Below are positions 1-64,000 of a stretch of DNA of 64,000 nucleotides, piece after piece. The notes below the pieces were generated by a model. The model was not told the origin of the DNA, ran no database searches, and worked only from the letters and a program-made list of their open reading frames with translations. The DNA comes from Microbispora bryophytorum (GTDB lineage: Bacteria > Actinomycetota > Actinomycetes > Streptosporangiales > Streptosporangiaceae). The stretch is from assembly GCF_006874465.1 (NCBI RefSeq), contig NZ_VIRL01000004.1:1-64000 (forward strand). The letters are read 5' to 3'. How positions within the stretch are numbered: the stretch's first letter is position 1; each line of letters begins with the position of its first letter. The position numbers were made by a program, and so were the translations under genes.

Positions 1-128
1 CCAAAGACGGACTCTCCAAAAAAGAGATCATCCGCTGCCTCAAACGCTACGTCGCCCGCGAGCTCTACCGGATCATCACCACACCAAATGATCAAAAACT
101 CGCAGCTTGACATCCATAGGAGCATCCC
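1..128 (+). mobile_element. 3' end of an IS110-type insertion sequence
   Basis: The window opens inside a transposase gene that stops at 110. The DNA just after the stop, GACATCCATAGGAGCATCC, resembles the terminal sequence that commonly follows IS110-family transposase stops (ATAGGAGC core). IS110 elements lack classical terminal inverted repeats, so the exact boundary cannot be fixed here; I place it near 128. The adjacent decayed gene suggests insertion or deletion at this site. Confidence 0.5.
3..110 (+). CDS. IS110-family transposase, C-terminal 35 residues (cut by window edge)
   Basis: Only the last 35 codons lie in the window, reading KDGLSKKEIIRCLKRYVARE and ending QKLAA-stop. A basic 'KxEIIRCLKRYVARExY' tail is typical of the C-terminus of IS110-type (DEDD) transposases, enzymes that recombine the element through a circular intermediate. 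The catalytic RuvC-like part is upstream of the window, so it is unknown whether the gene is intact. Lysine codons are mostly AAA, unlike neighbouring chromosomal genes, consistent with mobile origin. Family assignment is from memory of this tail and is moderate. Confidence 0.55.
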   Translation, partial: KDGLSKKEIIRCLKRYVARELYRIITTPNDQKLAA

Positions 129-167
129 AGCTACCCGGCGAACCTATGCGGTCACAGCACTAGATGA

Positions 168-392
168 GTACGTCTCGGCGAGAAGTACTTCTCCCACTGG
201 GTTGACAAAGGTCGTGAGGAGGGCCGTGCGGAAGGCGAGATCGACTCGATTCTCACGGTGCTCGACGCCCGTGGTCTGGAGATCTCCGACGAAGCGCGTT
301 AACGGATCCGCCGGTGTGAGGACCTGAGCCAGCTCGGCACCTGGGTCCGCAGGGCCGCCCCCGTCGCCTCCGCCGACGACCTTTTCACCTAG
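168..392 (+). pseudogene. Remnant of an actinobacterial Rpn/DUF4351-like protein (C-terminus only)
   Basis: Translation from 168 gives GEKYFSHWVDKGREEGRAEG, then EIDSILTVLDARGLEISDEAR, a stop codon (TAA 300-302), and in the same frame RIRRCEDLSQLGTWVRRAA to a second stop at 390-392. The 'GREEGRAEG...LDARG...RI..C.DL..L.TWVRRA' pattern is the usual C-terminal tail of a large actinobacterial family annotated as hypothetical or Rpn-type (recombination-promoting nuclease/putative transposase). An in-frame stop closes the frame upstream at 165-167, so the N-terminal bulk is gone and the tail is interrupted. It sits directly beside the IS110 end, so it is probably the debris of an insertion or deletion. 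Confidence 0.6.
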
Positions 393-406
393 CCCCGGCC
401 GCGCGG

Positions 407-1153
407 TCAGGCGGCCTTGGAGGCGGCGCGTACGGCCTGGGCGTGGCGTTCGAGCAGGAGCGCGACCAGTTCGGGGGCGGAGCCGAGGACGCCTGCCACG
501 GCGTGCGCCCCGGCCTCCAGGGCGTCGCGCTCCACCATGTCGGCGAAGTGGCCGGGGGCCAGCAGGTAGGGCGCCACCACGACCTTCGGGGCGCCCGCGT
601 GCGTCAGCCGCACGACCTCGTCCCGGGGGGTGGGTGCGGCGGCCGAGGCGTAGGCGGGGGTGACCGACCACCAGGGCCGGGTGCGTGCCCACTCGCGGGC
701 GACGGCGGCGATCGTCGCGTTCGCCCGGCGGTCGCTGGAGCCGGCCGAGACGAGCACCACGGCGGTGTCCGGATCGCCGATCTCCACACCGGCCTCGGAG
801 AGGCGGCGTTCGAGGGCCCGGACGAGCAGCGGGTGCGGGCCGAGCGTGGGGCCGCAGACGGCCCGCAGCCGCGGCGTGCGGCCGGTCGCCTCCCGCAGCG
901 CCGCCGGGATGTCCACCCGGCTGTGATAGGCGGCGGTGAGCAGCAGGGGGAGCACGACGGCCTCGTCCAGTCCCGACAGTGCCTGCGGCAGCGACGGCGG
1001 GGCGTGGTCGAGATAGGCGGCACGGACGTCCAGGCCGGGCCGCGCCCGCCGTACGCCGTCGAGCAGCGCCTCCACGGTCGCGGTGGCGCGCGGGTCGCGG
1101 GACCCGTGCGCGACCGCGATCAGCGGCGCGCCTGTGTGCGGGACGGTCGTCAC
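407..1153 (-). CDS. Sirohydrochlorin ferrochelatase, CbiX/SirB family
   Basis: This 248-residue protein probably inserts Fe2+ into sirohydrochlorin to make siroheme, the cofactor of the sulfite reductase encoded at the head of the same gene string. It has the CbiX N-terminal metal-binding motif AVAHGSRDPRA and a second-half repeat with the conserved APYLLAPGHFADMV segment. The length fits the two-domain CbiX/CbiK fold. The start is GTG at 1153, which overlaps the TGA of cysH (GTGA), indicating translational coupling. Co-transcription with sir and cysH supports siroheme rather than cobalamin as the product. A cobaltochelatase activity cannot be excluded from sequence. It is the last gene of the string; IS debris follows. 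Confidence 0.85.
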   Translation of the reverse strand: MTTVPHTGAPLIAVAHGSRDPRATATVEALLDGVRRARPGLDVRAAYLDHAPPSLPQALSGLDEAVVLPLLLTAAYHSRVDIPAALREATGRTPRLRAVCGPTLGPHPLLVRALERRLSEAGVEIGDPDTAVVLVSAGSSDRRANATIAAVAREWARTRPWWSVTPAYASAAAPTPRDEVVRLTHAGAPKVVVAPYLLAPGHFADMVERDALEAGAHAVAGVLGSAPELVALLLERHAQAVRAASKAA

Positions 1154-1878
1154 AGGTGGATGCCGCACTCGATCTTGCCGAGGCCGGCCCAGCGGCCGCT
1201 GCGCGGGTCCTCGCCCGGTGCCACCCGGCGGGTGCAGGGGGCGCAGCCGATCGAGGGGTAGTCGTCGTAGTGCAGCGGGTTGATCAGGACGCCGTTGTCG
1301 GCGATGTAGTTGTCCACGTCCTCCTGGGTCCACCGGGCGATGGGGTTGACCTTCACCATCTGCCGCTTGGCGTCCCACTCCACGACCTTGGTGGTCGCCC
1401 TGGTGGGCGACTCGTCGCGGCGGATGCCCGACACCCAGGCGAGGTAGGGCTCCAGCGCCCGGTTGAGCGGCTCGACCTTGCGCAGGTAGCAGCACAGGTC
1501 GGGATTGCGACCGTACAGGCGCGGCCCCAGGTCGCGGTCCTGCTCCTCGACGGTCCTGGACGGCTTCACGTTGATCACGTTGACCTTGTAGACCGCCTCG
1601 ACCGCGTCCCGCGTGCCGACGGTCTCGGCGAAGTGGTAGCCGGTGTCGATGAACAGCACGTCGACGCCGGGCTTGACCCTGCTGACCAGGTCGATCAGCA
1701 GGGCGTCGCTCATCGACGAGGTGAGACAGAGGCGGTCGCCGAAGGTGGCCGCGGCCCAACGGATGATCTCCCGGGCGGGCGCGTCCTCAAGGAAGCGCGC
1801 CGCGGACTCCACGATGCCCTGGAGGTCCAGCGTCACCCGCTGCCGCTCCAGTCCTGCCTCTATCTCCACCACCGACAT
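1150..1878 (-). CDS. cysH: Assimilatory adenylyl-sulfate (APS) reductase
   Basis: A 242-residue thioredoxin-dependent reductase converting activated sulfate to sulfite in cysteine biosynthesis. The PP-loop nucleotide-binding region lies in the first half (LTSSMSDALLIDLVSRV; GVDVLFIDTGYHFAET). The [4Fe-4S] cysteine set is visible as DLCCYLRKVEPL and SIGCAPCTRRV, which indicates an APS rather than PAPS reductase. The C-terminal catalytic motif ECGIHL carries the nucleophilic Cys. Start ATG at 1878 is preceded by GAGGAGTAGCG. It is separated by 60 bp from the zinc-ribbon gene and overlaps the chelatase gene. No sulfurylase (cysD/N) genes are present in this stretch, so APS supply must be encoded elsewhere. 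Confidence 0.93.
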   Translation of the reverse strand: MSVVEIEAGLERQRVTLDLQGIVESAARFLEDAPAREIIRWAAATFGDRLCLTSSMSDALLIDLVSRVKPGVDVLFIDTGYHFAETVGTRDAVEAVYKVNVINVKPSRTVEEQDRDLGPRLYGRNPDLCCYLRKVEPLNRALEPYLAWVSGIRRDESPTRATTKVVEWDAKRQMVKVNPIARWTQEDVDNYIADNGVLINPLHYDDYPSIGCAPCTRRVAPGEDPRSGRWAGLGKIECGIHL

Positions 1879-1938
1879 CGCTACTCCTCACACGTCGTTC
1901 ATTGGTTCATCGGATGATTGGATGAAAGCCCTCGGAAA

Positions 1939-2094
1939 TCACGAACGCACGCCGAGGCCGAGGAATTTCACCCGGAAGGCGCGGGCACAGGACCTGCAGT
2001 ACCATCCGTGGCTCTCCTCCTCGGTCACGTAGGGCTCCAGGTCTTCCTCGCCGCAGTACGGGCAGTAGAACGGCGCAGCCCTCTCGGTGGTCAT
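1939..2094 (-). CDS. Small zinc-ribbon protein of the sulfate-assimilation operon
   Basis: A 51-residue protein with two paired cysteine motifs, FYCPYCGEEDLEP and WYCRSCARAF, forming a probable zinc ribbon (or rubredoxin-like metal site). ATG at 2094 overlaps the TGA of the sulfite reductase gene (ATGA), so it is translationally coupled, and a longer reading from 2127 would lie inside that gene. Small proteins of this kind are commonly found between sir and cysH in actinobacteria; their function is not established to my knowledge. A role in metal or electron handling for the reductases is only inference. Confidence 0.75.
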   Translation of the reverse strand: MTTERAAPFYCPYCGEEDLEPYVTEEESHGWYCRSCARAFRVKFLGLGVRS

Positions 2095-3773
2095 TTCAGG
2101 TCGGCCTCGTCGGCGCGCTGGACCCACTCGGCGAAGGTCTCGCCGTCGTTCTTCTGCTTCTCGAAGTTGCGCACGACCCGCTCGACGTAGTCGGGCAGGT
2201 CCTCGGCCGTGGTCTTGAGGCCGCGGACCTTGCGGCCGAAGCTCGGGTTCAGGCCGAACGTGCCGCCCAGGTGGACCTGGTAGCCCCCGACCTGCTCACC
2301 CTTGTCGTTGACGACGAGCTGGCCCTTCAGCCCGATGTCCGCCGTCTGGATGCGGGCGCAGGAGTTCGGGCAGCCGTTGAGGTTGATCGTCAACGGCTGG
2401 TTGAAGTCCGGCAGACGCCGCTCCAGCTCGTCGATCAGCTCCGACGCGGCGTTCTTGGTCTCGACGATCGCGAGCTTGCAGTACTCGATGCCGGTGCAGG
2501 CCATCGTCTGGCGGCGGAACGTGGACGGGTTGACCCGCAGGTCGGCCGCCTCAAGCTCGGCCACGATCGACTCCACCTGCTCGGGCGCGACGTCGAGGAT
2601 GACCATCTTCTGCTCGATCGTGGTCGCCACGCGGGTGCTCCCGTGGCGCTCGGCGATGTCGGCGATCCGGTGCATCAGGTCGCCGCTCAGACGGCCCACG
2701 CGGGGTGCGAAGCCCACGTAGTAGTTGCCGTCCCGCTGGAGGTGGACGCCGACGTGGTCGCGCCGGTCCCCTCGCGGCGCCGCGGGAGCCGGGCCGTCGG
2801 GCAGTTCGTACTTGAGGTATTCGGTCTGCAGCACGTCGCGGAACTTCTCCGCGCCCCAGTCGTTGACGAGGAACTTCAGCCGCGCCCTGCCCCGCAGTCG
2901 CCGGTAGCCGTAGTCGCGGAAGATGCCGGCGACGCCGGCCCACACCTCGTGGGCCTGCTCGGGCCGGACGAACACGCCGAGCCGCTTGGAGAACATCGGG
3001 TTGGTCGACAGGCCGCCGCCCACCCACAGGTCGAAGCCGGCCTCGCCCTGCTCGTTCACCACGCCGACGAACGAGATGTCGTTGATCTCGTGGACCGTGC
3101 AGTGGGCGGCGCAGCCGCTGATCGCGGTCTTGAACTTGCGCGGCAGGTTCGAGAACGCCGGGTCGCCGATGTAGCGCTCGCGGATCTCCTGGAGCTGCGG
3201 CCGTCCGTCGATCACCTCGTCGGCGTCGATCCCGGCCAGGGGGCAGCCGAGCATGCCGCGCGGCGTGTCACCGCACGCCTCGGTGGTGGACAGGCCCACG
3301 GCCTCCAGCCGCGTCCACATGTCCGGCACCGATTCGATCTCCACCCAGTGGAGCTGGATGTTCTGCCGGTCGGTGACGTCGGCGGTGCCCCTGGCGTAGT
3401 CGTTGGAGACGTCGGCGATCACCCGGAGCTGCTGGAGGCTGAGCTGGCCGCCGTCGGTCCGGATGCGGATCATGAAGTAGCGGTCGTCGAGCTCCTCGGG
3501 CTCCAGGATGGCCGTCTTGCCGCCGTCGATGCCCGGCTTGCGCTGCGTGTACAGGCCGTACCAGCGGAAGCGGCCGCGCAGGTCGGCGGGGTCGATGGAG
3601 TCGAAGCCCTGCTTGGAGTAGACGTCGATGATCCGCTGGCGGACGTTCAGCCCGTCATCGGCCTTCTTGTTCTCCTCGTTCTTGTTCAGCGGCTCACGGT
3701 AACCGAGAGCCCACTGACCTTCGCCGCGCGGGCGCTTGTGGTGGCGGTTCGCCGGGCGGGCCGGGGTGCTCAT
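2091..3773 (-). CDS. sir: Ferredoxin-dependent sulfite reductase (nitrite/sulfite reductase family)
   Basis: A 560-residue siroheme/[4Fe-4S] enzyme reducing sulfite to sulfide with six electrons from ferredoxin. It has the duplicated ferredoxin-like/siroheme half-domains, and the cluster ligands are seen late in the protein as ACTGIEYCK and NGCPNSCARIQ (C-x5-C ... C-x3-C). The early RQNIQLHWVEIESV segment belongs to the substrate/siroheme face. Linkage to cysH and a chelatase favours sulfite over nitrite. ATG at 3773 is chosen because AAGGA lies 9 nt upstream; the GTG at 3779 would be too close. A leader peptide gene sits 150 bp upstream, suggesting attenuation by cysteine supply. Confidence 0.92.
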   Translation of the reverse strand: MSTPARPANRHHKRPRGEGQWALGYREPLNKNEENKKADDGLNVRQRIIDVYSKQGFDSIDPADLRGRFRWYGLYTQRKPGIDGGKTAILEPEELDDRYFMIRIRTDGGQLSLQQLRVIADVSNDYARGTADVTDRQNIQLHWVEIESVPDMWTRLEAVGLSTTEACGDTPRGMLGCPLAGIDADEVIDGRPQLQEIRERYIGDPAFSNLPRKFKTAISGCAAHCTVHEINDISFVGVVNEQGEAGFDLWVGGGLSTNPMFSKRLGVFVRPEQAHEVWAGVAGIFRDYGYRRLRGRARLKFLVNDWGAEKFRDVLQTEYLKYELPDGPAPAAPRGDRRDHVGVHLQRDGNYYVGFAPRVGRLSGDLMHRIADIAERHGSTRVATTIEQKMVILDVAPEQVESIVAELEAADLRVNPSTFRRQTMACTGIEYCKLAIVETKNAASELIDELERRLPDFNQPLTINLNGCPNSCARIQTADIGLKGQLVVNDKGEQVGGYQVHLGGTFGLNPSFGRKVRGLKTTAEDLPDYVERVVRNFEKQKNDGETFAEWVQRADEADLK

Positions 3774-3920
3774 GGGCACACGTCCTTCTCCGAGGCTCGG
3801 TCTGAGATCGGGTTTCGGCGGGACGCCGGCGCAGGTGGCCTCTCACCTCGCCGTCGAGCGTGAGGGCATACAAAAACGACACCTGGCCAAGCGCCCGGAT
3901 GGATCAGCGGAGGGCGACGG

Positions 3921-4004
3921 TCAGCCGGCGTCGATACAGATCGCGCTACGGACACGCAGGAGATCGACGTGGCGTCGCACGACGAGCAACGGGTCCGCTG
4001 GCAT
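3921..4004 (-). CDS. Cysteine-codon leader peptide upstream of sulfate assimilation genes
   Basis: A 27-codon ORF (ATG 4004 to TGA 3921) reading MPADPLLVVRRHVDLLRV and then RSAICIDAG. The core 'RRHVDLxRVxSAIC' is a recurrent actinobacterial putative leader-peptide signature found before sulfur-assimilation genes. A single Cys codon (TGT) near the end, preceded by Ile/Ala, would allow ribosome stalling when Cys-tRNA is low. It ends about 150 bp before sir, leaving room for an antiterminator. The peptide match is direct; the attenuation mechanism is known for related actinobacterial uORFs and inferred here. Confidence 0.8.
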   Translation of the reverse strand: MPADPLLVVRRHVDLLRVRSAICIDAG

Positions 4005-4025
4005 GTCCCAAACGATACCTCTGAG

Positions 4026-4055
4026 ATCCTGGATGTCCAAGTTCGTGTCCAGGAT
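4026..4055 (-). promoter_or_regulatory. 8-bp inverted repeat upstream of the cys leader peptide
   Basis: ATCCTGGA (4026-4033) and TCCAGGAT (4048-4055) form a perfect 8-bp inverted repeat with a 14-nt spacer. It ends 22 bp before the leader-peptide start on the minus strand. It could be an operator or a 5'-UTR hairpin of the sulfate assimilation operon. No regulator can be named. Confidence 0.4.
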
Positions 4056-4084
4056 GCGGGATTGTGACGGCAATGTAACGCGGG

Positions 4085-4219
4085 TCAGCCCTTGCGGACC
4101 CAGTTCTCCGGCGGCTCGGCCTCGTGTTCCTTCTCGGACGGCTCCTGATGCTGGCAGTCGCACCAGGATCCGCCGCGGCACTCCTCGTGCCGGTGCTCTC
4201 CACACGCTCGGCAGATCAT
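4085..4219 (-). CDS. Small cysteine-rich protein
   Basis: A 44-residue ORF starting MICRACGEHRHEECRGGSWC and continuing DCQHQEPSEKEH, with five cysteines (CxxC-x7-C-x5-CxC) and several His in the first 25 residues, suggesting a small metal-binding protein. ATG at 4219 follows GGAG closely; longer readings from 4279 have no better start. It lies upstream of the leader peptide on the same strand. I do not recognise a function; similar tiny Cys-rich actinobacterial proteins are annotated as hypothetical. Confidence 0.5.
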   Translation of the reverse strand: MICRACGEHRHEECRGGSWCDCQHQEPSEKEHEAEPPENWVRKG

Positions 4220-4440
4220 GTCTCCATTGTGAACGCCGTGCTGCGAACCGGGCCGGCCGCAGGGGCGCGGCGCGGGCATGGACCGGGGACGTGAGCGCCC
4301 TGATGACGACGTGGGAAACGCGGTTCTCGCGAGCAGGGGGCGGGGGCCCCTATTCTTGGCGGCGACAATCCCGCCCGCAGGTCACGTACTAACCGCCGCG
4401 GCAGCGGGTAGAGCCCAGTTCTCATGACCGGTTGGGTGCC

Positions 4441-5409
4441 ATGACCTCCACGGACGCGCCGTCGCGCAGGCCGCGGCGCCTCACGCGCCAGGGCATGGCG
4501 CTCGCCAGGGCGCGTCTCACCTGGTTGCGCGACACGAACCTCTGGGCCCTGGCGAAGGCGACCACGATGGCGGGCGTCAACTACCGGGTGACCGGCCTCG
4601 CGGGCGAGGCGGCGTTCTTCGCGCTGCTGTCCCTGCCGCCGTTCGTCCTCGGGCTGCTCGGCGTCATGGGCCACCTGAGCGGGCTGCTCGGCCCGGCCGC
4701 CATCGCCGAGATCAAGCGCTGGGTCGTGGACCAGTCCGAGCTGCTGTTCACCGACAACACCGTCCAGCGGGTCGTCAAACCGCTGCTCGCCGACGTGCTG
4801 AGCGGCGGCCAGGTCTCGCTGATCTCCGTCGGCTTCCTGCTGTCGCTGTGGTCGGGCTCGCGGGCCCTGTTCGTCTACGTGGACTTGATATCCATCGCGT
4901 ACGGCCTGGGGGAGACCCGGGGGATCATCCGCACCCGGGTCCTGTCGTTCGGCCTGTACCTCGCCGCGCTGCTGATGGGGCTGGTCGTCATGCCGATCCT
5001 GGTCATCGGGCCCACCCTGATGTCCAACGCCCTGCCCAGGTACGCCGCGCTCGTGACCGTCCTCTACTGGCCCGTGCTCGTGATCGGCTCGGTGCTGATG
5101 CTCACGCTGCTCTACCACGTGAGCGTGCCGCACCGGACGCGCTGGTGGCGCGAGACTCCGGGGGCCCTGCTGGCGCTGGTGATCTGGATCGGGTGCGCCG
5201 CGTTCCTGCGCGAGGTGCTCGCGGCCTGGTTCACCCCGCTGTCGATCTACGGCTCGCTCGCGGCGCCGATCGCCGTGCTGCTGTGGCTCTACATCACCGC
5301 GCTCGCCGTGCTCATCGGGGCGACGCTGAACGCGGAGGTGGACCGCCTGTGGCCGCTGGGCGGCGCCACCAGGCACGAGCACCATCACCGCAAGTCCGAT
5401 AAAGGCTGA
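4441..5409 (+). CDS. YihY/BrkB-family inner membrane protein
   Basis: A 322-residue polytopic membrane protein with about six hydrophobic segments. The N-terminal part has the family feature NYRVTGLAGEAAFFALLSLPPFVLGLLG, where the 'AaeaAFFalLSlpP' stretch is characteristic of YihY/BrkB. The conserved WSGSRALFVYVDLISIAYG region and the last transmembrane pair ending NAEVDRL also fit. The family was once annotated as ribonuclease BN, which is not supported; its function is uncertain (transport or envelope). ATG 4441 is preferred over an upstream TTG. The Ser/Thr kinase gene begins 32 bp downstream on the same strand, so co-transcription is likely. Confidence 0.85.
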   Translation: MTSTDAPSRRPRRLTRQGMALARARLTWLRDTNLWALAKATTMAGVNYRVTGLAGEAAFFALLSLPPFVLGLLGVMGHLSGLLGPAAIAEIKRWVVDQSELLFTDNTVQRVVKPLLADVLSGGQVSLISVGFLLSLWSGSRALFVYVDLISIAYGLGETRGIIRTRVLSFGLYLAALLMGLVVMPILVIGPTLMSNALPRYAALVTVLYWPVLVIGSVLMLTLLYHVSVPHRTRWWRETPGALLALVIWIGCAAFLREVLAAWFTPLSIYGSLAAPIAVLLWLYITALAVLIGATLNAEVDRLWPLGGATRHEHHHRKSDKG

Positions 5410-5441
5410 TCTATCCCGGTGGCGATGGAAGGATGGCGTCG

Positions 5442-7046
5442 ATGGACGCACAGCCTTCCGCCGGCGACTCCACCGCGACCCACCGGCGCACGATCGGCCC
5501 CTACGTTCCCGTACGCCGCCTGGGGGAGGGCGGCATGGGCATCGTCTATCTCGCCCGCGACCCGGGGGGCCGCCAGGTGGCGCTCAAGGTCATGCGGCCG
5601 GAGCTGGCCGCCCAGGAGGAGTTCCGGGCCCGGTTCCGCAAGGAGGCGGAGGCCGCCAAGCGGGTCGCCAGGTTCTGCACCGCGCCGCTCCTCGACGCCG
5701 GGCAGGACGGCGACCGGCACTATCTCGTCACCGAATACGTGGACGGTCCCGACCTGTCGGCGGTGATCGACGCGCAGGGCCCGTTGTCCGGCTCGAACCT
5801 CGACGCGCTCGCGGTCGGCGTCGCGACGGCCCTCGCCGCCATCCACGAGGCGGGGATCGTGCACCGCGACCTCAAGCCGTCCAACATCCTGCTGTCGCCC
5901 CTCGGCCCCCGGGTGATCGACTTCGGTGTGGCTCATCTCGCCGACATGCTGGCCGAGCGGACCGGCACCGTGATCGGGACGCCCAGTTACATGCCGCCCG
6001 AGCAGGCGCGCGGGGAGCCGGTGACCTCGGCGGCCGACGTCTTCGCCTGGGGGTGCGTGGTCGCGTACGCCGCCACCGGCAGGCCGCCGTTCGGCGGCGG
6101 CGCGGCGCCGGAGGTCCTCTACCGGGTCGCGCACCACGTGCCGCACCTGACGGGGATGGACGAGCGCCTGCGGCCCCTGGTCGAGCAGGCGCTGGACAAG
6201 GATCCGGCCCGGCGGCCGAGCGCCCAGCGGCTCCTCGACCGGCTGCTCGGCCGGGAGGAGGTCGCGGTCGAGGCCGCCACGAGGATCGTCACCGACATCT
6301 GGGCCGCCCCCGGCGAGACGACGCGCCAGGCGGTCCCGGGCGCGGGCGCGGAGCCGTACGGCGCGGACGGGCCGGACGGGACGGGACTGCGTGGCACACA
6401 ACACAGCGACGCAGACCAGGGCGGCACACAACGCAGCGGCACAGAACAGGGCGGCGGAGCGCGCGGCGGCAGGGGACGCGGCGGCACAGAACGGAGCGAC
6501 GCGGGGGCGGGCGGCTCGGGGGCGGTTGGCTCGGGGGCGGGTGGCACGGGTGGGCGGCGCGGCCGCCGCTGGGTGCCGATCGCGGTGGCTGGAGGGGCGC
6601 TCGCGGTGGCCGCCGCGATCCTGCTCCTGACGCTGCGCCCCTTCGGCGGCGGGACGACCCCGAAGGGGCCGCTGGCGGCGCGGGACGTCACGTTCAACGG
6701 CTCCTTGCTCCACGTGACCGTCGACTCGGTGCGGCGGAGGGGGACCTCCGTGAGCGTGCAGCTGACGGTCACGCTCAAGGACGGGAACCGATGGTGGCCG
6801 AGGAATGTGTTCGGCGACCAGATGTCGGGCGCCGCCCTCGTGGATCCGCCCAGCGGCTCCAAGTTCGTGCCCGCGAGCAAGGACGGCGGGTGCCTGTGCA
6901 GCGCGATCCCGGGCCAGCTCCTCAACCCGGGCGACGTGCTTCCGCTCTACGCCACGTACACGGGTGTGCCGGAGGGGCTGGACGAGATCGGCTTCGACGT
7001 TCCCGGGTTCGGGCTGTTCGCCGACCTTCCCCTCGATGACGCCTGA
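5442..7046 (+). CDS. Membrane Ser/Thr protein kinase with C-terminal extracellular domain
   Basis: A 534-residue Hanks-type kinase. The catalytic domain is at about 20-280, with glycine loop LGEGGMGIVYLA, catalytic Lys in VALKVM (about 49), HRDLKPSN (141-148), DFGVAH (160-165) and PPEQARGE in the activation region. A Gly/Thr/Gln-rich repetitive linker (about 310-372) leads to a transmembrane helix (about 376-400) and a 130-residue extracellular domain containing a Cys pair (GGCLCSAI). The outer domain resembles no sensor I can name. ATG 5442 is chosen because AAGGA lies 8 nt upstream; ATG 5433 abuts it. Substrates cannot be inferred. Confidence 0.9.
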   Translation: MDAQPSAGDSTATHRRTIGPYVPVRRLGEGGMGIVYLARDPGGRQVALKVMRPELAAQEEFRARFRKEAEAAKRVARFCTAPLLDAGQDGDRHYLVTEYVDGPDLSAVIDAQGPLSGSNLDALAVGVATALAAIHEAGIVHRDLKPSNILLSPLGPRVIDFGVAHLADMLAERTGTVIGTPSYMPPEQARGEPVTSAADVFAWGCVVAYAATGRPPFGGGAAPEVLYRVAHHVPHLTGMDERLRPLVEQALDKDPARRPSAQRLLDRLLGREEVAVEAATRIVTDIWAAPGETTRQAVPGAGAEPYGADGPDGTGLRGTQHSDADQGGTQRSGTEQGGGARGGRGRGGTERSDAGAGGSGAVGSGAGGTGGRRGRRWVPIAVAGGALAVAAAILLLTLRPFGGGTTPKGPLAARDVTFNGSLLHVTVDSVRRRGTSVSVQLTVTLKDGNRWWPRNVFGDQMSGAALVDPPSGSKFVPASKDGGCLCSAIPGQLLNPGDVLPLYATYTGVPEGLDEIGFDVPGFGLFADLPLDDA

Positions 7047-7084
7047 CCGGACGGCGTCTTCCGGGACGTGCCGATCTCGGCGCC

Positions 7085-7200
7085 CTGAGCCCGATCCCTG
7101 AACCCAATGCCTGAACGCAAGCCCTGAGCCCAACCCCGAGCCTCATCCCAAGCCCTGTTCCGGACCGCATTCCGAGGCTCACTCCGACCCTCACTCCGTA
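7085..7200. repeat. Degenerate CCCTGA/CCC-type low-complexity tract
   Basis: The DNA between the kinase stop and the glyA riboswitch contains loosely repeated units such as GAGCCC, GAACCC, GAGCCTCATCCC and CACTCCG at 10-15 bp intervals. No gene with plausible composition is visible in either strand. It looks like a decayed tandem array. Confidence 0.35.
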
Positions 7201-7246
7201 GCCTCGTTCCGGGCCGCACCCGGCTCTCGGACGAGGCGCGCTCCGC

Positions 7247-7252
7247 TAGGGT
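7247..7252 (+). promoter_or_regulatory. Probable -10 element for glyA
   Basis: TAGGGT matches the actinobacterial TAnnnT -10 hexamer and lies about 6-7 bp before the first paired bases of the ZTP riboswitch, which is where transcription would be expected to start. No clear -35 is visible. Confidence 0.4.
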
Positions 7253-7257
7253 TGAGG

Positions 7258-7345
7258 CATCGTGACTGGCGCTGGAACGCCCGATGGGCGCAGGTGGGGC
7301 ACCACCGGGGAGCGAATCTGCGGAGGCCGTGCGCCTGGGTCGCCG
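7258..7345 (+). promoter_or_regulatory. ZTP (pfl) riboswitch controlling glyA
   Basis: The 5' leader of glyA contains the conserved pfl blocks in order: ATCGTGACTGGCG (7259-7271), then GGTGGGGCACCACCGGGGAG (about 7293-7312) with its closing hairpin, then GTGCGCCTGGGT (7329-7340). These match the consensus CGUGACUGGC ... CCGGGGAGC ... GCCUGGGY of riboswitches sensing ZTP/ZMP, which accumulate when 10-formyl-THF is short. ZTP riboswitches commonly precede glyA, folD, fhs and purH. The aptamer ends about 30 bp before the ATG, so control probably acts at or near the ribosome binding site. Confidence 0.85.
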
Positions 7346-7374
7346 CCGCCGTCGACGTGGAGAAGGAAGGCGCC

Positions 7375-8634
<1,260 letters not shown>

Positions 8635-8646
8635 CCTTCCAACCAC

Positions 8647-8957
8647 CGTGATCTTGCGGTTTGTCGCAAGGGTGCGGGCGGACCTCGCACCGCACCTTCG
8701 TGATCTTGCGGTTTGTCGCATCGACAGCCAGTGACCTGCGCCATCCGTGTGCTTGATCTTGCGCGAGATGTCGCGGCTGCCCACCTGGCCTGCCGATAGT
8801 CGCAACGTGATCTTGCAGTCTCCGCCGACTGCAAGATCACGAGCGCTTGAAGGCCAGGTCGGCGACTGATTCGATGAATCTCTGCAAGATCACGACTGCG
8901 CTGCTATGTCGTCTACCTGTGCTTTCTCTTCGCTCTGCGACAAACTACAAGATCACG
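8647..8957. repeat. Cluster of CGTGATCTTGC repeats bounded by 22-bp inverted repeats
   Basis: Two direct copies of a 22-bp unit, CGTGATCTTGCGG + TTTGTCGCA, occur at 8647-8668 and 8699-8720. A degenerate third copy lies at about 8753-8775. At the far end the same unit is inverted (8936-8957) with two mismatches, and partial inverted copies (TGCAAGATCACG core) occur at 8829-8841 and 8883-8894. The outermost copies thus act as terminal inverted repeats of a 311-bp non-coding block. This could be a miniature element or a REP-like intergenic array; no ORF of coding quality lies within. Confidence 0.7.
8806..8841. repeat. Perfect 15-bp inverted repeat inside the repeat cluster
   Basis: CGTGATCTTGCAGTC (8806-8820) and GACTGCAAGATCACG (8827-8841) pair perfectly around a 6-nt loop. 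It is built from one direct and one inverted copy of the cluster core. It lacks a T-run, so it is a weak terminator candidate for glyA; a REP-like structural element is equally possible. Confidence 0.6.
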
Positions 8958-9057
8958 GCATGGGTGGGGGATAAATGGGTTGCGGGGGGTGAGTGCGGGG
9001 CTGTTACTGTTCCCCCGTCGCCGCCACCGAGCGGCCAGGACCAGGGAGGTGAGGACT

Positions 9058-9111
9058 ATGCGGGTCTTTCTGACGACCATGCCGTCCGTCAACTCCCGGG
9101 TGTCCGCCTAG
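9058..9111 (+). CDS. 17-codon ORF ahead of rsgA (possible leader peptide)
   Basis: ATG at 9058 with a strong purine-rich ribosome binding site (GGGAGGTGAGGACT) opens a 17-residue ORF, MRVFLTTMPSVNSRVSA, ending TAG at 9111, 45 bp before rsgA. The ribosome binding site is much better than that of rsgA itself, so a translated leader is plausible. There is no run of one amino acid to indicate classic attenuation. Unrecognised. Confidence 0.35.
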   Translation: MRVFLTTMPSVNSRVSA

Positions 9112-9156
9112 TCTCTTCTCGCTGGGACGCCCGGTTTCCGAAGGGTGTTTCCAGCA

Positions 9157-10311
9157 GTGTTCAACGAACTTTCTCTTCTCGGCTGGCACGACGGGCTCGC
9201 GGAGCAGCTGCCCGACCTGCCCGGCGGCGCCGTTCCCGCGCGTGTGGCGCGGGTAGACCGGGGCGCCGCCGAGGTCATCGCCGCCGACGGAAACCATCAG
9301 GCGCGGTTCGGCGCCCGCGTACGCAGGGCCGCGGCGGCCGATCCGCTCGCGCTCCCGTGCGTGGGCGACTGGGTCGCGCTCGCCCGGCTCGACCTGTCCT
9401 CATCCCAGGGGGGCCGCTACGAACTGGCCGAGGTGCTGCCCCGCCGTACGGCCTTCGTCCGGGGCGGCGTGAGCCGCGACTCGCGCGGAGGGCTGTCGGG
9501 CGACGGCCAGGGCCAGGTCCTGGCCGCCAACGTCGACGTGGTCTTCGTGGCCGAGCCGTCCATGCACGCCACGCCGCCCGAAGGGCCAGGGGGGGTCGTC
9601 CCCCCGGGCAAGCACAGCGCCGACCTCGGCAGGATCGAGCGCCTCGTGGCGCTCGCCTGGGAGAGCGGCGCCCGGCCGGTCGTGCTCGTCACCAAGGCCG
9701 ACCTCTTCGAGCAGGGTCTGGACGATCTCCTCGCCGACGTCGCGGCGGCGGCGCCGGGCGTCGACGTCCACCCGGTCTGCTCGCTCACCGGCGACGGCGT
9801 GGATCTGGTGCGCGCCCACCTCGGCCCCTCGGGGACCGCGGTGGTCCTCGGTGCGTCGGGCGCGGGCAAGTCCACGCTCGTCAACGCCCTCGCCGGCGCG
9901 GAGGTCATGGAGACCCAGCAGATCAGGGCCGCCGACGGGCGGGGCAGGCACACCACCGTCCACCGGCAGCTCATCGTGCTGCCCGGCGGCGGGCTCGTCA
10001 TCGACACCCCCGGCATCCGCCGGGTCGGTCTGTACGAGATGAGCCAGGGCGTCGATCTGGTCTTCTCCGACATCGAGGAGCTGGCCGAGGACTGCCGGTT
10101 CTCTGACTGCCGGCACCGGGAGGAACCGGGCTGCGCGGTGCTGGCGGCGGTCGAGTCGGGCGAGCTGCCCGAGCGGCGGCTGGAGAGCTGGAACAGGCTC
10201 CAGCGGGAGGCCGCCTGGATGGCCCGCCGCACCGACGCCCGGCTGCGCGCCGAGGAGACCCGCAAGTGGAAGACCATCCACAAGCAGATGCGGGGCATGG
10301 GCCGCCCGTAG
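9157..10311 (+). CDS. rsgA: Ribosome small-subunit biogenesis GTPase RsgA (YjeQ)
   Basis: A 384-residue circularly permuted GTPase that helps late 30S maturation. The order OB-fold, G4 (TKAD), G1/P-loop (GASGAGKST), G3 (DTPG) is visible, followed by the zinc-binding knuckle CRFSDCRHREEPGC. The switch region GRGRHTTVHRQL is typical. GTG 9157 is preferred because an AAGGG lies 11 nt upstream, whereas GTG 9145 directly follows it; the true start is uncertain by four codons. The N-terminal region contains an unusually long loop (PPEGPGGVVPPGKHSADLGR) between the OB domain and G4. Confidence 0.92.
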   Translation: MFNELSLLGWHDGLAEQLPDLPGGAVPARVARVDRGAAEVIAADGNHQARFGARVRRAAAADPLALPCVGDWVALARLDLSSSQGGRYELAEVLPRRTAFVRGGVSRDSRGGLSGDGQGQVLAANVDVVFVAEPSMHATPPEGPGGVVPPGKHSADLGRIERLVALAWESGARPVVLVTKADLFEQGLDDLLADVAAAAPGVDVHPVCSLTGDGVDLVRAHLGPSGTAVVLGASGAGKSTLVNALAGAEVMETQQIRAADGRGRHTTVHRQLIVLPGGGLVIDTPGIRRVGLYEMSQGVDLVFSDIEELAEDCRFSDCRHREEPGCAVLAAVESGELPERRLESWNRLQREAAWMARRTDARLRAEETRKWKTIHKQMRGMGRP

Positions 10312-10350
10312 GCCCGGGTGCGTTCCGTTGCGGGTGGGTATGACCGGGGC

Positions 10351-11031
10351 GTGAGGACGATCCGGGTGCGGCTGCCGTACGCCGGCCGGGCAGCGGCGGG
10401 TGCACTGCTCGCCGAGGTTCTGCGCGACATGGTTCCGCAGGATCCGGTGGTGCTCGCCCTGCCGCGCGGCGGCGTGGCGGTGGCCGCGCCGATCGCGGAG
10501 CGGCTGCGCGCCCCGCTCGACGTGCTGGTGACCCGGAAGATCGGGCATCCGGCCCGGCCCGAGCTCGGGGTCGGCGCGATCGCGGAGGGCGGGCGGCCCG
10601 TGTTCGACTCCGAGACGCTCGACCGGCTCGGCCTGGAACCGCAGGACGTGGCGGAGGTGGCCGGGCGGGAGCGGCGCGAGCTGGCCAGGCGGGTGCGGGT
10701 CTACCGGGGAGAGCGGCCGCTGCCGGAGCTGCGCGGCCGTGACGTGATCGTGGTGGACGACGGCCTGGCGACCGGAGGCACGGCGCGCGCCGCGCTGCGG
10801 GCCGTACGGACGATCCAGGCGGGGTGGGGCCGGGTGACGCTGGCGGTGCCGGTCGCCGCTCCGGAGACGGTGGAGGCGATGCGGGGAGAGGCGGACGAGA
10901 TCGTCGTGCCGGCCACCCCGGAGAACTTCCGCGCGGTGGGCCAGTGGTACCGGCGGTTCGACCAGCTCACCGATGACGACGTGCTGGGGCTGCTGGCCGC
11001 GGCGGGGTGCGGAGGGACGGATGAAACCTGA
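10351..11031 (+). CDS. Phosphoribosyltransferase-family protein
   Basis: A 226-residue type I PRTase-fold protein. The PRPP-binding motif is DVIVVDDGLATGGTARAAL (about 130-148), with upstream VLALPRGGVAVAAPIAERL and VTRKIGHPARPELGVGAIAEGG, the signature of the large actinobacterial group annotated simply as phosphoribosyltransferase (related to ComF-like and erythromycin-type esterase-linked PRTases). Its substrate is unknown. GTG 10351 gives the sensible N-terminus MRTIRVRLP; GTG 10318 is an alternative. It lies 39 bp downstream of rsgA on the same strand. Confidence 0.8.
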   Translation: MRTIRVRLPYAGRAAAGALLAEVLRDMVPQDPVVLALPRGGVAVAAPIAERLRAPLDVLVTRKIGHPARPELGVGAIAEGGRPVFDSETLDRLGLEPQDVAEVAGRERRELARRVRVYRGERPLPELRGRDVIVVDDGLATGGTARAALRAVRTIQAGWGRVTLAVPVAAPETVEAMRGEADEIVVPATPENFRAVGQWYRRFDQLTDDDVLGLLAAAGCGGTDET

Positions 11032-11118
11032 AGGGCGCTCCGCGTGCGCCGTCGCCCACATCGGGGGACGGGACGCGAAGCGCCCAGCGGTGACGCGTGT
11101 CGGGGAAGGGGGAAATGC

Positions 11119-11433
11119 TCAGGCCACGGCGCTGATTCCGGCGCTGGCGGCGCGCCGCATGCGACGGCGACGCTCGGACGCGCGCTCGTCCTCGTTGAGA
11201 CCGCCCCACGTGCCGTACTTCTCCGGACGGGAGAGCGCGTAGTCGAGGCACTCCGCTCGCACAGGACACTGAGCGCAGATGGCCTTGGCCTTGCGCTCCC
11301 GGATGTCGCGCTCGGGCTGACGCTCGCCGTCAGGACCGAAGAACAGCACCAGGTCCTCTCCCCGGCACGCGGCATCATCCTGCCAACCCCAGCTGGGGCG
11401 CGGGCGGGCGAGCTGCCGACGTACCTGAGACAT
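11119..11433 (-). CDS. WhiB-family iron-sulfur transcriptional regulator
   Basis: A 104-residue Wbl protein. The four cluster-binding cysteines are present: one in DDAACRGED, then ICAQCPVRAEC (C-x2-C-x5-C). They are followed by the turn GTWGGLNEDERA, in which the usual G[V/I]WGG is GTWGG, and a basic C-terminus RRRRMRRAA that may contact DNA. Wbl proteins sense redox/NO through a [4Fe-4S] cluster and partner with sigma factors. The paralogue cannot be assigned confidently; WblE/WhiB1-type is possible. The ribosome binding site is AAAGGTGG. The upstream region has the hairpin GGACGC-TTGTG-GCGTCC at 11480-11496. Confidence 0.93.
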   Translation of the reverse strand: MSQVRRQLARPRPSWGWQDDAACRGEDLVLFFGPDGERQPERDIRERKAKAICAQCPVRAECLDYALSRPEKYGTWGGLNEDERASERRRRMRRAASAGISAVA

Positions 11434-11549
11434 GAGAAACCACCTTTGGTGAGAGGTATTTCAGTGTTTGTGCCGCATTGGACGCTTGTGGCGTCCCTTG
11501 TGCCAACGCAGGGATAGGCCGTGGTGTTCCCGGCTCCGGGGCGGAGCCC

Positions 11550-12455
11550 TCAGGTCAACACCGGCGTGAGCTCGCTCAGCTCGGCCAACCTGTAGGTCGG
11601 GATTCCGTCGGCGCAAGTCAACCCGCACGGTGCCGTGAGCACCGTGGGCTCGACCACGACCCGAAACCGCGACGTCCCACGCTCCGTCGTGCGCCGCACG
11701 ACGCAGACCGTGGTGTCGTCAACCGACCGGGAGGATTCCACGGCCACCCCGCCGACCGAGATCTCGCCGGTATGCGCCCGGACGAAGTGCTCAGCGGCCT
11801 GCAGTGGCTCAGGGATGCCCGCGCGTCCCCGGAAACGGTCGAGGACGACCTCGCCGTGCCGGTACGCGTTTGCCGCCGCGATCGCAGCAGCCTGAGACAT
11901 GCTGCCGTAGTAAAGCCCGTGTGGCAAGCATACGAGGTTGGCGGCGTATCGATCGCCGCCGACATGTGTGGTTTCCCACACTTCGCCGGACAGGTTCTCG
12001 TCGAGGAACCGCGCCAGCGGGAGTCCCAGACGGGCACAGCACGCGTTGTGCCGACCGTGCGTGCAGACCAGGTACATCGGCTCGTTCACCAGTATGCAGG
12101 ACTCCGGAACCACTCCGTGCACGAGAGCGCCCAGGTCAAGATCGTCGGGGCGCTCCACGAAGCCCTCGGCGAGCCACGGATCGTCCACCGCGGCCGCGGC
12201 GACATAGACGTGCAGGGGGCCCGTACGGGCCTCGCGGCGGCCGGGCCGGCGGATCAGTTGCGGCCGGATGTCAAGAGCCCTGGCGCGGGAGATCAGCCGG
12301 TGGACGTCATCCGGCAGCCGGCACTCCTCCAGCTCCGCGGCCCAGGGCCCCGCGTGCTCGATGAGCAGCCAGAACCGGCCCTTCCTGGTCGCGCTCGCCA
12401 GGATCGGCGCCTCCCCCGCGTGGCAGGCGGCGGGGTGCTCGCACCCGTTGGCCAT
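11550..12455 (-). CDS. Sucrase/ferredoxin-like family protein, iron-regulated
   Basis: A 301-residue protein of the sucraseferredoxin (Apd1-like) family, a thioredoxin-fold [2Fe-2S] group. The signature LVCTHGRHNACCARLGLPLA carries clustered Cys/His that could ligate a cluster, and HVGGDRYAANLVCLPHGLYYG is the second conserved block. Other Cys are in the first 12 residues (NGCEHPAACHA). A consensus iron box lies 27 bp upstream of the ATG, so expression should rise under iron starvation. Ferric-siderophore reduction or redox protection is an inference from that control, not from domain knowledge. No siderophore genes are adjacent. Confidence 0.85.
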   Translation of the reverse strand: MANGCEHPAACHAGEAPILASATRKGRFWLLIEHAGPWAAELEECRLPDDVHRLISRARALDIRPQLIRRPGRREARTGPLHVYVAAAAVDDPWLAEGFVERPDDLDLGALVHGVVPESCILVNEPMYLVCTHGRHNACCARLGLPLARFLDENLSGEVWETTHVGGDRYAANLVCLPHGLYYGSMSQAAAIAAANAYRHGEVVLDRFRGRAGIPEPLQAAEHFVRAHTGEISVGGVAVESSRSVDDTTVCVVRRTTERGTSRFRVVVEPTVLTAPCGLTCADGIPTYRLAELSELTPVLT

Positions 12456-12481
12456 CCGGTCCCGTCCCTCACTCGTGTTTC

Positions 12482-12500
12482 TTAGGTAAGACTAACCTTA
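12482..12500 (-). promoter_or_regulatory. IdeR/DmdR-type iron box
   Basis: TTAGGTAAGACTAACCTTA matches the 19-bp actinobacterial iron box consensus TTAGGTTAGGCTAACCTAA at 15-16 positions with the palindromic symmetry retained. It lies just upstream of the sucrase/ferredoxin-like gene start and behind the glpD stop, so it should serve only that gene. Fe2+-IdeR binding would repress it. Confidence 0.85.
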
Positions 12501-12627
12501 ACCAATCGCGTCAAGGGCTGCGGCCGCGGGGTCGTAAATCCGCGTTAAAGACGTAAATGTCCCGATATTGCCCGCTGTGTACAGAGATCGAGAGCACGCC
12601 AGGGACGGCGCCGGGGGTCGGTGCCGG

Positions 12628-14136
12628 TCAGGCGTAGGCCAGGGCGGCCTCGGCGGCGGGGAGGGCCGCCGCGCGGTCCTCGGGCACCAGCCCGATCCTG
12701 GTCCGCCGGTCCAGCAGGTCGCCGGCGTCCAGGGCGCCCTCGTGACGCACGGCCCACACCAGCTCGGCCCGGGTGATCCCCAGCGCCACCGGCTCGGCCA
12801 GGGCCGGGTCCGCGCGCATCAGGTCGCGCACCGCCCAGGACTCCGAGCCGTACCTGCGGGCCAGCCGCCCGGGCGCGCCGGGACGCACCGGCCCGGCCCC
12901 GACGAGGGGCAGCCGCGCCGTACGGCTCGCGCGGGCGTCGGGGCAGGCGGCGTCGACGGCGTCCTCGGCCATCCGCCGGTAGGTCGTGAGCTTCCCGCCC
13001 ACGACCGTCACGACGCCGTCCGGCGAGCGCAGCACGGCATGGCGGCGGGACAGGTCGGCCGTCCGGCCGCCGGCGGCCTCCGGTGCGTCCACCGCGTCGA
13101 CCAGGGGCCGCAGCCCGGCGAAGGCGCCGGCGACGTCCGCACGCGACAGCGGCCGGTCCAGGGCCGTCCCGATGACCTCCAGCAGGAACGCGACGTCGCT
13201 CTCGGGAGCCTCGGGGACGTCCGGGACCGGGCCGTCGAGCGGTTCGTCGGTCAGCCCGGCGTAGACCCGCCCGTCGGCTTGGGGGAGCACCAGCGCGAAG
13301 CGGGCGCGCTCGCCGGGGATCGGCACGTGCAGCCCCGCGCGCAGCGCGCCGAGCGCCCCGGGGCGCAGGACGAGGTGCGTGCCCCGCGAGGGACGCAGCA
13401 CCACCGACGGCGTCAGCTCTCCGGCCCACACGCCGGTCGCGTTGATCACCGTGCGGGCCCGGATGTCGAACTCGTCGCCGGTCAGCTCGTCGCGCACCCG
13501 GGCGCCGTCCCCGGCGAGGGCCAGCGCGCGGCACCGGGTGAGGATCCGCGCGCCGTGGGCGGCGGCCGTGCGCGCCAGCGCCACGACCAGGCGGGCGTCG
13601 TCCACCACCCGGCCGTCCCACGACAGCAGCGCCCCGCGCAGGCCGTCCGCGCGCAGCGACGGGGCGAGGGCGAGCGCCCGGCCGGCCGAAAGCCGCGAGG
13701 GGCCGGGCAGCAGGCGCCGCGGCGTGCCCGCCGCGGCCCGCAGCGCGTCGCCCAGGCGGTAGCCGGTCATGAGGGCCGCGGCCTGCGCCCGGGGGACGTC
13801 CGGCGTCAGCGGCAGCACGTACGGGTGGGCGGCGACCAGGTGGGGCGCGGTGAAGCGCAGCAGGGCGTCGCGCTCCACCGCGCTCTCCCACGCCACGCCG
13901 ACCTGGCCGCTAGCGAGGTAGCGCAGCCCGCCGTGGATGAGCTTGGAGCTCCACCGAGAGCTGCCGAACGCCAGGTCGTGGGCGTCCACGGCGGCCACCG
14001 ACAGCCCGCGCGAGGCGGCGTCGAGCGCGGCTCCGGCCCCCGTCGCCCCCAGGCCGACCACGAGCACGTCCACGACGTCCGTGCCCGCCTCGTCGAGCTC
14101 CCACCGGCGCCTGGCGGCGTTCAATGAGGAGTTCAT
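12628..14136 (-). CDS. glpD: FAD-dependent glycerol-3-phosphate dehydrogenase
   Basis: A 502-residue flavoenzyme oxidising sn-glycerol-3-phosphate to DHAP and passing electrons to quinone. The N-terminal FAD Rossmann motif is VLVVGLGATGAGAALDAASRG, followed by the GlpD signature FGSSRWSSKLIHGGLRYLASG. INATGVWAGELT and VVTVGGKLTTYRRMAEDA close the FAD domain. The C-terminal helical domain is complete. It diverges from an alkyl-DHAP-synthase-like flavoprotein gene, with a shared palindrome between the starts; both enzymes act on DHAP or its precursors, hinting at lipid-precursor metabolism rather than simple glycerol use. Confidence 0.92.
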   Translation of the reverse strand: MNSSLNAARRRWELDEAGTDVVDVLVVGLGATGAGAALDAASRGLSVAAVDAHDLAFGSSRWSSKLIHGGLRYLASGQVGVAWESAVERDALLRFTAPHLVAAHPYVLPLTPDVPRAQAAALMTGYRLGDALRAAAGTPRRLLPGPSRLSAGRALALAPSLRADGLRGALLSWDGRVVDDARLVVALARTAAAHGARILTRCRALALAGDGARVRDELTGDEFDIRARTVINATGVWAGELTPSVVLRPSRGTHLVLRPGALGALRAGLHVPIPGERARFALVLPQADGRVYAGLTDEPLDGPVPDVPEAPESDVAFLLEVIGTALDRPLSRADVAGAFAGLRPLVDAVDAPEAAGGRTADLSRRHAVLRSPDGVVTVVGGKLTTYRRMAEDAVDAACPDARASRTARLPLVGAGPVRPGAPGRLARRYGSESWAVRDLMRADPALAEPVALGITRAELVWAVRHEGALDAGDLLDRRTRIGLVPEDRAAALPAAEAALAYA

Positions 14137-14157
14137 GTCCCCTCCACTACTCCCGCA

Positions 14158-14171
14158 TTACTCTTTAGTAA
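14158..14171. promoter_or_regulatory. TTACT-N4-AGTAA palindrome in the glpD/flavoprotein divergent promoter
   Basis: TTACT (14158-14162) and AGTAA (14167-14171) form an inverted repeat midway between two divergent starts (14136 and 14194). Such short TTACT/AGTAA palindromes are typical of TetR-type operators. It overlaps both core promoters, so one repressor could control both genes. No tetR gene is adjacent in the window. Confidence 0.5.
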
Positions 14172-14193
14172 CCTACCTGGAGGCGCGACGGCT

Positions 14194-15807
14194 ATGGAAA
14201 CCCCTCTCACGGCGGCGGAACCCATGCTCTGGTCGGGCTGGGGTGATCCGGCCAAGGCCGCCGAGCTGCCCCCGCCGGTGCGCGACCTGCTGGCGCAACT
14301 CCTCGGCGTCCGGGCGCCCGCCACGCCGGCGGCGACGTTCGGCGAGGTGCGGCTGCCGCCGGTGGCGCTGCCGCCGCCCGTCCTGGCCGCGCTGGCCGCG
14401 ATCGTGGGAGACGGGCACGTGCGGGCCGACGACGACGCCCGCATCCGGCACACCCGGGGCAAGTCCACCCCCGACCTGCTGCGCATGCGCTCGGGGGACG
14501 CCTCGGACGCGCCCGACGCCGTCGTGCTCCCCGGCTCGCACGACGAGGTGGCCGCCGTGCTGCGCCTGTGCGCGGAGCAGCGGGTGGCCGTGGTGCCGTT
14601 CGGCGGGGGCACCTCGGTGGTCGGCGGCCTCGTGGCGGCCCGGTGTGGCTCCGAGGGGGGCTTCGCGGGCGTGGTCGCGCTCGACCTGGCCCGGCTCGAC
14701 CGGCTCGTCTCCGTCGACCCCGTGTCCATGATCGCCGAGCTGGAGCCGGGCCTGCGCGCGCCGCAGGCCGAGCAGCTCCTCGCCGCGCACGGGCTGACGC
14801 TCGGGCACTTCCCCCAGTCGTACGAGTACGCGACGCTGGGCGGGTTCGCGGCGGCCAGGTCCAGCGGGCAGGCCTCGGCCGGGTACGGCAGGTTCGACGA
14901 CATGGTCGCCGGCATGACCGTCGCGACGCCCCGGGGCACGCTGGAGATCGGCCGAGCGCCCCGGTCGGCCGCCGGGCCGGACCTGCGCCAGGTGTTCCTG
15001 GGCTCCGAGGGCGCCTTCGGGGTGATCACCTCGCTGCGGCTGCGCGTCCGCAGGGCCCCGGACGTCAGGGCGTACGAGGGCTGGCGGTTCGCCACCTTCG
15101 CCGAGGGCACGGCCGCCATGCGGCGGCTCGCGCAGCAGGAGGGCCCGCCGCCCACGGTGCTGCGGCTGTCGGACGAGACCGAGACCATGGTCGGTCTGGC
15201 GAAGCCGGCCGACCTCGGCGCGGCGGGGCGCGACTCCGGCTGCCTGCTGGTGGCGGGCTTCGAGGGCTCCCCGGGCGACGTGGCCCACCGGCGGGACGGC
15301 GCCTCCGCCGTGCTGGTCGAGGCGGGCGGGGTGCACCTCGGGCCGGAGCCGGGGGACGCGTGGGCGCGGGGCCGGTTCTCCGCCCCCTACCTGCGCGACT
15401 CCCTGCTGGCCGCGGGGGCGACGGTGGAGACGCTGGAGACCGCCTGCTTCTGGTCGAACCTGCCGCGCCTGTACGACGCCGTGCGGCTGGCCCTGCTCGG
15501 CGCGCTCGGCTCCCCGCTGGTCATGTGCCACATCTCCCACGTCTACGCCACGGGGGCCTCGCTGTACTTCACCGTGGTGACCGCGCAGACCCGCGACCCC
15601 CTCGGGCAGTGGGCGGCCGCCAAACGCGCGGCGAACGAGGCGATCGTGCAGGCGGGCGGCACGATCTCGCACCACCACGGCGTCGGCCGCGACCACCGCG
15701 AGGCGTACGCCGCGGAGATCGGCGACCTGGGCGGCGAGATCCTGCGGGGGATCAAGGAACGGCTCGATCCCGCCGGGATCCTCAACCCGGGTGTGCTGAT
15801 CCCCTAG
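14194..15807 (+). CDS. FAD-binding oxidase, alkyldihydroxyacetonephosphate-synthase-like
   Basis: A 537-residue protein of the vanillyl-alcohol-oxidase/AGPS family. The FAD-binding half shows VVPFGGGTSVVGGL and TLGGFAAARSSGQASAGYGRFDDMV. The cap half ends with GGTISHHHGVGRDHREAY, the triple-His active-site motif of alkyl-DHAP synthases, and the D-lactate-DH-like tail LDPAGILNPGVL. In eukaryotes AGPS makes ether lipids; bacterial homologues next to glpD are usually annotated only as FAD-binding oxidases. ATG 14194 has GGAGG 10 nt upstream. The divergent glpD gene supports a glycerolipid role, which is inference. Confidence 0.85.
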   Translation: METPLTAAEPMLWSGWGDPAKAAELPPPVRDLLAQLLGVRAPATPAATFGEVRLPPVALPPPVLAALAAIVGDGHVRADDDARIRHTRGKSTPDLLRMRSGDASDAPDAVVLPGSHDEVAAVLRLCAEQRVAVVPFGGGTSVVGGLVAARCGSEGGFAGVVALDLARLDRLVSVDPVSMIAELEPGLRAPQAEQLLAAHGLTLGHFPQSYEYATLGGFAAARSSGQASAGYGRFDDMVAGMTVATPRGTLEIGRAPRSAAGPDLRQVFLGSEGAFGVITSLRLRVRRAPDVRAYEGWRFATFAEGTAAMRRLAQQEGPPPTVLRLSDETETMVGLAKPADLGAAGRDSGCLLVAGFEGSPGDVAHRRDGASAVLVEAGGVHLGPEPGDAWARGRFSAPYLRDSLLAAGATVETLETACFWSNLPRLYDAVRLALLGALGSPLVMCHISHVYATGASLYFTVVTAQTRDPLGQWAAAKRAANEAIVQAGGTISHHHGVGRDHREAYAAEIGDLGGEILRGIKERLDPAGILNPGVLIP

Positions 15808-15977
15808 CACCGCCTTTCCTGCGTGGTGTCGCCCCGAGCGGCCCCGCGCCACGTCGCCGCCGTCACTCGCGGGCTCGCCACGAGTTCCCTCCTCCGCCGT
15901 GCGTCGCACCATTCACGTCCCCGCAAGTTCGGGCAAATCTTGTCGATGGGGGCGATGGAAAGGCCAAGATTGTTCCC

Positions 15978-17477
15978 ATGGTCGATGTGGGCGCGGCCGC
16001 CGCGCGGGGGAAGCAGGTCTCGTCACGGGTGTCGCAGGCCGGAGCGGGCTGGGACTGCGCGCAGATCGGCACGTTCGACGCGCTGCGGCCCAACCGGGAC
16101 TCCTTCACCTGGCTGAACCCCCCGACCCTGTGGCGGTCCCGCAACGAGGTCCTCGCCCAGCTGTTCGGCGACCCCTCGCCGCAGGTGCGCCCCCGCTGGG
16201 TGGCGGCGCAGCGCGACCGCGGCGTGGACGAGGACTTCCGTGTCAGGCTCGACCTGGGGGAGGAGTTCTCGTTCCTGGTGCTCGGCGACACCGGCGAGGG
16301 CGACGCCTCGCAGTACGCGGTGGTGCCCGGGCTGCTCAAGCTCGGCGCGGGCACCGCGTTCGCCGTCATCGCGAGCGACGTGATCTACCCGACCGGCTCG
16401 GGCAACGAGTACGGCGACAAGTTCTTCCGGCCCTACAAGGACTACCCGGCCCCGATCTTCGCCGTGCCCGGCAACCACGACTGGTACGACGGGCTCGGCG
16501 GCTTCATGCGGGTCTTCTGCGCCGCCCACCCCCTGTCCGCCGAGCAACGGGGCTTCCGGTTGTCCCCCGACGGGCTGCGCGGGCTGCTGTGGAAGAAGCC
16601 GGCGACGATCGACGAGGACGCCCTCGCCGAGGCCGGGAAGATGCGGCCCGATCCGGGCCCGGCGCTGCCGGGGCCCTACTGGGTGATCGACACCGGCCGC
16701 CTGCTGCTCGTCGGCATCGACACCGGGATCAAGGGCACCCTCGACCGCGAGCAGGGCGAGTGGCTGCGCCGGGTCTCCACCGACCCCCGGCCCAAGATCC
16801 TGATCACCGGCAAGCCGATCTACGTCAACAACGCCTACCACCCCTGCGAGATCGAGGGCGGCGGCACGGTGGACGACGTGGTCCGCGACCCGGCGCACAA
16901 CTACGTCGCGGCCATCGGCGGCGACGTGCACAACTACCAGCGCTACCCGGTCCGGGTGGAGGGGCGGCTCATCCAGTACGTCGTGTCCGGAGGCGGCGGG
17001 GCGTTCATGCACGCCACCCACACGATCTCCCGGGTGGACGTGGGCGGCGTCCACGAGGACGACTTCAAGTGCTATCCGCTGCGCGGCGACTCGCTGTCGT
17101 TCTACAGCCTGCTCTACAGCAGGAGGCTGCGGCTGCGCGGGCTCTACATCACCCCCGAGGAGGGGCTGGCCCTGATGTCCCGGCGGATCGGCAACACCCC
17201 GCCCCGGCCAACGCCGGGGGCGCCGATCGGCGCGCGGGTGAAGTGGGCGGCCCGGCTGCTCGGCGGCTGGCCGATGCCGTTCCGCCTGCCGGTGGGGCGG
17301 GTCTTCCACCGATACATCTCCGAACTGTCCGACTGGGACACCCCGCCCTTCTTCAAGAGCTTCCTCCACCTGTCGGTCACCGGGGACACGCTCCGGCTGC
17401 GCTGCTTCGCCGCGACGGGCTGCCTGCCGCAGGAGGAGGAGCCGCCGCTGGAGGACGAGGTCGAGATCCCGCTCTGA
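15978..17477 (+). CDS. Metallophosphoesterase
   Basis: A 499-residue calcineurin-like phosphoesterase. Metal-ligand motifs appear in order: VLGDTGEGD, VPGNHDWYDG, ILITGKPIYV and GGDVHNYQRYPVRVEG. There is no signal peptide or transmembrane helix, so it should be cytoplasmic. The C-terminal 150 residues (after about 350) are family-specific and of unknown role. The usual first motif D-x-H is not obvious; LGDTGEGD may supply those ligands, which would be a variation. ATG 15978 follows a weak ribosome binding site. The substrate is unknown. Confidence 0.82.
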   Translation: MVDVGAAAARGKQVSSRVSQAGAGWDCAQIGTFDALRPNRDSFTWLNPPTLWRSRNEVLAQLFGDPSPQVRPRWVAAQRDRGVDEDFRVRLDLGEEFSFLVLGDTGEGDASQYAVVPGLLKLGAGTAFAVIASDVIYPTGSGNEYGDKFFRPYKDYPAPIFAVPGNHDWYDGLGGFMRVFCAAHPLSAEQRGFRLSPDGLRGLLWKKPATIDEDALAEAGKMRPDPGPALPGPYWVIDTGRLLLVGIDTGIKGTLDREQGEWLRRVSTDPRPKILITGKPIYVNNAYHPCEIEGGGTVDDVVRDPAHNYVAAIGGDVHNYQRYPVRVEGRLIQYVVSGGGGAFMHATHTISRVDVGGVHEDDFKCYPLRGDSLSFYSLLYSRRLRLRGLYITPEEGLALMSRRIGNTPPRPTPGAPIGARVKWAARLLGGWPMPFRLPVGRVFHRYISELSDWDTPPFFKSFLHLSVTGDTLRLRCFAATGCLPQEEEPPLEDEVEIPL

Positions 17478-17528
17478 TCGGCCGGGCGCGGCCGGATAAA
17501 TGTCGGGGCCGCCTGGCAGGCTGGTGGG

Positions 17529-19154
17529 GTGCACGTTGTGGTGGCGGCCGACGCCGAGGGGGGCGGCACCGTGAAGCCGCTCGGCGAGCCGGCGAGCCGG
17601 GTCTCCGATCTCGCGGCGGCCGTGCGCACGCTGGAGGCCGCCGAGCGGCCCCGCTGGGTGTGGGCCGACGCGCGCCGCGTCTACCCGGCGCTCCTGTCCG
17701 CCGGTGTACGGCCGGCGCGCTGCCACGACGTCGCGCTGACCGAGAACCTCCTGCTGGCGGCGGAGGGGCGCTACGGAGAGCCCAGACAGGTCCAGGCGGC
17801 CTATGCGCGCCTGCGCGGCCTCCCGGTGCCCGACGACCCGCACGAGGCGTCTGACGCGCATCAGGCGGGCGGCACGCAGGCGAGCCTGTTCGACCCGGCG
17901 CCGCCAAAACACGGCGTGCCGGAGGCCGACATGGTCGCCGAGGTGTTCGAGGACCAGCGCCGCCGCGTCGCGCGCACGGCCGATCCCGGGCGGTTCCGCC
18001 TGCTCGTGGCCGCCGAGTCGGCCGGTGCGCTCATCGCCGCCGAGATGGGCCACGACGGCATGCCCTGGCGTGAGGACGTCCACGACGCGCTGCTGACCGA
18101 CCTGCTCGGGCCCCGTCCCGCCCACGGCATGCGGCCCGGCAAGCTCCAGGCCCTGGCCGACGAGGTGTCGGCCGTCTTCGGTCACCTGGTCAACCCCGAC
18201 TCCCCGCAGCAGATCGTCCGGGCGTTCAAGACGGCCGGGATCGAGATCCCGTCCACCCGCTCCCACGTGCTCAAGGCGGTCGACCACCCGGCCGTCGCGC
18301 CGCTGCTGGCGTACAAGGAACTGGCCCGTCTGTTCAGCTTCCACGGGTGGACCTGGGCCGATCAATGGGTCAGCGGCGACCGCTTCCGGCCCGAGTACGT
18401 CGTGGGCGGGGTGGTGAGCGGCCGGTGGGCCACCAGCGGCGGCGGCGCGCTGCAGATCCCCAAGGTCATGCGCAGGGTCGTGCTGGCCGACGACGGCTGG
18501 ACGCTCGTCGTCGCCGACGCCGCGCAGCTCGAACCGCGGGTGCTGGCCGCGCTGTCCGAAGACCGGGGGCTCGCGCGGGCGGCCGGGGAGATCGACCTGT
18601 ACGCCGCGCTGGCCCAGGCGTTCGGCGGGGTCCGCGAGTCGGCCAAGATCGCCATGCTGTCCGCGATGTACGGCGGGACCAGCGGCGACGCCTCCAAGCT
18701 GCTGGCCGTCATGCGGCAGCGGTTCCCCAAGGCGTACGCGTTCGTGGAGGACGCGGCACGGGCGGGGGAGGAGGGGCGGCTGGTCCGCTCGTGGCTGGGC
18801 CGCACCTGCCCGCCCCCGTCGGACCGGTGGCGGCGCCTGGTGGCCGGTCCCGAGGGCGCCAGGGCGGCCAGGGACCGGGGGAGGTTCACCCGCAACTTCG
18901 TCGTGCAGGCCACGGCGGCCGAGTGGGCGCTGACGCTCCTCGCCGTGCTGCGCGGGCTGCTGCCGGAACCGGCGCGGCTGGTGTTCTTCCAGCACGACGA
19001 GGTGATGGTGCACTGCCCGCTCGGCGTGGCGGGCGAGGTCCGCGAGGCCGTCGGCCGCGCCGCGCACGAGGCGACCCGGCTGCTGTTCGGCGACACCGCG
19101 GTCCGCTTCCCGATGGAGGCGGTGGCCGTCACCTGCTACGCCGACGCCAAGTGA
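17529..19154 (+). CDS. Family-A DNA polymerase (actinobacterial bifunctional 3'-5' exonuclease/polymerase)
   Basis: A 541-residue PolA-like polymerase, shorter than PolI (about 900) and lacking the 5'-nuclease domain. Polymerase motif A is VVADAAQLEPRVLAAL, the motif B region is ESAKIAMLSAMYGGTSGDA, and motif C is FFQHDEVMVHC. The template-binding NPDSPQQIVRAFKTAGI block is also present. The N-terminal 170 residues correspond to the exonuclease-like domain, but DxE-type metal ligands are not evident, so proofreading activity is doubtful. GTG 17529 is the start. Homologues are widespread in actinobacteria with an unclear role, possibly repair. Confidence 0.82.
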   Translation: MHVVVAADAEGGGTVKPLGEPASRVSDLAAAVRTLEAAERPRWVWADARRVYPALLSAGVRPARCHDVALTENLLLAAEGRYGEPRQVQAAYARLRGLPVPDDPHEASDAHQAGGTQASLFDPAPPKHGVPEADMVAEVFEDQRRRVARTADPGRFRLLVAAESAGALIAAEMGHDGMPWREDVHDALLTDLLGPRPAHGMRPGKLQALADEVSAVFGHLVNPDSPQQIVRAFKTAGIEIPSTRSHVLKAVDHPAVAPLLAYKELARLFSFHGWTWADQWVSGDRFRPEYVVGGVVSGRWATSGGGALQIPKVMRRVVLADDGWTLVVADAAQLEPRVLAALSEDRGLARAAGEIDLYAALAQAFGGVRESAKIAMLSAMYGGTSGDASKLLAVMRQRFPKAYAFVEDAARAGEEGRLVRSWLGRTCPPPSDRWRRLVAGPEGARAARDRGRFTRNFVVQATAAEWALTLLAVLRGLLPEPARLVFFQHDEVMVHCPLGVAGEVREAVGRAAHEATRLLFGDTAVRFPMEAVAVTCYADAK

Positions 19155-19173
19155 CCGCAGCCACGCCTGCGGC

Positions 19174-20784
19174 TCAGCGGGCCGGGCGTGACTTCCGGGT
19201 GACGAGAGCGGCCACCAGCAGGGCCGGCGCCCCGAGGACGGCGAGGAGCACCAGGAGCGCCGCGGCGGCGCCGGCGACGCCCCGTACGCCGGCCGAGGGC
19301 GCCGCTCCGACGCCGAACACGGTGTCGTCGCCGGAGCACGTCACCGTGTAGGTGTCCGTCTTCGGCGCGCGGATCTCGTAGAGCAGCCGCCACTTGGCGC
19401 GGCCCACGGCCAACGGCCGGTAGCTCGTCGCCGGCCGGGCGATCCGGACGCTCCGCCCACGGCCGGTCTCGACCTCGCAGCGCGGATCGGGTGACGCGCC
19501 GGAGACGTAGATCGCCGGCTTCAGCGCGGGGTTCAGCGCGACGGTCAACGGAGAACCGTCGCCGGAGACGCTCCTCGGCGTGGCGGAGATGCCCATGCCG
19601 ACCGCGCACACGGCGGTGACGGCCATGAGGAGCCCGCAGAGGACCGCCCAGGCGCGCGTGGTCCGCCGCAGCCAGGGAGGGTACCGCCGGGGCCGTCGAC
19701 CGGCCGGGGGACGCACCGGCGGCGCGTACGGCCTCGCCGGGCGGCGCGCGGGCCCCGCCGCGTAGGGAGCGGGAGGAACGTACGCGGGAGGCGGCGCGGG
19801 AAAGGCCGGCCGCGGACCGGGTGGGACCACCTGCGGGCCTGGCCCGCCGAACGGCGTGCGGGGCGGCTCCGGCGAGGCGGTCACCGCGCGGGTCGGGACG
19901 ACACGCGTACGCACCGCCCGCGCCACGGTCGGGGGAAGCCATCTGCCCGGCTGGGTGGGCGAGGCGAAGTCACGGCCGCTGCCGGCCAGTTCGTTCAGCA
20001 CGGCCGACAGGGCCGGCCGCCCTTCGGGCTCCTTGTCCAGGCACCGCGCGACCAGCGTCCGCACCGTGGGCGGCAGCGCGTCGAGGGCGGGCTCCTCGTG
20101 GACGATGCGGTACCACAGCCCCTGCCATGACCCCTGCCCGAACGGCCCGGTGCCCGTCGCGGCGAACGCCAGCACGAGCCCCAGGCAGAACACGTCGCTC
20201 GCCGGTCCGACCCGGGTGCCCTTGAGCTGCTCCGGGGACATGAACCCGGGGGTGCCCATGGTGATGCCGGTCTTCGTCAGCGAACCGCCCTCGGCGGCCA
20301 GGGAGATGCCGAAGTCGATGACGCGGGGGCCGTCCCCGGCCAGCAGCACGTTCGACGGCTTGAGGTCCCGGTGGACGACCCCGGCCGCGTGGATCGACTC
20401 CAGCGCCTCGGCCAGCCCCGCGGCCAGGGCCAGCACGGACTCCTCCGGCCACGGCCCGTGCTCGCCGACGGCGTCCTCCAGCGACATGCCGGGCACGTAC
20501 GCCGTCGCGAGCCACGGCGGCGACCCCTGCGGGTCGGCGTCGACCACTCCGGCCGTGAAGAAGCCGTTGACCATGCGGGCCGTGGCGACCTCGCGGTCGA
20601 ACCTGCGGCGGAACTCGGCGTCGCCGGCCAACTCGGGCCGCACCACCTTCACCGCGACGGCCCGCCCGCTCCGCGAACGCCCGAGATACACGCGGCCCAT
20701 CCCGCCCTCGCCCAGGCGCGCCTCGATCCGGAAGGGCCCCACCTGCCGGGGATCGTCCTCCCGCAGCGCCTCGAAGGTCCGCAC
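19174..20784 (-). CDS. Membrane Ser/Thr protein kinase
   Basis: A 536-residue Hanks-type kinase. Glycine loop LGEGGMGRVYLG, VAVKVVRPEL, HRDLKPSNVLL, DFGISLAAEGG and MSPEQLKG are all present in the first 270 residues. A Pro-rich juxtamembrane stretch follows, then a transmembrane helix (about AWAVLCGLLMAVTAVCAVGM) and an extracellular part with a Cys pair (DPRCEVE ... TVTCSGDD). A second hydrophobic helix near the C-terminus (LLVLLAVLGAPALLVAALV) suggests both ends are cytoplasmic, unusual for this class. GTG 20784 is favoured by AAGGAG 5 nt upstream. It is 134 bp downstream of another kinase gene on the same strand. Confidence 0.9.
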   Translation of the reverse strand: MRTFEALREDDPRQVGPFRIEARLGEGGMGRVYLGRSRSGRAVAVKVVRPELAGDAEFRRRFDREVATARMVNGFFTAGVVDADPQGSPPWLATAYVPGMSLEDAVGEHGPWPEESVLALAAGLAEALESIHAAGVVHRDLKPSNVLLAGDGPRVIDFGISLAAEGGSLTKTGITMGTPGFMSPEQLKGTRVGPASDVFCLGLVLAFAATGTGPFGQGSWQGLWYRIVHEEPALDALPPTVRTLVARCLDKEPEGRPALSAVLNELAGSGRDFASPTQPGRWLPPTVARAVRTRVVPTRAVTASPEPPRTPFGGPGPQVVPPGPRPAFPAPPPAYVPPAPYAAGPARRPARPYAPPVRPPAGRRPRRYPPWLRRTTRAWAVLCGLLMAVTAVCAVGMGISATPRSVSGDGSPLTVALNPALKPAIYVSGASPDPRCEVETGRGRSVRIARPATSYRPLAVGRAKWRLLYEIRAPKTDTYTVTCSGDDTVFGVGAAPSAGVRGVAGAAAALLVLLAVLGAPALLVAALVTRKSRPAR

Positions 20785-20918
20785 CGGCACTCCTTGGAAT
20801 CCGGGATTCACGCGTGGTCGATCAGGACGTCCTCGCCGGAAGGGTGCCGGAACACGATCGCCACGCGACGGCGTCGGTGAGGCCCGCGCTGCTGCGCCGC
20901 CCCGGTGAGGACCGGGCG

Positions 20919-23168
20919 TCAGGCGGCGCGGAAGGTGCTCCAGAGGGCCTGCCGCACCGGTGCCGCGGACTCGTTCCAGTCGAAGTCGGGCGAGGCGAAC
21001 ATGATCGCGTATGCGCGTTCGCCCGCCTCCAGGTAGCGGATGACCGCGTGGACGGTGACCTCGTTGGCGTTGGTGTAGGTGTACTCCCAGTCGGCCGCGG
21101 GGTAGCGGTAGTCCACCTGGTGCAGCTGGACCTGCGTGTAGTCGGTGAAGTCCTTGATGTTCAGGTTCTGCTCGGCGGACCGCAGCGCCGCCAGGCTGCC
21201 GTCGGGGATCCTCTTGATCGTGATGCTCTGCCCGCTGTCCTTCGGGCCCGTGAGCTTGACGGAGTCGGCGTCGGCCGTGGAGGTCCACTCCTTGGGCACC
21301 GCCAGCGCCACCCCGCCCTCGGTCACCGGCTGGTAGCCCTCGGGCACGCGTACGGCCGACAGCGGGCGAGCGGTCGGCGTGGGGGCGTCGGTGGGCGCGA
21401 GAGTGGGGCCCGACCTGCCGTCCTGCTGGGAGACCACGACGCCGCCCGGGTCGCTCGGCAGCAGCACGAACACGATCGCGGCGATCACCGCGACCACGGC
21501 CGCGGCGGCGACGACGAGCAGCACCTTCGACCGGCCCTCGCCGCCGGCGACCTCGGCGGCCTGCTCCTTGCGCCTGCGCCCCACCCTGGGGGTGTGCGGA
21601 CCCGTGGCGTCCGCGACCGGATCGGAATCGCCGGCCTGCGGCGAGACGGCCTGTTGCGGTGCCCCGTGTTGCGGTGCCCCATGCTGCGGAGCCGCGTGTT
21701 GCGGCGTCGCGTGCTGTGGTCCCGTCTGCTGGTGCGCCGCATGGTGGGCCGCATGGTGCCCTGGCCGGTGCGGCGCCCCCTGTGCGCCGCCCAGGTCGCC
21801 GGGCATGTCACCCGGCGTGGGCGTCGGCCACATGGCCTCCTTGGGCCGCTCCGGCGCGTGTGTCGACCCCGAGGGGGACGACAGCGGGTCGAAGCCCGAG
21901 TCGAAGGCGGGGGCCTGCCCGAAGCCGCCCCCAGACCCGAGGCCACTCACAGACCCGAGGCCGCTCACAGACCCGAAGCCGCCTGTGGACCCGAACGCAG
22001 CCGGAGGCTCGTACGCGGGGTCGGCGGGCCGGGGCTCCCCGGCCTGGGGCTCCATGGGACGGGGCGCGACGCCGGGCGGGGTGGCCGCGCCCGGCGCCAG
22101 GTTCTCCGCCGTCAGCGGCACGCGGACCGGACCCGAGGGCGTCTCGATGATGCGCGAGGGCAGCGGTCCCGAGGGGATGTCGAGCGGCGGCAGCAACCTC
22201 GCGGGCGTGGAGTCCTGGGGGGTGGGCACCGACGTCGGCGTGCCGGCGCGGCCCGGCAGTCCGGCGCCGTGGCTGTGCAGCACCCGCTCCAGCATCTCCG
22301 CGACCTGCGCGGCCGGAAGGCGGTCGGCCGGGTTCTTGCGGAGCAGGCCCTCGATGACCGGCAGCAGCGCGCCCGCGCGGCGCGGCCGGTTGGGCTCCTG
22401 CGTGAGCACCGCGCCGAGCACGGCGACCGCGTCCGGACCCTCGTACGGCGGGCGGCCCTCCACGGCGGCGTACAGCGTCGCGCCGAAGGACCACAGGTCG
22501 GCGGCATGGGTGATCGTGCGGCCCTGCAGGCGCTCCGGCGGGATGTAGGCGGGCGAGCCCATGAGCAGCCCGGTCTGGGTGATCGTGACGTCGCCCTCGA
22601 TGGCGGCGATGCCGAAGTCGGTGAGCACCACGCGGTCGGCGGTGAGCAGCACGTTGCCGGGCTTCACGTCCCGGTGGAGGATGCCGGCGGCGTGGGCGTG
22701 GCGCAGCGCGTCGAGCACCCGGATGCCGATCTCGGCGGCCTGCACGACCGGCAGTGGGCCGCTCTGCCGCACGGCCTGCTCAAGGGACCAGGCGCGGACG
22801 AGCTCCATCACGATCCACGGCCGCCCGTCCTCCTCGACCACGTCGTGGACGGTGACGATGCCGGGATGGCTGAGCCGGGCGGCCGAGCGCGCCTCGCGCA
22901 GCATGCGCCGGTGGGCGTTCTGCGCGCCGGCGTTGTCGAGCCCGAACGGCAGGAGCAGCTCCTTGACCGCGACGTCCCGGTCCAGCAGCACGTCATGGGC
23001 GTGCCACACCATCCCCATGCCGCCGCGGCCCACGGGGGACAGCAGCCGGTAGCGCCGGCCGACAAGACGGCCCTGCCCTTCGGGGGCGCCCCCCGTGGGG
23101 GCGCGGCCGACAGGTCCCTGACCCTCTGGCATAGGGGGGACCATACCGAGCAGGCGATCTGTCGTCAT
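20919..23168 (-). CDS. Membrane Ser/Thr protein kinase with long low-complexity linker
   Basis: A 749-residue kinase. The catalytic domain (about 35-300) has GRGGMGMVWHAHD, VAVKELLLP, HRDVKPGNVLL, DFGIAAIEGD and IPPERLQG. A 270-residue linker contains repeated GSVSGLGS units and a His/Gln-rich tract (GHHAAHHAAHQQTGPQHAT and further PQHGA repeats). A transmembrane helix (about 580-605, VLLVVAAAAVVAVIAAIVFVLL) precedes a 150-residue outer domain that looks folded (QPVTEGGVALAVPKEW ... FASPDFDWNESAA). The kinase domain resembles the actinobacterial group with a GRYRLL...LLDRDVAVKE start. The ATG at 23168 lacks a strong ribosome binding site, so the start is uncertain. Confidence 0.9.
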   Translation of the reverse strand: MTTDRLLGMVPPMPEGQGPVGRAPTGGAPEGQGRLVGRRYRLLSPVGRGGMGMVWHAHDVLLDRDVAVKELLLPFGLDNAGAQNAHRRMLREARSAARLSHPGIVTVHDVVEEDGRPWIVMELVRAWSLEQAVRQSGPLPVVQAAEIGIRVLDALRHAHAAGILHRDVKPGNVLLTADRVVLTDFGIAAIEGDVTITQTGLLMGSPAYIPPERLQGRTITHAADLWSFGATLYAAVEGRPPYEGPDAVAVLGAVLTQEPNRPRRAGALLPVIEGLLRKNPADRLPAAQVAEMLERVLHSHGAGLPGRAGTPTSVPTPQDSTPARLLPPLDIPSGPLPSRIIETPSGPVRVPLTAENLAPGAATPPGVAPRPMEPQAGEPRPADPAYEPPAAFGSTGGFGSVSGLGSVSGLGSGGGFGQAPAFDSGFDPLSSPSGSTHAPERPKEAMWPTPTPGDMPGDLGGAQGAPHRPGHHAAHHAAHQQTGPQHATPQHAAPQHGAPQHGAPQQAVSPQAGDSDPVADATGPHTPRVGRRRKEQAAEVAGGEGRSKVLLVVAAAAVVAVIAAIVFVLLPSDPGGVVVSQQDGRSGPTLAPTDAPTPTARPLSAVRVPEGYQPVTEGGVALAVPKEWTSTADADSVKLTGPKDSGQSITIKRIPDGSLAALRSAEQNLNIKDFTDYTQVQLHQVDYRYPAADWEYTYTNANEVTVHAVIRYLEAGERAYAIMFASPDFDWNESAAPVRQALWSTFRAA

Positions 23169-23284
23169 AGATTAGGTCCCCAATTCACGCTCGCTCCGCA
23201 AGATCTACCGAACGGACCGTGCGAATTGCATCGGTTATCTGAGGTTGACGACGATATTACGGTCTGATGACGGTCGAAGGGAAT

Positions 23285-24670
23285 TCACGGGTCGCCCAGC
23301 GCGTCGAGGGCGGCCGTGAACGCCTCGGCCGGGGGGCTGACCAGACCCGCTCCCACCTGGCCGGTCCCGGCGATCCTGCCCGCGATGCCGGTGTTCACCA
23401 CGGGCAGCAGACCGGTCCTGGCCACGAGCGCGACGTCGATGCCGGCCGGCGTGCCGCGGAAGCCCAGCCCCGGGATCTGGTACGCCGGGTGCTCGGCCAT
23501 GGTGATCTCGTACATCGAGGTCGTGGCCGTCACGGCGTCGGCCACCTCGCCGCCGACGAACCGGACGATCGCGGGGGCCGCCGCCATGGCGAAGCCGCCC
23601 AGGCCCACCGTCTCGGTGATGGTGGAGTCGCCGATGTCGGGGTTGGCGTCGTGCGGGCCGTATCCGCCGAGGTAGAGGCCGTCGGGCACGCCGGCCGGGC
23701 CGGTGAACCACCGGTCGCCGAGACCCGACACCTGTATTCCGAAATCGGTCCCATTGCGCGCCATCGCCACGACCAGGCTCGACCCGGGCACGCCGCGCGC
23801 CGCGTCGGCGCTGACTTTGGCCGCCGCCATTCCCGCGTTCAGGAAGAAATGATCATTTCCGTTGATGAATCGCAGCACCTCGGCCGCGTGGTCCGGGGCC
23901 GCCTCCACGACCGCGGGCGCGATCTCGCGCACCATCAGGGACGTCGCGGCGCGGTTGCGGTTGTGCAGCTCGTCGCCCATCTGCAGCGCCTGCGCGATGA
24001 GCGTGCGCAGATCGAGGGGGCCGCACCGCTCCAGCGCCGCCGCCAGCGCCGGCCCGAGCACCTCGCCCATCCAGCGCAGCCGCCCGATCACCTCGGGCCC
24101 GTACGCGCCGTAGCGCAGGACCTTGCCCAGCCCCTCGTTCAGCGAGCAGTAGGCCGTGCCGCCGTGCTCGGCGTCGGAGACCTCCAGCATCCACATCGAC
24201 GGGCTGACGACGCCCGCCATCGGGCCGACCGTGCGGTGGTGGTGGCAGGAGTCGAGGGTGATCCCCGCGCCGGAGGCCAGGAGGTCCTCCGCCTCCTCGG
24301 GGGCGGCCGCCAGACCCTCGAACAGCATCGCCCCGACGAGCGCCCCCCGCATCGGGCCGGAGGCCCGTTCCCAGGTGATCGGCGGACCGGCGTGGAAGAA
24401 CTCCCCGGCGCCCAGGCCGAGAGCCTCACGCGCCGGGCGTACGCCGGTCAGCATGGGCCGCGCCGACAGTATCCGCCCCACGGCGGTGGCGTTGGCGCTC
24501 TCGCGCCGGGGGTCGGCCAGCACCCGCGCGAGGGCCGCGGAGGCACCCGGCAGCGGCGGCCGCCAGTCGACCTCCCGCCGCGGCACGGCCTGCCGGTCCA
24601 GCGCCTCGCCCAGCACCTGCGCGCCCACCGTGATGACGCGCGGCTCGCCGTACAGCATGGAGAGGGTCAT
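23285..24670 (-). CDS. allG: AllG-like subunit of oxamate carbamoyltransferase (DUF1116)
   Basis: A 461-residue DUF1116 protein homologous to E. coli YlbE, now called AllG, one of three subunits of the oxamate carbamoyltransferase that converts oxalurate + Pi to oxamate + carbamoyl phosphate. Conserved blocks are SCHHHRTVGPMAGVVSPSMW, INGNDHFFLNAGMAAAKV, ARNGTDFGIQVSGLG and SMYEITMAEHPAYQIP. It follows allH-allF on the minus strand, 34 bp after allF, in the same order as a single transcription unit. The family identity is clear. The substrate could differ, since the locus also has pyrimidine-related genes (see findings). Confidence 0.85.
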   Translation of the reverse strand: MTLSMLYGEPRVITVGAQVLGEALDRQAVPRREVDWRPPLPGASAALARVLADPRRESANATAVGRILSARPMLTGVRPAREALGLGAGEFFHAGPPITWERASGPMRGALVGAMLFEGLAAAPEEAEDLLASGAGITLDSCHHHRTVGPMAGVVSPSMWMLEVSDAEHGGTAYCSLNEGLGKVLRYGAYGPEVIGRLRWMGEVLGPALAAALERCGPLDLRTLIAQALQMGDELHNRNRAATSLMVREIAPAVVEAAPDHAAEVLRFINGNDHFFLNAGMAAAKVSADAARGVPGSSLVVAMARNGTDFGIQVSGLGDRWFTGPAGVPDGLYLGGYGPHDANPDIGDSTITETVGLGGFAMAAAPAIVRFVGGEVADAVTATTSMYEITMAEHPAYQIPGLGFRGTPAGIDVALVARTGLLPVVNTGIAGRIAGTGQVGAGLVSPPAEAFTAALDALGDP

Positions 24671-24704
24671 CCGGCTCCGATCGGGGTAGGCGCGGCCACG
24701 TCCG

Positions 24705-26066
24705 TCACCCGCCCGCGAGAAGGCGGGCGTGCCGGGCGGCCGCGGCGTTGGAGGTGAAGACCGCCGCCCCGGCCTCGTTCAGCCGGGCGGCCTGGGCGCG
24801 CAGCCGCTGGGGGTCGCCGTCGGTGCCGACGACGGCCACGACCACGTCCACATCCCCGGCCACCGCTTCGCGGATCGCGGGCGCGAGCCAGGAGGACGGG
24901 TCGGGGTCGGCGCCGTGCCCGAGCACGACGTCCATCAGCGCGACGCCGGAGGCGACGCCGCGCAGCGCCTCCAGCCGCAGCGTCGGGTCGATCATGGGAT
25001 GGGCCCGGCCCCGGGTATAGGCGTCGTCGCCGAAGTCGGTGAACTCGCCCGTGCCCGCGACGAACGCCGCCTCCGCGCACAGCGTGCCGCCGGCGTAGAG
25101 CCCCCGCAGGGTCCCCGTCGTGTCCGGCCGTCGCGCCGGGGCGGGCCAGGACGGCCACGCGGGCACGTCGCGGCCGAGGGCCCGCAGCGCCTTCTCCGCC
25201 GCGGTGGTCAGGTCGTCCTGCCCCGGCCCGAGCAGCGCGGCGACGACCGGCGTCGCCAGGTCGAGGTCCCGTACGGCACGGGCCACCTCGGGGGCGGGGG
25301 GCTTGGAGACCAGCACGATCAGCTCGGTCGCCGGGTCCTCGTCGAGCGCGCGCAGCGCCTGCACGGCCGAGCGCCCGCCCACCTGGGCGGACAGGTCCCT
25401 GCCGCCCACGCCGAGCACGTGGGACACGCCGACGCCGGCGAGGTCGAGCAGGCTCGTCACCTGCTGGGCGCCGGTGCCCGAGGCGGCCACGACGCCGACG
25501 GGCCCGGGGCGCAGGACGTTGGCGAAGCCCAGGCCGGCCCCGCCCACGACCGCGGTGCCGCAGTCGGGCCCCATCACGAGCACGCCCCTGGCCCGTGCCC
25601 GGTCCTTGAGGAAGATCTCCTGCTCCACCGGCATGTTGTCACTGAAGATCATCACCGAGAGCCCGGCCTCCACGGCGTCGAGCGCCTCGGCGAAGGCGTG
25701 CTCGCCCGGCACGCTCACCAGCGCCAGGCTCGCCTCGAAGGCCCGCGCCGCCGACCGGGTCGTACGCGGCGGCGCCTCGCCCCGCGTCCCGCTCGCCGGC
25801 GCCCGTGCGGCGAGTTGCCGCTCCAGTTCGGCGGCGGCGTCCTCCAGCTCCGCCGGCGAGCCGGCCCGCACCGCCACGAGCAGGTCGCCGGGCGTCGCGG
25901 GCGGCACCGCGAAGCCGAGATCGCGGGCGAGGTCCAGGTTGAGCTCGGTCGCCATCGCGACGACGGCGACGGTGACTCCGGGGTGCTCGGTGAGGGCCCG
26001 GCTCACCCGCATCAGCGTCACGGAGTCGCGGTAGACGCCGGGGCGCACCTCGACCAGATCGTTCAC
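24705..26066 (-). CDS. allF: AllF/FdrA-like subunit of oxamate carbamoyltransferase
   Basis: A 453-residue FdrA-family protein (AllF). It starts VNDLVEVRPGVYRDSVTLMR with the FdrA N-terminal domain, and then has succinyl-CoA-ligase-like CoA-binding and ligase folds: MGPDCGTAVVGGAGLGFANV, VVAASGTGAQQVTSLLDLAG and SHVLGVGGRDLSAQVGG. GTG 26066 overlaps the allH stop (GTGA), so the two are translationally coupled. At 453 residues it is somewhat shorter than E. coli FdrA (about 555), the difference lying at the C-terminus and in loops. Together with AllG and AllH it should form the transcarbamoylase complex. Confidence 0.85.
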   Translation of the reverse strand: MNDLVEVRPGVYRDSVTLMRVSRALTEHPGVTVAVVAMATELNLDLARDLGFAVPPATPGDLLVAVRAGSPAELEDAAAELERQLAARAPASGTRGEAPPRTTRSAARAFEASLALVSVPGEHAFAEALDAVEAGLSVMIFSDNMPVEQEIFLKDRARARGVLVMGPDCGTAVVGGAGLGFANVLRPGPVGVVAASGTGAQQVTSLLDLAGVGVSHVLGVGGRDLSAQVGGRSAVQALRALDEDPATELIVLVSKPPAPEVARAVRDLDLATPVVAALLGPGQDDLTTAAEKALRALGRDVPAWPSWPAPARRPDTTGTLRGLYAGGTLCAEAAFVAGTGEFTDFGDDAYTRGRAHPMIDPTLRLEALRGVASGVALMDVVLGHGADPDPSSWLAPAIREAVAGDVDVVVAVVGTDGDPQRLRAQAARLNEAGAAVFTSNAAAARHARLLAGG

Positions 26067-26968
26067 CGGCCCTCCCGATGGGCGAGGACGGCGGCCAGGC
26101 CGATCTGCACGCCCCACGCGAGGTCGGCGCCCGAGGTGTGCCCGAGGCGGAGCAGACGGTGCACGGCCGGCTCCAGCGGCTGGTGCCCGGCCGCGCCGCA
26201 CAGCACCCCGGTGACCTCCGGGCTCGCCTCGCCTCTGGCGGCGCAGTGCAGCAGGGTGGCCGAGATGGGCGTGGTCCGGGTGCGGGCGTCGTAGGTGACC
26301 GCCGCGGCGAGCCAGTCGGCCAGCCATACGGCGCGCGGCGCTCCCGCCGCCGCGCCGAGGTGCCGCAGCGCGACCAGCAGGCCGGCGAGCATGTCGTCGC
26401 CGCTCGGCGTCAGCCCCGGGCCGAGGCCGATCAGCCGCTCGGCCGCGGTGATGCTCTCCACCAGCGAACCGGACCGGCAGCCGCGATCGAGCAGCGCCGG
26501 GGCGCCGTCCGGGACCAGACCCGGACGCCGGGGCGAGGCCGCGCGGACACGGCCGAGCAGGCCGAGGGCGGGCGCGAGCCGCGCGGGGTCGGCGGGGCCG
26601 AGCGGGGGAGCGGGGTCCCACCAGCGGCGCACGCAGATCGACACGCCGCCGACCTCGACGGACCCCTCGCCGACCCAGGCGTCGTCGCCCGCCGACACCC
26701 CGCCGAGGCGCTCCGCGAGCAGCACGGCGTTGGGCAGACGGGTCGCCTCGCCCGTCACCACGGCGACGACGTGCGGCTCGGCCTCGCTCCTGATCTCCAA
26801 ATAGAGCGCGAGGGGAAGGACCGCGAGCACCCTGGCCGGTCGGCGGGGCGCCTCGATCGTGGGCCGTACGGCCTCGCTCGCGGCGCCGCTCACGTAGGCG
26901 GAGGCCGCCGGGGGGCGGGACGCGGGCGTCGTCGCCCGCCGCCCTTTCGGGCGCGTGCCAACACTCAC
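26063..26968 (-). CDS. allH: AllH-like subunit of oxamate carbamoyltransferase (DUF2877)
   Basis: A 301-residue DUF2877 protein like E. coli YlbF/AllH. The diagnostic stretch is AERLIGLGPGLTPSGDDMLAG, followed by T-x-T-TPISATLLHCAARGEASP. GTG 26968 is chosen because GGGAGGT lies 4 nt upstream; a longer reading to 27229 would run through the promoter region and into the divergent pucR gene. It is the first gene of the allH-allF-allG string. The N-terminal 40 residues are variable. The 200 bp to the divergent pucR should hold both promoters; GTGCCAACA occurs twice there (about 26955 and 27035). Confidence 0.83.
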   Translation of the reverse strand: MSVGTRPKGRRATTPASRPPAASAYVSGAASEAVRPTIEAPRRPARVLAVLPLALYLEIRSEAEPHVVAVVTGEATRLPNAVLLAERLGGVSAGDDAWVGEGSVEVGGVSICVRRWWDPAPPLGPADPARLAPALGLLGRVRAASPRRPGLVPDGAPALLDRGCRSGSLVESITAAERLIGLGPGLTPSGDDMLAGLLVALRHLGAAAGAPRAVWLADWLAAAVTYDARTRTTPISATLLHCAARGEASPEVTGVLCGAAGHQPLEPAVHRLLRLGHTSGADLAWGVQIGLAAVLAHREGR

Positions 26969-27168
26969 CGGGACCTCCCGAAGCCAGTCGTTGCCGACGC
27001 TAAGGCCCGGTCTCCCCCCTCCGTACGGAGAAAGGTGCCAACAGTCGGCCGAATGCTTGGCTCTTCCTGACAGGACCGCGGTCGGGCACAATCGGCCTGA
27101 GACGAGCCCGACGCAGTGAGGGGAGTGGTCCGCGAGGTACGAGCGGCCCGCGTAACGGACGAGGAGCG

Positions 27169-28833
27169 GTGAGCGATCAATGGCCCGGGGACGTCGCGAC
27201 CCCGGTGACGGCATTCTCGGAGACGGCATTGCAGAACGACCCGGCCCCGCCCGCCATGCGCCTGGCGAGCACCGGAACGATCCTCCACGGCGTGTCGGTG
27301 GGCGAGGTGCTCGGGGTCTCGACGCTGGCGGACGCCCGCCTGATCGCCGGGCGGGCGGGCCTCGACCGCATCGTGCAGCGCCTCAACGTGATGGAGGTGC
27401 CCGACATCCTCGCCTGGGTGAAGCCGCACGAGCTGCTGCTCACCACGGGCTACCCGCTGCGCAACACGCCGCAGTCACTCGACCGGCTCGTGGCCGACCT
27501 GGACGAGCGCGGTCTCGCCGCTCTGGCGATCAAGCTCGGCCGCTACCTGGACGAGCTGCCGGGGGAGATGGTCGAGCAGGCCGACCGGCTGGGCTTCCCG
27601 CTGATCCTGCTGCCCAACGACGTGGGCTTCGACGACATCCTCAACCAGGTGCTCACCGACATCCTCAACCGCCAGGCGGCGATCCTCGCCCGTACGGAGG
27701 AGGCGCACCGGGCGCTCGTGCAGATCGTGCTGGCCGGGGGCGGGATGCGGGAGGTCACGGCGGAGGTGGCCGGGCTGCTGCAGGTGGCGGTGGGGGCGAC
27801 CGACGCCGCCGGTCATCTCCTCGCGGCCGCCGGGGAGTCCGGGCAGGTGGCGCGGCTGCGGGAGATCAACGCGGCCCTCGCGCGGACGCAGGCGGCCCCG
27901 CCCGCGGGCGGCGACGGGCACTATGCGGCGGTGCCGGTCGTCGCGGGCGGGCACCACCACGGGAGGATCGCGGCCTACAGCGCCCACGGCACGCTGACCC
28001 CCAGCGACATCGGCATCCTGGAGCGCGCCGCGACCGTCGCCGCGCTGGTGATCACCAAGCAGGAGGCGGTCACCGCGGTCGAGAGCAAATACCGCGCCGA
28101 CTTCCTGCGCGACGTGCTCACCGGGAGGGGCGGGCTGCGGGTGGCCGAGCGCGCCCAGGCGTTCGGCTGGGACGTGGAGCGCCCGGTGAGCGTGCTGGTC
28201 GCCGAGATCGACCCGGACGCCGAGGAACGACCGCTGCAGGACCGCATGCTGGCGGCGTGGCAGGCGGCGGTGCGCAAGCACGACCCGCGCGGCGCGGTCG
28301 CCGGCTTCTCCCACGAGGTCGTGGCGATCGTCGGGGCGGCGGCCGACCCGGCGAAGGTGGCCAGGGACGCGCTCGCCGCCGTCTCCGACGGCACGTTCTC
28401 CACGGGCCTCAGCCGGGTCGCCTCCGGCGTGGACGCCCTGCCCGGCGCGTACGGCCAGGCGCTGAAGGCCGCCAGGGTGGGCCGGCAGCTCCACGGGGCG
28501 GGCGCGATCGCCCACTTCGACGAGCTGGGCGTCTACCGGCTGCTGTCGCTGGTGAACGACACCGACGAGCTGCACGCCTTCGTCCGCGAGACCCTGGGCC
28601 CGCTCGCGGGGGACGACGACGCGGAGAACGCCGACCTGCGCCGCACCCTGCAGGCGCTGCTGGAGACCAACCTCAACGTCGCCGAGACCGCGCGCCGGCT
28701 GCACTTCCACTACAACACCTTGCGCTACCGGATCGGCAAGCTGGAGCGCATGCTGGGCAACTTCACCGAGGACGCGCACCTGCGGCTCAACCTCACCCTC
28801 GCCCTGCACGTCCTGCGCATGAGGGGCATCTAG
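27169..28833 (+). CDS. PucR-family transcriptional regulator
   Basis: A 554-residue regulator. The N-terminal PucR domain is visible (GVSVGEVLGVSTLADARLIAGRAGLDR, then ELLLTTGYPLRNTPQSLDRLVADL). A GAF/GGDEF-like middle follows, and a C-terminal PucR helix-turn-helix ends NLNVAETARRLHFHYNTLRYRIGKLERMLG. PucR proteins activate purine-catabolic genes in Bacillus and related regulators govern nucleobase use in actinobacteria. Its divergence from allHFG, and the uracil permease and molybdenum hydroxylase genes downstream, make it the probable local regulator. GTG 27169 is the longest start; ATG 27256 is possible. Confidence 0.9.
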   Translation: MSDQWPGDVATPVTAFSETALQNDPAPPAMRLASTGTILHGVSVGEVLGVSTLADARLIAGRAGLDRIVQRLNVMEVPDILAWVKPHELLLTTGYPLRNTPQSLDRLVADLDERGLAALAIKLGRYLDELPGEMVEQADRLGFPLILLPNDVGFDDILNQVLTDILNRQAAILARTEEAHRALVQIVLAGGGMREVTAEVAGLLQVAVGATDAAGHLLAAAGESGQVARLREINAALARTQAAPPAGGDGHYAAVPVVAGGHHHGRIAAYSAHGTLTPSDIGILERAATVAALVITKQEAVTAVESKYRADFLRDVLTGRGGLRVAERAQAFGWDVERPVSVLVAEIDPDAEERPLQDRMLAAWQAAVRKHDPRGAVAGFSHEVVAIVGAAADPAKVARDALAAVSDGTFSTGLSRVASGVDALPGAYGQALKAARVGRQLHGAGAIAHFDELGVYRLLSLVNDTDELHAFVRETLGPLAGDDDAENADLRRTLQALLETNLNVAETARRLHFHYNTLRYRIGKLERMLGNFTEDAHLRLNLTLALHVLRMRGI

Positions 28834-28928
28834 GTCGTGGCCCTTGGATCTTCCACCTGCGGTCGCCCAGGCGGCGCCTCGCCACGGCGAGTCTGCGGGG
28901 CACTCGCTGACTTATCTAAGCTGGCGGC

Positions 28929-29156
28929 GTGAACGACGCGAAGGCCCCAGCGATCACCTTCGAGCTGGACGGCGACTACATCCCGCTCTGCGATCTCCTC
29001 AAGTTCTGCCAGATCACCGACAGCGGCGGCGCGGCCAAACACCTCGTCGCGGAGGGCCGGGTGCGCGTCGACGGGCGCGTGGAGTTGCGCAAGGCCTGCA
29101 AAATCCGGGCGGGCCAGGTCGTCAGCGGCGAGGGGTACACGATCCGTGTGGTGTGA
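28929..29156 (+). CDS. S4-domain RNA-binding protein (YbcJ-like)
   Basis: A 75-residue protein consisting almost wholly of an S4 RNA-binding motif: YIPLCDLLKFCQITDSGGAAKHLVAEG followed by RVRVDGRVELRKACKI. This matches the small YbcJ/RNA-binding S4 family thought to bind ribosomal or structured RNA. GTG 28929 lies only about 10 nt after a TATCTA hexamer, so the mRNA may be leaderless. It is probably unrelated in function to the catabolic genes on either side. Confidence 0.85.
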   Translation: MNDAKAPAITFELDGDYIPLCDLLKFCQITDSGGAAKHLVAEGRVRVDGRVELRKACKIRAGQVVSGEGYTIRVV

Positions 29157-29302
29157 CGCCCCGGAGCGCGCCGGTTTGGCAGATCATGCCCATGTCTGCC
29201 GCGCACGCCAGTCCTAAAGTGCCCCAAACGGTCTAGAGCGCCGCGGAGGGACGCCTGCGGGGTGGCCTACCGGCCCACGGCCCAGTACCAAAAGGGGCGT
29301 AA

Positions 29303-30685
29303 ATGGCTTTCAGATGGACAGTGCACGGCGACGGCAGAGGGCTGGCACCCGGGGAGGTCGTCAAACCGAACGAGAGGCTGAGCTGGCCGCGCATGGCCGG
29401 CATCGGCGCCCAGCACGTGATCGCCATGTTCGGCGCGACCTTCGTGTTCCCCCTCGTCATGGGGCTGGACCCGAACACGGCCGTGATGATGTCGGGCGTC
29501 GCGACGATCCTGTTCCTGCTCTTCACCCAGGGGCGGATCCCCAGCTACCTGGGCACGTCGGCGTCGTTCGTCGGGGGCGTCGTCGCGGTGCGGGCCGCGT
29601 TCGGCGGCGACACCCCGGGGGCCGACCAGGTCGTGACCGGCGCGATCCTCGTCGCCGGCCTGGTGCTGGCCCTGTGCGGCGTGGCGATCCACGTGCTCGG
29701 CGTGCAGATCATCCACCGCGTCTTCCCCCCGGTCGTGACCGGCGCGGTGGTCATGCTGATCGGCTTCGGCCTGGCGTACGTCGTGGCCGACGTGTACTGG
29801 CCGCAGGACCCGTGGATCGCGCTGATCACGATGGTCGCGACGTTCGTGTTCATCGTGGTGTTCCGCGGCTTCCTCGGCCGGATCGGCGTGCTGCTGGGGC
29901 TGGTCTTCGGGTTCGTCCTGTCCTGGCTCGCCGACAAGGCGTTCGGGAACATCACCGCGTACAACGCGGGCATTGGGAAGATCGACACCCACCCCCGCGT
30001 GAGCTTCCAGGCCGTCGTCGACGCCGACTGGATCGGGCTGCCGCACTTCCACGCCCCGTCGTTCCAGGCGTCGGCCGTGCTGGTCGTGCTGCCCGCCGTG
30101 ATCGCGCTGATCGCGGAGAACGTCGGCCATGTCAAGGCCGTGGGCCAGATGACCGGCGCCGACGTCGACCCCCAGATGGGCAAGGCGATCATCGCCGACG
30201 GCGTCGGCACCGTGGTGGCGACCGCCGTCGGCGGCTCGCCCACCACGACATACGCTGAGAACATCGGCGTCATGGCGGCCACCCGGGTCTACTCGACGGC
30301 CGCCTACTACATCGCCGCGGTCATCGCGATCCTGTTCGGCCTGTGCCCCAAGTTCGGCGCGCTGGTCGCCGCCACGCCCGGCGGCGTGCTCGGCGGCGTC
30401 ACGGTCATCCTGTACGGCATGATCGGGTTGCTCGGCGCGAAGATCTGGGTGGAGAACCGGGTGGACTTCGCCGACCCGGTCAACATGGTGCCGATCGGCG
30501 CGGGGATCATCCTCGCGATCGGGCCGGTCACCCACCAGATCACCGGCGACTTCTCGCTCGCCGGGATCGCGCTCGGCACGATCGTGGTGCTCGCCGGCTA
30601 TCACCTGCTCCGCGCGATCGCGAGCAGACGAGCGAAGGAGGTCACGGGTGGGGAGATCGGGCTCGAACGCGACCCGGCTGTCTGA
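29303..30685 (+). CDS. Uracil/xanthine permease, NCS2 family (UraA/RutG-like)
   Basis: A 460-residue transporter with about 14 membrane segments importing a nucleobase with protons. NCS2 signatures are FGATFVFPLVMGLDPNTAVM, YLGTSASFVGG, the helix-8 motif IALIAENVGHVKAVGQMTG and the helix-10 motif GGSPTTTYAENIGVMAATRV. The latter two (AENxGH, GGSPxTTYAENIG) are those of uracil-type UraA/RutG permeases rather than xanthine/urate permeases, whose helix-8 motif reads differently. ATG 29303 has AAGGGG 5 nt upstream. The molybdenum hydroxylase genes follow after 27 bp, so transport and oxidation of the same base is likely. Confidence 0.88.
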   Translation: MAFRWTVHGDGRGLAPGEVVKPNERLSWPRMAGIGAQHVIAMFGATFVFPLVMGLDPNTAVMMSGVATILFLLFTQGRIPSYLGTSASFVGGVVAVRAAFGGDTPGADQVVTGAILVAGLVLALCGVAIHVLGVQIIHRVFPPVVTGAVVMLIGFGLAYVVADVYWPQDPWIALITMVATFVFIVVFRGFLGRIGVLLGLVFGFVLSWLADKAFGNITAYNAGIGKIDTHPRVSFQAVVDADWIGLPHFHAPSFQASAVLVVLPAVIALIAENVGHVKAVGQMTGADVDPQMGKAIIADGVGTVVATAVGGSPTTTYAENIGVMAATRVYSTAAYYIAAVIAILFGLCPKFGALVAATPGGVLGGVTVILYGMIGLLGAKIWVENRVDFADPVNMVPIGAGIILAIGPVTHQITGDFSLAGIALGTIVVLAGYHLLRAIASRRAKEVTGGEIGLERDPAV

Positions 30686-30712
30686 ACGGCCCGCGCCGCG
30701 GGTGCGAACGCG

Positions 30713-31588
30713 GTGAAGCCGCCTCCGTTCGACTACCACGGCCCGGCCACCCTCGGCGAGGCGCTCGACGTCCTCGCCGAGGCCGGGCCCGGCGGGAAGG
30801 TGCTGGCGGGCGGCCAGAGCCTGATCCCGCTGCTCAACATGCGGCTGGCCGCGCCCGCGCACATCGTCGACGTGAACCGCGTGCCCGGCCTGGACGGGAT
30901 CGAGGCCGGGCCGTCCGGCGTACGCGTCGGGGCTCTGGCCCGCCACGCCGCCGTGGAGCGCTCGCCGCGGGCCGCCGCCGCGCTGCCGCTGCTGCGGCAG
31001 GCGCTGCGGCTGGTCGCCCACCCCGTGATCCGCAACCGCGGCACCGTGGTGGGCAGCCTCGTGCACGCCGACCCCGCCGCCGAGATGCCCGCCGTGCTCG
31101 CCCTGCTCGGCGGGTCCGTACGGATGGCGAGCCGGGGCGGGGAGCGGGAGGTGCCGGCCGCGGAGTTCTTCACCGGCCCGATGGAGTCGGCGCTGCGGCC
31201 CGGCGAACTGGCCGTGTCGGCGTTCTTCCCGGCGCTGCCCCCTCGGTCGGGCACGGCCTTCCACGAGGTGGCCCGGCGGCACGGCGACTACGCGGTGGCC
31301 GGGGTGGCCGCCGCCGTCACGCTGGACGAGGACCTCCGGATCGCCGCCGCCCGCGTCGCCTGTGTGAGCGTGGGACCGGTCCCGGTGGTCGTGGACGTGA
31401 CCGCCGCGTGCGGCCCGCGTCCGGCCGCCTCGGTCGAGTGGGAGGCCGTGGCGCGAGCCGTACGGGACCGGATCGATCCGGAGGGCGACATCCACGCGAC
31501 GGCGGACTACCGGCGGCACCTCACCGGGGTGCTCGCCGCGCGGGCGCTGCGGGACGCCGCCGCGGCGGCCCGCGGGGAGGAATCGTGA
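30713..31588 (+). CDS. Molybdenum hydroxylase FAD subunit (CoxM/XDH family)
   Basis: A 291-residue FAD-binding subunit that passes electrons from the [2Fe-2S] subunit. The first FAD motif is AGGQSLIPLLNMRLA (about 36-50). The second, normally TxGGxxxxxDPxxE, appears as GTVVGSLVHADPAAEMPA, with Val replacing the first Gly; this may alter flavin contact. The C-terminal CO-dehydrogenase flavoprotein domain is present. GTG 30713 has only a weak ribosome binding site. The stop overlaps the start of the iron-sulfur subunit (GTGA). The order FAD, Fe-S, Mo is typical of CoxMSL-like enzymes. Confidence 0.87.
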   Translation: MKPPPFDYHGPATLGEALDVLAEAGPGGKVLAGGQSLIPLLNMRLAAPAHIVDVNRVPGLDGIEAGPSGVRVGALARHAAVERSPRAAAALPLLRQALRLVAHPVIRNRGTVVGSLVHADPAAEMPAVLALLGGSVRMASRGGEREVPAAEFFTGPMESALRPGELAVSAFFPALPPRSGTAFHEVARRHGDYAVAGVAAAVTLDEDLRIAAARVACVSVGPVPVVVDVTAACGPRPAASVEWEAVARAVRDRIDPEGDIHATADYRRHLTGVLAARALRDAAAAARGEES

Positions 31589-32121
31589 ACGAGACACGCC
31601 ATCGGGTGACGCTGACGGTCAACGGGGTCCTGCGCGAGGCGACGGTGCCCGGGCGGCGGCTGCTGTCCGACTGCCTGCGCCACGACCTCGGCCTCACCGG
31701 CACCCACGTGGGCTGCGAGCACGGCGTCTGCGGCGCCTGCACGGTGCTGCTGGACGGCGAGCCGGTGCGGTCGTGCCTGACGTTCGCCGTCATGGTGGAC
31801 GGCCACGAGATCACGACGGTGGAGGGGCTGGCGCGCGACGGCGAGCTGTCGCCGGTCCAGCGGGCCTTCGCCGAGTGCCACGCCCTGCAGTGCGGGTTCT
31901 GCACGCCGGGGTTCCTGTGCACGGTGACCGCGTTCCTGCGGGACAACCCCGCACCGGCCGAGGAGGAGGCGCTGGAGGCCGTGGCGGGCAACCTGTGCCG
32001 GTGCACCGGTTACCAGAACATCCTCAAGGCGGTCCACCGGGCGGCGGAGCTTCAGGCAGAGCTTCAGGCGGAGCCTCGGGCGGAGCGTCAGACAGAACTT
32101 CGGGTGGAGGAGGACCGGTGA
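31585..32121 (+). CDS. Molybdenum hydroxylase [2Fe-2S] subunit (CoxS/XDH family)
   Basis: A 178-residue iron-sulfur subunit. The plant-type cluster ligands are GCEHGVCGACTVLLDG and RSCLTF; the second cluster ligands are CGFCTPGF and NLCRCTGYQNI. The total fits CoxS/NdhS (about 160), extended by a C-terminal tail of imperfect ELQAE/EPRAE repeats rich in Glu. GTG 31585 overlaps the stop of the FAD gene, and its stop overlaps the start of the large subunit, so all three are translationally coupled. The tail is unusual and may be a slippage product at DNA level (GAGCTTCAGGC units). Confidence 0.9.
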   Translation: MNETRHRVTLTVNGVLREATVPGRRLLSDCLRHDLGLTGTHVGCEHGVCGACTVLLDGEPVRSCLTFAVMVDGHEITTVEGLARDGELSPVQRAFAECHALQCGFCTPGFLCTVTAFLRDNPAPAEEEALEAVAGNLCRCTGYQNILKAVHRAAELQAELQAEPRAERQTELRVEEDR

Positions 32122-34526
32122 CGACCAGGTTGTTCGGCGAGCCGGTCCAGCGGCGCGAGGACGCCCGGCTGATCACCGGCCAGGGGCGCTACCTCGACGA
32201 CCTGGGCGCAGGTGCGCTGGCCGCCGCCTTCGTCAGGTCGCCGCACGCCCACGCGCGGATCCTCGACATCGACGTGTCGGCCGCCCTCGACGTGGAGGGC
32301 CTCGTGGCGATCTACACGTGGGAGGACCTGCCGGGCGCGCTGGCCGAGCCGCTGCCGCTGCTGATCCCGCACCCCGCGCTCACCCACGGGCGCACGGCGT
32401 ACCCGCTGGCCCGGGAGATCGTCCGGCACGTCGGCGAGCCGGTCGTGATGGTCGTCGCCCGCGACCGCTACCTCGCCGAGGACGCCTGCGCCCTGATCAG
32501 GGTCGACTACGAGATCCTCAAGCCGGTCGTGGGCATCGAGGAGGCCGTGCGCGGAGTCCACCTCGTGCACGAGGACGTGCCGGGCAACGTCGGCGCGCAC
32601 CTCGTCCAGGAGGTGCCGGGACCGGGCGGGGCGGCCGCGCGGGACGCGATCGCGGCCGCCCCGCACACGCTGGAGTTCCGCCTCGACATCGAGCGCAGCG
32701 CGTCCATGCCCCTGGAGGGGAGGGGCGTGTACGCCCGCTGGGACGCCGACGACGGCTCGCTGCGCGTCTACTCCTCCACGCAGACGTCCACGAGCGTGCG
32801 GATGGCGATCGCGGCCAAGCTCGGGCTGCCGCTGCCCAAGGTGGAGGTCGTCGCGCCCGATGTCGGCGGCGGGTTCGGCGTCAAGATCGTGCATCCGTGG
32901 CCCGAGGAGGTCCTCGTGCCGTGGGCGGCCCGGCTGCTGAACCGCGAGGTCAAGTGGGCCGAGGACCGGCGCGAGCACTTCATCTCGTCGTCGCACGAGC
33001 GCGGCCAGGTCCAGCACGTGCGGGTCGGGTTCGACGACGACGGGCGCGTCCTCGGCCTGGAGGTGGAGATCCTGCACGACCACGGCGCCTACACGCCGTA
33101 CGGGATCATCGTGCCGATCATCACCTCGACCCAGCTGCTCGGGCCGTACAAGGTAGGCGCCTACCGGGTCGAGTTCTCCTCGATCTACACCAACACCGTG
33201 CAGGTCACGCCTTATCGGGGCGCGGGCCGCCCGCAGGGCGTGTTCTGCATGGAGCGGACGATGGACCGCATCGCCGCCCATCTCGGCAGGGACCGCACGG
33301 AGGTCCGCGCGGCCAACTTCATCCAGCCGCACGAGTTCCCGTACGACCAGGGCATGACGTTCCAGGACGGGCGCCCGCTGATCTACGACAGCGGCGACTA
33401 CCCCGAGGCGCTGCGCCTGCTCAAGGAGCTGATCGGCTGGGACTCCTTCCCGGAGGCGAAGGCCCGCGCGGCGGCCGAGGGGCGCAGGATCGGCATCGGC
33501 GTCGGCTGCTACGTCGAGGGCACCGGCGTCGGCCCCTACGAGGGCGGGCACGTGCAAATTACCTCCGACGGCCGGGTGCACGTCTCGACCGGCCTGACCT
33601 CCCAGGGGCAGGGGCACGAGACCGCCTTCGCCCAGATCGCGGCCACCGAGCTCGGCGTGCCGATCGAGAAGGTGTCGGTCGTCACCGGCGACACCCGGCG
33701 CTTCGGGTACGCCGTGGGCACCTTCGCCTCACGGGCGGCCGTGATGAGCGGCAACGCGATCGCGCTCGCCTGCCGGAAGGTCAGGGAGAAGGCGCTGCGG
33801 ATCGCGGCGGAGGCGCTGGAGGCCGACCCGCGCGACCTGGAGATCACCGACGGGACGGTCCACGTCGCCGGCGTGCCGTCGGCGTCGATCCCGCTGGGGA
33901 CCGTCGCCGTGCTGTCCAACCCGCTGCGGTACGCCTTCGACGAGGAGACCAGACGGGCCACCCAGTTCGCCGGGGCCGCCTCCGACGACCGGCCGCCGGT
34001 GGCGGAGGGGGAGGAGCCGGGTCTGGAGGGGCGGGACTACTACTCACCGGTCAGATCCACCTTCGCGGCCGGCATGCACGCGGCGATCGTGGAGACCGAC
34101 CCCGACACCGCCGAGATCAGGATCCTGCGCTACGCCGTCGTCCACGACTGCGGCAGGCTGATCAACCCGATGATCGTCGAGGGGCAGATCCACGGCGGGG
34201 TCGCCCAGGGCGTCGGCGGGGCGCTGTACGAGAAGATGGTCTACGACGAGCACGGCCAGTTGCTGAACGCCTCGTTCATGGACTTCCTGATGCCGTACGC
34301 CACGGAGGTGCCGCACATCGAGACGGCCCACCTGGAGACGCCCTCGCCGCTGAACCCGCTGGGGATCAAGGGCGCGGGGGAGGCCGGGGTCATCCCGGTC
34401 TCGGCCGTCATCGCCTCCGCCGTCGAGGACGCCGAGGGCATCACGATCGCCCGGATGCCCATCTCCCCCTCCGACCTCCACCACCTGCGCCTCACGCCTC
34501 AGGGAGCGCCCGGAAGCGATCAGTGA
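32118..34526 (+). CDS. Molybdenum hydroxylase large (molybdopterin) subunit, xanthine-dehydrogenase/CoxL family
   Basis: An 802-residue Mo-pterin subunit. Family motifs are ITGQGRYLDD at the N-terminus, PDVGGGFGVKI, VTPYRGAGRPQG in the substrate region, GTGVGPYEGGHVQI, LTSQGQGHETAFAQIA and KGAGEAGVIPV with the catalytic Glu of GAGEAG. The active-site loop is PYRGAGRP, not the AYxCSFR of true aerobic CO dehydrogenases, so it is not a form I CoxL. Hydroxylation of an N-heterocycle is likely. Given the uracil-type permease just upstream and a barbiturase-family gene elsewhere in the window, uracil/thymine is the best guess; xanthine or hypoxanthine is the alternative. It overlaps cydB by 7 bp tail to tail. 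Confidence 0.88.
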   Translation: MTTRLFGEPVQRREDARLITGQGRYLDDLGAGALAAAFVRSPHAHARILDIDVSAALDVEGLVAIYTWEDLPGALAEPLPLLIPHPALTHGRTAYPLAREIVRHVGEPVVMVVARDRYLAEDACALIRVDYEILKPVVGIEEAVRGVHLVHEDVPGNVGAHLVQEVPGPGGAAARDAIAAAPHTLEFRLDIERSASMPLEGRGVYARWDADDGSLRVYSSTQTSTSVRMAIAAKLGLPLPKVEVVAPDVGGGFGVKIVHPWPEEVLVPWAARLLNREVKWAEDRREHFISSSHERGQVQHVRVGFDDDGRVLGLEVEILHDHGAYTPYGIIVPIITSTQLLGPYKVGAYRVEFSSIYTNTVQVTPYRGAGRPQGVFCMERTMDRIAAHLGRDRTEVRAANFIQPHEFPYDQGMTFQDGRPLIYDSGDYPEALRLLKELIGWDSFPEAKARAAAEGRRIGIGVGCYVEGTGVGPYEGGHVQITSDGRVHVSTGLTSQGQGHETAFAQIAATELGVPIEKVSVVTGDTRRFGYAVGTFASRAAVMSGNAIALACRKVREKALRIAAEALEADPRDLEITDGTVHVAGVPSASIPLGTVAVLSNPLRYAFDEETRRATQFAGAASDDRPPVAEGEEPGLEGRDYYSPVRSTFAAGMHAAIVETDPDTAEIRILRYAVVHDCGRLINPMIVEGQIHGGVAQGVGGALYEKMVYDEHGQLLNASFMDFLMPYATEVPHIETAHLETPSPLNPLGIKGAGEAGVIPVSAVIASAVEDAEGITIARMPISPSDLHHLRLTPQGAPGSDQ

Positions 34527-35431
34527 ACTCCGGCGGTGAGGCGCTTGCGGAAGACCCAGTAGGTCCAGGCCTGGTAGGCGATGACGCCCGGCAGGGCGAA
34601 CAGGCCGATCCAGGTGAGGACGGTCAGCGTGTACGGCGCCGAGGCCGCCTCGGCCAGCGTGAGCCCGGGCAGGGGAGCGGTCCACAGCACGCCGAAGACG
34701 GTGGCGGTCGTCGCGGCGATCGCGGTCGCGGTCGCGGTGAAGGCCCAGCCCTCCCGGCGGCCCCACACCAGCGTCACCCCGGCCGCCAGCGCCGAGGCGG
34801 CGAGCAGGGCCGTGCCCAGCGTCCACGCCGGCCCCCTGCCGGGCACGGACGGCAGCGTGGCGATCGCCATCGGCAGCGCCCCGACGGCCGCGAGAAGCGC
34901 GGCGCGGCGGGCGCGGGCCCGGACCCCGCCGGTCGTCTTGAGCGCCACGAACACCGCGCCGTGCAGCACGGCCACCGACAGCGACAGGGCCCCGCCGAGC
35001 ACGGTCGCCGGCGCCGTGCCGAACAGCAGGTTGCCGAAGATCGCGCCCCACAGGAACGCCGGGAGCACGCTGCCGACGACGATCCCGGCGTCGCACAGCG
35101 CGATCTCGCGGCGCGAGTGGACCTTGCCCCGCCACTCCAGGCCCACCCCGCGGACGATCAGGCCGGCGATGACGAGGAAGACCGCCAGGTAGAAGCCGCT
35201 GAGCAGGCCGGAGTACCAGGCAGGGAAGGCCGCGAACATCGCCCCGATCGCGGTGATCAGCCACACCTCGTTGCCGTCCCAGACCGGCCCGATGGTGCCC
35301 AGCACCTGCCTGCGGTCGGCCTCGGAGCGCGACAGCAGCGGCAGCAGCGCGCCCACGCCGAAGTCGAATCCCTCCAGGACGAAGTAACCCGTCCAGAGGA
35401 ACGCGATCACGATGAACCAGAAGGTCGTCAT
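34520..35431 (-). CDS. cydB: Cytochrome bd ubiquinol/menaquinol oxidase subunit II
   Basis: A 303-residue polytopic protein, the second subunit of the high-affinity, non-proton-pumping quinol oxidase. The N-terminus FWFIVIAFLWTGYFVLEGFDFGVG and the GPVWDGNEVWLITAIGAMFAAFP segment are diagnostic CydB motifs. It is shorter than E. coli CydB (379), as usual in actinobacteria. ATG 35431 follows the cydA stop by 11 bp, with GAGGAGCC as ribosome binding site. Its 3' end overlaps the molybdenum hydroxylase gene by 7 bp on the opposite strand. No cydCD transporter genes follow. Confidence 0.93.
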   Translation of the reverse strand: MTTFWFIVIAFLWTGYFVLEGFDFGVGALLPLLSRSEADRRQVLGTIGPVWDGNEVWLITAIGAMFAAFPAWYSGLLSGFYLAVFLVIAGLIVRGVGLEWRGKVHSRREIALCDAGIVVGSVLPAFLWGAIFGNLLFGTAPATVLGGALSLSVAVLHGAVFVALKTTGGVRARARRAALLAAVGALPMAIATLPSVPGRGPAWTLGTALLAASALAAGVTLVWGRREGWAFTATATAIAATTATVFGVLWTAPLPGLTLAEAASAPYTLTVLTWIGLFALPGVIAYQAWTYWVFRKRLTAGVH

Positions 35432-35442
35432 CTCGTGGCTCC

Positions 35443-36906
35443 TCAGTACATGAGCGTCGGCGTGAGCCGCGCATCGTCGGGGCGGGCGGGAGCGGCGCCG
35501 GCGGGCGCGCTCTCGATCGGCGGCACCTCCGGGCCCGCCTTGACGTGCCGCACCAGCAGCACGCCCTCGGCCACCGCCAGCACGCCGTACAGGACCGTGA
35601 AGACCGCAAGGGTGATCGCGACCTCGCCGAGCGAGACGCCCGGCGACACGCTGGCGGCCGTCATGAGCTCGCCCTGGACGGTCCAGGGCTGGCGGCCGAT
35701 CTCGCTGAGCAACCACCCCGAGATGATCGCGACGGCGGGCAGCGGGAGCGCCAGCACGCACAGGCGGGCGAACCAGCCGGGCACCGGCTTCGCCGTGCCG
35801 CCGCGCCGCCGCCGCCGGGTCAGCCACAGGCCGAGCACGGACAGGCCGACCGTGGCCATGCCGAAGCCGATCATCACGCGGAACGACCAGAAGACGACCG
35901 GCAGGTTCGGGATGTAGTCGGCCGGCCCGAAGGCCTTCTCGTACCGCGCCTGGATGTCGTCGACGCCCTGGACCGTCGCGCCGGGGTCGTGCGCGGCGAG
36001 CAGGCTGAGCAGGCCGGGCACCTCGACGCCGGGCGCGATCGAGAACGGCGCCCCGGCGGTGTCGTGGCGCAGGCCCTCCGCCGCGGCGAGCTTCATCGGC
36101 TGCTGCTCGCGCAGCAACTGGCCGGACAGGTCCCCGCTGCCGGCGACGACGGCCCCCGCGATCGCCGTCATGACGAGCGCGGCGCGCAGGCTGGTCCGCC
36201 ACATGTCCGGAAGGCGGCGCATCGGCACGGTCGCGTCCTGGACGGCCGGGGCGTTCCGGCGGCCGGGCCGCACGGCGAGGCCGCGCTCGCGCAGGATGCG
36301 GTAGCCCGCGACGGCGATGACGAACCCGCCCGCCACGACGAACGAGGCGGCGACGACGTGCGGCACCTGGGCGAGGGCCGTCGAGTTGGTCAGCACCGCC
36401 CACAGGTCGGTCATCCTGGCCCTGCCGTCGACGACCTCGTAGCCGACCGGGTGCTTCATCCAGGCGTTGGCCGCGAGGATGAAGTACGCCGACAGGTTGG
36501 AGCCGATGACGGCGGCCCACAGGCAGGCGAGATGGATCCGCCTGGGCAGCCGGTCCCAGCCGAAGATCCACAGGCCGAGGAACGTCGACTCCAGGAAGAA
36601 CGCGAGCAGCGCCTCCAGTGCCAGCGGCGCGCCGAACACGTCGCCGACGAAGGTCGAGTACTCGCTCCAGTTCATCCCGAACTGGAACTCCTGGACGATG
36701 CCGGTGACCACGCCCATGGCGAAGTTGATCAGGAAGAGCTTGCCGAAGAACTTCGTGAGCCTGAGGTAGTGCTCCTTGCCCGTCAGGTGCCAGGCGGTCT
36801 GCAGTCCGGCGACGTAGACGCCCAGCCCGATCGTCAGGGGTACGAAGAGAAAGTGGTAGACGGTGGTCACCCCGAACTGCCACCGTGCCAGGTCAAGCGC
36901 GTCCAT
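35443..36906 (-). CDS. cydA: Cytochrome bd quinol oxidase subunit I
   Basis: A 487-residue haem-bearing subunit. LDLARWQFGVTTVYHFLFVPLTIG at the N-terminus contains the conserved His ligand region. MNWSEYSTFVGDVFGAPLALEALLAFFLESTF holds the acidic residues of the proton path, and GRQPWTVQGEL is the quinol-site motif. It carries a short Q-loop, as in Gram-positive type enzymes. It is expressed as cydAB. A pair of 13-bp palindromes overlaps its promoter (36926-36968), suggesting a dedicated repressor or activator responding to oxygen, redox or metal state. Confidence 0.95.
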   Translation of the reverse strand: MDALDLARWQFGVTTVYHFLFVPLTIGLGVYVAGLQTAWHLTGKEHYLRLTKFFGKLFLINFAMGVVTGIVQEFQFGMNWSEYSTFVGDVFGAPLALEALLAFFLESTFLGLWIFGWDRLPRRIHLACLWAAVIGSNLSAYFILAANAWMKHPVGYEVVDGRARMTDLWAVLTNSTALAQVPHVVAASFVVAGGFVIAVAGYRILRERGLAVRPGRRNAPAVQDATVPMRRLPDMWRTSLRAALVMTAIAGAVVAGSGDLSGQLLREQQPMKLAAAEGLRHDTAGAPFSIAPGVEVPGLLSLLAAHDPGATVQGVDDIQARYEKAFGPADYIPNLPVVFWSFRVMIGFGMATVGLSVLGLWLTRRRRRGGTAKPVPGWFARLCVLALPLPAVAIISGWLLSEIGRQPWTVQGELMTAASVSPGVSLGEVAITLAVFTVLYGVLAVAEGVLLVRHVKAGPEVPPIESAPAGAAPARPDDARLTPTLMY

Positions 36907-36925
36907 GTCTCCCTCACCCGGAGCT

Positions 36926-36968
36926 CTACAGCTCGTAGTTCTATAACCAGTAGTACTACACGCTGTAG
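36926..36968 (-). promoter_or_regulatory. Two-site operator at the cydAB promoter
   Basis: CTACAGCTCGTAG (36926-36938) and CTACACGCTGTAG (36956-36968) share the pattern CTACA-N3-YGTAG and are spaced exactly 30 bp apart. Between them is another palindrome, GTAGTACTAC (36950-36959), and a possible -10 on the minus strand (TATAGA in GGTTATAGAAC). The CTACA/TGTAG half-sites resemble BlaI/CopY-type operators more than Rex sites (TGTGA...TCACA). No such regulator gene lies in the window. Confidence 0.6.
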
Positions 36969-37358
36969 AGCATCGGCGCTCCGCGAGGTGCGATCTTCGT
37001 CACAGCCGGGCGCGTGCGCCGCCCGGACCCCGGTTCGCGGTGCCGGATCCCGTTGCCTGCAGTACCGACGGTTGCGGTCGGACCGTCCCGGTCACCGGGG
37101 ACGGGGGCTCCGTCCCGCCGGGAGCGCCTCCTGGGGAGGCACGGGATCAAGACTGGACGAACGATGACAAGTGCCGCGTCCGCCGTGCGGCTGATTCGCT
37201 CGTACGCCGCGCGGTTGACGGCGCGACGGCGTGGCTCGGTAGCCGGCCGCACCGCCGGGCATGTGAACTCTGCACGACCACGGCGCCGTGCCGGGGCAGA
37301 TCTTGCCGTTCTCGCCGTACGGGTGATTCTCTAGGGTGCTCGGCATCGGAGGTGGCTC
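36969..37358. other. 390-bp stretch without a recognised gene
   Basis: This segment between the cydAB operator and the CoxG-like gene contains ORFs in several frames, none with a good ribosome binding site or recognisable product. One forward frame reads ACSTDGCGRTVPVTGDGG near 37050, reminiscent of the Cys-rich start of small actinobacterial proteins, but it continues without recognisable content through the CoxG gene, so I do not call it. GGAGGTGGCTC just before 37359 is the ribosome binding site for the next gene. Confidence 0.4.
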
Positions 37359-38036
37359 ATGAAGGTCTCAGGCAGCGCGCTGGTCGCGGCGGAGCGCAAG
37401 CGGGTCTGGGACGCCCTCCAGGACCCTGCCGTCCTGGTCCGGACGATCCCCGGCTGCGAGCGCCTGGAGACGATCGGCGAGAACGTGTACGCGATGACGG
37501 TGACCGCGGGGGTCGCCTCGATCAAGGGCGTCTACCAGGGCGAGGTGGCGCTGCGCGAGCAGGAGGAGCCGGACCGGTTCACGCTCGGCGCGCGCGGCCA
37601 GGGCGCCCCCGGCACGGTGGAGGCGACCGTGGCCGTACGGCTCGGCGACGCCGGAGGCGGCACCCGGATCGACTACGACGCCGAGGCCGTCGTCGGCGGC
37701 ATGATCGGCGGCGTGGGGCAGCGCATGCTCGCCTCGGTCGCCAAGAAGACCGCGGGGGAGTTCTTCTCCGCCGTCGAGCGGCACCTGCTGTCCGTCCCCG
37801 CCGGAACCGTGGAGACCGTCGTCGCCGAGATCGCGCCGGTGGCGGCGGCCGGCGAGCGTGCGGCGGTGGCGGCCGTGACCGGGGAGCCGCGGGTGTTCAC
37901 GCGGCAGGTCCCGGCCGCGCCCCGCCCGGGTGTGCCGGCCTGGACGATGCTCGCGGCGTTCGGCGCCGGCGCGGGGGTCGCGCTCGGCAGCGCGGTCATC
38001 GGCTGGCTCCTCGGCCGACAGGGCCGCCGCAGGTAG
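37359..38036 (+). CDS. CoxG-like SRPBCC protein with C-terminal membrane anchor
   Basis: A 225-residue protein with a START/SRPBCC lipid-binding fold in residues 1-145. Typical CoxG features are KVSGSALVAAERKRVWDALQDPAVLVRTIPGCERLE, YAMTVTAGVASIKGVYQG and GGMIGGVGQRMLASVAKKTAGEFF. A transmembrane helix near the C-terminus (about 198-218) ends with a short basic tail. CoxG recruits CO dehydrogenase to the membrane and delivers menaquinone in mycobacteria; homologues accompany other molybdenum hydroxylases. Here it probably serves the enzyme encoded at 30713-34526, from which it is separated by cydAB. Confidence 0.87.
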   Translation: MKVSGSALVAAERKRVWDALQDPAVLVRTIPGCERLETIGENVYAMTVTAGVASIKGVYQGEVALREQEEPDRFTLGARGQGAPGTVEATVAVRLGDAGGGTRIDYDAEAVVGGMIGGVGQRMLASVAKKTAGEFFSAVERHLLSVPAGTVETVVAEIAPVAAAGERAAVAAVTGEPRVFTRQVPAAPRPGVPAWTMLAAFGAGAGVALGSAVIGWLLGRQGRRR

Positions 38037-38037
38037 G

Positions 38038-39225
38038 TCACGCCAGGTGGGCCGCCGCGCCGACGGGCGTGTCCCAGTCGATGCGGTAGCGCTGCTCCGG
38101 GCCCACGGTCTTGTCCGGATTCATGAACGTCTTCAGCATCAGCGGCATGAGCAGCGGTATCAGCTTCTGCACGACCGGACCCGGCGCCTTGGTACTGTTG
38201 ATCTTGGAGGTGCGTGCCGCCACCTTCTCCACCCGGGTGCGGCGGAGCCGCTCGTACGTGGCGAACGCCCGCGGCACGTCCTCGATGTCCCGCAGGCAGC
38301 GGGCGAGCTCGACGGCGCTCTCGATGGAGAGCGACGCGCCCTGTCCCGAGCTGTTCGACGGCGCGTGGACGGCGTCGCCGACCAGGACCATCCGGTCCCG
38401 ATACCAGTGCGGGACGCTGGGCATGATGTAGAGGGCCCCCGTCACCTGCATCGACGTCATAGGGGTGTGCCGGAGCAGGTCACCGCCGGGCACGTCCTCG
38501 CCGTACGTCTCCAACAGGATGCGCATCCACTCCTCGTGCGGCACCTCGCGGGCCTGCGTGAGGGAGAGGGGCCGGTGGTATGGCAGGTTGACGCCCCAGG
38601 TGCTGCCGCCCGCGGCGTTGCGCCAGTAGAGGTAGTAGCCGCGCCTGCCGAAGGCGAAGACGATCGTCTCCGGGTCTTCGGGCACGTCGTACGACGACAC
38701 GCCTTCCACGCCGAGCATCCCGGTCCACTTCGGGCCGGGCGCGTCCGGATCGATGAGCCGCCGAACGGTGGAGTGGATGCCGTCGGCGCCGACCAGGACG
38801 TCGAACCGGGCCCGGCTGCCGTCGGCGAAGACCGCCGTGGTGCCCTCCACTCCGGTGAGCCGTCTGCCGTACTCGACGTTGACGCCCTGCTTCACGGCCT
38901 CGTCGTGCAGCGCCCGGTAGAGGTCGGCGCGCCGGACCGCGTGCAGCGGTCCGACCTGGGACAGGCTGGGCAGCTCCAGGCGCGTGCGGCTGCCGAGCGT
39001 CATCACCGAGCGCGTGCTGGGCTGCGCGGCCGCCCGCACCGCGCCGGCCACACCGACGATTTCCAGTGCCGCCATGCCGTTGGGTGCGAGGACGAGCGAT
39101 CCGCCGACGCCCTCGGCGCTGGTCGGGTACGCCTCGTAGATGGTGGCGTCGATGCCCGCCTTGCGCAGCGCCAGCGCGGTGACCGGGCCGGCGATGCCGC
39201 CCCCGATGATCGCGACGTTCTTCAT
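38038..39225 (-). CDS. FAD-dependent monooxygenase
   Basis: A 395-residue class A flavoprotein monooxygenase. The N-terminal Rossmann motif is VAIIGGGIAGPVTALALRKAG, the second (DG) motif DVLVGADGIHSTVRRLI, and the third (GD) motif RMVLVGDAVHAPSNSSGQGASL. The last usually reads GDAAH-P; here it is GDAVHAPSN. Such enzymes hydroxylate aromatic compounds or modify antibiotics and are NAD(P)H-dependent. ATG 39225 has GGAGGAG upstream. It is preceded by a PadR regulator gene on the same strand, but a strong hairpin lies between them. The substrate is unknown; PadR control suggests a xenobiotic or phenolic inducer. Confidence 0.88.
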   Translation of the reverse strand: MKNVAIIGGGIAGPVTALALRKAGIDATIYEAYPTSAEGVGGSLVLAPNGMAALEIVGVAGAVRAAAQPSTRSVMTLGSRTRLELPSLSQVGPLHAVRRADLYRALHDEAVKQGVNVEYGRRLTGVEGTTAVFADGSRARFDVLVGADGIHSTVRRLIDPDAPGPKWTGMLGVEGVSSYDVPEDPETIVFAFGRRGYYLYWRNAAGGSTWGVNLPYHRPLSLTQAREVPHEEWMRILLETYGEDVPGGDLLRHTPMTSMQVTGALYIMPSVPHWYRDRMVLVGDAVHAPSNSSGQGASLSIESAVELARCLRDIEDVPRAFATYERLRRTRVEKVAARTSKINSTKAPGPVVQKLIPLLMPLMLKTFMNPDKTVGPEQRYRIDWDTPVGAAAHLA

Positions 39226-39330
39226 TTCTCCTCCTGTCGATTGACGTGCTCGCCGAACCGCCATGGGAGGAGACCCGTTATTCTCGATTCGCTGCATCTT
39301 CGGGCCACCACATGCCGGTTCGAAGGTCTT

Positions 39331-39362
39331 CCTGGTGGCGGTGTTGCAGCACCGCCACCAGG
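39331..39362 (-). terminator. Perfect 13-bp stem-loop after padR
   Basis: CCTGGTGGCGGTG (39331-39343), loop TTGCAG, CACCGCCACCAGG (39350-39362). The stem begins one base after the padR stop codon and lies between padR and the monooxygenase gene. There is no T-run, which is common for actinobacterial terminators. It may end padR transcription or protect the mRNA end. Confidence 0.65.
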
Positions 39363-39363
39363 G

Positions 39364-40011
39364 CTAAATGTCAGTGATGTGGTCTTCCGCGAGTTTCTTC
39401 ATCTCGGCCGGCAGTTCGCCGGTCTCGTGGAAGGTCCGCCACTCCGGCAGGCCGGGGAACGTGCCCGCCGTCAGCTCGCCCAGCAGGGCGCCGATCCAGT
39501 CCTCTTCCGCCTTGAGTATCGCCAGGTCGTACTCCACCTCGATGAGGAACAGACGCGGCATCCGCGCGCTGTCACGTTCGTAGAGCTCCTCCAGCCTGGC
39601 GATCCCCTTCCTGATCGCCGCGAGCCGCTCGGTGAGCAGCCCGGCCACGTCGTCCGGGGAGAGCACCGTCATGACCGACAGGCCGGCGCGAAACCAGGGG
39701 AACTCCGTGTGGGGAACGCTGAGCAGCTCCCGGGTCCAGTCGACCAACTCTTCCCGGCCCGCCTCGGTGATCTGGTAGACGGTCCGCTCCGGGCGGCGCC
39801 CCTGGCGACCGCTCTCCAGCTCCTGGATCAGCCCATGCTTGGCCAGGTTGCCGACGACTGTGTAGAGAGACCCCCACTTGATCCCCATGTCGTGCTCTTT
39901 GTTCCAGCCGCGCATCGCCGCCGCCATCTCGTACGGATGCATCGGCCGATGCGCGAGCGTGGAGAGCACCGCCAACGCCAGCAGATTCGCCACCTTGCGC
40001 CGCTTCGCCAT
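39364..40011 (-). CDS. PadR-family transcriptional regulator
   Basis: A 215-residue repressor. The winged-helix N-terminus has LALAVLSTLAHRPMHPYEMAAAM and KWGSLYTVVGNLAKHGLI, the PadR recognition region, and RPERTVYQITEAGREEL forms the wing. A long C-terminal dimerisation helix bundle (Vir_act_alpha_C-like) follows. It probably represses itself and perhaps the downstream FAD monooxygenase or the divergent DsbA-like gene. A partly palindromic segment lies at 40036-40063 upstream. The ribosome binding site GAGGAAGAGGG precedes ATG 40011. Confidence 0.9.
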   Translation of the reverse strand: MAKRRKVANLLALAVLSTLAHRPMHPYEMAAAMRGWNKEHDMGIKWGSLYTVVGNLAKHGLIQELESGRQGRRPERTVYQITEAGREELVDWTRELLSVPHTEFPWFRAGLSVMTVLSPDDVAGLLTERLAAIRKGIARLEELYERDSARMPRLFLIEVEYDLAILKAEEDWIGALLGELTAGTFPGLPEWRTFHETGELPAEMKKLAEDHITDI

Positions 40012-40035
40012 CCACGATCACCCTCTTCCTCATTC

Positions 40036-40063
40036 ACTCGTCTACGAATATACGGATGCGAGT
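40036..40063. promoter_or_regulatory. Candidate PadR operator between padR and the DsbA-like gene
   Basis: ACTCG (40036-40040) and CGAGT (40059-40063) are the outer arms of a 28-bp imperfect palindrome centred on AATATACG. About 10 of 14 paired positions are symmetrical. PadR sites are long palindromes with ATAC/GTAT-like halves, and the position covers the padR promoter. Confidence 0.4.
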
Positions 40064-40136
40064 CGGAACCTGGCAAGACCACGGACGCCGCCGGTGCCGG
40101 GGAATCGGCCGTCGGTGCCGCTGGTTGGGATATGTC

Positions 40137-40799
40137 GTGAAAATCGAGATCTTCTCCGATGTCGTATGTCCCTGGTGCTACATCGGTCACCACCGTCTCC
40201 GGGAGGCCGTGCGCCTATACGAGGGGGACATCGAGGTCGCCCATCGCCCGTTCCAGCTCGACCCGGACGGGGTCTCCGGCGGTGAGCCGTTGGTGCGCGC
40301 GCTGGAGCGCAAGTTCGGCGGCGCCGCCCAGGTGGCGCAGATGACCGGACACGTCACGGGAGTGGCGGCGCAGGACGGGCTGGAGCTCCGCTTCGACCGG
40401 GCGGTCGCCGCCAACACGTTCGAGGCGCATCGGCTGATCCGGCTGGCCGGCCGCGCGGGGCGCGACGGGGACATGGCCGACCGGCTCTTCCGGGCGCACT
40501 TCACCGAGGGCCTCGACGTCGGCGACCCCGCCGCGCTGGCCGCCCTGGCCGCCGAGACGGGAGTCGAGGACACGGGTGACGGGGCGGACGAGGTGCGCGC
40601 GGAACTGTCCCGCGCCCGTGCGCTCGGCGTCCGCGCCGTCCCGCTGTTCCTGTTCGAGGAGAAGTACGCCGTCTCGGGCGCGCAGCCCGTCGAGACGCTC
40701 GTGGCCGCCCTGCGGGAGGTCGAGGCGCGTACGGCCGAGGAGAGGGCCGTGGGCGTGCCCGCCGGTGAGGACTGCGACGACGGCACCTGCGCGGTGTAG
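40137..40799 (+). CDS. DsbA-family oxidoreductase (FrnE-like)
   Basis: A 220-residue thioredoxin-fold protein of the DsbA/2-hydroxychromene-2-carboxylate isomerase group. It begins VKIEIFSDVVCPWCYIGHHRL, with CPWC as the catalytic motif, then HRPFQLDP and the cis-Pro region GVRAVPLFLFEEKYAVSGAQPVETL. It lacks a signal peptide and is probably cytosolic, as FrnE proteins are. The C-terminal GEDCDDGTCAV adds a second Cys pair, as in Deinococcus FrnE-like proteins with an extra redox motif. GTG 40137 is the start; the ribosome binding site is weak. Confidence 0.88.
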   Translation: MKIEIFSDVVCPWCYIGHHRLREAVRLYEGDIEVAHRPFQLDPDGVSGGEPLVRALERKFGGAAQVAQMTGHVTGVAAQDGLELRFDRAVAANTFEAHRLIRLAGRAGRDGDMADRLFRAHFTEGLDVGDPAALAALAAETGVEDTGDGADEVRAELSRARALGVRAVPLFLFEEKYAVSGAQPVETLVAALREVEARTAEERAVGVPAGEDCDDGTCAV

Positions 40800-40893
40800 G
40801 TGACCAGTCCGGGCAGGGTCTGACGACAGGACGTCGATTCTTCGGCAGAGTGCGCCGGTTCTTCCGATCGGCGGCGATCGGTAAACACGGAGC

Positions 40894-42939
40894 ATGTCCA
40901 GCGTCCGCATCGGGGTCGACACAGGCGGCACCTTCACCGACGTCGTGCTCCTCGACGAGGAGTCCGGCCGGATCGTCACGACCAAGACTCCCTCGACTCC
41001 TGCCAACCCGGCCGAGGGGTTCATGGCAGGCGTTCACAAGGTGCTCGAGGCCCACGCGGGGTCCCGCGCCCTCGACGCCGTGTCCGCCCTCGTCCACGGC
41101 ACCACCGTCGCCACCAACCAGTTGCTGGAGGACCGCCCGGACGGCACGTCTCACCTGGGCTTCGTCACCACGGAGGGCTTCGGGTCCGTCCTGGAGATCG
41201 CCCGGCAGAGCGTGCCGGACGGGTACGGCAACTCCTACTTCTGGGTCAAGCCGCCGCGGATCGTGCCCGTCCACCGGGTGCGGACCGTCGGCGGACGGCT
41301 CGACCACCTCGGCCGTGAGGTTCGGCCGTTCGACGAGGAGCAGGCCGCGGACGTCGCGCGGTGGTTCAGGGAGCGGGGCGTCACCGCGATCGGGGTGTGC
41401 TTCCTGCACTCCTACGCCAACCCCGGGCACGAACGGCGGATGCGCGAGGTGCTGGAGCGCGAGCACCCCGAGGCCGTCGTGTCGCTGTCGAGCGACGTGC
41501 TGCGCGAGTACCGGGAGTACGAGCGATCGGTGACCACGCTGGTGGACGCCGCGGTCAAACCGATCATGCGGCGGTACATCGAGAACCTGTCGGAGCGGCT
41601 CGGACGGCCGTTCTCCGTCATGAAGAGCAACGGCGGCGTGCTGTCGGCGGCCGAGGTGGTGCACCAGCCGATCACGACCGTGCTGTCCGGCCCGGCCGCG
41701 GGGGCGCTCGGCGCGGCGCTGATCGCGGGGACCGCCGGGCATCCGAGCGCCATCACCCTCGACGGCGGCGGCACCTCGACCGACGTGGCCGTCGTGGTGA
41801 ACGGAGAGCCGTCGCTGACGACCGAGGGCGGCATCGGCCGCTACCCGTGCAAGATCCCGATGATCGACATCGTCACGGTCGGGGCGGGCGGCGGATCCAT
41901 CGCCTGGATCTCCCCCGAGGGGACGCTGAAGGCCGGCCCGAGGTCGGCGGGCGCGGACCCCGGGCCGATCTGCTACGGCAGGGGCGGCACCGAGGTGACG
42001 GTGACCGACGCGCACGTCTTCCTCGGGCGGGTGCCCCCGCATCTGCTCGGCGGCGAGATCTCCCTCGACGTCGCCGCCGCGCGGGCGGGCGTCGAGGCGC
42101 TGGCGAACCGTCTGGGGCTGAGCCCGGAACGCTGCGCCACCGGGATCCTGGAGATCAGCGCGTTCAACCAGTCGAACGCGATCAGGCAGATCACGGTCCA
42201 GCGCGGCCTCGACGTGCGGGACTTCCCGATGGTTGCCTTCGGCGGATCCGGGCCGCTGCTGGCCTGCCGCCTCATCGACATCCTCGGGCTGCCGGCCGTG
42301 ATCGTCCCGCCCGATCCCGGGAACGTCTCCGCGTTCGGCCTGCTCACGGTCGACGTGAAGAACGACTACGTGCGCACGCACGTCGCCCGCGCCCCCTCCC
42401 CTGAGACGGTCGGCGAGATCCTCGCCGACCTGGAGGCCCAGGCGGCGGACGCGCTCGACCGCGAGGGATTCGCCGAGCACGTGTACGCGCGCAGCGCCGA
42501 CCTGCGTTACTACGGCCAGGCGTACGAGGTGCGGGTGCCGGCCCCCGACGGCCCGGTGGACGAGGCGTGGCTCGCCGTGATCGCCGAGCGGTTCCACGCC
42601 GAGCACGAGAGGCTCTACGGGTACGGCTACCGCGACGACCCCCGCCACGTCGTCGAGTGGGTCAACCTCCGGGTGTCCGGCATCGGCCCGATCACCCGGC
42701 CGAAGATCGCGCCCAGGCCCCGCCAGGAGCACGAGCCGAGCCCGGTCGCGACCCGCGACGTGTACTACGAGCAGTGGGGCCGCACCGTCATCTACCGCCG
42801 TGCCGACCTCGGTGCGGGAGCCGTGGTGCGCGGCCCGGCCGTGATCGAGGAGTACGGCTCGACCCTGCCGGTGCACCCCGGCTTCACGGTGACCATGGAC
42901 GACTACGGCAACCTCGTGGTGGTGAGCGATGACCGATAG
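40894..42939 (+). CDS. Hydantoinase/oxoprolinase subunit A (HyuA)
   Basis: A 681-residue ASKHA-fold ATPase subunit. The N-terminus VRIGVDTGGTFTDVVLLDE is the phosphate-1 motif; VHGTTVATNQLLE and DGGGTSTDVAVVVNGEP (phosphate-2) follow, with GGSGPLLACRL at the end of the A domain. With HyuB it would carry out ATP-dependent opening of a five-membered imide or lactam such as (N-methyl)hydantoin or 5-oxoproline; acetone-carboxylase-like roles are possible in the wider family. It overlaps hyuB by 11 bp. The upstream region has a duplicated TTCTTC motif (about 40837 and 40859). Confidence 0.88.
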   Translation: MSSVRIGVDTGGTFTDVVLLDEESGRIVTTKTPSTPANPAEGFMAGVHKVLEAHAGSRALDAVSALVHGTTVATNQLLEDRPDGTSHLGFVTTEGFGSVLEIARQSVPDGYGNSYFWVKPPRIVPVHRVRTVGGRLDHLGREVRPFDEEQAADVARWFRERGVTAIGVCFLHSYANPGHERRMREVLEREHPEAVVSLSSDVLREYREYERSVTTLVDAAVKPIMRRYIENLSERLGRPFSVMKSNGGVLSAAEVVHQPITTVLSGPAAGALGAALIAGTAGHPSAITLDGGGTSTDVAVVVNGEPSLTTEGGIGRYPCKIPMIDIVTVGAGGGSIAWISPEGTLKAGPRSAGADPGPICYGRGGTEVTVTDAHVFLGRVPPHLLGGEISLDVAAARAGVEALANRLGLSPERCATGILEISAFNQSNAIRQITVQRGLDVRDFPMVAFGGSGPLLACRLIDILGLPAVIVPPDPGNVSAFGLLTVDVKNDYVRTHVARAPSPETVGEILADLEAQAADALDREGFAEHVYARSADLRYYGQAYEVRVPAPDGPVDEAWLAVIAERFHAEHERLYGYGYRDDPRHVVEWVNLRVSGIGPITRPKIAPRPRQEHEPSPVATRDVYYEQWGRTVIYRRADLGAGAVVRGPAVIEEYGSTLPVHPGFTVTMDDYGNLVVVSDDR

Positions 42940-44776
42940 GAACGTCGACCCGGTGCTCGTGGAGATCGTGGAGGGCACGCTCGCCTCGGTGGAGATGGAG
43001 GTGGAGACCGCGATCGCCCGCACCGCCCGGTCGCCGATGATCCGCGACGCCCACGACTTCCGCGCGGGCATCCACGACGCGCGGTTGCGCAAGCTGACCG
43101 GGCGCTCCTATTCGGCGCTGGTGCAGCCGATCGTCCGCGACTTCCCGATCGGCGCCATGCGGCCCGGCGACGTCTTCTTCCACAACGACGTCTACCTCTC
43201 CGAGGGCGGCATCGGCCACCTGCCCGACCTGTGCGTGACGGTGCCGGTCTTCCACGGGGGCGACGTCGTCGCGTTCGTCCAGGCGTTCGGCCACCACGAC
43301 GACATCGGCGGCGCGGTGCCGGGATCGATGCCGTCGCACGCGCGCAGCGCGTTCGAGGAGGGCCTGATGGTCCCGCCCATCAAGCTGTGGGACCAGGGAG
43401 TGCCCAACCGCGCCGCGCTCACCATCATGACGCGCAACTCCCGGATGCCCGACTCCCTGGCCGGGGACCTCGACGCCGAGTGCTCGGCCTGCCTCATGGG
43501 GGCCCGGCGGCTCGGCGAGCTGTTCGACCGGTACGGCCGGGAGGCGGTCGAGGCGTGCTTCGACGCGATCGTCGGCAAGACGACCGAGACGTTCCGCCGC
43601 GAACTGCTCGCGAAGATCCCCGAGGGTGTGCACATCTGGGAGGACTACGCCGAACACGACGGCGTGGACGAGCCGCGCCTGCACGCCCAGCGGATCACGC
43701 TCACCGTGGACCACGCGGCGGACACCCCGCTGACCATCGACTTCACCGGCACCTCGCCCCAGGCCAAGGGACCGATCAACCACGCGGGCGACTACGCCGA
43801 CGGCGTCTTCCTGAAGAAGTGGCTGGCGCCGATCCTGCGCAACCTCGCCGACACCCCCGAGCGGATGGCCGAGCTTGACGTCAACGAGGGCGTCGTGCCG
43901 CTGATCAAGATGGTCTTCCCGGAGAAGGGCACCCTGCTGACGCCGATCTTCCCCGCGCCCACCAACGCCCGTACGTTCGTGATCCTGCGCCTGCTCGGCG
44001 TCCTGGCCGGCGTGCTGGCCAAGGCGACCGGCGGCCGGATGCCGGCCGACCAGGAGACCATCCGCTACACCGGCGTGTACGGCGAGTCGGACGACGGGCC
44101 CTACCTCATGCGCGAGGTGCTCGGCGGCGGCTCGGGCGGGCGCTGGTACGCCGACGGGGAGGACACCATCCACGTGGTGCCCGACAGCCGCAACATCCCG
44201 GTGGAGTTCGCCGAGGCGCGCTGGCCGTTCCGGGTCGAGCGGCTGGGCCTGGCCGTGGACAGCGGCGGGCCGGGGGAGTTCCGCGGCGGCCTCGGCTACG
44301 ACAAGCACATCCGCATGCTGCGGGACGCCTCCTTCATGTCGATCGCCGATCGCTCGATCCTGTCGTGCTGGGGCGTCAACGGCGGCCGGGCGGGCCGTCC
44401 CTTCCAGGTCACCGTGGACGGCGTGGAGATGGAGGGCCTGGTCGACGACTTCCCCGTACGCGCCGGGCAGGTCATCCGCATCCGCACGACCGGCGGAGGC
44501 GGCTGGGGCTCGCCGTACGACCGGCCCGCGGAGAGGGTGGCCGCCGACGTCCGCGACGGGAAGGTGTCGATCGAGGGCGCGCGCGAGGACTACGGCGTCG
44601 TGCTGGCCGCCTCACGCGAGGCCGGAGCCGTCGACGAGGTCGTCGTGGACGCGGAGGCGACCGAGCGCCTGCGGGAGCGGCTGCGCGAGACGCGTCCCGC
44701 CGCCTTCTTCGACCGCGGCCCCGGTTACCCCAAACTCTCCGGCGGCCTCCCGCACGCGGAGGTCGACACCCTCTAA
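42929..44776 (+). CDS. Hydantoinase/oxoprolinase subunit B (HyuB)
   Basis: A 615-residue partner of HyuA. Family motifs are VEIVEGTLASVEMEVETAIART, GDVFFHNDVYLSEGGIGHLPD, IDFTGTSPQAKGPIN and GGSGGRW. The C-terminal SIADRSILSCWGVNGGRAGRP and TTGGGGWGSPYDRPAERV segments are typical of HyuB. Compared with 5-oxoprolinases the two subunits are separate genes. The 11-bp overlap with hyuA ensures matched expression. The pair lies between the molybdenum hydroxylase block and a CoA-transferase/carboxyltransferase pair, suggesting a catabolic role, but the substrate cannot be read from sequence. Confidence 0.88.
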   Translation: MTDRNVDPVLVEIVEGTLASVEMEVETAIARTARSPMIRDAHDFRAGIHDARLRKLTGRSYSALVQPIVRDFPIGAMRPGDVFFHNDVYLSEGGIGHLPDLCVTVPVFHGGDVVAFVQAFGHHDDIGGAVPGSMPSHARSAFEEGLMVPPIKLWDQGVPNRAALTIMTRNSRMPDSLAGDLDAECSACLMGARRLGELFDRYGREAVEACFDAIVGKTTETFRRELLAKIPEGVHIWEDYAEHDGVDEPRLHAQRITLTVDHAADTPLTIDFTGTSPQAKGPINHAGDYADGVFLKKWLAPILRNLADTPERMAELDVNEGVVPLIKMVFPEKGTLLTPIFPAPTNARTFVILRLLGVLAGVLAKATGGRMPADQETIRYTGVYGESDDGPYLMREVLGGGSGGRWYADGEDTIHVVPDSRNIPVEFAEARWPFRVERLGLAVDSGGPGEFRGGLGYDKHIRMLRDASFMSIADRSILSCWGVNGGRAGRPFQVTVDGVEMEGLVDDFPVRAGQVIRIRTTGGGGWGSPYDRPAERVAADVRDGKVSIEGAREDYGVVLAASREAGAVDEVVVDAEATERLRERLRETRPAAFFDRGPGYPKLSGGLPHAEVDTL

Positions 44777-44789
44777 AGCGCGCCGCCGG

Positions 44790-44812
44790 GGTGGCGCCCG
44801 GGTGGGGCCACC
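44790..44812. terminator. Weak hairpin between convergent genes
   Basis: GGTGGC (44790-44795) and GCCACC (44807-44812) can pair around an 11-nt loop, 14 bp after the hyuB stop, and are followed by TTCCCCCC. It lies between the convergent hyuB and WXG-like genes, so it could serve either strand. Only six base pairs, so tentative. Confidence 0.3.
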
Positions 44813-44829
44813 TTCCCCCCGCCTCGGCC

Positions 44830-45120
44830 TCAGCCGCTCACCGCCGCGGAACGGGAGACCTTCGCGGGTGTGGTGCGCAGTTCCGCCTCGAGTTCCGCGA
44901 TCACGTGGTGGACGGCGCTCCTCAGCCGTGCCCGGCGGCCGTTGAGCTCCTCGGCGAAGGCGCGAGCCGCTGGGCCCACCCATACCGGCTCACCGCCGAA
45001 CTGGGCGCAGGCCCGGTCCAGGGCCGTCTCCAGGACGTGAACGTGCTCCCGAACCGTCTCGAGCGCGGCCCGCAGGTCGTCGTACTTCGGGTTCGGCACC
45101 AGGTCGTCGTCCGTGGGCAC
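44830..45120 (-). CDS. WXG100-like small helical protein
   Basis: A 96-residue protein beginning VPTDDDLVPNPKYDDLRAAL. It is predicted to be two helices with a central turn containing PVWVGPAARAFAEELNG, where W-V-G sits as in WXG100 proteins secreted by type VII systems. GTG 45120 has GGGAG 8 nt upstream. No ESX machinery gene is in the window, and the C-terminus lacks a clear YxxxD/E signal, so it may be a cytoplasmic homologue. It is divergent from the small ORF at 45358. Confidence 0.55.
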   Translation of the reverse strand: MPTDDDLVPNPKYDDLRAALETVREHVHVLETALDRACAQFGGEPVWVGPAARAFAEELNGRRARLRSAVHHVIAELEAELRTTPAKVSRSAAVSG

Positions 45121-45357
45121 GTTTCCGGCTCCCGTTTTCTGTGGCAGTGGAGAAAGGTGGTCGTGCCGTACGTCCGGAGACAGCGGCCCCGTGCCTGGTG
45201 CATCCGATCCCACGTCTCGCCCCCAGGTCACGTACCGGCACCGCACGTCCTCCCCGGTTTTCACCGTACCGCCCTGCCTGCTCCCGGCACCGGTGATTGG
45301 CGGCGGTGTCCGTGGGTAGCCGTCCAGTGACGGCATAAATGGGATGGTGAGTCATAA

Positions 45358-45513
45358 ATGTCATCTATCGTGCAGCGCATCCGGGACTACCTGCAGAGCC
45401 CCAAGGGCCGGGAGAACGTGGAGAAGGTCAAGACCAAGGCGCGTGATCCGCACAACCAGCAGCGGCTGCGGCGGCTGATGGACCAGTGGCGCGGCCATCG
45501 CACGCATCGCTGA
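45358..45513 (+). CDS. Small basic conserved-type protein, 51 residues
   Basis: ATG 45358 with GGTGAG 6 nt upstream opens a 51-codon ORF reading MSSIVQRIRDYLQSPKGREN, then VEKVKTKARDPHNQQRL and RRLMDQWRGHRTHR. Charged helical content and codon use look real, and proteins with the pattern 'IRDYLxSPxGxxxVEKxxxxAxDPxNQxRLRxL' are a common unnamed actinobacterial family. Function unknown. A strong hairpin follows 23 bp downstream, consistent with a monocistronic gene. Confidence 0.6.
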   Translation: MSSIVQRIRDYLQSPKGRENVEKVKTKARDPHNQQRLRRLMDQWRGHRTHR

Positions 45514-45535
45514 CACAGCCCCGGGCAGGGGCGGC

Positions 45536-45554
45536 GGCCCGGGAACCCCGGGCC
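45536..45554 (+). terminator. GGCCCGGG hairpin after the 51-residue gene
   Basis: GGCCCGGG (45536-45543), loop AAC, CCCGGGCC (45547-45554): a perfect 8-bp GC-only stem starting 23 bp after the stop at 45513. No T-run follows, as is typical for high-GC actinobacteria. A second small hairpin, GCGGT-AG-ACCGC, lies just downstream. Confidence 0.5.
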
Positions 45555-45674
45555 GTACGGGCGGTAGACCGCCGGGGGCGCGGACCGGGGCTGTCGTGAC
45601 GGCGGGGTGACCTGGCAGGCTTGCCGGTGGAGACCGACGGACGTTCTCCTCACCGACCTCCGTGGAGGCTGGCC

Positions 45675-46841
45675 GTGCAGGGACCTCTCAGCGGCATCGT
45701 CGTCCTCGATCTGTCCCGGGCCCTCGCCGGGCCGCACTGCGCGCAGATGCTCGGCGACCTGGGCGCCCACGTGATCAAGGTGGAGCACCCGGCGGGGGAC
45801 GAGTCGCGCGGATGGGGCCCGCCCTTCGTCGGCCCGGATCATGACATTTCCACGTACTTCCTCGCGGCCAACCGCAACAAGCGGTCGATCGCGGTGGACA
45901 TGAAGTCCGAAGAGGGCCGTGACCTAATCGAGCGGCTCGTACGGCAGAGCGACGTGCTGGTGGAGAACTTCCGCACCGGCGTGCTCGACCGCCTCGGGTT
46001 CTCCACCGAGCGCCTGCAGGCGCTCAATCCCCGGCTGGTGATCCTGTCCATCACCGGGTTCGGCCACGACGGTCCCGAGGGCGGCCGGCCGGGCTACGAC
46101 CAGATCGCCCAGGGGGAGGCCGGGCTGATGTCGCTGACCGGGCCGTCGCCCGACGAGCCGTACCGTGTCGGAGCCTCGATCGCCGACCTGCTCGCGGGCA
46201 TCCACGGCGCCTACGGCGTGGTCGCGGCGCTGTACGAGCGCGAGCGCACCGGCCGCGGGACGGTCGTCAGGACGTCGCTGCTGGCGTCGGTCGTGGGTGT
46301 GCACTCCTACCACGGCACCGCCTGGACCGTCGGCGGCGCGGTGCCGAAGGCGGGCGGCAACCACCACGCCTCCATCGCCCCGTACGGCGCCTTCCGCTGC
46401 GCCGACGGCATGATCCAGATCGCGGTGGCCAGCGACGGGCAGTGGCGCAAGGTCGCCCAGCTACTGGACATCGATCCAGAAATATCGAAATATGCGACAA
46501 ACAGGGAGAGGTTCGCTCACCGGGAAGAGCTGATCGCCGAGATGGAGAAGGCGCTGGCGGTGCACGACCGCGAGCACTGGCTCGCGGCGCTGCGGGAGAT
46601 CGGCGTGCCCGCGGGCGCGATCCGGTCGATCGACGAGGTCTACGCCTGGGACCAGGTGCGGTCGCAGGGCCTGATCGTCACCGTCGACCATCCGGTCCTG
46701 GGCGAGATCGAGCTGCCCGGCCCACCGCTGCGGTTCGACGGCCGAGCCTCGGACGACGGGCACGTCGTGCCTCCCGGCCTGGGCCAGGACGACGACGCCG
46801 TGCTCGACTGGCTGGCCGAGCGGGAGCGGCGCTCGCCATGA
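45675..46841 (+). CDS. Family III CoA-transferase (CaiB/BaiF)
   Basis: A 388-residue CoA-transferase moving CoA between carboxylic acids. It begins VQGPLSGIVVLDLSRALAGP and has MLGDLGAHVIKVEHPAGDESRGWGPPF, then NRNKRSIAVDMKSEEGRDL and GYDQIAQGEAGLMSLTG, the last holding the likely catalytic Asp. GTG 45675 is preferred over 45621 because GGAGG lies 6 nt upstream. Its stop overlaps the ATG of the carboxyltransferase gene. A short stretch (46458-46512) uses CTA, ATA, AAA and TAT codons unlike the rest, suggesting a recombined patch. The acid substrate is unknown. Confidence 0.9.
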   Translation: MQGPLSGIVVLDLSRALAGPHCAQMLGDLGAHVIKVEHPAGDESRGWGPPFVGPDHDISTYFLAANRNKRSIAVDMKSEEGRDLIERLVRQSDVLVENFRTGVLDRLGFSTERLQALNPRLVILSITGFGHDGPEGGRPGYDQIAQGEAGLMSLTGPSPDEPYRVGASIADLLAGIHGAYGVVAALYERERTGRGTVVRTSLLASVVGVHSYHGTAWTVGGAVPKAGGNHHASIAPYGAFRCADGMIQIAVASDGQWRKVAQLLDIDPEISKYATNRERFAHREELIAEMEKALAVHDREHWLAALREIGVPAGAIRSIDEVYAWDQVRSQGLIVTVDHPVLGEIELPGPPLRFDGRASDDGHVVPPGLGQDDDAVLDWLAERERRSP

Positions 46842-48340
46842 ACGAAGGCGGCACGGGCCGGCCGGACGCGCGGACGCTGATCGCGCGGGTACTCGATCCG
46901 CACTCGTGGAAGTCGTGGGACGAGCCTCCGCGGGACCGGGCCGCTCCCGGGTCGGACTACGCCGCCGAACTCGCCCGCGTCCGGGCCAGGACGGGATACG
47001 ACGAGTCGGTCGTCACGGGTGAGGGCACGCTCGACGGACGCCGGGTGGCCGTCGCCGCCTGCGAGTTCTCCTTTCTGGCCGGCTCGATCGGGGTGGCGGC
47101 CGCCGAGCGGCTCGTCCGGGCCGTCGAACGGGCCACCGCCGAGCGCCTGCCGCTGCTCGCCGCCCCCGCCAGCGGGGGCACCCGCATGCAGGAGGGCGCA
47201 CTGGCCTTCACCCAGATAATCAAGATCACCGCGGCGGTCGCCGCCCACCGCGCCGCCGGCCTGCCGTACGTCGTCTATCTGCGCCATCCCACGACGGGCG
47301 GGGTGCTCGCGTCGTGGGGCTCGCTCGGGCATGTGACGGCCGCCGAGCCGGGCGCGCTCATCGGCTTCCTCGGGCCTCGGGTGTTCGAGTCGCTGCACGG
47401 CTACCCGTTCCCCCAGGGAGTCCAGGTCGCGGAGAACCTGCACGCCCTCGGGCTGGTCGACGCCGTGGTCTCGGCCGGGGACGCGCGGGAGGTCGCCGTC
47501 CGGGCGCTGACCGTGCTCTGCGCCCCGCGCGCGGGGCTGGATCCCGGCCCGGAACCCGAGGAGGCGGACGAACCGGTACCGGCGTGGGAGGCCGTCACCC
47601 GCTCGCGCCGCGACGACCGCCCCGGCGTGCGCGAGCTGCTCAGATACGGCGCGCGGGACGTGACCCCGCTGCGCGGCACCGGCACGGGGGAGCGCGACCC
47701 CGGCCTCCTGCTGGCGCTGGCCAGATTCGGCGCCGCGCCCGCCGTCGTCCTCGGTCAGGACCGGCGGCGGCAGCGGGCGGGCAGCCCGCTCGGCCCGGCA
47801 GGGCTGCGGGTGGCCAGGCGCGGCATGCGCCTGGCGGGCGAACTGCGCCTGCCGCTGGTCACGGTCGTCGACACCAGTGGGGGGGAGCTGTCGAAGGCGG
47901 CCGAGGAGGGCGGCCTGGCCGCCGAGATCGCCCGCTGCCTGGCCGACCTCGTCATGCTCGACGCGCCGACCGTGTGCCTGCTGCTGGGGGAGGGCGCCGG
48001 CGGCACCGCGCTGGCCCTGCTCCCGGCCGACCGGGTCGTCTGCGCGCAGCACGCCTGGCTGTCGCCGCTCCCGCCGGAGGGCGCGTCGGCGTTGCTGTAC
48101 CGGACCGTCGACTTCGCCCCGGAGATCGCCGCCGCACAGGGCGTACGCGCCGCCGACCTGCGGCGGGACGGCATCGTGGACAGGATCGTGCCGGAACGGC
48201 CGGACGCGGCGTACGAGCCGGAGGAGTTCTGCCGCAGGGTCGGCCGCACGCTCGGACACGAGATCGCGGGGCTGCTGGACCGCCCGGAGGGGGAGCGGAC
48301 GGCGGCCCGCTTCGCCCGCTACCGGTCGCTCGGCTCCTGA
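46838..48340 (+). CDS. Acyl-CoA carboxyltransferase-type protein (fused alpha/beta carboxyltransferase)
   Basis: A 500-residue crotonase-superfamily carboxyltransferase. The first half has the beta-like domain (FSFLAGSIGVAAAERLVRAVE; APASGGTRMQEGALAFTQIIK; ASWGSLGHVTAAEPGALIGFLGP). The second half has the alpha-like domain (LPLVTVVDTSGGELSKAAEEGG; LLLGEGAGGTALALLPADRVV). No biotin-carboxyl-carrier or biotin carboxylase gene is adjacent, so it must borrow these or act as a decarboxylase-type carboxyltransferase. ATG 46838 overlaps the CoA-transferase stop, so both probably act on the same acyl-CoA. Confidence 0.85.
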   Translation: MNEGGTGRPDARTLIARVLDPHSWKSWDEPPRDRAAPGSDYAAELARVRARTGYDESVVTGEGTLDGRRVAVAACEFSFLAGSIGVAAAERLVRAVERATAERLPLLAAPASGGTRMQEGALAFTQIIKITAAVAAHRAAGLPYVVYLRHPTTGGVLASWGSLGHVTAAEPGALIGFLGPRVFESLHGYPFPQGVQVAENLHALGLVDAVVSAGDAREVAVRALTVLCAPRAGLDPGPEPEEADEPVPAWEAVTRSRRDDRPGVRELLRYGARDVTPLRGTGTGERDPGLLLALARFGAAPAVVLGQDRRRQRAGSPLGPAGLRVARRGMRLAGELRLPLVTVVDTSGGELSKAAEEGGLAAEIARCLADLVMLDAPTVCLLLGEGAGGTALALLPADRVVCAQHAWLSPLPPEGASALLYRTVDFAPEIAAAQGVRAADLRRDGIVDRIVPERPDAAYEPEEFCRRVGRTLGHEIAGLLDRPEGERTAARFARYRSLGS

Positions 48341-48420
48341 ACCGGCCGCCTCAGCACACCCGCCCACCGGCCCCGGCGTCGATCGCCGGGCTCCCGAGAA
48401 CCCGCCTCGGCCCGGGTCCC

Positions 48421-48867
48421 TCAGGGACCCTCGTGACCGTCCGCCCGGTCAGCGGTGAGCGGCACAGGGACGCGCTCCACCCGGATCGCGTGGACCTCGT
48501 CGCGGGGCACGACCACCTCGTACGCGCCGTGGTCCACCAGCCAGTATCCGAGCGCCTCGGCCTTCAGGCCGTTGTGGCCGGTGTAGGCGATGTGCAGGCC
48601 GCCCTCCCCGCCGTCGCCGCCGTCGTCCTCGTCCAGCACGAGGCACGGCTCGCCGCCGAACGCCCCGACCGTGCGCAGCAGGGTCAGCCGCTCCAGCGCG
48701 GCCCGGCCCACCCGCAGCCGCCAGTAGCCGCCCGCGGCGGTGAACCCCTCCTGCGGCGTCTCGCTGAACAGCACCACGTCGTCACCGCCCGGCCCGACCG
48801 CGGCGGCGTAGTCCCGGTCGCGGTAGCGGGCGACGAATCCCAGGCCGACCGGCTCGATCTCGCTCAT
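48421..48867 (-). CDS. Hypothetical protein, 148 residues
   Basis: Starts MSEIEPVGLGFVARYRDRDY. An alpha/beta protein without signal or membrane segment; the GGYWRLRVGRAALERLTLLRTVGAFGGEP region is the most ordered. ATG 48867 overlaps the stop of the upstream hypothetical gene (ATGA), so they form a coupled pair. The pair looks like part of a two-gene actinobacterial unit, with no known function. There are no toxin, nuclease or enzyme motifs that I can recognise. The C-terminal 15 residues are low complexity. Confidence 0.65.
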   Translation of the reverse strand: MSEIEPVGLGFVARYRDRDYAAAVGPGGDDVVLFSETPQEGFTAAGGYWRLRVGRAALERLTLLRTVGAFGGEPCLVLDEDDGGDGGEGGLHIAYTGHNGLKAEALGYWLVDHGAYEVVVPRDEVHAIRVERVPVPLTADRADGHEGP

Positions 48868-49322
48868 CGCGCGGGCCGCCAGGTCAGGCCGTCGTACCCG
48901 GCGAAGGGATGCTCTCCGGCCGGGGCGAGGTGGACGATCTCCGCACCCGCGGGGATCGGCATGGGCATCGTGTGGAACTGCGGCACCACCTGCTCGCGCG
49001 AGGCGGTGAACCCGTTCCCGGTGAAGGGGGGTGCATCGCTCCAATCACCGCCCATGTGCGGGCCGTACGGGACGACGTAGGTGTCGATCTCCCGCGCGTC
49101 CCAGCGCATGATGTACAGCTCGGGCACGTCCGGCGTCAGCTCCGATCCGTCGAAGCACAGGTCGAGGGCCTCGACGAGCGCGGCGGGGGTGGTGAGGCGG
49201 TCGCAGTCCTGCACGCGGTACACGTAGCCGGAGATGATCGTGCGACGGCCCGACAGGTACGGCACGAGCAGCCGCGGCGGAACCACCTTCTGCATCCGCG
49301 TCCTGCGTCCCGGCTCGCTCAT
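48864..49322 (-). CDS. Hypothetical protein, 152 residues
   Basis: Begins MSEPGRRTRMQKVVPPRLLV and contains GRRTIISGYVYRVQDCDRL, then ELYIMRWDAREIDTYVVPYG. Soluble, mixed alpha/beta. A second in-frame ATG at 49295 has AGGA 5 nt upstream and may be the true start, giving 143 residues. It is coupled to the next gene by ATGA. The aromatic-rich 'RRT..SGYVYR...D' and 'MRWDA.EIDTYVVPYG' patterns may mark a structural family unknown to me. It lies immediately upstream of the CoA-transferase block's 3' end but on the opposite strand. Confidence 0.65.
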   Translation of the reverse strand: MSEPGRRTRMQKVVPPRLLVPYLSGRRTIISGYVYRVQDCDRLTTPAALVEALDLCFDGSELTPDVPELYIMRWDAREIDTYVVPYGPHMGGDWSDAPPFTGNGFTASREQVVPQFHTMPMPIPAGAEIVHLAPAGEHPFAGYDGLTWRPAR

Positions 49323-49332
49323 GGGGCCAAGT

Positions 49333-50124
49333 TTACGATCTGTGGACTCCGAGCCGGCGGTGTTCGAGCGAGGGGAGGGTGGCGCGCGCGGTCTCGGTCC
49401 ACGCCGTGTCGATCTCCGCGATCAGCACGCCGGGGCCCGTGCCCAGGTCATGCCGGGCGACGCCCATCGGATCGACGAGCATGCTGCGGCCCACACCGAA
49501 CCCGTCCGGTATGGCGGGATTAGGCGCTTGACCGACGGCGATGGTCCAGGTGGTGTTCTCGATCGCCCTGGCCCTGACGAGGGTCGTCCAGTGCTCCTCC
49601 TTCAGCGGCCCCGAGCCCCAGGCGGCGATCACCGCGAACGTGTCCGCGCCCTGGTCGACCAGCGCGCGGGCCAGCTCGGGGAAGCGGACGTCGTAGCAGG
49701 TGATCAGGCCGATCCTGAGCCCGGCCAGCTCCACGACCGCCGGCGCGTCCCCCGGCGCGACCAGCTTCGACTCCTTCGCGCCGAAGGAGTCGAACAGGTG
49801 GATCTTCCGGTAGGCCGCGGCGAGCGAGCCGTCCTCCCGCAGGGCGACGGCCGTGTTCCAGACCCTGCCGTCCGCGGCGGGCTCGAAGACGCCGGCGATG
49901 ACGGCCGTGCCGTGCTCGCGCGCGGCCTCGGCCAGGCCGGTGACGAACGGGCCGTCCAGCGGCTGGGCCGTCTCGACGACCCCCGGGCCGAACCGGGTGA
50001 GCGTCGCCTCGGGGAAGACGGCGAGGTCCGCCTCCGGCGCCCGCGCGAGGGCTTCACGCACGGTCGAGAGGTTGGTCTCCGGGTCGTGGTCGACGGGGAT
50101 CTGGCACAGCGCTACGCGGGTCAC
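49333..50124 (-). CDS. Carbon-nitrogen hydrolase (nitrilase superfamily)
   Basis: A 263-residue amidase. The catalytic triad is visible: Glu in LAVFPEATLTRFG (about residue 40), Lys in AAYRKIHLFDSFG (about 107), and Cys in GLITCYDVRFPEL (about 143). The second Glu in KEEHWTTLVRARAIEN also fits. The sequence resembles omega-amidase/Nit-type enzymes that hydrolyse short dicarboxylic acid amides, so a malonamate- or succinamate-type substrate is conceivable. The gene overlaps the 3' end of the DUF418-like gene by 71 bp. No signal peptide; cytoplasmic. Confidence 0.9.
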   Translation of the reverse strand: MTRVALCQIPVDHDPETNLSTVREALARAPEADLAVFPEATLTRFGPGVVETAQPLDGPFVTGLAEAAREHGTAVIAGVFEPAADGRVWNTAVALREDGSLAAAYRKIHLFDSFGAKESKLVAPGDAPAVVELAGLRIGLITCYDVRFPELARALVDQGADTFAVIAAWGSGPLKEEHWTTLVRARAIENTTWTIAVGQAPNPAIPDGFGVGRSMLVDPMGVARHDLGTGPGVLIAEIDTAWTETARATLPSLEHRRLGVHRS

Positions 50125-51091
50125 GGATCACAGTCTGCCCGGTCGCCGCCACGCTCCACCAGGTGCCCCGGGAGGTGCCCCACCATGTGAGGGCGCGCCA
50201 CACCCACTCCAGCGGGCCGTACCGGTGGCGGGCGAGCCACCATCTGCAGAAGACCGCCTGCGCGGCGACGGTGACGACGGCGAGCACCACGACGGCGGCC
50301 CCCGTGTCGTCGGCCTTCAGGAGCGGCATCACCGCCACGATCACGGTCGTGCCCGTCACGTAGTTGGTCAGCGTCATCCGGCCCAGCGCCTCGAACACCG
50401 CCGTATGGCGGGCGACCAGCAGGAACGCCGTCGCGTACGCCACCGCGCCGCACAGCGCGGCCGCCTGGTAGACCCCGCCGCCGGGCGGCGCGTGGTTCCA
50501 CCACCAGGTCAGCCCGGCCGCGAGCAGGGCCGCCGCCCCGCACACCACGCCGAGCAACGGCCCGCCGCCCAGGCCGTCAGCCCCGCCGACGCGCCCGGCC
50601 CCCCGCTTCCCTTCCGCATCCGGGGCGGCGGCCAGGCCGAGCAGGAACAGCGCGGTGATCAGCACGTACGGATGGGGGTCGAACACGGCGGCGACCAGGA
50701 CGCCGCAGCCCACCAGCAGCACGGCCGCCCGGGGCAGGAGGCTCGCCGGAAGCAGGACGACCACCCCCAGCAGCGCGTACGGCAGCAGCACCTCGCCGGG
50801 ATCGATCAGGATGTGCGCCGCGCCCAGCGCCGCTAGCACGGCCAGCCGCCGCAGCATGACGAGCCGCGGACGCCGCGTGCGCAGCCGCGCGGAGCGCAGG
50901 AACAGTGCGAAGGACAACCCGAACAGGAACGCGAACATCGGGTAGAAGCGGCTCTGGAACAGGTTCTCCATCACCCAGTCCAGCGAGGTCGGCCCCTGCC
51001 GCACCCTCTGCTGCCAGGCGTTGACCAGCATGATCCCGCACACGGCGAACCCGCGCAGCGCGTCGACCCGCCGGATCCTGCCTGTCGCCAC
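50054..51091 (-). CDS. DUF418-type polytopic membrane protein
   Basis: A 345-residue protein with about nine membrane helices. The start RRVDALRGFAVCGIMLVNAWQQ and the FQSRFYPMFAFLFGLSFALFL and LTNYVTGTTVIVAVMPLL segments are hallmarks of the YeiB/DUF418 acyltransferase-3-like family. The end RYGPLEWVWRALTWW is the usual C-terminus, but here the frame continues about 40 residues further, giving a 71-bp overlap with the nitrilase gene; that tail is probably a lost-stop extension. GTG 51091. Function unknown; peptidoglycan or osmotic roles have been suggested for relatives. Confidence 0.82.
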   Translation of the reverse strand: MATGRIRRVDALRGFAVCGIMLVNAWQQRVRQGPTSLDWVMENLFQSRFYPMFAFLFGLSFALFLRSARLRTRRPRLVMLRRLAVLAALGAAHILIDPGEVLLPYALLGVVVLLPASLLPRAAVLLVGCGVLVAAVFDPHPYVLITALFLLGLAAAPDAEGKRGAGRVGGADGLGGGPLLGVVCGAAALLAAGLTWWWNHAPPGGGVYQAAALCGAVAYATAFLLVARHTAVFEALGRMTLTNYVTGTTVIVAVMPLLKADDTGAAVVVLAVVTVAAQAVFCRWWLARHRYGPLEWVWRALTWWGTSRGTWWSVAATGQTVIRDPRSAVPDPRRPRPGDQPLDRA

Positions 51092-51093
51092 GC

Positions 51094-51294
51094 TTACCCG
51101 TCCCTTCGTGAACCGGGCGGCCAGAGCACCAGCACCCGCATCTCCCGCTCGCGGGCGTGCGAGACGACGTCGGCCGTGCCGCCGAACCCGCGGGCCGGCA
51201 GCCCGTCCCAGACGGCGAACAGCTCGTCCGCCCGCTCCAGCATGAAGACCGAGGCGGCCATGAACGCCACCGGCTCCGGCCGTTCGAACGGCAT
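51094..51294 (-). pseudogene. Truncated C-terminal part of a hypothetical actinobacterial protein
   Basis: A 66-residue ORF, with MLERADELFAVWDGLPARGF followed by GGTADVVSHAREREMRVLVLW. The pattern 'LLAVWDGxPARGxGGTADVVxYARExGxPVxVVWP' is the C-terminal Rossmann-like end of a longer (about 180-250 residue) actinobacterial protein resembling nucleotide/LOG-type folds. Everything N-terminal of the Met is missing, and the frame upstream yields no continuation before the divergent hydrolase gene. Hence probably a gene remnant, possibly still expressed with the DUF418 gene 2 bp downstream. Confidence 0.55.
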
Positions 51295-51440
51295 TGAAGA
51301 TAACCCGCCAAGAGGGATCGCTCCAGGGTCCGTACGGCGAAAGATGTCGTCGTTCGGGGCCGCCGGGCCCTTTTCACGTCTTACCGGTTCGGAGGATGCT
51401 GGCCCTGGAATCCTTCAACAGGCGACGCGGAGGCACGGCG

Positions 51441-52325
51441 TTGACGGACGGGGTGTGGTCGGCGGATGGTGGGCGGCGCCTCGTCGTCGCGCAGCGGGGA
51501 AAGAGTGACGGAGGCAGGCCGGTGTTCCTGCTCCACGGGACGCCCGGCAGCCGGATCGGCCCTCTTCCACGGGAAGATCTGCTCCATCGGCTCGGCGTGC
51601 GCCTCATCACCTACGACCGCCCGGGATACGGCGACTCCGACCGGCACGAAGGCCGCAGCGTGGGGGACGTCGCCGCGGACGTGGCCGCGATCGCGGATCA
51701 CCTCGGCCTGGACCGCTTCGCGGTGGTGGGCCGCTCCGGCGGCGGGCCGCACGCGCTCGCCTGCGCCGCACTTATCCCCCAGCAGGTGACCCGGGCCGCG
51801 GTCCTCGTCGGACTCGCCCCCCGGGATGCGGAGGGCCTCGACTGGTTCGACGGCATGGCCGAGAGCAACATCGCGGAGTACAGAACCGCCATGCAGGGAC
51901 AGGCACGCCTCGCGGCGCGGCTCGGCCCGACCGCCGACGAGATCCGCGAGGACCCCGTACGGCTCGTGGACGCCCTCTACGACGAGCTGCCGGAGTCGGA
52001 CAGAAGCGTGATCGCGGACCCCGGCATCCGGACGATGCTGGTGCAGAGCTACGCGGAGGCTGTGCGGAACTCCGCGTACGGCTGGATCGACGACGCCATG
52101 GCCTTCTGCTCACCGTGGGGGTTCGACCCCGCCGACATCAGGGTGCCCACTCTTCTGTGGCACGGCGAAGACGACGTGTTCTCCCCGGTCAGCCACTCCC
52201 GTTGGCTGGGCAGGCGGATACCCACCGCCACGGTGCGGATCCAGCGGGGCGCGGCGCACTTCCACGCCTTACATGTGCTGCCCGACGTGCTGGGCTGGCT
52301 CGCCAGGGAGGGACGGGCCGCCTGA
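51441..52325 (+). CDS. Alpha/beta hydrolase
   Basis: A 294-residue alpha/beta-fold hydrolase. The oxyanion region is LLHGTPGSRIGP, the nucleophile elbow GRSGGGPHAL (Ser about 97), the acid WHGEDDVFSP and the His AAHFHALHV. TTG 51441 is taken as the start because GGAGG lies 7 nt upstream; ATG 51396 has the GGAGG directly abutting and adds 15 unlikely residues. The HGTPGSR variant is typical of actinobacterial epoxide-hydrolase/haloperoxidase-like proteins. The substrate is unknown. The convergent STAND gene follows after 23 bp. Confidence 0.87.
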   Translation: MTDGVWSADGGRRLVVAQRGKSDGGRPVFLLHGTPGSRIGPLPREDLLHRLGVRLITYDRPGYGDSDRHEGRSVGDVAADVAAIADHLGLDRFAVVGRSGGGPHALACAALIPQQVTRAAVLVGLAPRDAEGLDWFDGMAESNIAEYRTAMQGQARLAARLGPTADEIREDPVRLVDALYDELPESDRSVIADPGIRTMLVQSYAEAVRNSAYGWIDDAMAFCSPWGFDPADIRVPTLLWHGEDDVFSPVSHSRWLGRRIPTATVRIQRGAAHFHALHVLPDVLGWLAREGRAA

Positions 52326-52348
52326 TCCGCCCGCCGTCCCGCCCGACC

Positions 52349-54655
52349 CTATGAGGAGCCATTCCCATCGTCCAGCCGGTGACGGTCTGCCAGGCATTCC
52401 CGCACCCCATTCTCGGCTGCGGTGAAGGTTGGGTGATCTTCGCCTATGGCCTGACGAGCCAGTCTCAAGGACTCTTCGTACAGTTGGAGGGCAGAATTCG
52501 TGTCGCCGAGCAGGCGCATGACACGAGCGAGGTTGTTCATGGAGACAATGCTCGCTGGATGTGTCTCGCCCAGTACCTTGCGTCGGAGCGCGAGGACCTT
52601 CTGGTGGAGCGCATGTGCCTCTTCAAGATCTCCGCGCGCACGCGATACCTCCGCGAGGTTGTTCATCCAGACGAGATTGTCGGGATGCTCCTCTCCCAAC
52701 AGCTCGCTTCCGACTCTTACTACCTCTGTGGCAAGAGTATGGGCAGTGGAGAGGTCGTGAAGACGGCGGCACACCTTGCCGAGGTTGTTCATTGCCATGA
52801 GAGTGTGGACGTTGTGTTCACCGAGTGTGCGAAGCCGTGTGGAAACGACTTGCTCGCACATGTGCCTCGCATGGGGAAGGCACTCGTCCTGCTCCATGAG
52901 GACACCGCCCAGATCATTCATCGTCTGGATTGTGTCCGGATGATCCTCTCCGTGGTTACGGCGGTGAACAGAAAGTATTTGTTCGTAGAGGTCTTTCGCC
53001 TCGCTCAGATTTCCGAGTCCGTTGGTGACCTGGGCGAGACAGCTCGTCAGGCGCAGCAGACGTGGGTCCGTGTCGGAGAGCACCTCTTGGCCGAGTCGCC
53101 GAGCTCGGCGGCACAACTCTTCGGCCACCGCGTAGTCGCCGCCTCGGAACAGCCGAATGCCGAGCTCGCCGAACAGCTGTGCGGCAAGAATCCTCTCCTC
53201 TTTGAGAAGGGCCACTTCTTCGTTCGCCAGGTGGGTCCAGACCTTGTCGGCATGGGGAAGCAGGGTGGCGGCACGGCTCCAACCGTCCGGGTCCCGCTCG
53301 TTCACCTGCACGCCCGCCCACAGGAGAGCCAAAGCGGCCTTCGCCCAGCGTGAGGCGCTCCAGGACGAGGACGGGTCCCTTCTCGGTGGAAATACCGTTC
53401 GCAGGGTGCGCGACCATCGAAACCTGCGGTCTCCATCGGCCGTGATCCTGTCGCGGAGCACGTCTGAGATCAGCTGGTGAACGCGGATGTGCTCGGCGGT
53501 CGCCGAGGTGAGAAGTGAGGCCTGCAGGAGCGCCGCGATGATCTCATCGAGGCCTACGACATCGGCACAGGCGTGCGCGAGCGCGCGAGGTAGCACGGAC
53601 GGATTCATCGTGGGCAGGTCTCGAGGGATCTCCGCGGGCGCCATGAAGGCGAGAACACGAAGGAGTTGCATGGCTGCGGGATCGCGTCGCCCGATCCAGT
53701 CGAAGGAAAGCTCGAGAGTCGCCTCCACACTGACGCGATTATGAACTGAGCCCTGCCGGAGCAGGCGCGCCCGACTGGAGTCGTAGCGTTGCAGGTAATC
53801 GCGGAGGCCGATGCCGGAGTCACGGCAGTATGCACCCGCCTGCTCCAGCGCGAGGGGCAGGCCCCCAAGCCTCGTCGCCAGTTCCGCGGAAGAGCCCTGG
53901 TCGGTGTCTCCGACGCGGTTGCGTAAGAACCGGGCGGCCTCCTCCTGAGGAAACGTCTGTAGGAGCAGCGTTTCTGCGCGACGATCGAATTGGGGGTTCC
54001 TGGACGTTATGAGGACCTGCCCGCCTGACGTGACGGGTATCAGGTCCAGCAGGTCCTCGCCGGTCTTGGCGTCGTCGAATATGAGTAGCCATCCCTCCCG
54101 CTCGCTCAGCAGCTCCACAACCTTCTTGGCTGTGGACTCGGCGGTGGTGGAGGGCAGATTCAGCTGGCCGCCCAGCTCCGCCAGGGAAGAGATCACCGAC
54201 GTTCGGCTACCCGCGGAGATCCGCCATCCCAGAGTGACGGAGGAACGCCGGCGGTGCGCATAAGCGAGAGCGAGCTGCGTTTTTCCAACGCCTCCCATGC
54301 CGCTCAACAGAAGCGCTCGGCCACTTCCGCGCATCAGTATCGTCCCGATCCTGCGAAACTCCGCCCTGCGATTGCTGAATTCCTTGACGGGTGCCGGGAT
54401 ATTCCATATCTGAGCGTCGGCGTTCGGGACGAACGTAACTGGGGCAGGTACGTGTTCGGTAGAGGTGCCGTGCCGCGTGCGCAACTCCATCACCAGTACG
54501 GGAATCGCGAGCAATATGCAGACAGGCCACGCCAGCCAAAGGTGCGATCGCCAGGAATCGGGAAGAGCATTCGAGGCGACGTTGGTCGTCGTCGGCAGCA
54601 GAACGACTGCGATGACCGATGTAGTCAGTACCCAAGAGGCCCGACGACGTGGCAA
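52349..54655 (-). CDS. Membrane-anchored STAND NTPase with TPR repeats
   Basis: A 768-residue protein. Two N-terminal hydrophobic helices (about 8-22 and 39-57) precede an NB-ARC-type NTPase: Walker A LLSGMGGVGKTQLALAYA (119-126 core), Walker B WLLIFDDA (190-196), ITSRNP sensor (about 216-221) and GGLPLALEQAG (264-274). After a winged-helix region, kinesin-light-chain-type TPR repeats fill about 500-750 (HPDTIQTMNDLGGVL; HPDNLVWMNNLAEVSRARGD; HPASIVSMNNLARVM). TTG 54655 has AAGGAG 6 nt upstream. GC and codon use are visibly lower than in the neighbours, suggesting transfer. Such proteins act in signalling or phage defence; which one is unknown. Confidence 0.85.
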   Translation of the reverse strand: MPRRRASWVLTTSVIAVVLLPTTTNVASNALPDSWRSHLWLAWPVCILLAIPVLVMELRTRHGTSTEHVPAPVTFVPNADAQIWNIPAPVKEFSNRRAEFRRIGTILMRGSGRALLLSGMGGVGKTQLALAYAHRRRSSVTLGWRISAGSRTSVISSLAELGGQLNLPSTTAESTAKKVVELLSEREGWLLIFDDAKTGEDLLDLIPVTSGGQVLITSRNPQFDRRAETLLLQTFPQEEAARFLRNRVGDTDQGSSAELATRLGGLPLALEQAGAYCRDSGIGLRDYLQRYDSSRARLLRQGSVHNRVSVEATLELSFDWIGRRDPAAMQLLRVLAFMAPAEIPRDLPTMNPSVLPRALAHACADVVGLDEIIAALLQASLLTSATAEHIRVHQLISDVLRDRITADGDRRFRWSRTLRTVFPPRRDPSSSWSASRWAKAALALLWAGVQVNERDPDGWSRAATLLPHADKVWTHLANEEVALLKEERILAAQLFGELGIRLFRGGDYAVAEELCRRARRLGQEVLSDTDPRLLRLTSCLAQVTNGLGNLSEAKDLYEQILSVHRRNHGEDHPDTIQTMNDLGGVLMEQDECLPHARHMCEQVVSTRLRTLGEHNVHTLMAMNNLGKVCRRLHDLSTAHTLATEVVRVGSELLGEEHPDNLVWMNNLAEVSRARGDLEEAHALHQKVLALRRKVLGETHPASIVSMNNLARVMRLLGDTNSALQLYEESLRLARQAIGEDHPTFTAAENGVRECLADRHRLDDGNGSS

Positions 54656-55069
54656 GAGCGGCTCCTTCGAACGCTCTCCCCGAAGGCGGTCCCGCCGCCT
54701 TCTTGACAGATTACTCGTAGGAGGTGCCTGTGACTACGTCGTCGGGATGCGAAAGGTAATGGATCCGGCGGCGCCGGCGGCCGAGTCTGGAGTCGGCCCC
54801 CGACCGAATGGGGCGAGTCAAACAGTCGGACTGGATGACGACGTGCATTCTTTTGCATCGTCGGCCCTCCGGCAGCTCCTCCACTGTCATGTCGGCGCAG
54901 TTCTTTGGCGCCCGCGGCGGGGAGAGGCATGGTAGCAGGATTGCCGCGTCGCGCGCGGCTATGCCCTAATGAGTCACGGAGTGGACCGGGAAGTGTTGTC
55001 CCGTCGTCTGCATTCTGCTGGCCGGGCTTGCTTAGTGTGCATATAGAAGGTTTCGGATAGGCTGGAGGC
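54656..55069. other. 414-bp stretch without a confident gene
   Basis: On the minus strand, two overlapping short ORFs could lead into the STAND gene. One (54711-54890, 59 codons) lacks a ribosome binding site. The other (54625-54858, 77 codons, GGAGG 7 nt before ATG, starting MQKNARRHPVRLFDSPHSVG) has an Arg/Pro-rich composition that looks non-coding. Near 55030-55069 the sequence CATATAGAAGGTTTCGGATAGG is the likely promoter of the aminotransferase gene, whose mRNA may be nearly leaderless. Confidence 0.4.
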
Positions 55070-56245
55070 GTGAGCGAGCCGCTGGTGCGGCGGATGCGGG
55101 AGTTCGGCACGACCGTGTTCGCCACGATGACGAAGCTGGCCGTGGAGACGGGCTCGATCAACCTGGGCCAGGGCTTCCCGGACACCGACGGGCCGGAGCG
55201 CATGCTGGAGCGCGCGGTCGAGGCCGTGCGCAGCGGTCTCAACCAGTACCCGCCCGGACCGGGCCTTCCAGAGCTGCGGCAGGCGGTCGCCGAGCACCGC
55301 AAGCAGTGGTACGGCCTCTCCTACGACCCGGACGGCGAGGTCCTCGTCACCGTCGGCGCCACCGAGGCCATCGCCGCGGCGATCCTCGCGCTCTGCGAAC
55401 CGGGCGACGAGGTGGTCGTCTTCGAGCCCTACTACGACTCCTACGCCGCGGCCGTCGCGCTCGCGGGAGCCGTGCGCCGGGCGGTCACGCTGCGTGTCGA
55501 CGGGGGGCGGTTCACCTTCGACCCCGCCGAGCTGGAGGCCGCGATCACGCCCCGCACCCGCGCGATCCTGGTGAACTCGCCGCACAACCCGACGGGGACC
55601 GTGTTCACCCGCGAGGAGCTGGAGTGCGTCGCCCGGATCTGCCTGGAGCACGACCTGATCGCGGTGACCGACGAGGTCTACGAGCACCTCGCCTTCGACG
55701 GCGTCGAGCACGTTCCGCTCGCCACGCTGCCCGGCATGCGCGAGCGCACGGTCATGATTTCCTCCGCGGGCAAGACCTTCAGCGTCACCGGCTGGAAGAC
55801 CGGCTGGGTGTGCGCTCCGGAGCCGCTCGCGGGCGCCGTGCAGGCGGTCAAGCAGTTCCTCACCTTCACCGCGAACGCCCCCTGGCAGGCCGCGGTCGCG
55901 TACGCCCTGCGGGAAGAAATGGAGTGGGTCGCGGCCCAGCAGGCGGCCCTGCAGTCCAAGCGGGACCGCCTCGTGACGGGTCTGACGGAGGCCGGCTTCG
56001 ACGTGCTCCGGCCGGCCGGCACCTATTTCGTGCAGACCGACATTCGGCCGCTCGGCTTCGACGACGGTCTGGAGCTGGCCCGGCGGCTGCCCGAGCTGGC
56101 TGGGGTGGTGGCCATCCCGACCCAGGTCTTCTACGACCACCCCGCACGGGGCCGTCACTACCTGCGCTTCGCCTTCTGCAAGCGGGACGAGGTCATCGCC
56201 GAGGCGGTGACACGCCTCCGCCGCCTCGGCGGCGGTCAGGCGTGA
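55070..56245 (+). CDS. Class I/II PLP-dependent aminotransferase
   Basis: A 391-residue fold-type I aminotransferase. Conserved elements are INLGQGFPDTDGPERML, TVGATEAIAAAILAL, VVFEPYYDSYAA, LVNSPHNPTGTVFTREEL, the aspartate in TDEVYEHLAFDG, and the PLP lysine in ISSAGKTFSVTGWKTGW. YLRFAFCKRDEV carries the substrate-carboxylate Arg. It resembles YbdL/kynurenine-aminotransferase and actinobacterial DapC-like (N-succinyldiaminopimelate) enzymes; amino-donor specificity cannot be decided. GTG 55070 follows GGAGG closely and a TAGGCT hexamer, so leaderless translation is possible. Confidence 0.92.
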   Translation: MSEPLVRRMREFGTTVFATMTKLAVETGSINLGQGFPDTDGPERMLERAVEAVRSGLNQYPPGPGLPELRQAVAEHRKQWYGLSYDPDGEVLVTVGATEAIAAAILALCEPGDEVVVFEPYYDSYAAAVALAGAVRRAVTLRVDGGRFTFDPAELEAAITPRTRAILVNSPHNPTGTVFTREELECVARICLEHDLIAVTDEVYEHLAFDGVEHVPLATLPGMRERTVMISSAGKTFSVTGWKTGWVCAPEPLAGAVQAVKQFLTFTANAPWQAAVAYALREEMEWVAAQQAALQSKRDRLVTGLTEAGFDVLRPAGTYFVQTDIRPLGFDDGLELARRLPELAGVVAIPTQVFYDHPARGRHYLRFAFCKRDEVIAEAVTRLRRLGGGQA

Positions 56246-56309
56246 TCGCGACCGGCTGCCGGCTCTCGGCCGACGGTATCGGCGTGACACCGCTCCGTAG
56301 GATGACGGC

Positions 56310-56513
56310 ATGGCCATGACGCTTCGCCTGACCGATGAGCAGACCGAGGCCCTCCGGCGGTGCGCCGAGAGGGAAGGCCGGAGCATGCGGCAGATCGCCT
56401 TGGACGCGATCGACGACTACCTCACCCGCGTCGCCGACGACGAGTACACCGACATTTTGGCCGAGAAGGGGGCCCAGCGTTTCGCGGACCTTCTGCGCAG
56501 GCTGGGAGAATGA
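56310..56513 (+). CDS. Ribbon-helix-helix antitoxin-like protein
   Basis: A 67-residue protein, MAMTLRLTDEQTEALRRCAE and then REGRSMRQIALDAIDDYLTR, with a beta strand followed by two helices as in RHH/CopG-type DNA-binding proteins. The C-terminal DEYTDILAEKGAQRFADLLRRLGE would bind the toxin. Its TGA overlaps the ATG of a Doc-like toxin gene (ATGA). Type II antitoxins of this kind autoregulate their promoter. ATG 56310 or 56316 may be the start. Confidence 0.85.
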   Translation: MAMTLRLTDEQTEALRRCAEREGRSMRQIALDAIDDYLTRVADDEYTDILAEKGAQRFADLLRRLGE

Positions 56514-56893
56514 TCCGCTACATCAGCTGTGAGCAGGGGCTGCGCATCGCCCGCCACGCGACGGGAGCGCCGATCGAGGTTCGTGACATCGGGCTCTTCG
56601 AGGCGGCGCTGCTTCGTCCTCAGACGTCGTTGTTCGGGCGGGACGCCTACCCGGATCTGCCGACCAAGGCCGCGGCCATCCTGCACTCGATCCTCTCCAA
56701 CCACCCGTTCGTGGACGGCAACAAGCGAGCGGGCTGGCTCACGACGTACGTCTTCTGTGCGAAGAACGGAGTGGAGATCGAGCCGCAGGACGACGACGCC
56801 GCCTACGATTTCGTGATCGCGGTGGCGTCGGGGAAGCTCACCGAGGTCGGCGAGATCGCGGACGTGTTGCGCGGCTTCACCGCCGCATCCTGA
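56510..56893 (+). CDS. doc: Doc-family (Fic-fold) toxin
   Basis: A 127-residue death-on-curing toxin. The core motif is NHPFVDGNKRAGWLTTYVFC, matching Doc (HxFxDGNKRxxx) rather than AMP-transferring Fic proteins, whose motif ends GNGRxxR; Doc phosphorylates EF-Tu. FEAALLRPQTSLFGRDAYPDLPTKAAA is the typical Doc N-terminal part. ATG 56510 overlaps the antitoxin stop. The last 17 bp overlap, tail to tail, the TMEM175-like gene. The pairing here is with an RHH protein instead of the Phd antitoxin of phage P1, which is common in actinobacteria. Confidence 0.9.
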   Translation: MIRYISCEQGLRIARHATGAPIEVRDIGLFEAALLRPQTSLFGRDAYPDLPTKAAAILHSILSNHPFVDGNKRAGWLTTYVFCAKNGVEIEPQDDDAAYDFVIAVASGKLTEVGEIADVLRGFTAAS

Positions 56894-57518
56894 GCACACG
56901 GATCGTGCCGCCGGCGACGAGCGGGGTCGCCAGCCACAGGAAGGGCACCGCGGTGACCGCCCACGCGCTCGCCACGGCGGTCAGCAGCCAGTAGATCCCG
57001 ATGGCCCAGTAGACGCAGGCGTTGCCGCGCAGGCGGCGCAGGTCGGCGTCCGGCTGGTGCAGGCGCTGCGCCAGCACCAGAGTGAACAGCGCGCCTTGAC
57101 ACAGCAGCAGGACGGCCTCGCTGCCGGCGAACAGGCCGGTCGCCAGGGCCCTGCCCTCCGCCTCGCCCGGCAGGGCGTCGGCGTTGGCCTCGCCGAAGAC
57201 CGACGTCGTATACGGCAGCACGGCCACGAAGAACAGCAGCGGGATGTGCAGCAGGAGCATCGACTGGGACGCCCGCTCGATCTGGTCGAACAGCGTGTGA
57301 TGGGCCCGCCAGGCGAACCAGAGCATGAGAAAGGCGATGGCGAAGGCCATGAAGGAGCCGAAGTGATCGCCGAAGAACGCCCCCAGCCGCCGGAAGTCCT
57401 CGCTCTCCGGGCGGGGGAGTTCCAGGGCGAGCAGCGTGATGGCGATCGCGAAGATCGCGTCGGTGAAGACACCGACGCGTTCGTGCGTGAGCCCGGGACG
57501 CACCTGAGGCGTGGCCAT
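56877..57518 (-). CDS. TMEM175-family (DUF1211) potassium channel-like protein
   Basis: A 213-residue protein with six hydrophobic helices. The first helix contains RVGVFTDAIFAIAITLLALEL, the F(S/T)D(A/G) IFAIAxTLL signature of TMEM175 channels, in which this helix lines the pore. AFLMLWFAWRAHHTLFDQIERA is the second conserved block. ATG 57518 is chosen because GGAG lies 6 nt upstream; an upstream ATG at 57530 has no ribosome binding site. Bacterial homologues form K+-selective tetramers. Arg-rich C-terminus (RVLRMRR). Confidence 0.9.
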   Translation of the reverse strand: MATPQVRPGLTHERVGVFTDAIFAIAITLLALELPRPESEDFRRLGAFFGDHFGSFMAFAIAFLMLWFAWRAHHTLFDQIERASQSMLLLHIPLLFFVAVLPYTTSVFGEANADALPGEAEGRALATGLFAGSEAVLLLCQGALFTLVLAQRLHQPDADLRRLRGNACVYWAIGIYWLLTAVASAWAVTAVPFLWLATPLVAGGTIRVLRMRR

Positions 57519-57745
57519 GCGGATCTCCATAAGAGGGGGGCAGTGGCGAGCATTCTGGCAGAAGTCGCCTCAGATGTGAGCCGGTCGGGCGACGGGACGC
57601 TCTTGCGCCAGGACCCCGGGGGAGGCGGTCCTGCCGCTCGGTGCCGAACGCATGTGCCGAGCTTGGTGAAATCTGCCCATGGATGCGGCAGGGGTGGGCG
57701 AGACTCGCCAATGAAGGCCCCGATGGGGCTGGATAGTTTCCGGAT

Positions 57746-58681
57746 GTGGGCGGACGCGTACTGATCGCACTGGGCGGCAACGCCATGACGGCTCCCGACG
57801 GGAGCGCGTCTCCGGCCGACCAGCAGCGGGCGATCGGCGAGGCGATGGCCAGCGTGGCGGCTCTGAGCAGGGCCGGGCACGAGGTGGTGCTCACCCACGG
57901 CAACGGCCCCCAGGTCGGCAATCTCCTGCTGAAGAACCAGCTCGCCGCCCACGTCGTGCCGCCGGTGCCGCTCGACTGGTGCGTGGCCCAGACGCAGGGC
58001 ACGATCGGCACGCTCGTCATGAACGCCCTGCAGCGCGAGCTGGGGCACGCCCGGGTGGCGGCGATCGTCACCCGCACGCTCGTGGACCCGGCCGATCCCG
58101 CGTTCCAGGACCCCGTCAAGCCGATCGGGCGGTACTTCGGAGAGGACGAGGCACGCCGATTCGAGCAGCACGGCCAGGTTTGGCGGCGCTTCGACCGCGG
58201 ATGGCGACGGGTGGTCGCCTCGCCGCGGCCCGTGGAGATCCTGGACGCCCCCGCGGCCGTCGCGCTCATCGACGCCGGATTCACCGTCGTCGCGGCGGGG
58301 GGCGGGGGAGTGCCGGTCGTGCGCGGGGCGGACGGCACGCCGGCCGGAATCGAGGCCGTGATCGACAAGGATCTCGCCGCCGCGGCGCTGGCGGTCGCCG
58401 TCGGCGCCACCGACCTCGTGATCGCGACCGACGTGCCGTACGCCGCCGTCGACTTCGGCACGCCTCGCGCCCGCCCCATCGGAGAGATCGACGTGGCCGC
58501 CCTGCGCGGGCTGCAGGCGGCCGGTCACTTCGCCGGAGGCAGCATGGGGCCCAAGGTCGAGGCCGCCCTGTGCTTCGCCGAGGAGACCGGGGGACGGGCC
58601 GTGATCACCTCGCTGCACCACATCGGTGCCGCGCTGTCAGGAAATATCGGTACGAGGGTGTACAGAGGGGTGGAGAGATAG
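57746..58681 (+). CDS. Carbamate kinase
   Basis: A 311-residue amino-acid-kinase-family enzyme, catalysing carbamoyl phosphate + ADP to carbamate + ATP. Motifs are [75 protein letters not shown] and the C-terminal [16 protein letters not shown]. Length matches ArcC/AllK (about 300-315). GTG 57746 lies about 8 bp after a GATAGT hexamer, so the mRNA is probably leaderless. Its stop overlaps by one base the GTG of a barbiturase-family gene, tying it to ring-cleaving catabolism. No arginine deiminase genes are nearby, which argues against the ADI pathway. Confidence 0.92.
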
Positions 58682-59787
58682 TGCCGGATCCGATCGAGGT
58701 ACGGAAGGTCCCCATCGAGAGAGTCACCGACGCCTCCGGGCTGGCGAGGCTGATCGACGACGGTGTGATCGAGGCCGACCGCGTGCTTGCCGTGATCGGC
58801 AAGACCGAGGGCAACGGCGGCGTGAACGACTACACGCGGATCCTGGCCGACCGGGCCTTCCGCGAGGTGCTCATGGCCAAGGGCACGCGCACCGCCGAGG
58901 AGGTCGCGCAGGTGCCCCTGGTGTGGTCGGGCGGCACCGACGGCGTGCTCAGCCCGCACGCGACGGTCTTCGCGACCGTCGATCCGGCCACGGCCGTACG
59001 GACCGACGAGCCGCGGGTGAGCGTCGGCGTGGCGATGAGCGAGGTGATCCTCCCCGAGGACGTCGGCAGGCCCGCCATGGTCGAGAAGGTGGCCGCCGGG
59101 GTGCGCGAGGCGATGAAGATCGCCGGCATCGACGACCCGGCCGACGTGCACTACGTGCAGACCAAGACGCCGCTGCTCACGTTGTCCACGATCACCGACG
59201 CCAAGGAGCGCGGCCGGACGGTGGTCACCGAGGACACGCTGAAGTCGATGGACATCTCCAACTCCACCACGGCGCTCGGCATCGCGGTCGCGCTCGGGGA
59301 GATCGAGACGCCCTCGGCCGAGCAGATCCACAAGGACCTGTCGCTCTACTCGTCGGTCGCCTCGTGCTCCAGCGGCGTCGAGCTCGACCGGGCGCAGATC
59401 GTCGTGGTGGGCAACGTACGCGGGATCGGCGGGCGCTACCGCGCCGGACACTCGGTCATGAAGGACGCCCTGGACACCGGCGGGATCTGGGAGGCCATCC
59501 GCGGCGCGGGCGTCGACCTGCCGGAGCGCCCGCACCCGGACGATCTCGGCGACCGGCTGGTGAACCTGTTCATCAAGTGCGAGGCCGACCCGTCGGGCCG
59601 GGTACGCGGGCGGCGCAACATCATGCTCGACGACTCCGACGTCCACTGGCACCGCCAGATCAAGGCGACCGTCGGCGGGGTGGCGGCGAGCGTGACCGGC
59701 GACCCGGCCGTGTTCGTCTCCGTGGCGGCGGTGCACCAGGGGCCGTCCGGCGGAGGGCCCGTGATCGCCATCGCCGACCTGGGCTGA
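58681..59787 (+). CDS. Ring-opening amidohydrolase, barbiturase/cyanuric acid hydrolase family
   Basis: A 368-residue member of the rare toblerone-fold amidohydrolases. Three internal repeats are marked by [40 protein letters not shown] and [26 protein letters not shown]; the Ser-containing ends ([16 protein letters not shown]) and Lys residues of each repeat form the active site. [21 protein letters not shown] and [17 protein letters not shown] are strongly conserved. Members open barbiturate to ureidomalonate or cyanuric acid to carboxybiuret. The linked uracil permease and molybdenum hydroxylase favour barbiturase. GTG 58681 is read from the overlap with the kinase stop. Confidence 0.9.
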
Positions 59788-59823
59788 CGCCTCCGGCGCG
59801 GCCTTTGGGTAGGGTCGGGAGAC

Positions 59824-60411
59824 GTGCCATCGATTCCGCAGCCCCTGCGCCCCGACGACGACGGCGGCACCGACACGTCCGTCGCGTCGGCGCTGTCGGC
59901 GTTCCAGGCCGGCACGGCGACGGCGGCCGACGTCCTGACGGCGCTCGCCGGGACGAGGCTGCTGGTGCCCGTGGTCGCGCTGCTCACCGAGTCGGAAGTG
60001 GGGGAGCACGGCCTGCGCCAGGAGAAGGAGAGCGAGATGGCCCTCCCGAAACTGGTCGGCAAGGACGGTCGTGAGGCCGTGCTCGCCTTCACCGGGACCG
60101 AGCCGATGCGCAGGTGGCGGGCGGACGCCCGGCCGGTGCAGGCCACGGCCCCGCAGGTCTGCCAGGCGGCGCGGCACGAGAGTGCCGCCGCCGTGGTGGT
60201 GGACGTGGCCGGTCCGGTCCCGTTCGTGATCGAGGGCGGCATGCTGCAGGCCCTCGCCACGGTGGAGGAGGCCAAGAGGGACGCCTCCGCCGTGGACCGC
60301 CTCGCCCGCGAGGTGCCGGGCGCCACGGTGGCCCGTCTGGGGACCGCCGACCGCCCGGGGGACACGGAGGACAGGCGCCGGGGCCGCTGGTGGAGCCGCC
60401 GCCGCGCCTGA
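59824..60411 (+). CDS. SseB-family protein
   Basis: A 195-residue protein with an SseB N-terminal domain: ALSAFQAGTATAADVLTALAGTRLLVPVV, then ALPKLVGKDGREAVLAFTGTEPMRRWR. SseB-like proteins are widespread small actinobacterial proteins, some linked to type III or VII systems, with unknown biochemical role. The C-terminus is basic (RRRGRWWSRRRA). GTG 59824 with GGGAGAC directly upstream. It is 36 bp after the barbiturase gene, but its function is probably unrelated. Confidence 0.8.
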   Translation: MPSIPQPLRPDDDGGTDTSVASALSAFQAGTATAADVLTALAGTRLLVPVVALLTESEVGEHGLRQEKESEMALPKLVGKDGREAVLAFTGTEPMRRWRADARPVQATAPQVCQAARHESAAAVVVDVAGPVPFVIEGGMLQALATVEEAKRDASAVDRLAREVPGATVARLGTADRPGDTEDRRRGRWWSRRRA

Positions 60412-60461
60412 GCGGCCTCGGCCGCCTGGCCGTTCACACGGACGCGGTCGCTGAACAGCAA

Positions 60462-60531
60462 ACGCGGTGGTCGACCGGAACGCGGTGGTCGACCGGACGC
60501 GGTGGTCCACAGGAGCTCGGTCGTCCACAGG
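60462..60531. repeat. Short tandem repeat, 17-18 bp unit
   Basis: Units ACGCGGTGGTCGACCGGA (60462-60479), ACGCGGTGGTCGACCGG (60480-60496), ACGCGGTGGTCCACAGG (60497-60513) and a degenerate AGCTCGGTCGTCCACAGG (60514-60531). The array lies upstream of the prepilin peptidase gene, outside any confident coding sequence. GGTCGACC in the first two units is itself palindromic. Confidence 0.7.
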
Positions 60532-60580
60532 GAAGCCGCACCCCGGCTCTCGGCGGCGCGCGGGCGTTAGTGTCGGCCAC

Positions 60581-61291
60581 GTGTCCGTCGTCGTCCTCGC
60601 CACCGCCGTCCTCGGCCTGATCGCCGGCGCGTACGCGCGGGCGGCCGCCGCCGGCTTCGACGCGGAGCCGGACGACCGGCGGGAGAGCCGCCGCGAGAGC
60701 CGCCGCGGAGAGGTGCGGAGGGCTCTGGCGGCGGCCGCCCGCACCGTGCCGCTGCCCCGCCCGCCGTACGGGGTCGAGGTCGCGACCGCGCTCGCCGCGG
60801 CGCTGGTGGCCTGGCGCGTCCACGACGGCTGGGTGCTCGCCGCGTGGCTGTACGCCGTGGTCGCGGGGTCCGCGCTCGCGGAGATCGACCGGAGGACCTG
60901 GCGGCTGCCCGACGCGATCACCCTGCCGTCGTATCCGATCGTGCTGGCGCTGCTCATGCCGTCGGGCCGCCTGCTGCCCGCGTTGGCGTCGGGCTGCGCG
61001 CTCGGCGCCGTCTACGCCGCGCTGTGGTTCGCCCGCCCCGCGGGCCTCGGGCTCGGCGACGTCAAGCTGGCCGGGCTGATCGGCCTGCTCACCGGCGCGC
61101 TCGGCGTGCAGGCCACGGTCGTCGCCGGGATGGCGGGCCAGGTCCTCGGCGCGCTGTACGCCGTGGGGCTGCTCCTGGCCCGCAGAGCCACCCGCACGTC
61201 CGAGTTCCCGTTCGGCCCGTTCATGCTCGCGGGGGCGCTCGTCGCAGTGGCCTTTCCCGGGGCCCTTCCCTGGGACTTTACGGGTGGGTAG
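60581..61291 (+). CDS. Prepilin peptidase (A24 family)
   Basis: A 236-residue membrane aspartyl protease. The two catalytic Asp motifs are AEIDRRTWRLPDAITLP (first Asp) and GLGLGDVKLAGLIGLL (the second, GxGDxKL). At least five hydrophobic helices are seen. The N-terminal Cys-rich methyltransferase domain of classical PilD is absent; there is instead a charged insert (EPDDRRESRRESRRG). It would process type IV pilin/Tad-like or competence pseudopilins. GTG 60581 is the first sensible start. Position next to aroC is common in Streptosporangiales. Confidence 0.85.
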   Translation: MSVVVLATAVLGLIAGAYARAAAAGFDAEPDDRRESRRESRRGEVRRALAAAARTVPLPRPPYGVEVATALAAALVAWRVHDGWVLAAWLYAVVAGSALAEIDRRTWRLPDAITLPSYPIVLALLMPSGRLLPALASGCALGAVYAALWFARPAGLGLGDVKLAGLIGLLTGALGVQATVVAGMAGQVLGALYAVGLLLARRATRTSEFPFGPFMLAGALVAVAFPGALPWDFTGG

Positions 61292-61384
61292 CACGCGCGG
61301 TTTCCCGGCCAGGGGGGATCGGCGTACGGTCATGGGGGTGTCAGGGGGACGCCGCAGTCGGGCGCACATGGAAGACTTGTCACC

Positions 61385-62563
61385 ATGCTGCGCTGGTTGA
61401 CTGCCGGGGAGTCACACGGCCCCGAGCTTCTCGCGATCCTGGAAGGCCTGCCCGCCGGGGTGGAGGTGACCACCGCCGACCTCGCTGAGGCACTGCGCCG
61501 CCGCCGTCTCGGATACGGCCGCGGAGCGCGGATGAAGTTCGAGCAGGACGAGGTGACGATCTCCGGCGGCGTACGGCACGGCCGCACGCTCGGCTCGCCC
61601 GTCGCGGTCCGCATCGGCAACACCGAGTGGCCGAAGTGGGAGACCGTGATGGCGGCCGACCCGGTGGACCCGGCGACGCTGGAGGGCCAGGCGCGCAACG
61701 CGCCGCGGTCGCGGCCCCGCCCCGGCCACGCGGACCTCGCCGGCATGCAGAAATACGGCTTCGACGACGCGCGGCCGGTCCTCGACCGCGCCAGCGCCCG
61801 GGAGACCGCCGCCCGGGTGGCGCTCGGCCAGGTCGCCCGCGCCTTCCTCAAGCAGGCCCTCGGCGTCGACATCGTCAGCCACGTGGTCTCGATCGGCGAG
61901 GCCGTCGCGCCCCGCGACGTGCTCCCCGGCCCCGGCGACATGGAGGCGGTGGACGCCGATCCGGTGCGCTGCGTCGACCCGGCCGCCAGCGCGGCGATGG
62001 TCGCCGAGATCGACAAGGCGCACAAGGACGGCGACACCCTCGGCGGCGTGGTCGAGGTCGTCGCCTACGGCCTGCCGCCGGGCCTCGGCAGCTACACCCA
62101 CTGGGACCGCCGTCTCGACTCCCGCCTCGCCGGGGCGCTCATGGGCATCCAGGCGATCAAGGGGGTCGCGGTCGGCGACGGCTTCGAGACCGCCCGCCGC
62201 CCGGGCTCGCGGGCCCACGACGAGATCGAGAACACTCCCGAGGGCGTGCGCCGGCTGACCAACCGGGCCGGCGGCGTCGAGGGCGGCATGACCAACGGCG
62301 AGCCGCTGCGGGTCAGCGCCGCGATGAAGCCGATCTCCACCGTGCCCCGCGCGCTCGCCACGGTCGACGTGCTGACCGGCGAACCGGCCACGGCGCACCA
62401 CGAGCGCTCGGACGTCTGCGCGGTCCCGGCCGCCGCGATCGTCGCCGAGGCGATGGTGGCGCTGGTGCTCGCGGACGCCGCCGTCGAGAAGTTCGGCGGC
62501 GACTCCGTCGAAGAGGTCGCGCGCAACCTGTCGGGCTACCTGTCGTCCCTGGTCATCAAGTAA
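61385..62563 (+). CDS. aroC: Chorismate synthase
   Basis: A 392-residue FMN-dependent enzyme converting EPSP to chorismate, the last shikimate-pathway step. Motifs are [20 protein letters not shown] (GESHG), [54 protein letters not shown] (described in two blocks, positions about 110-145), [15 protein letters not shown] and [15 protein letters not shown]. Length matches actinobacterial AroC. It heads the aroC-aroK-aroB operon; aroK starts 14 bp after its stop. Confidence 0.97.
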
Positions 62564-62577
62564 TAGGGTTTGTGATC

Positions 62578-63090
62578 ATGCAATCGGCGCCCCAAGGCCC
62601 CGCCGCGGTCCTCATCGGCCCGCCCGGCTCGGGCAAGTCCACCGTCGGACGGCTCCTCGCGGACCGCCTCGGCCTGCCGTTCCGCGACACCGACGCCGAC
62701 GTCGAGGCCGTCGCCGGCAAGACCGTCAGCGACGTGTTCGTGGAGGACGGCGAGGAGAGGTTCCGCGAGCTGGAGGCGCAGGCCGTGCGCGACGCGCTGG
62801 AGACGCACCCCGGCGTGCTCGCGCTCGGCGGCGGCGCGATCCTGCACGAGCACACCCGGAAGCTGCTGTCCGGCCACCGGGTCGTGTACCTCCAGGTCGG
62901 GCTCGACCAGGCGGTCAAGCGGGTCGGCCTCGCCTCGGCCCGCCCGCTGCTGGTGCTGAACCCGCGCAGCCGGCTCAGGCAGCTGATGGAGCAGCGCCGT
63001 CCGATGTACGAGGGCCTCGCCGCGATCACCGTCGCCACCGACGGCCGCGAGCCCGAGGACGTGGTGACCGAGATCGAGGCGGCGCTGTGA
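62578..63090 (+). CDS. aroK: Shikimate kinase
   Basis: A 170-residue P-loop kinase phosphorylating shikimate at O3. Walker A is LIGPPGSGKSTVGRLLA, the shikimate-binding residues are in FRDTDADVEAVAG (Asp) and ERFRELEAQAV (Arg), LALGGGAILHEHTR carries the GGG motif, and RPLLV provides the lid Arg. ATG 62578 is preferred over GTG 62572 for spacing from AGGG. Its stop overlaps the GTG of aroB (GTGA). Confidence 0.96.
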   Translation: MQSAPQGPAAVLIGPPGSGKSTVGRLLADRLGLPFRDTDADVEAVAGKTVSDVFVEDGEERFRELEAQAVRDALETHPGVLALGGGAILHEHTRKLLSGHRVVYLQVGLDQAVKRVGLASARPLLVLNPRSRLRQLMEQRRPMYEGLAAITVATDGREPEDVVTEIEAAL

Positions 63091-64000
63091 CGCCGGCACG
63101 CATCACCGTGCGCGGCGAGAATCCGTACGACGTGGTCGTCGGCACCGATGTGCTGCCGGAGCTGCCGGGTCTGCTGGACGCGAAGGTGCGCACGGTGGCC
63201 GTGATCCACCCCGCTGGGCTGCCCGAGATCGCCAGACCGGTGCGCGAGACCCTGGAGGGCGCCGGATTCGAGGTCGTCGCCCTGCCCGTGCCGGACGGCG
63301 AGGAGGCCAAGTCCGTCCACGTCGCGGCCGAGCTGTGGTCGGCGTTCGGCCGGTACGGCATCACCCGTTCCGACGCGGTCGTCGGCGTCGGCGGCGGGGC
63401 GACCACCGACCTGGCCGGGTTCGTGGCCGCGACGTGGCTGCGCGGCGTCCAGGCCGTGCAGGTGCCGACCACGCTGCTGGCGATGGTGGACGCGGCGGTC
63501 GGCGGCAAGACCGGCATCAACACCCCCGAGGGCAAGAACCTGGTCGGGTCCTTCCACCCGCCGAAGGGCGTGCTGTGCGACCTGGCCACGCTGGCGAGCG
63601 TGCCGCGCGAGGACTACGTCGCCGGCCTCGCCGAGATCATCAAGGGCGGGTTCATCGCCGACCCCACGATCCTCATGCTGATCGAGGACGACCCCGCCGG
63701 GGCCCGCACCCCCGAGGGCGAGCACACCCGTGAGCTGGTCGAGCGCAAGATCCAGGTGAAGGCCGACGTCGTCGGTGCCGACCTGCGCGAAAGCGGCCTG
63801 CGGGAGATCCTCAACTACGGCCACACCCTCGCCCACGCCGTCGAGCGGGTCGAGGACTACCGCATCAGGCACGGCGAGGCCGTGGCCATCGGACTGGTCT
63901 ACGCCGCCGAGCTGTCCCGGCTCGACGGCCGCGTCGGCCGCGACGTCGTGGACCGCACGCGCTCGATCCTGGAGTCGGTCGGGCTGCCCACCTCCTACCG
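63087..64000 (+). CDS. aroB: 3-dehydroquinate synthase (cut by window end)
   Basis: The first 304 residues of an NAD+/Zn2+-dependent enzyme cyclising DAHP to 3-dehydroquinate. GVGGGATTDLAGFVAATWLRG binds NAD+; VPTTLLAMVDAAVGGKTGIN and EGKNLVGSFHPPKGV are active-site blocks. Zinc ligands are seen as Glu in GLAEIIKGG, His in NYGHTLAHAVE and His in RIRHGEAVAIG. The start GTG overlaps the aroK stop. About 55 C-terminal residues lie beyond the window. Confidence 0.97.
   Translation, partial: MTPARITVRGENPYDVVVGTDVLPELPGLLDAKVRTVAVIHPAGLPEIARPVRETLEGAGFEVVALPVPDGEEAKSVHVAAELWSAFGRYGITRSDAVVGVGGGATTDLAGFVAATWLRGVQAVQVPTTLLAMVDAAVGGKTGINTPEGKNLVGSFHPPKGVLCDLATLASVPREDYVAGLAEIIKGGFIADPTILMLIEDDPAGARTPEGEHTRELVERKIQVKADVVGADLRESGLREILNYGHTLAHAVERVEDYRIRHGEAVAIGLVYAAELSRLDGRVGRDVVDRTRSILESVGLPTSY

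Follow-up and report, generated by a model that had tools for sequence, protein, structure and literature searches.

A barbiturase gene accompanied by AllFGH and carbamate kinase genes in Microbispora bryophytorum: a probable phosphorolytic branch of oxidative uracil breakdown

The question raised by this locus is what an AllFGH enzyme would act on when its genes lie in one region with those for a barbiturase and a molybdenum hydroxylase. The stretch analysed, termed here the window, is 64,000 nucleotides of Microbispora bryophytorum contig NZ_VIRL01000004.1 (positions 1 to 64,000). We observed the genes themselves, barbiturase residues in the ring opener, linkage of barbiturase to AllFGH, tree grouping, and alternation with another amidase. 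Sequence comparison leads us to propose, at a probability of roughly 70%, that the region encodes an oxidative uracil pathway in which a phosphorolytic AllFGH branch replaces ureidomalonase; we infer all of its substrates and products.

Genes of the region

An earlier note on this DNA had named a nucleobase permease, a three-subunit molybdenum hydroxylase, a CoxG-like protein, a ring opener, a carbamate kinase, AllFGH homologs and a CN-hydrolase. All are present where it placed them, as judged by profile matches, by the hydroxylase loop TPYRGAGRPQ and by the 1-base overlap of the kinase and barbiturase genes. The features of the region are as follows.

23285..24670, minus strand: AllG-like subunit, proposed for ureidomalonate phosphorolysis (PF06545, 328.2 bits)
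24705..26066, minus strand: AllF (FdrA)-like subunit (PF00549, 83.4 bits, scored within a longer ORF)
stop at 26063, start uncertain (26968 or 26893), minus strand: AllH-like subunit (PF11392, 95.7 bits, scored within a longer ORF)
27037..27061, no strand: inverted repeat GCCAA-N15-TTGGC, operator-like, in the allH–pucR intergenic space
27169..28833, plus strand: PucR-type regulator, oriented divergently to allHFG (NCBIfam models of PucR/CdaR-type regulators match weakly, none reaching its cut-off)
29303..30685, plus strand: NCS2 nucleobase permease (PF00860, 250 bits)
30713..31588, plus strand: Mo hydroxylase FAD subunit (PF00941, 153.8 bits; PF03450, 56.6 bits)
31585..32121, plus strand: Mo hydroxylase 2Fe-2S subunit (cysteine motifs in the translation, and gene call)
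32118..34526, plus strand: Mo hydroxylase molybdenum subunit, proposed for uracil to barbiturate (PF02738, PF20256; NF040766, 1525 bits)
37359..38036, plus strand: CoxG-like protein with a hydrophobic C-terminus (PF06240, 86.9 bits)
40894..42939, plus strand: HyuA, hydantoinase/caprolactamase-type subunit (PF01968, PF05378; CapA 486 bits, under the cut-off of 1000)
42929..44776, plus strand: HyuB, partner of HyuA (PF02538, 452.3 bits)
45675..46841, plus strand: class III CoA-transferase, proposed for malonate to malonyl-CoA (PF02515, 402.9 bits)
46838..48340, plus strand: AccD-AccA-type carboxyltransferase, proposed for the malonyl-CoA step (PF01039, PF03255; accD 173 bits, under cut-off)
49333..50124, minus strand: CN-hydrolase, possible malonamate amidase (PF00795, 177 bits)
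57746..58681, plus strand: carbamate kinase, proposed to make ATP from carbamoyl phosphate (TIGR00746, PRK12352)
58681..59787, plus strand: barbiturase, the ring opener, AtzD/Bar family (PF09663, 490.8 bits)

HyuAB, the CoA-transferase and the carboxyltransferase were absent from the earlier gene list; they recur near barbiturase elsewhere.

Ring opener and carbamate kinase

The ring opener falls in the AtzD/Bar (Toblerone) family, scoring 539.5 bits with TIGR02714 (cut-off 153), and its closest solved structure is 5hwe, titled 'Barbiturase' (593.7 bits over 368 aa). In PMC3758960 the barbiturase signature is given as Asn, His, Lys, Val and Ser/Ala at AtzD positions 195, 321, 325, 345 and 346. 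The window enzyme has N194, H324, K328, V348 and A349, barbiturase-like at all five specificity positions; in six homologs the fifth position is Gly, versus the published Ser/Ala. The NCBIfam cyanuric acid equivalog NF052395 also scores above its cut-off (469.3 versus 360), and despite this we rejected a cyanuric acid hydrolase on the residues. By sequence, the window ring opener is a barbiturase.

The kinase scores under the cut-off of TIGR00746 (329.5 versus 358 bits) and over that of PRK12352 (288 versus 266), and belongs to the carbamate kinase family. In 60 of 80 relatives the gene immediately preceding barbiturase is such a kinase; none was found at that position in 18, and two left no room for it. 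The kinase-barbiturase pair and AllFGH are 31 kb apart in the window.

Molybdenum hydroxylase and permease

The molybdenum subunit well exceeds the cut-off of 950 bits for NF040766, a model named for aerobic CO dehydrogenase. The active-site loop of aerobic CO dehydrogenase carries a cysteine (AYXCSFR); the cysteine loop is not found in the window subunit, and [T/S]PYRGAGRP occurs in every homolog long enough to show the region, HyuAB-linked ones included. Within the order sample described below, NF040766 is above cut-off in 54 of 55 genomes with barbiturase and in none of the 46 others. On the loop and this distribution we rejected CO dehydrogenase as the identity of the enzyme; moreover, the name of NF040766 is doubtful because the model tracks barbiturase in that sample. 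The permease scored 355.9 bits with the RutG model and 258.6 with that for uracil permease, both under cut-off.

AllFGH and its divergent regulator

Homologs of all three AllFGH subunits form one operon, judging by PF06545, PF00549, PF11392 and gene order, with allH and allF overlapping by 4 bases. Identities to the E. coli subunits are 46.7% for AllG (409 aa), 38.6% for AllF and 32.6% for AllH (132 aa); AllF reached 363.7 bits with the FdrA model NF004760, under the cut-off of 433.

A plus-strand ORF at 27180 proved to be in the wrong frame, the real gene there being that for the PucR-type regulator. PucR homologs adjoin barbiturase in a second class, that of genome G109. The repeat GCCAA-N15-TTGGC matches once in the window, with 0.11 matches expected and the pattern present in 11 of 100 shuffles; judged by eye, loci L091 and L120 have the same arrangement between allH and pucR. 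The window search found no copy ahead of the kinase-barbiturase pair, and an operator shared by that pair and allH-pucR was rejected.

Proposed pathway

Uracil would enter through the permease and be oxidised to barbiturate by the three-subunit hydroxylase, whose electrons would go to the respiratory chain, perhaps via CoxG; in second-class clusters a CoxG homolog directly follows the molybdenum subunit. Barbiturase would open the ring to ureidomalonate. AllFGH would then remove the terminal carbamoyl group, phosphate replacing water, to yield malonamate and carbamoyl phosphate; the counterpart in Rhodococcus is hydrolysis by ureidomalonase, forming urea. Because phosphate instead of water would be used at this one cut, ATP could be regained: carbamate kinase would use carbamoyl phosphate to phosphorylate ADP, forming ATP and releasing CO2 and ammonia. 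An amidase, its type varying by lineage, would turn malonamate into malonate, to be channelled towards acetyl-CoA by the CoA-transferase and the carboxyltransferase.

For the amidase step the CN-hydrolase at 49333 is possible on its family match. Its nearest NCBIfam model is deaminated-glutathione amidase (235.5 bits, under the cut-off of 355), and a homolog occurs in the stretches of 44 of the 80 relatives. Second-class clusters carry either an amidase resembling AtzE or a member of the asparaginase family, and the window has a homolog of neither. The models nearest the CoA-transferase are dicarboxylate CoA-transferases, under their cut-offs.

HyuAB accompanies AllFGH, and the pathway as proposed gives it no job.

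Co-occurrence of barbiturase and AllFGH

The earlier note had called for a survey of barbiturase with allFGH across genomes. The outcome was near one-to-one co-occurrence in the order and again in the second class. Among 101 genomes of the order sample, 53 have AllG and the barbiturase family, one has AllG only, two have barbiturase only and 45 have neither (Fisher p 4e-25, which counts related genomes as independent; because the genomes are related, such p-values overstate independence). The two genes share a contig in 41 of the 53, 22–101 kb apart (median 35 kb), and are on different contigs in the other 12. The exceptions are G095, with AllG and no barbiturase, and G020 and G004 (100% and 97% complete), with barbiturase and no AllG. 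G020 retains the Mo hydroxylase and permease; no replacement enzyme was recognised in it among 10 scanned neighbor genes or by amidase searches.

In the class of G109 (66 genomes) both genes occur in 22, AllG only in three, barbiturase only in one and neither in 40. The pair is on one contig in 15 of the 22, spaced 6.2–9.8 kb in 14 and 17.7 kb in one, in compact clusters of barbiturase, AllFGH, Mo hydroxylase, CoxG, carbamate kinase, a transporter and PucR. The linkage between barbiturase and AllFGH is real. Across the phylum sample (296 genomes: both 14, AllG only 22, barbiturase only 4, neither 256) the AllFGH family is not tied to barbiturase, since 22 of its 36 AllG genomes are without it.

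Alternation with a different amidase

The earlier note had also asked whether ureidomalonase is the alternative to AllFGH. Loci of the Rhodococcus erythropolis type, which do without AllFGH, bear this out in having another amidase at barbiturase. In the family of genome G150, where 16 of 19 genomes have barbiturase without AllG, a PRK07486-type amidase gene lies 103–169 bp from barbiturase at 10 of the 13 loci examined. These 10 show no AllF, AllG or carbamate kinase in their 19-kb stretches and no AllG match genome-wide; two show a 100% match to 5hwe along 103 residues, and seven have the carboxyltransferase and CoA-transferase together. Among the remaining loci, the one in G507 has kinase and HyuAB adjoining barbiturase, AllG about 25 kb off and no PRK07486-type amidase, that in G547 has neither AllG nor this amidase, and the ring opener of G749 is not barbiturase-like. 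Conversely, no homolog of the PRK07486-type amidase was found in the window or in the stretches of the 80 relatives, and no ureidomalonase candidate stands beside the window barbiturase.

On this evidence the amidase is a candidate for ureidomalonase, and AllFGH with carbamate kinase most likely replaces ureidomalonase. The genus of G150 was set aside as a barbiturase group without AllG: the ring-opener family occurs in 6 of its 59 genomes, each time with cyanurate-type residues.

Phylogeny and alternative substrates

In the AllG tree a branch (99/97) divides the 17 barbiturase-linked rows and G095, a group that includes the window AllG, from E. coli. The AllF tree likewise separates barbiturase-linked rows from E. 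coli (100/99), whose rows sit on long branches, and so neither tree groups these subunits with the E. coli enzyme. HyuAB-linked AllFG found without barbiturase forms a separate group.

The trees bear on whether AllFGH is instead the ordinary oxalurate enzyme of purine breakdown, merely co-located in a PucR-regulated nucleobase nitrogen region. The PucR and NCS2 families do serve purines too, which counts in favor of that reading. So does the activity measured for AllFGH, which is on oxalurate (PMC11326118). Against the oxalurate reading stand the almost one-to-one pairing of AllG with barbiturase, seen in both the order and the second class, and the separation from E. coli in both trees. The Microbispora genome, moreover, has no homolog of E. 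coli AllD at E 0.001 and in that respect shows no link to the allantoin/oxalurate pathway; AllD-type matches occur in just 16 of the 53 order genomes with AllG and barbiturase and are commoner where both are absent (25 of 45). Of the cluster genes scanned, a subset of the ORFs, none was recognised as belonging to the allantoin pathway. We regard the oxalurate reading as unlikely. We put at about the same low level the idea that an ATP-dependent HyuAB opens the ring of another cyclic imide (one derived from thymine, for example) and supplies AllFGH with its substrate, leaving uracil to barbiturase and a separate enzyme. Of 16 AllFGH-type barbiturase genomes whose contigs reach far enough, 14 show HyuAB, as against none of the 10 amidase-type loci, and loci L104, L105 and L107 combine Mo hydroxylase, HyuAB and AllFG with no barbiturase in the stretch or genome. 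Yet those AllFG are the ones that group apart, and G151 and G078 have AllFGH and barbiturase with no HyuAB found near the cluster. The family of G150 tells against it as well: barbiturase mostly occurs there without AllG, but at all 10 amidase-bearing loci a hydrolase takes AllG's place, and this points to the barbiturase product as the substrate shared by the two.

A third substrate, still less probable, is carboxybiuret or biuret; the ring opener would then open cyanuric acid or another triazine like it, and the link to uracil would be secondary. The NF052395 match would fit, as would two plasmids on which AllFGH and carbamate kinase adjoin cyanurate-type openers; allFGH and carbamate kinase also stand beside biuret/triuret hydrolase genes in nitrifiers, according to PMC12625717. 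The plasmid openers, however, read RTRGG at the five residues at which the window enzyme is barbiturase-like, and the co-occurring Mo hydroxylase has no use in cyanurate opening. The ring-opened products of barbiturate and cyanurate differ solely in NH for CH2. We see an even chance that AllFGH and carbamate kinase are a general module for N-acylurea phosphorolysis that became linked to Toblerone ring openers on more than one occasion (barbiturase, with ureidomalonate, in Actinobacteria; cyanurate hydrolase, with carboxybiuret or biuret, on proteobacterial plasmids), so that ATP would be gained from both uracil and s-triazine breakdown.

Significance and comparison with known systems

The gene set is conserved in these soil bacteria and probably serves uracil breakdown with one phosphate-driven cut. 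If so, two or more groups of Actinobacteria run this known catabolic route in a second version that saves energy, the role of AllFGH is wider than oxalurate, and tallies of CO oxidisers based on the name of NF040766 would need correction. To our knowledge the uracil-oxidising Mo hydroxylase and ureidomalonase steps have no assigned genes; the comparison offers candidates in the NF040766 family and the PRK07486-type amidase. Among the literature matches listed, with few subscription journals covered, none joined barbiturase with AllFGH or carbamate kinase.

The E. coli oxamic transcarbamylase AllFGH and its kinase AllK, as described in PMC11326118, share with the window three homologous subunits, a carbamate kinase and, as proposed here, phosphorolysis of an N-acylurea. 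The window AllFGH differs in its linkage to barbiturase and Mo hydroxylase rather than to allantoin genes, in the lack of an AllD homolog, in its separate tree group, and in a proposed substrate one CH2 longer. Rubrobacter has a ureidoglycine carbamoyltransferase and a carbamate kinase, so that there too phosphorolysis stands in for a hydrolytic ureide step; unlike in the window, the route is one for purines and the enzyme belongs to the aspartate/ornithine transcarbamylase superfamily (PMC4016543). As in the window, the nitrifier allFGHK genes sit in a ureide cluster outside allantoin breakdown, but their clusters have no barbiturase, and in PMC12625717 they are interpreted as genes for oxalurate degradation.

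In the early steps the likeness is to the oxidative pyrimidine pathway of Rhodococcus, which runs from uracil to barbiturate and on through barbiturase and ureidomalonase (Soong and co-workers, as related in PMC3758960). The window would share its first steps and, from sequence, its kind of barbiturase, and both kinds of locus have CoA-transferase and carboxyltransferase genes near barbiturase. Where R. erythropolis-type loci have the PRK07486-type amidase, with neither AllFGH nor kinase in the stretch, the window has AllFGH and carbamate kinase.

Ring opener and surrounding genes

The earlier note proposed that homologs of oxamic transcarbamylase (AllFGH) could convert ureidomalonate and phosphate to malonamate and carbamoyl phosphate, from which a carbamate kinase would recover ATP. 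All genes that it named were present in the window (source genome size 7.85 Mb), as confirmed by domain scans, gene calls and translation. The allH, allF and allG genes form a tight operon on the minus strand. A divergent PucR-type regulator gene starts at 27169, followed by the permease gene and three Mo hydroxylase genes. The carbamate kinase and ring opener genes overlap by one base, and the pair lies 31 kb beyond AllFGH; the gap contains, among others, genes for cytochrome bd subunit I, CoxG, HyuAB, a class III CoA-transferase, an AccD-AccA-type carboxyltransferase and a CN-hydrolase. Smaller landmarks are:

27037-27061, GCCAA-N15-TTGGC, an inverted repeat in the allH-pucR interval, present too in fetched loci L091 and L120
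34520-35431, probable cytochrome bd subunit II gene, assigned by position
35443-36906, cytochrome bd subunit I gene, shortly after the Mo hydroxylase genes

Two copies of GTGCCAACA occur in the window, both within 90 bases at the site of the inverted repeat. In L092, L119 and L121, too, a cydA homolog lies close to the cluster. ARAGORN called a tRNA-Ser(GGA) at 26131-26210 on the minus strand, within the allH coding sequence, which is probably a false call.

Along its full length the ring opener matched the barbiturase structure 5hwe (593.7 bits); the next-best solved chains were cyanuric acid hydrolases, at no more than 323 bits. It shares 98% identity with the barbiturase of Microbispora catharanthi. 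Five positions distinguish barbiturase from cyanuric acid hydrolase activity, according to excerpts of Peat et al. (PMC3758960), and here they are Asn, His, Lys, Val and Ala, all barbiturase-like. Among 109 homologs called in fetched loci, this NHKVA type numbered 90, with 6 NHKVG (one position off the published signature), 3 NHKVS, 8 RTRGG, and 2 divergent or cut. The window barbiturase also passes the cutoff of the NCBIfam cyanuric-acid equivalog model, which we take to be too broad. Divergent Toblerone-family homologs with neither signature were noted beside a dihydropyrimidinase-type gene (L161, 9616-12199) and beside an amidase gene (L098, 9413-12048; L140, 1-2293, the amidase by similarity); these possibly represent further substrates of the fold.

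Co-occurrence of AllG and barbiturase

The survey called for in the earlier note bore out the pairing of barbiturase with AllFGH. Among 101 genomes sampled from the order, AllG was found in 54 and the AtzD/Bar family in 55, with both in 53 and neither in 45 (Fisher p 4e-25); the exceptions were G095, with AllG only, and G004 and G020, with barbiturase only. In a second class, that of G109, 66 genomes were searched, giving 22 with both, 3 with AllG only, 1 with barbiturase only and 40 with neither (p 3e-13). Because the genomes are related and hence non-independent, these p-values are descriptive only. In the order, the two genes shared a contig in 41 of the 53 genomes, 22 to 101 kb apart, and were on different contigs in 12. 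Carbamate kinase directly precedes barbiturase in 60/80 close relatives. Counts in a phylum sample of 296 genomes (14 both, 22 AllG only, 4 barbiturase only, 256 neither) indicate further partners for AllG. Barbiturase and the Mo hydroxylase are both present in G020, and no replacement for AllFGH was recognized among its neighboring genes. A second, distant AllG paralog adjoins an amidase-cluster gene in G069 and G078 (L108, L109), besides the barbiturase-linked copy.

Trees were built from 36 AllG and 31 AllF proteins, excluding matches with <60% query coverage, and midpoint-rooted. In both, the 17 barbiturase-linked proteins and that of G095 form one group (99/97 for AllG, 100/99 for AllF), outside of which fall the cyanurate-linked, HyuAB-linked and long-branched E. 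coli proteins. G095 has a long AllG branch (0.69), no barbiturase and no NF040766 match above cutoff.

That model, for the Mo subunit, was passed in 54 order genomes, all with barbiturase, and in 0/46 others; scores were at least 1422 bits, and the next match was 621 bits. The sole barbiturase genome without a match over the cutoff, G006, is 77% complete. NCBIfam names NF040766 aerobic CO dehydrogenase large subunit. The family, matched by the window protein (32118-34526), lacks the cysteine loop and is probably a misnamed uracil hydroxylase. CoxG serves electron transfer to membrane quinones in CO oxidation, and by analogy its presence suggests that electrons may pass to quinones here. Three loci (L104, L105, L107) hold Mo hydroxylase, HyuAB and AllFG genes with barbiturase absent; these may encode a sister pathway that acts on a different cyclic imide.

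Compact clusters

Neighborhoods were fetched for 11 of the 23 barbiturase genomes in the class of G109. The fullest order, in G109 itself (L123 then L082), is CoA-transferase, HyuB, HyuA, amidase, CoxG, MoL, MoS, MoM, two regulatory genes, AllG, AllF, AllH, carbamate kinase, permease, barbiturase and divergent PucR. G186 has a continuous run from permease to HyuB on a single contig (L137), with barbiturase on another. ABC transporter genes stand in for the permease in G208, G379 and G369 (the last by similarity).

An AtzE-like amidase (PF01425) occurs in the clusters of G109, G151, G175, G218, G326, G124 and G186; the G379 and G369 clusters carry an asparaginase-family gene (assignments in part by similarity). 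Neither was found in the fetched stretches of G208 and G197. Either protein could act on malonamate. Both are absent from the window and from the stretches of 80 close relatives, where the task would thus fall to the CN-hydrolase or to an unlinked enzyme. HyuAB was found in 14/16 AllFGH-type genomes (exceptions G151 and G078), a count without G208, G197 and G369, whose contigs end or break. Its substrate may be malonamate, 5-methylbarbiturate from thymine, or another compound.

Barbiturase without AllFGH

In a control group, the family of G150, 19 of 301 genomes had a barbiturase of at least 480 bits. AllG was found in three: G507 (342 bits, about 25 kb away), G731 and G766 (245-251 bits, elsewhere). 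We fetched 13 AtzD/Bar loci, from 12 of the 19 and from G749 (462 bits). In 10 of the 13, a PRK07486-type amidase gene (717 bits for the one protein scanned) lies 103-169 bp from barbiturase:

L154, 7654-9159, PRK07486-type amidase gene beside barbiturase; equivalents in L152, L153, L156-L160, L162 and L163

The 19-kb stretches of these 10 loci had no AllF, AllG, carbamate kinase or HyuAB gene, and AllG had no genome-wide match. Two of their barbiturases match 5hwe exactly across 103 residues, and another shares 99% identity with it. We take 5hwe to be the R. erythropolis barbiturase, and ureidomalonase was reportedly purified from that species. The amidase gene, directly beside barbiturase, is a candidate ureidomalonase gene. 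The G507 locus carries, besides barbiturase, carbamate kinase, carboxyltransferase, CoA-transferase, HyuB and HyuA, with no PRK07486-type amidase; the G547 locus has neither that amidase nor this gene set; and the divergent homolog of G749 (RERGG) adjoins a dihydropyrimidinase-type gene. The simplest reading is that AllFGH with carbamate kinase and the PRK07486-type amidase are alternative solutions for ureidomalonate. Gene content, linkage, residues and trees are direct observations, from which all the reactions are inferred.

Comparison with known systems

Excerpts of PMC3758960 recount the ureidomalonase route of pyrimidine breakdown. No open full-text paper among the matches listed appeared to describe the present gene combination, with subscription literature largely outside that scope. 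E. coli AllFGH reversibly converts oxalurate and phosphate to oxamate and carbamoyl phosphate (PMC11326118, in part); ureidomalonate differs from oxalurate by one extra CH2, and carboxybiuret, from cyanurate, has NH in place of that CH2. AllFGH and carbamate kinase adjoin a cyanurate-type (RTRGG) opener on two plasmids, one from Aminobacter sp. SR38 (which a paper title describes as degrading atrazine) and one from Citrobacter freundii:

L149, 8972-21391, ring opener, AllFGH and carbamate kinase
L150, 10992-18633, ring opener, AllFGH and carbamate kinase

Judging from organism tallies, other enterobacterial plasmids may carry this pairing as well. In nitrifiers, according to extracts of PMC12625717, allFGH and carbamate kinase adjoin biuret or triuret hydrolase genes. 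The plasmid pairing and the nitrifier neighbors support a broader role of AllFGH on N-acylureas. For phosphorolysis with carbamate kinase in place of hydrolysis, purine breakdown in Rubrobacter, as excerpted from PMC4016543, provides a precedent.
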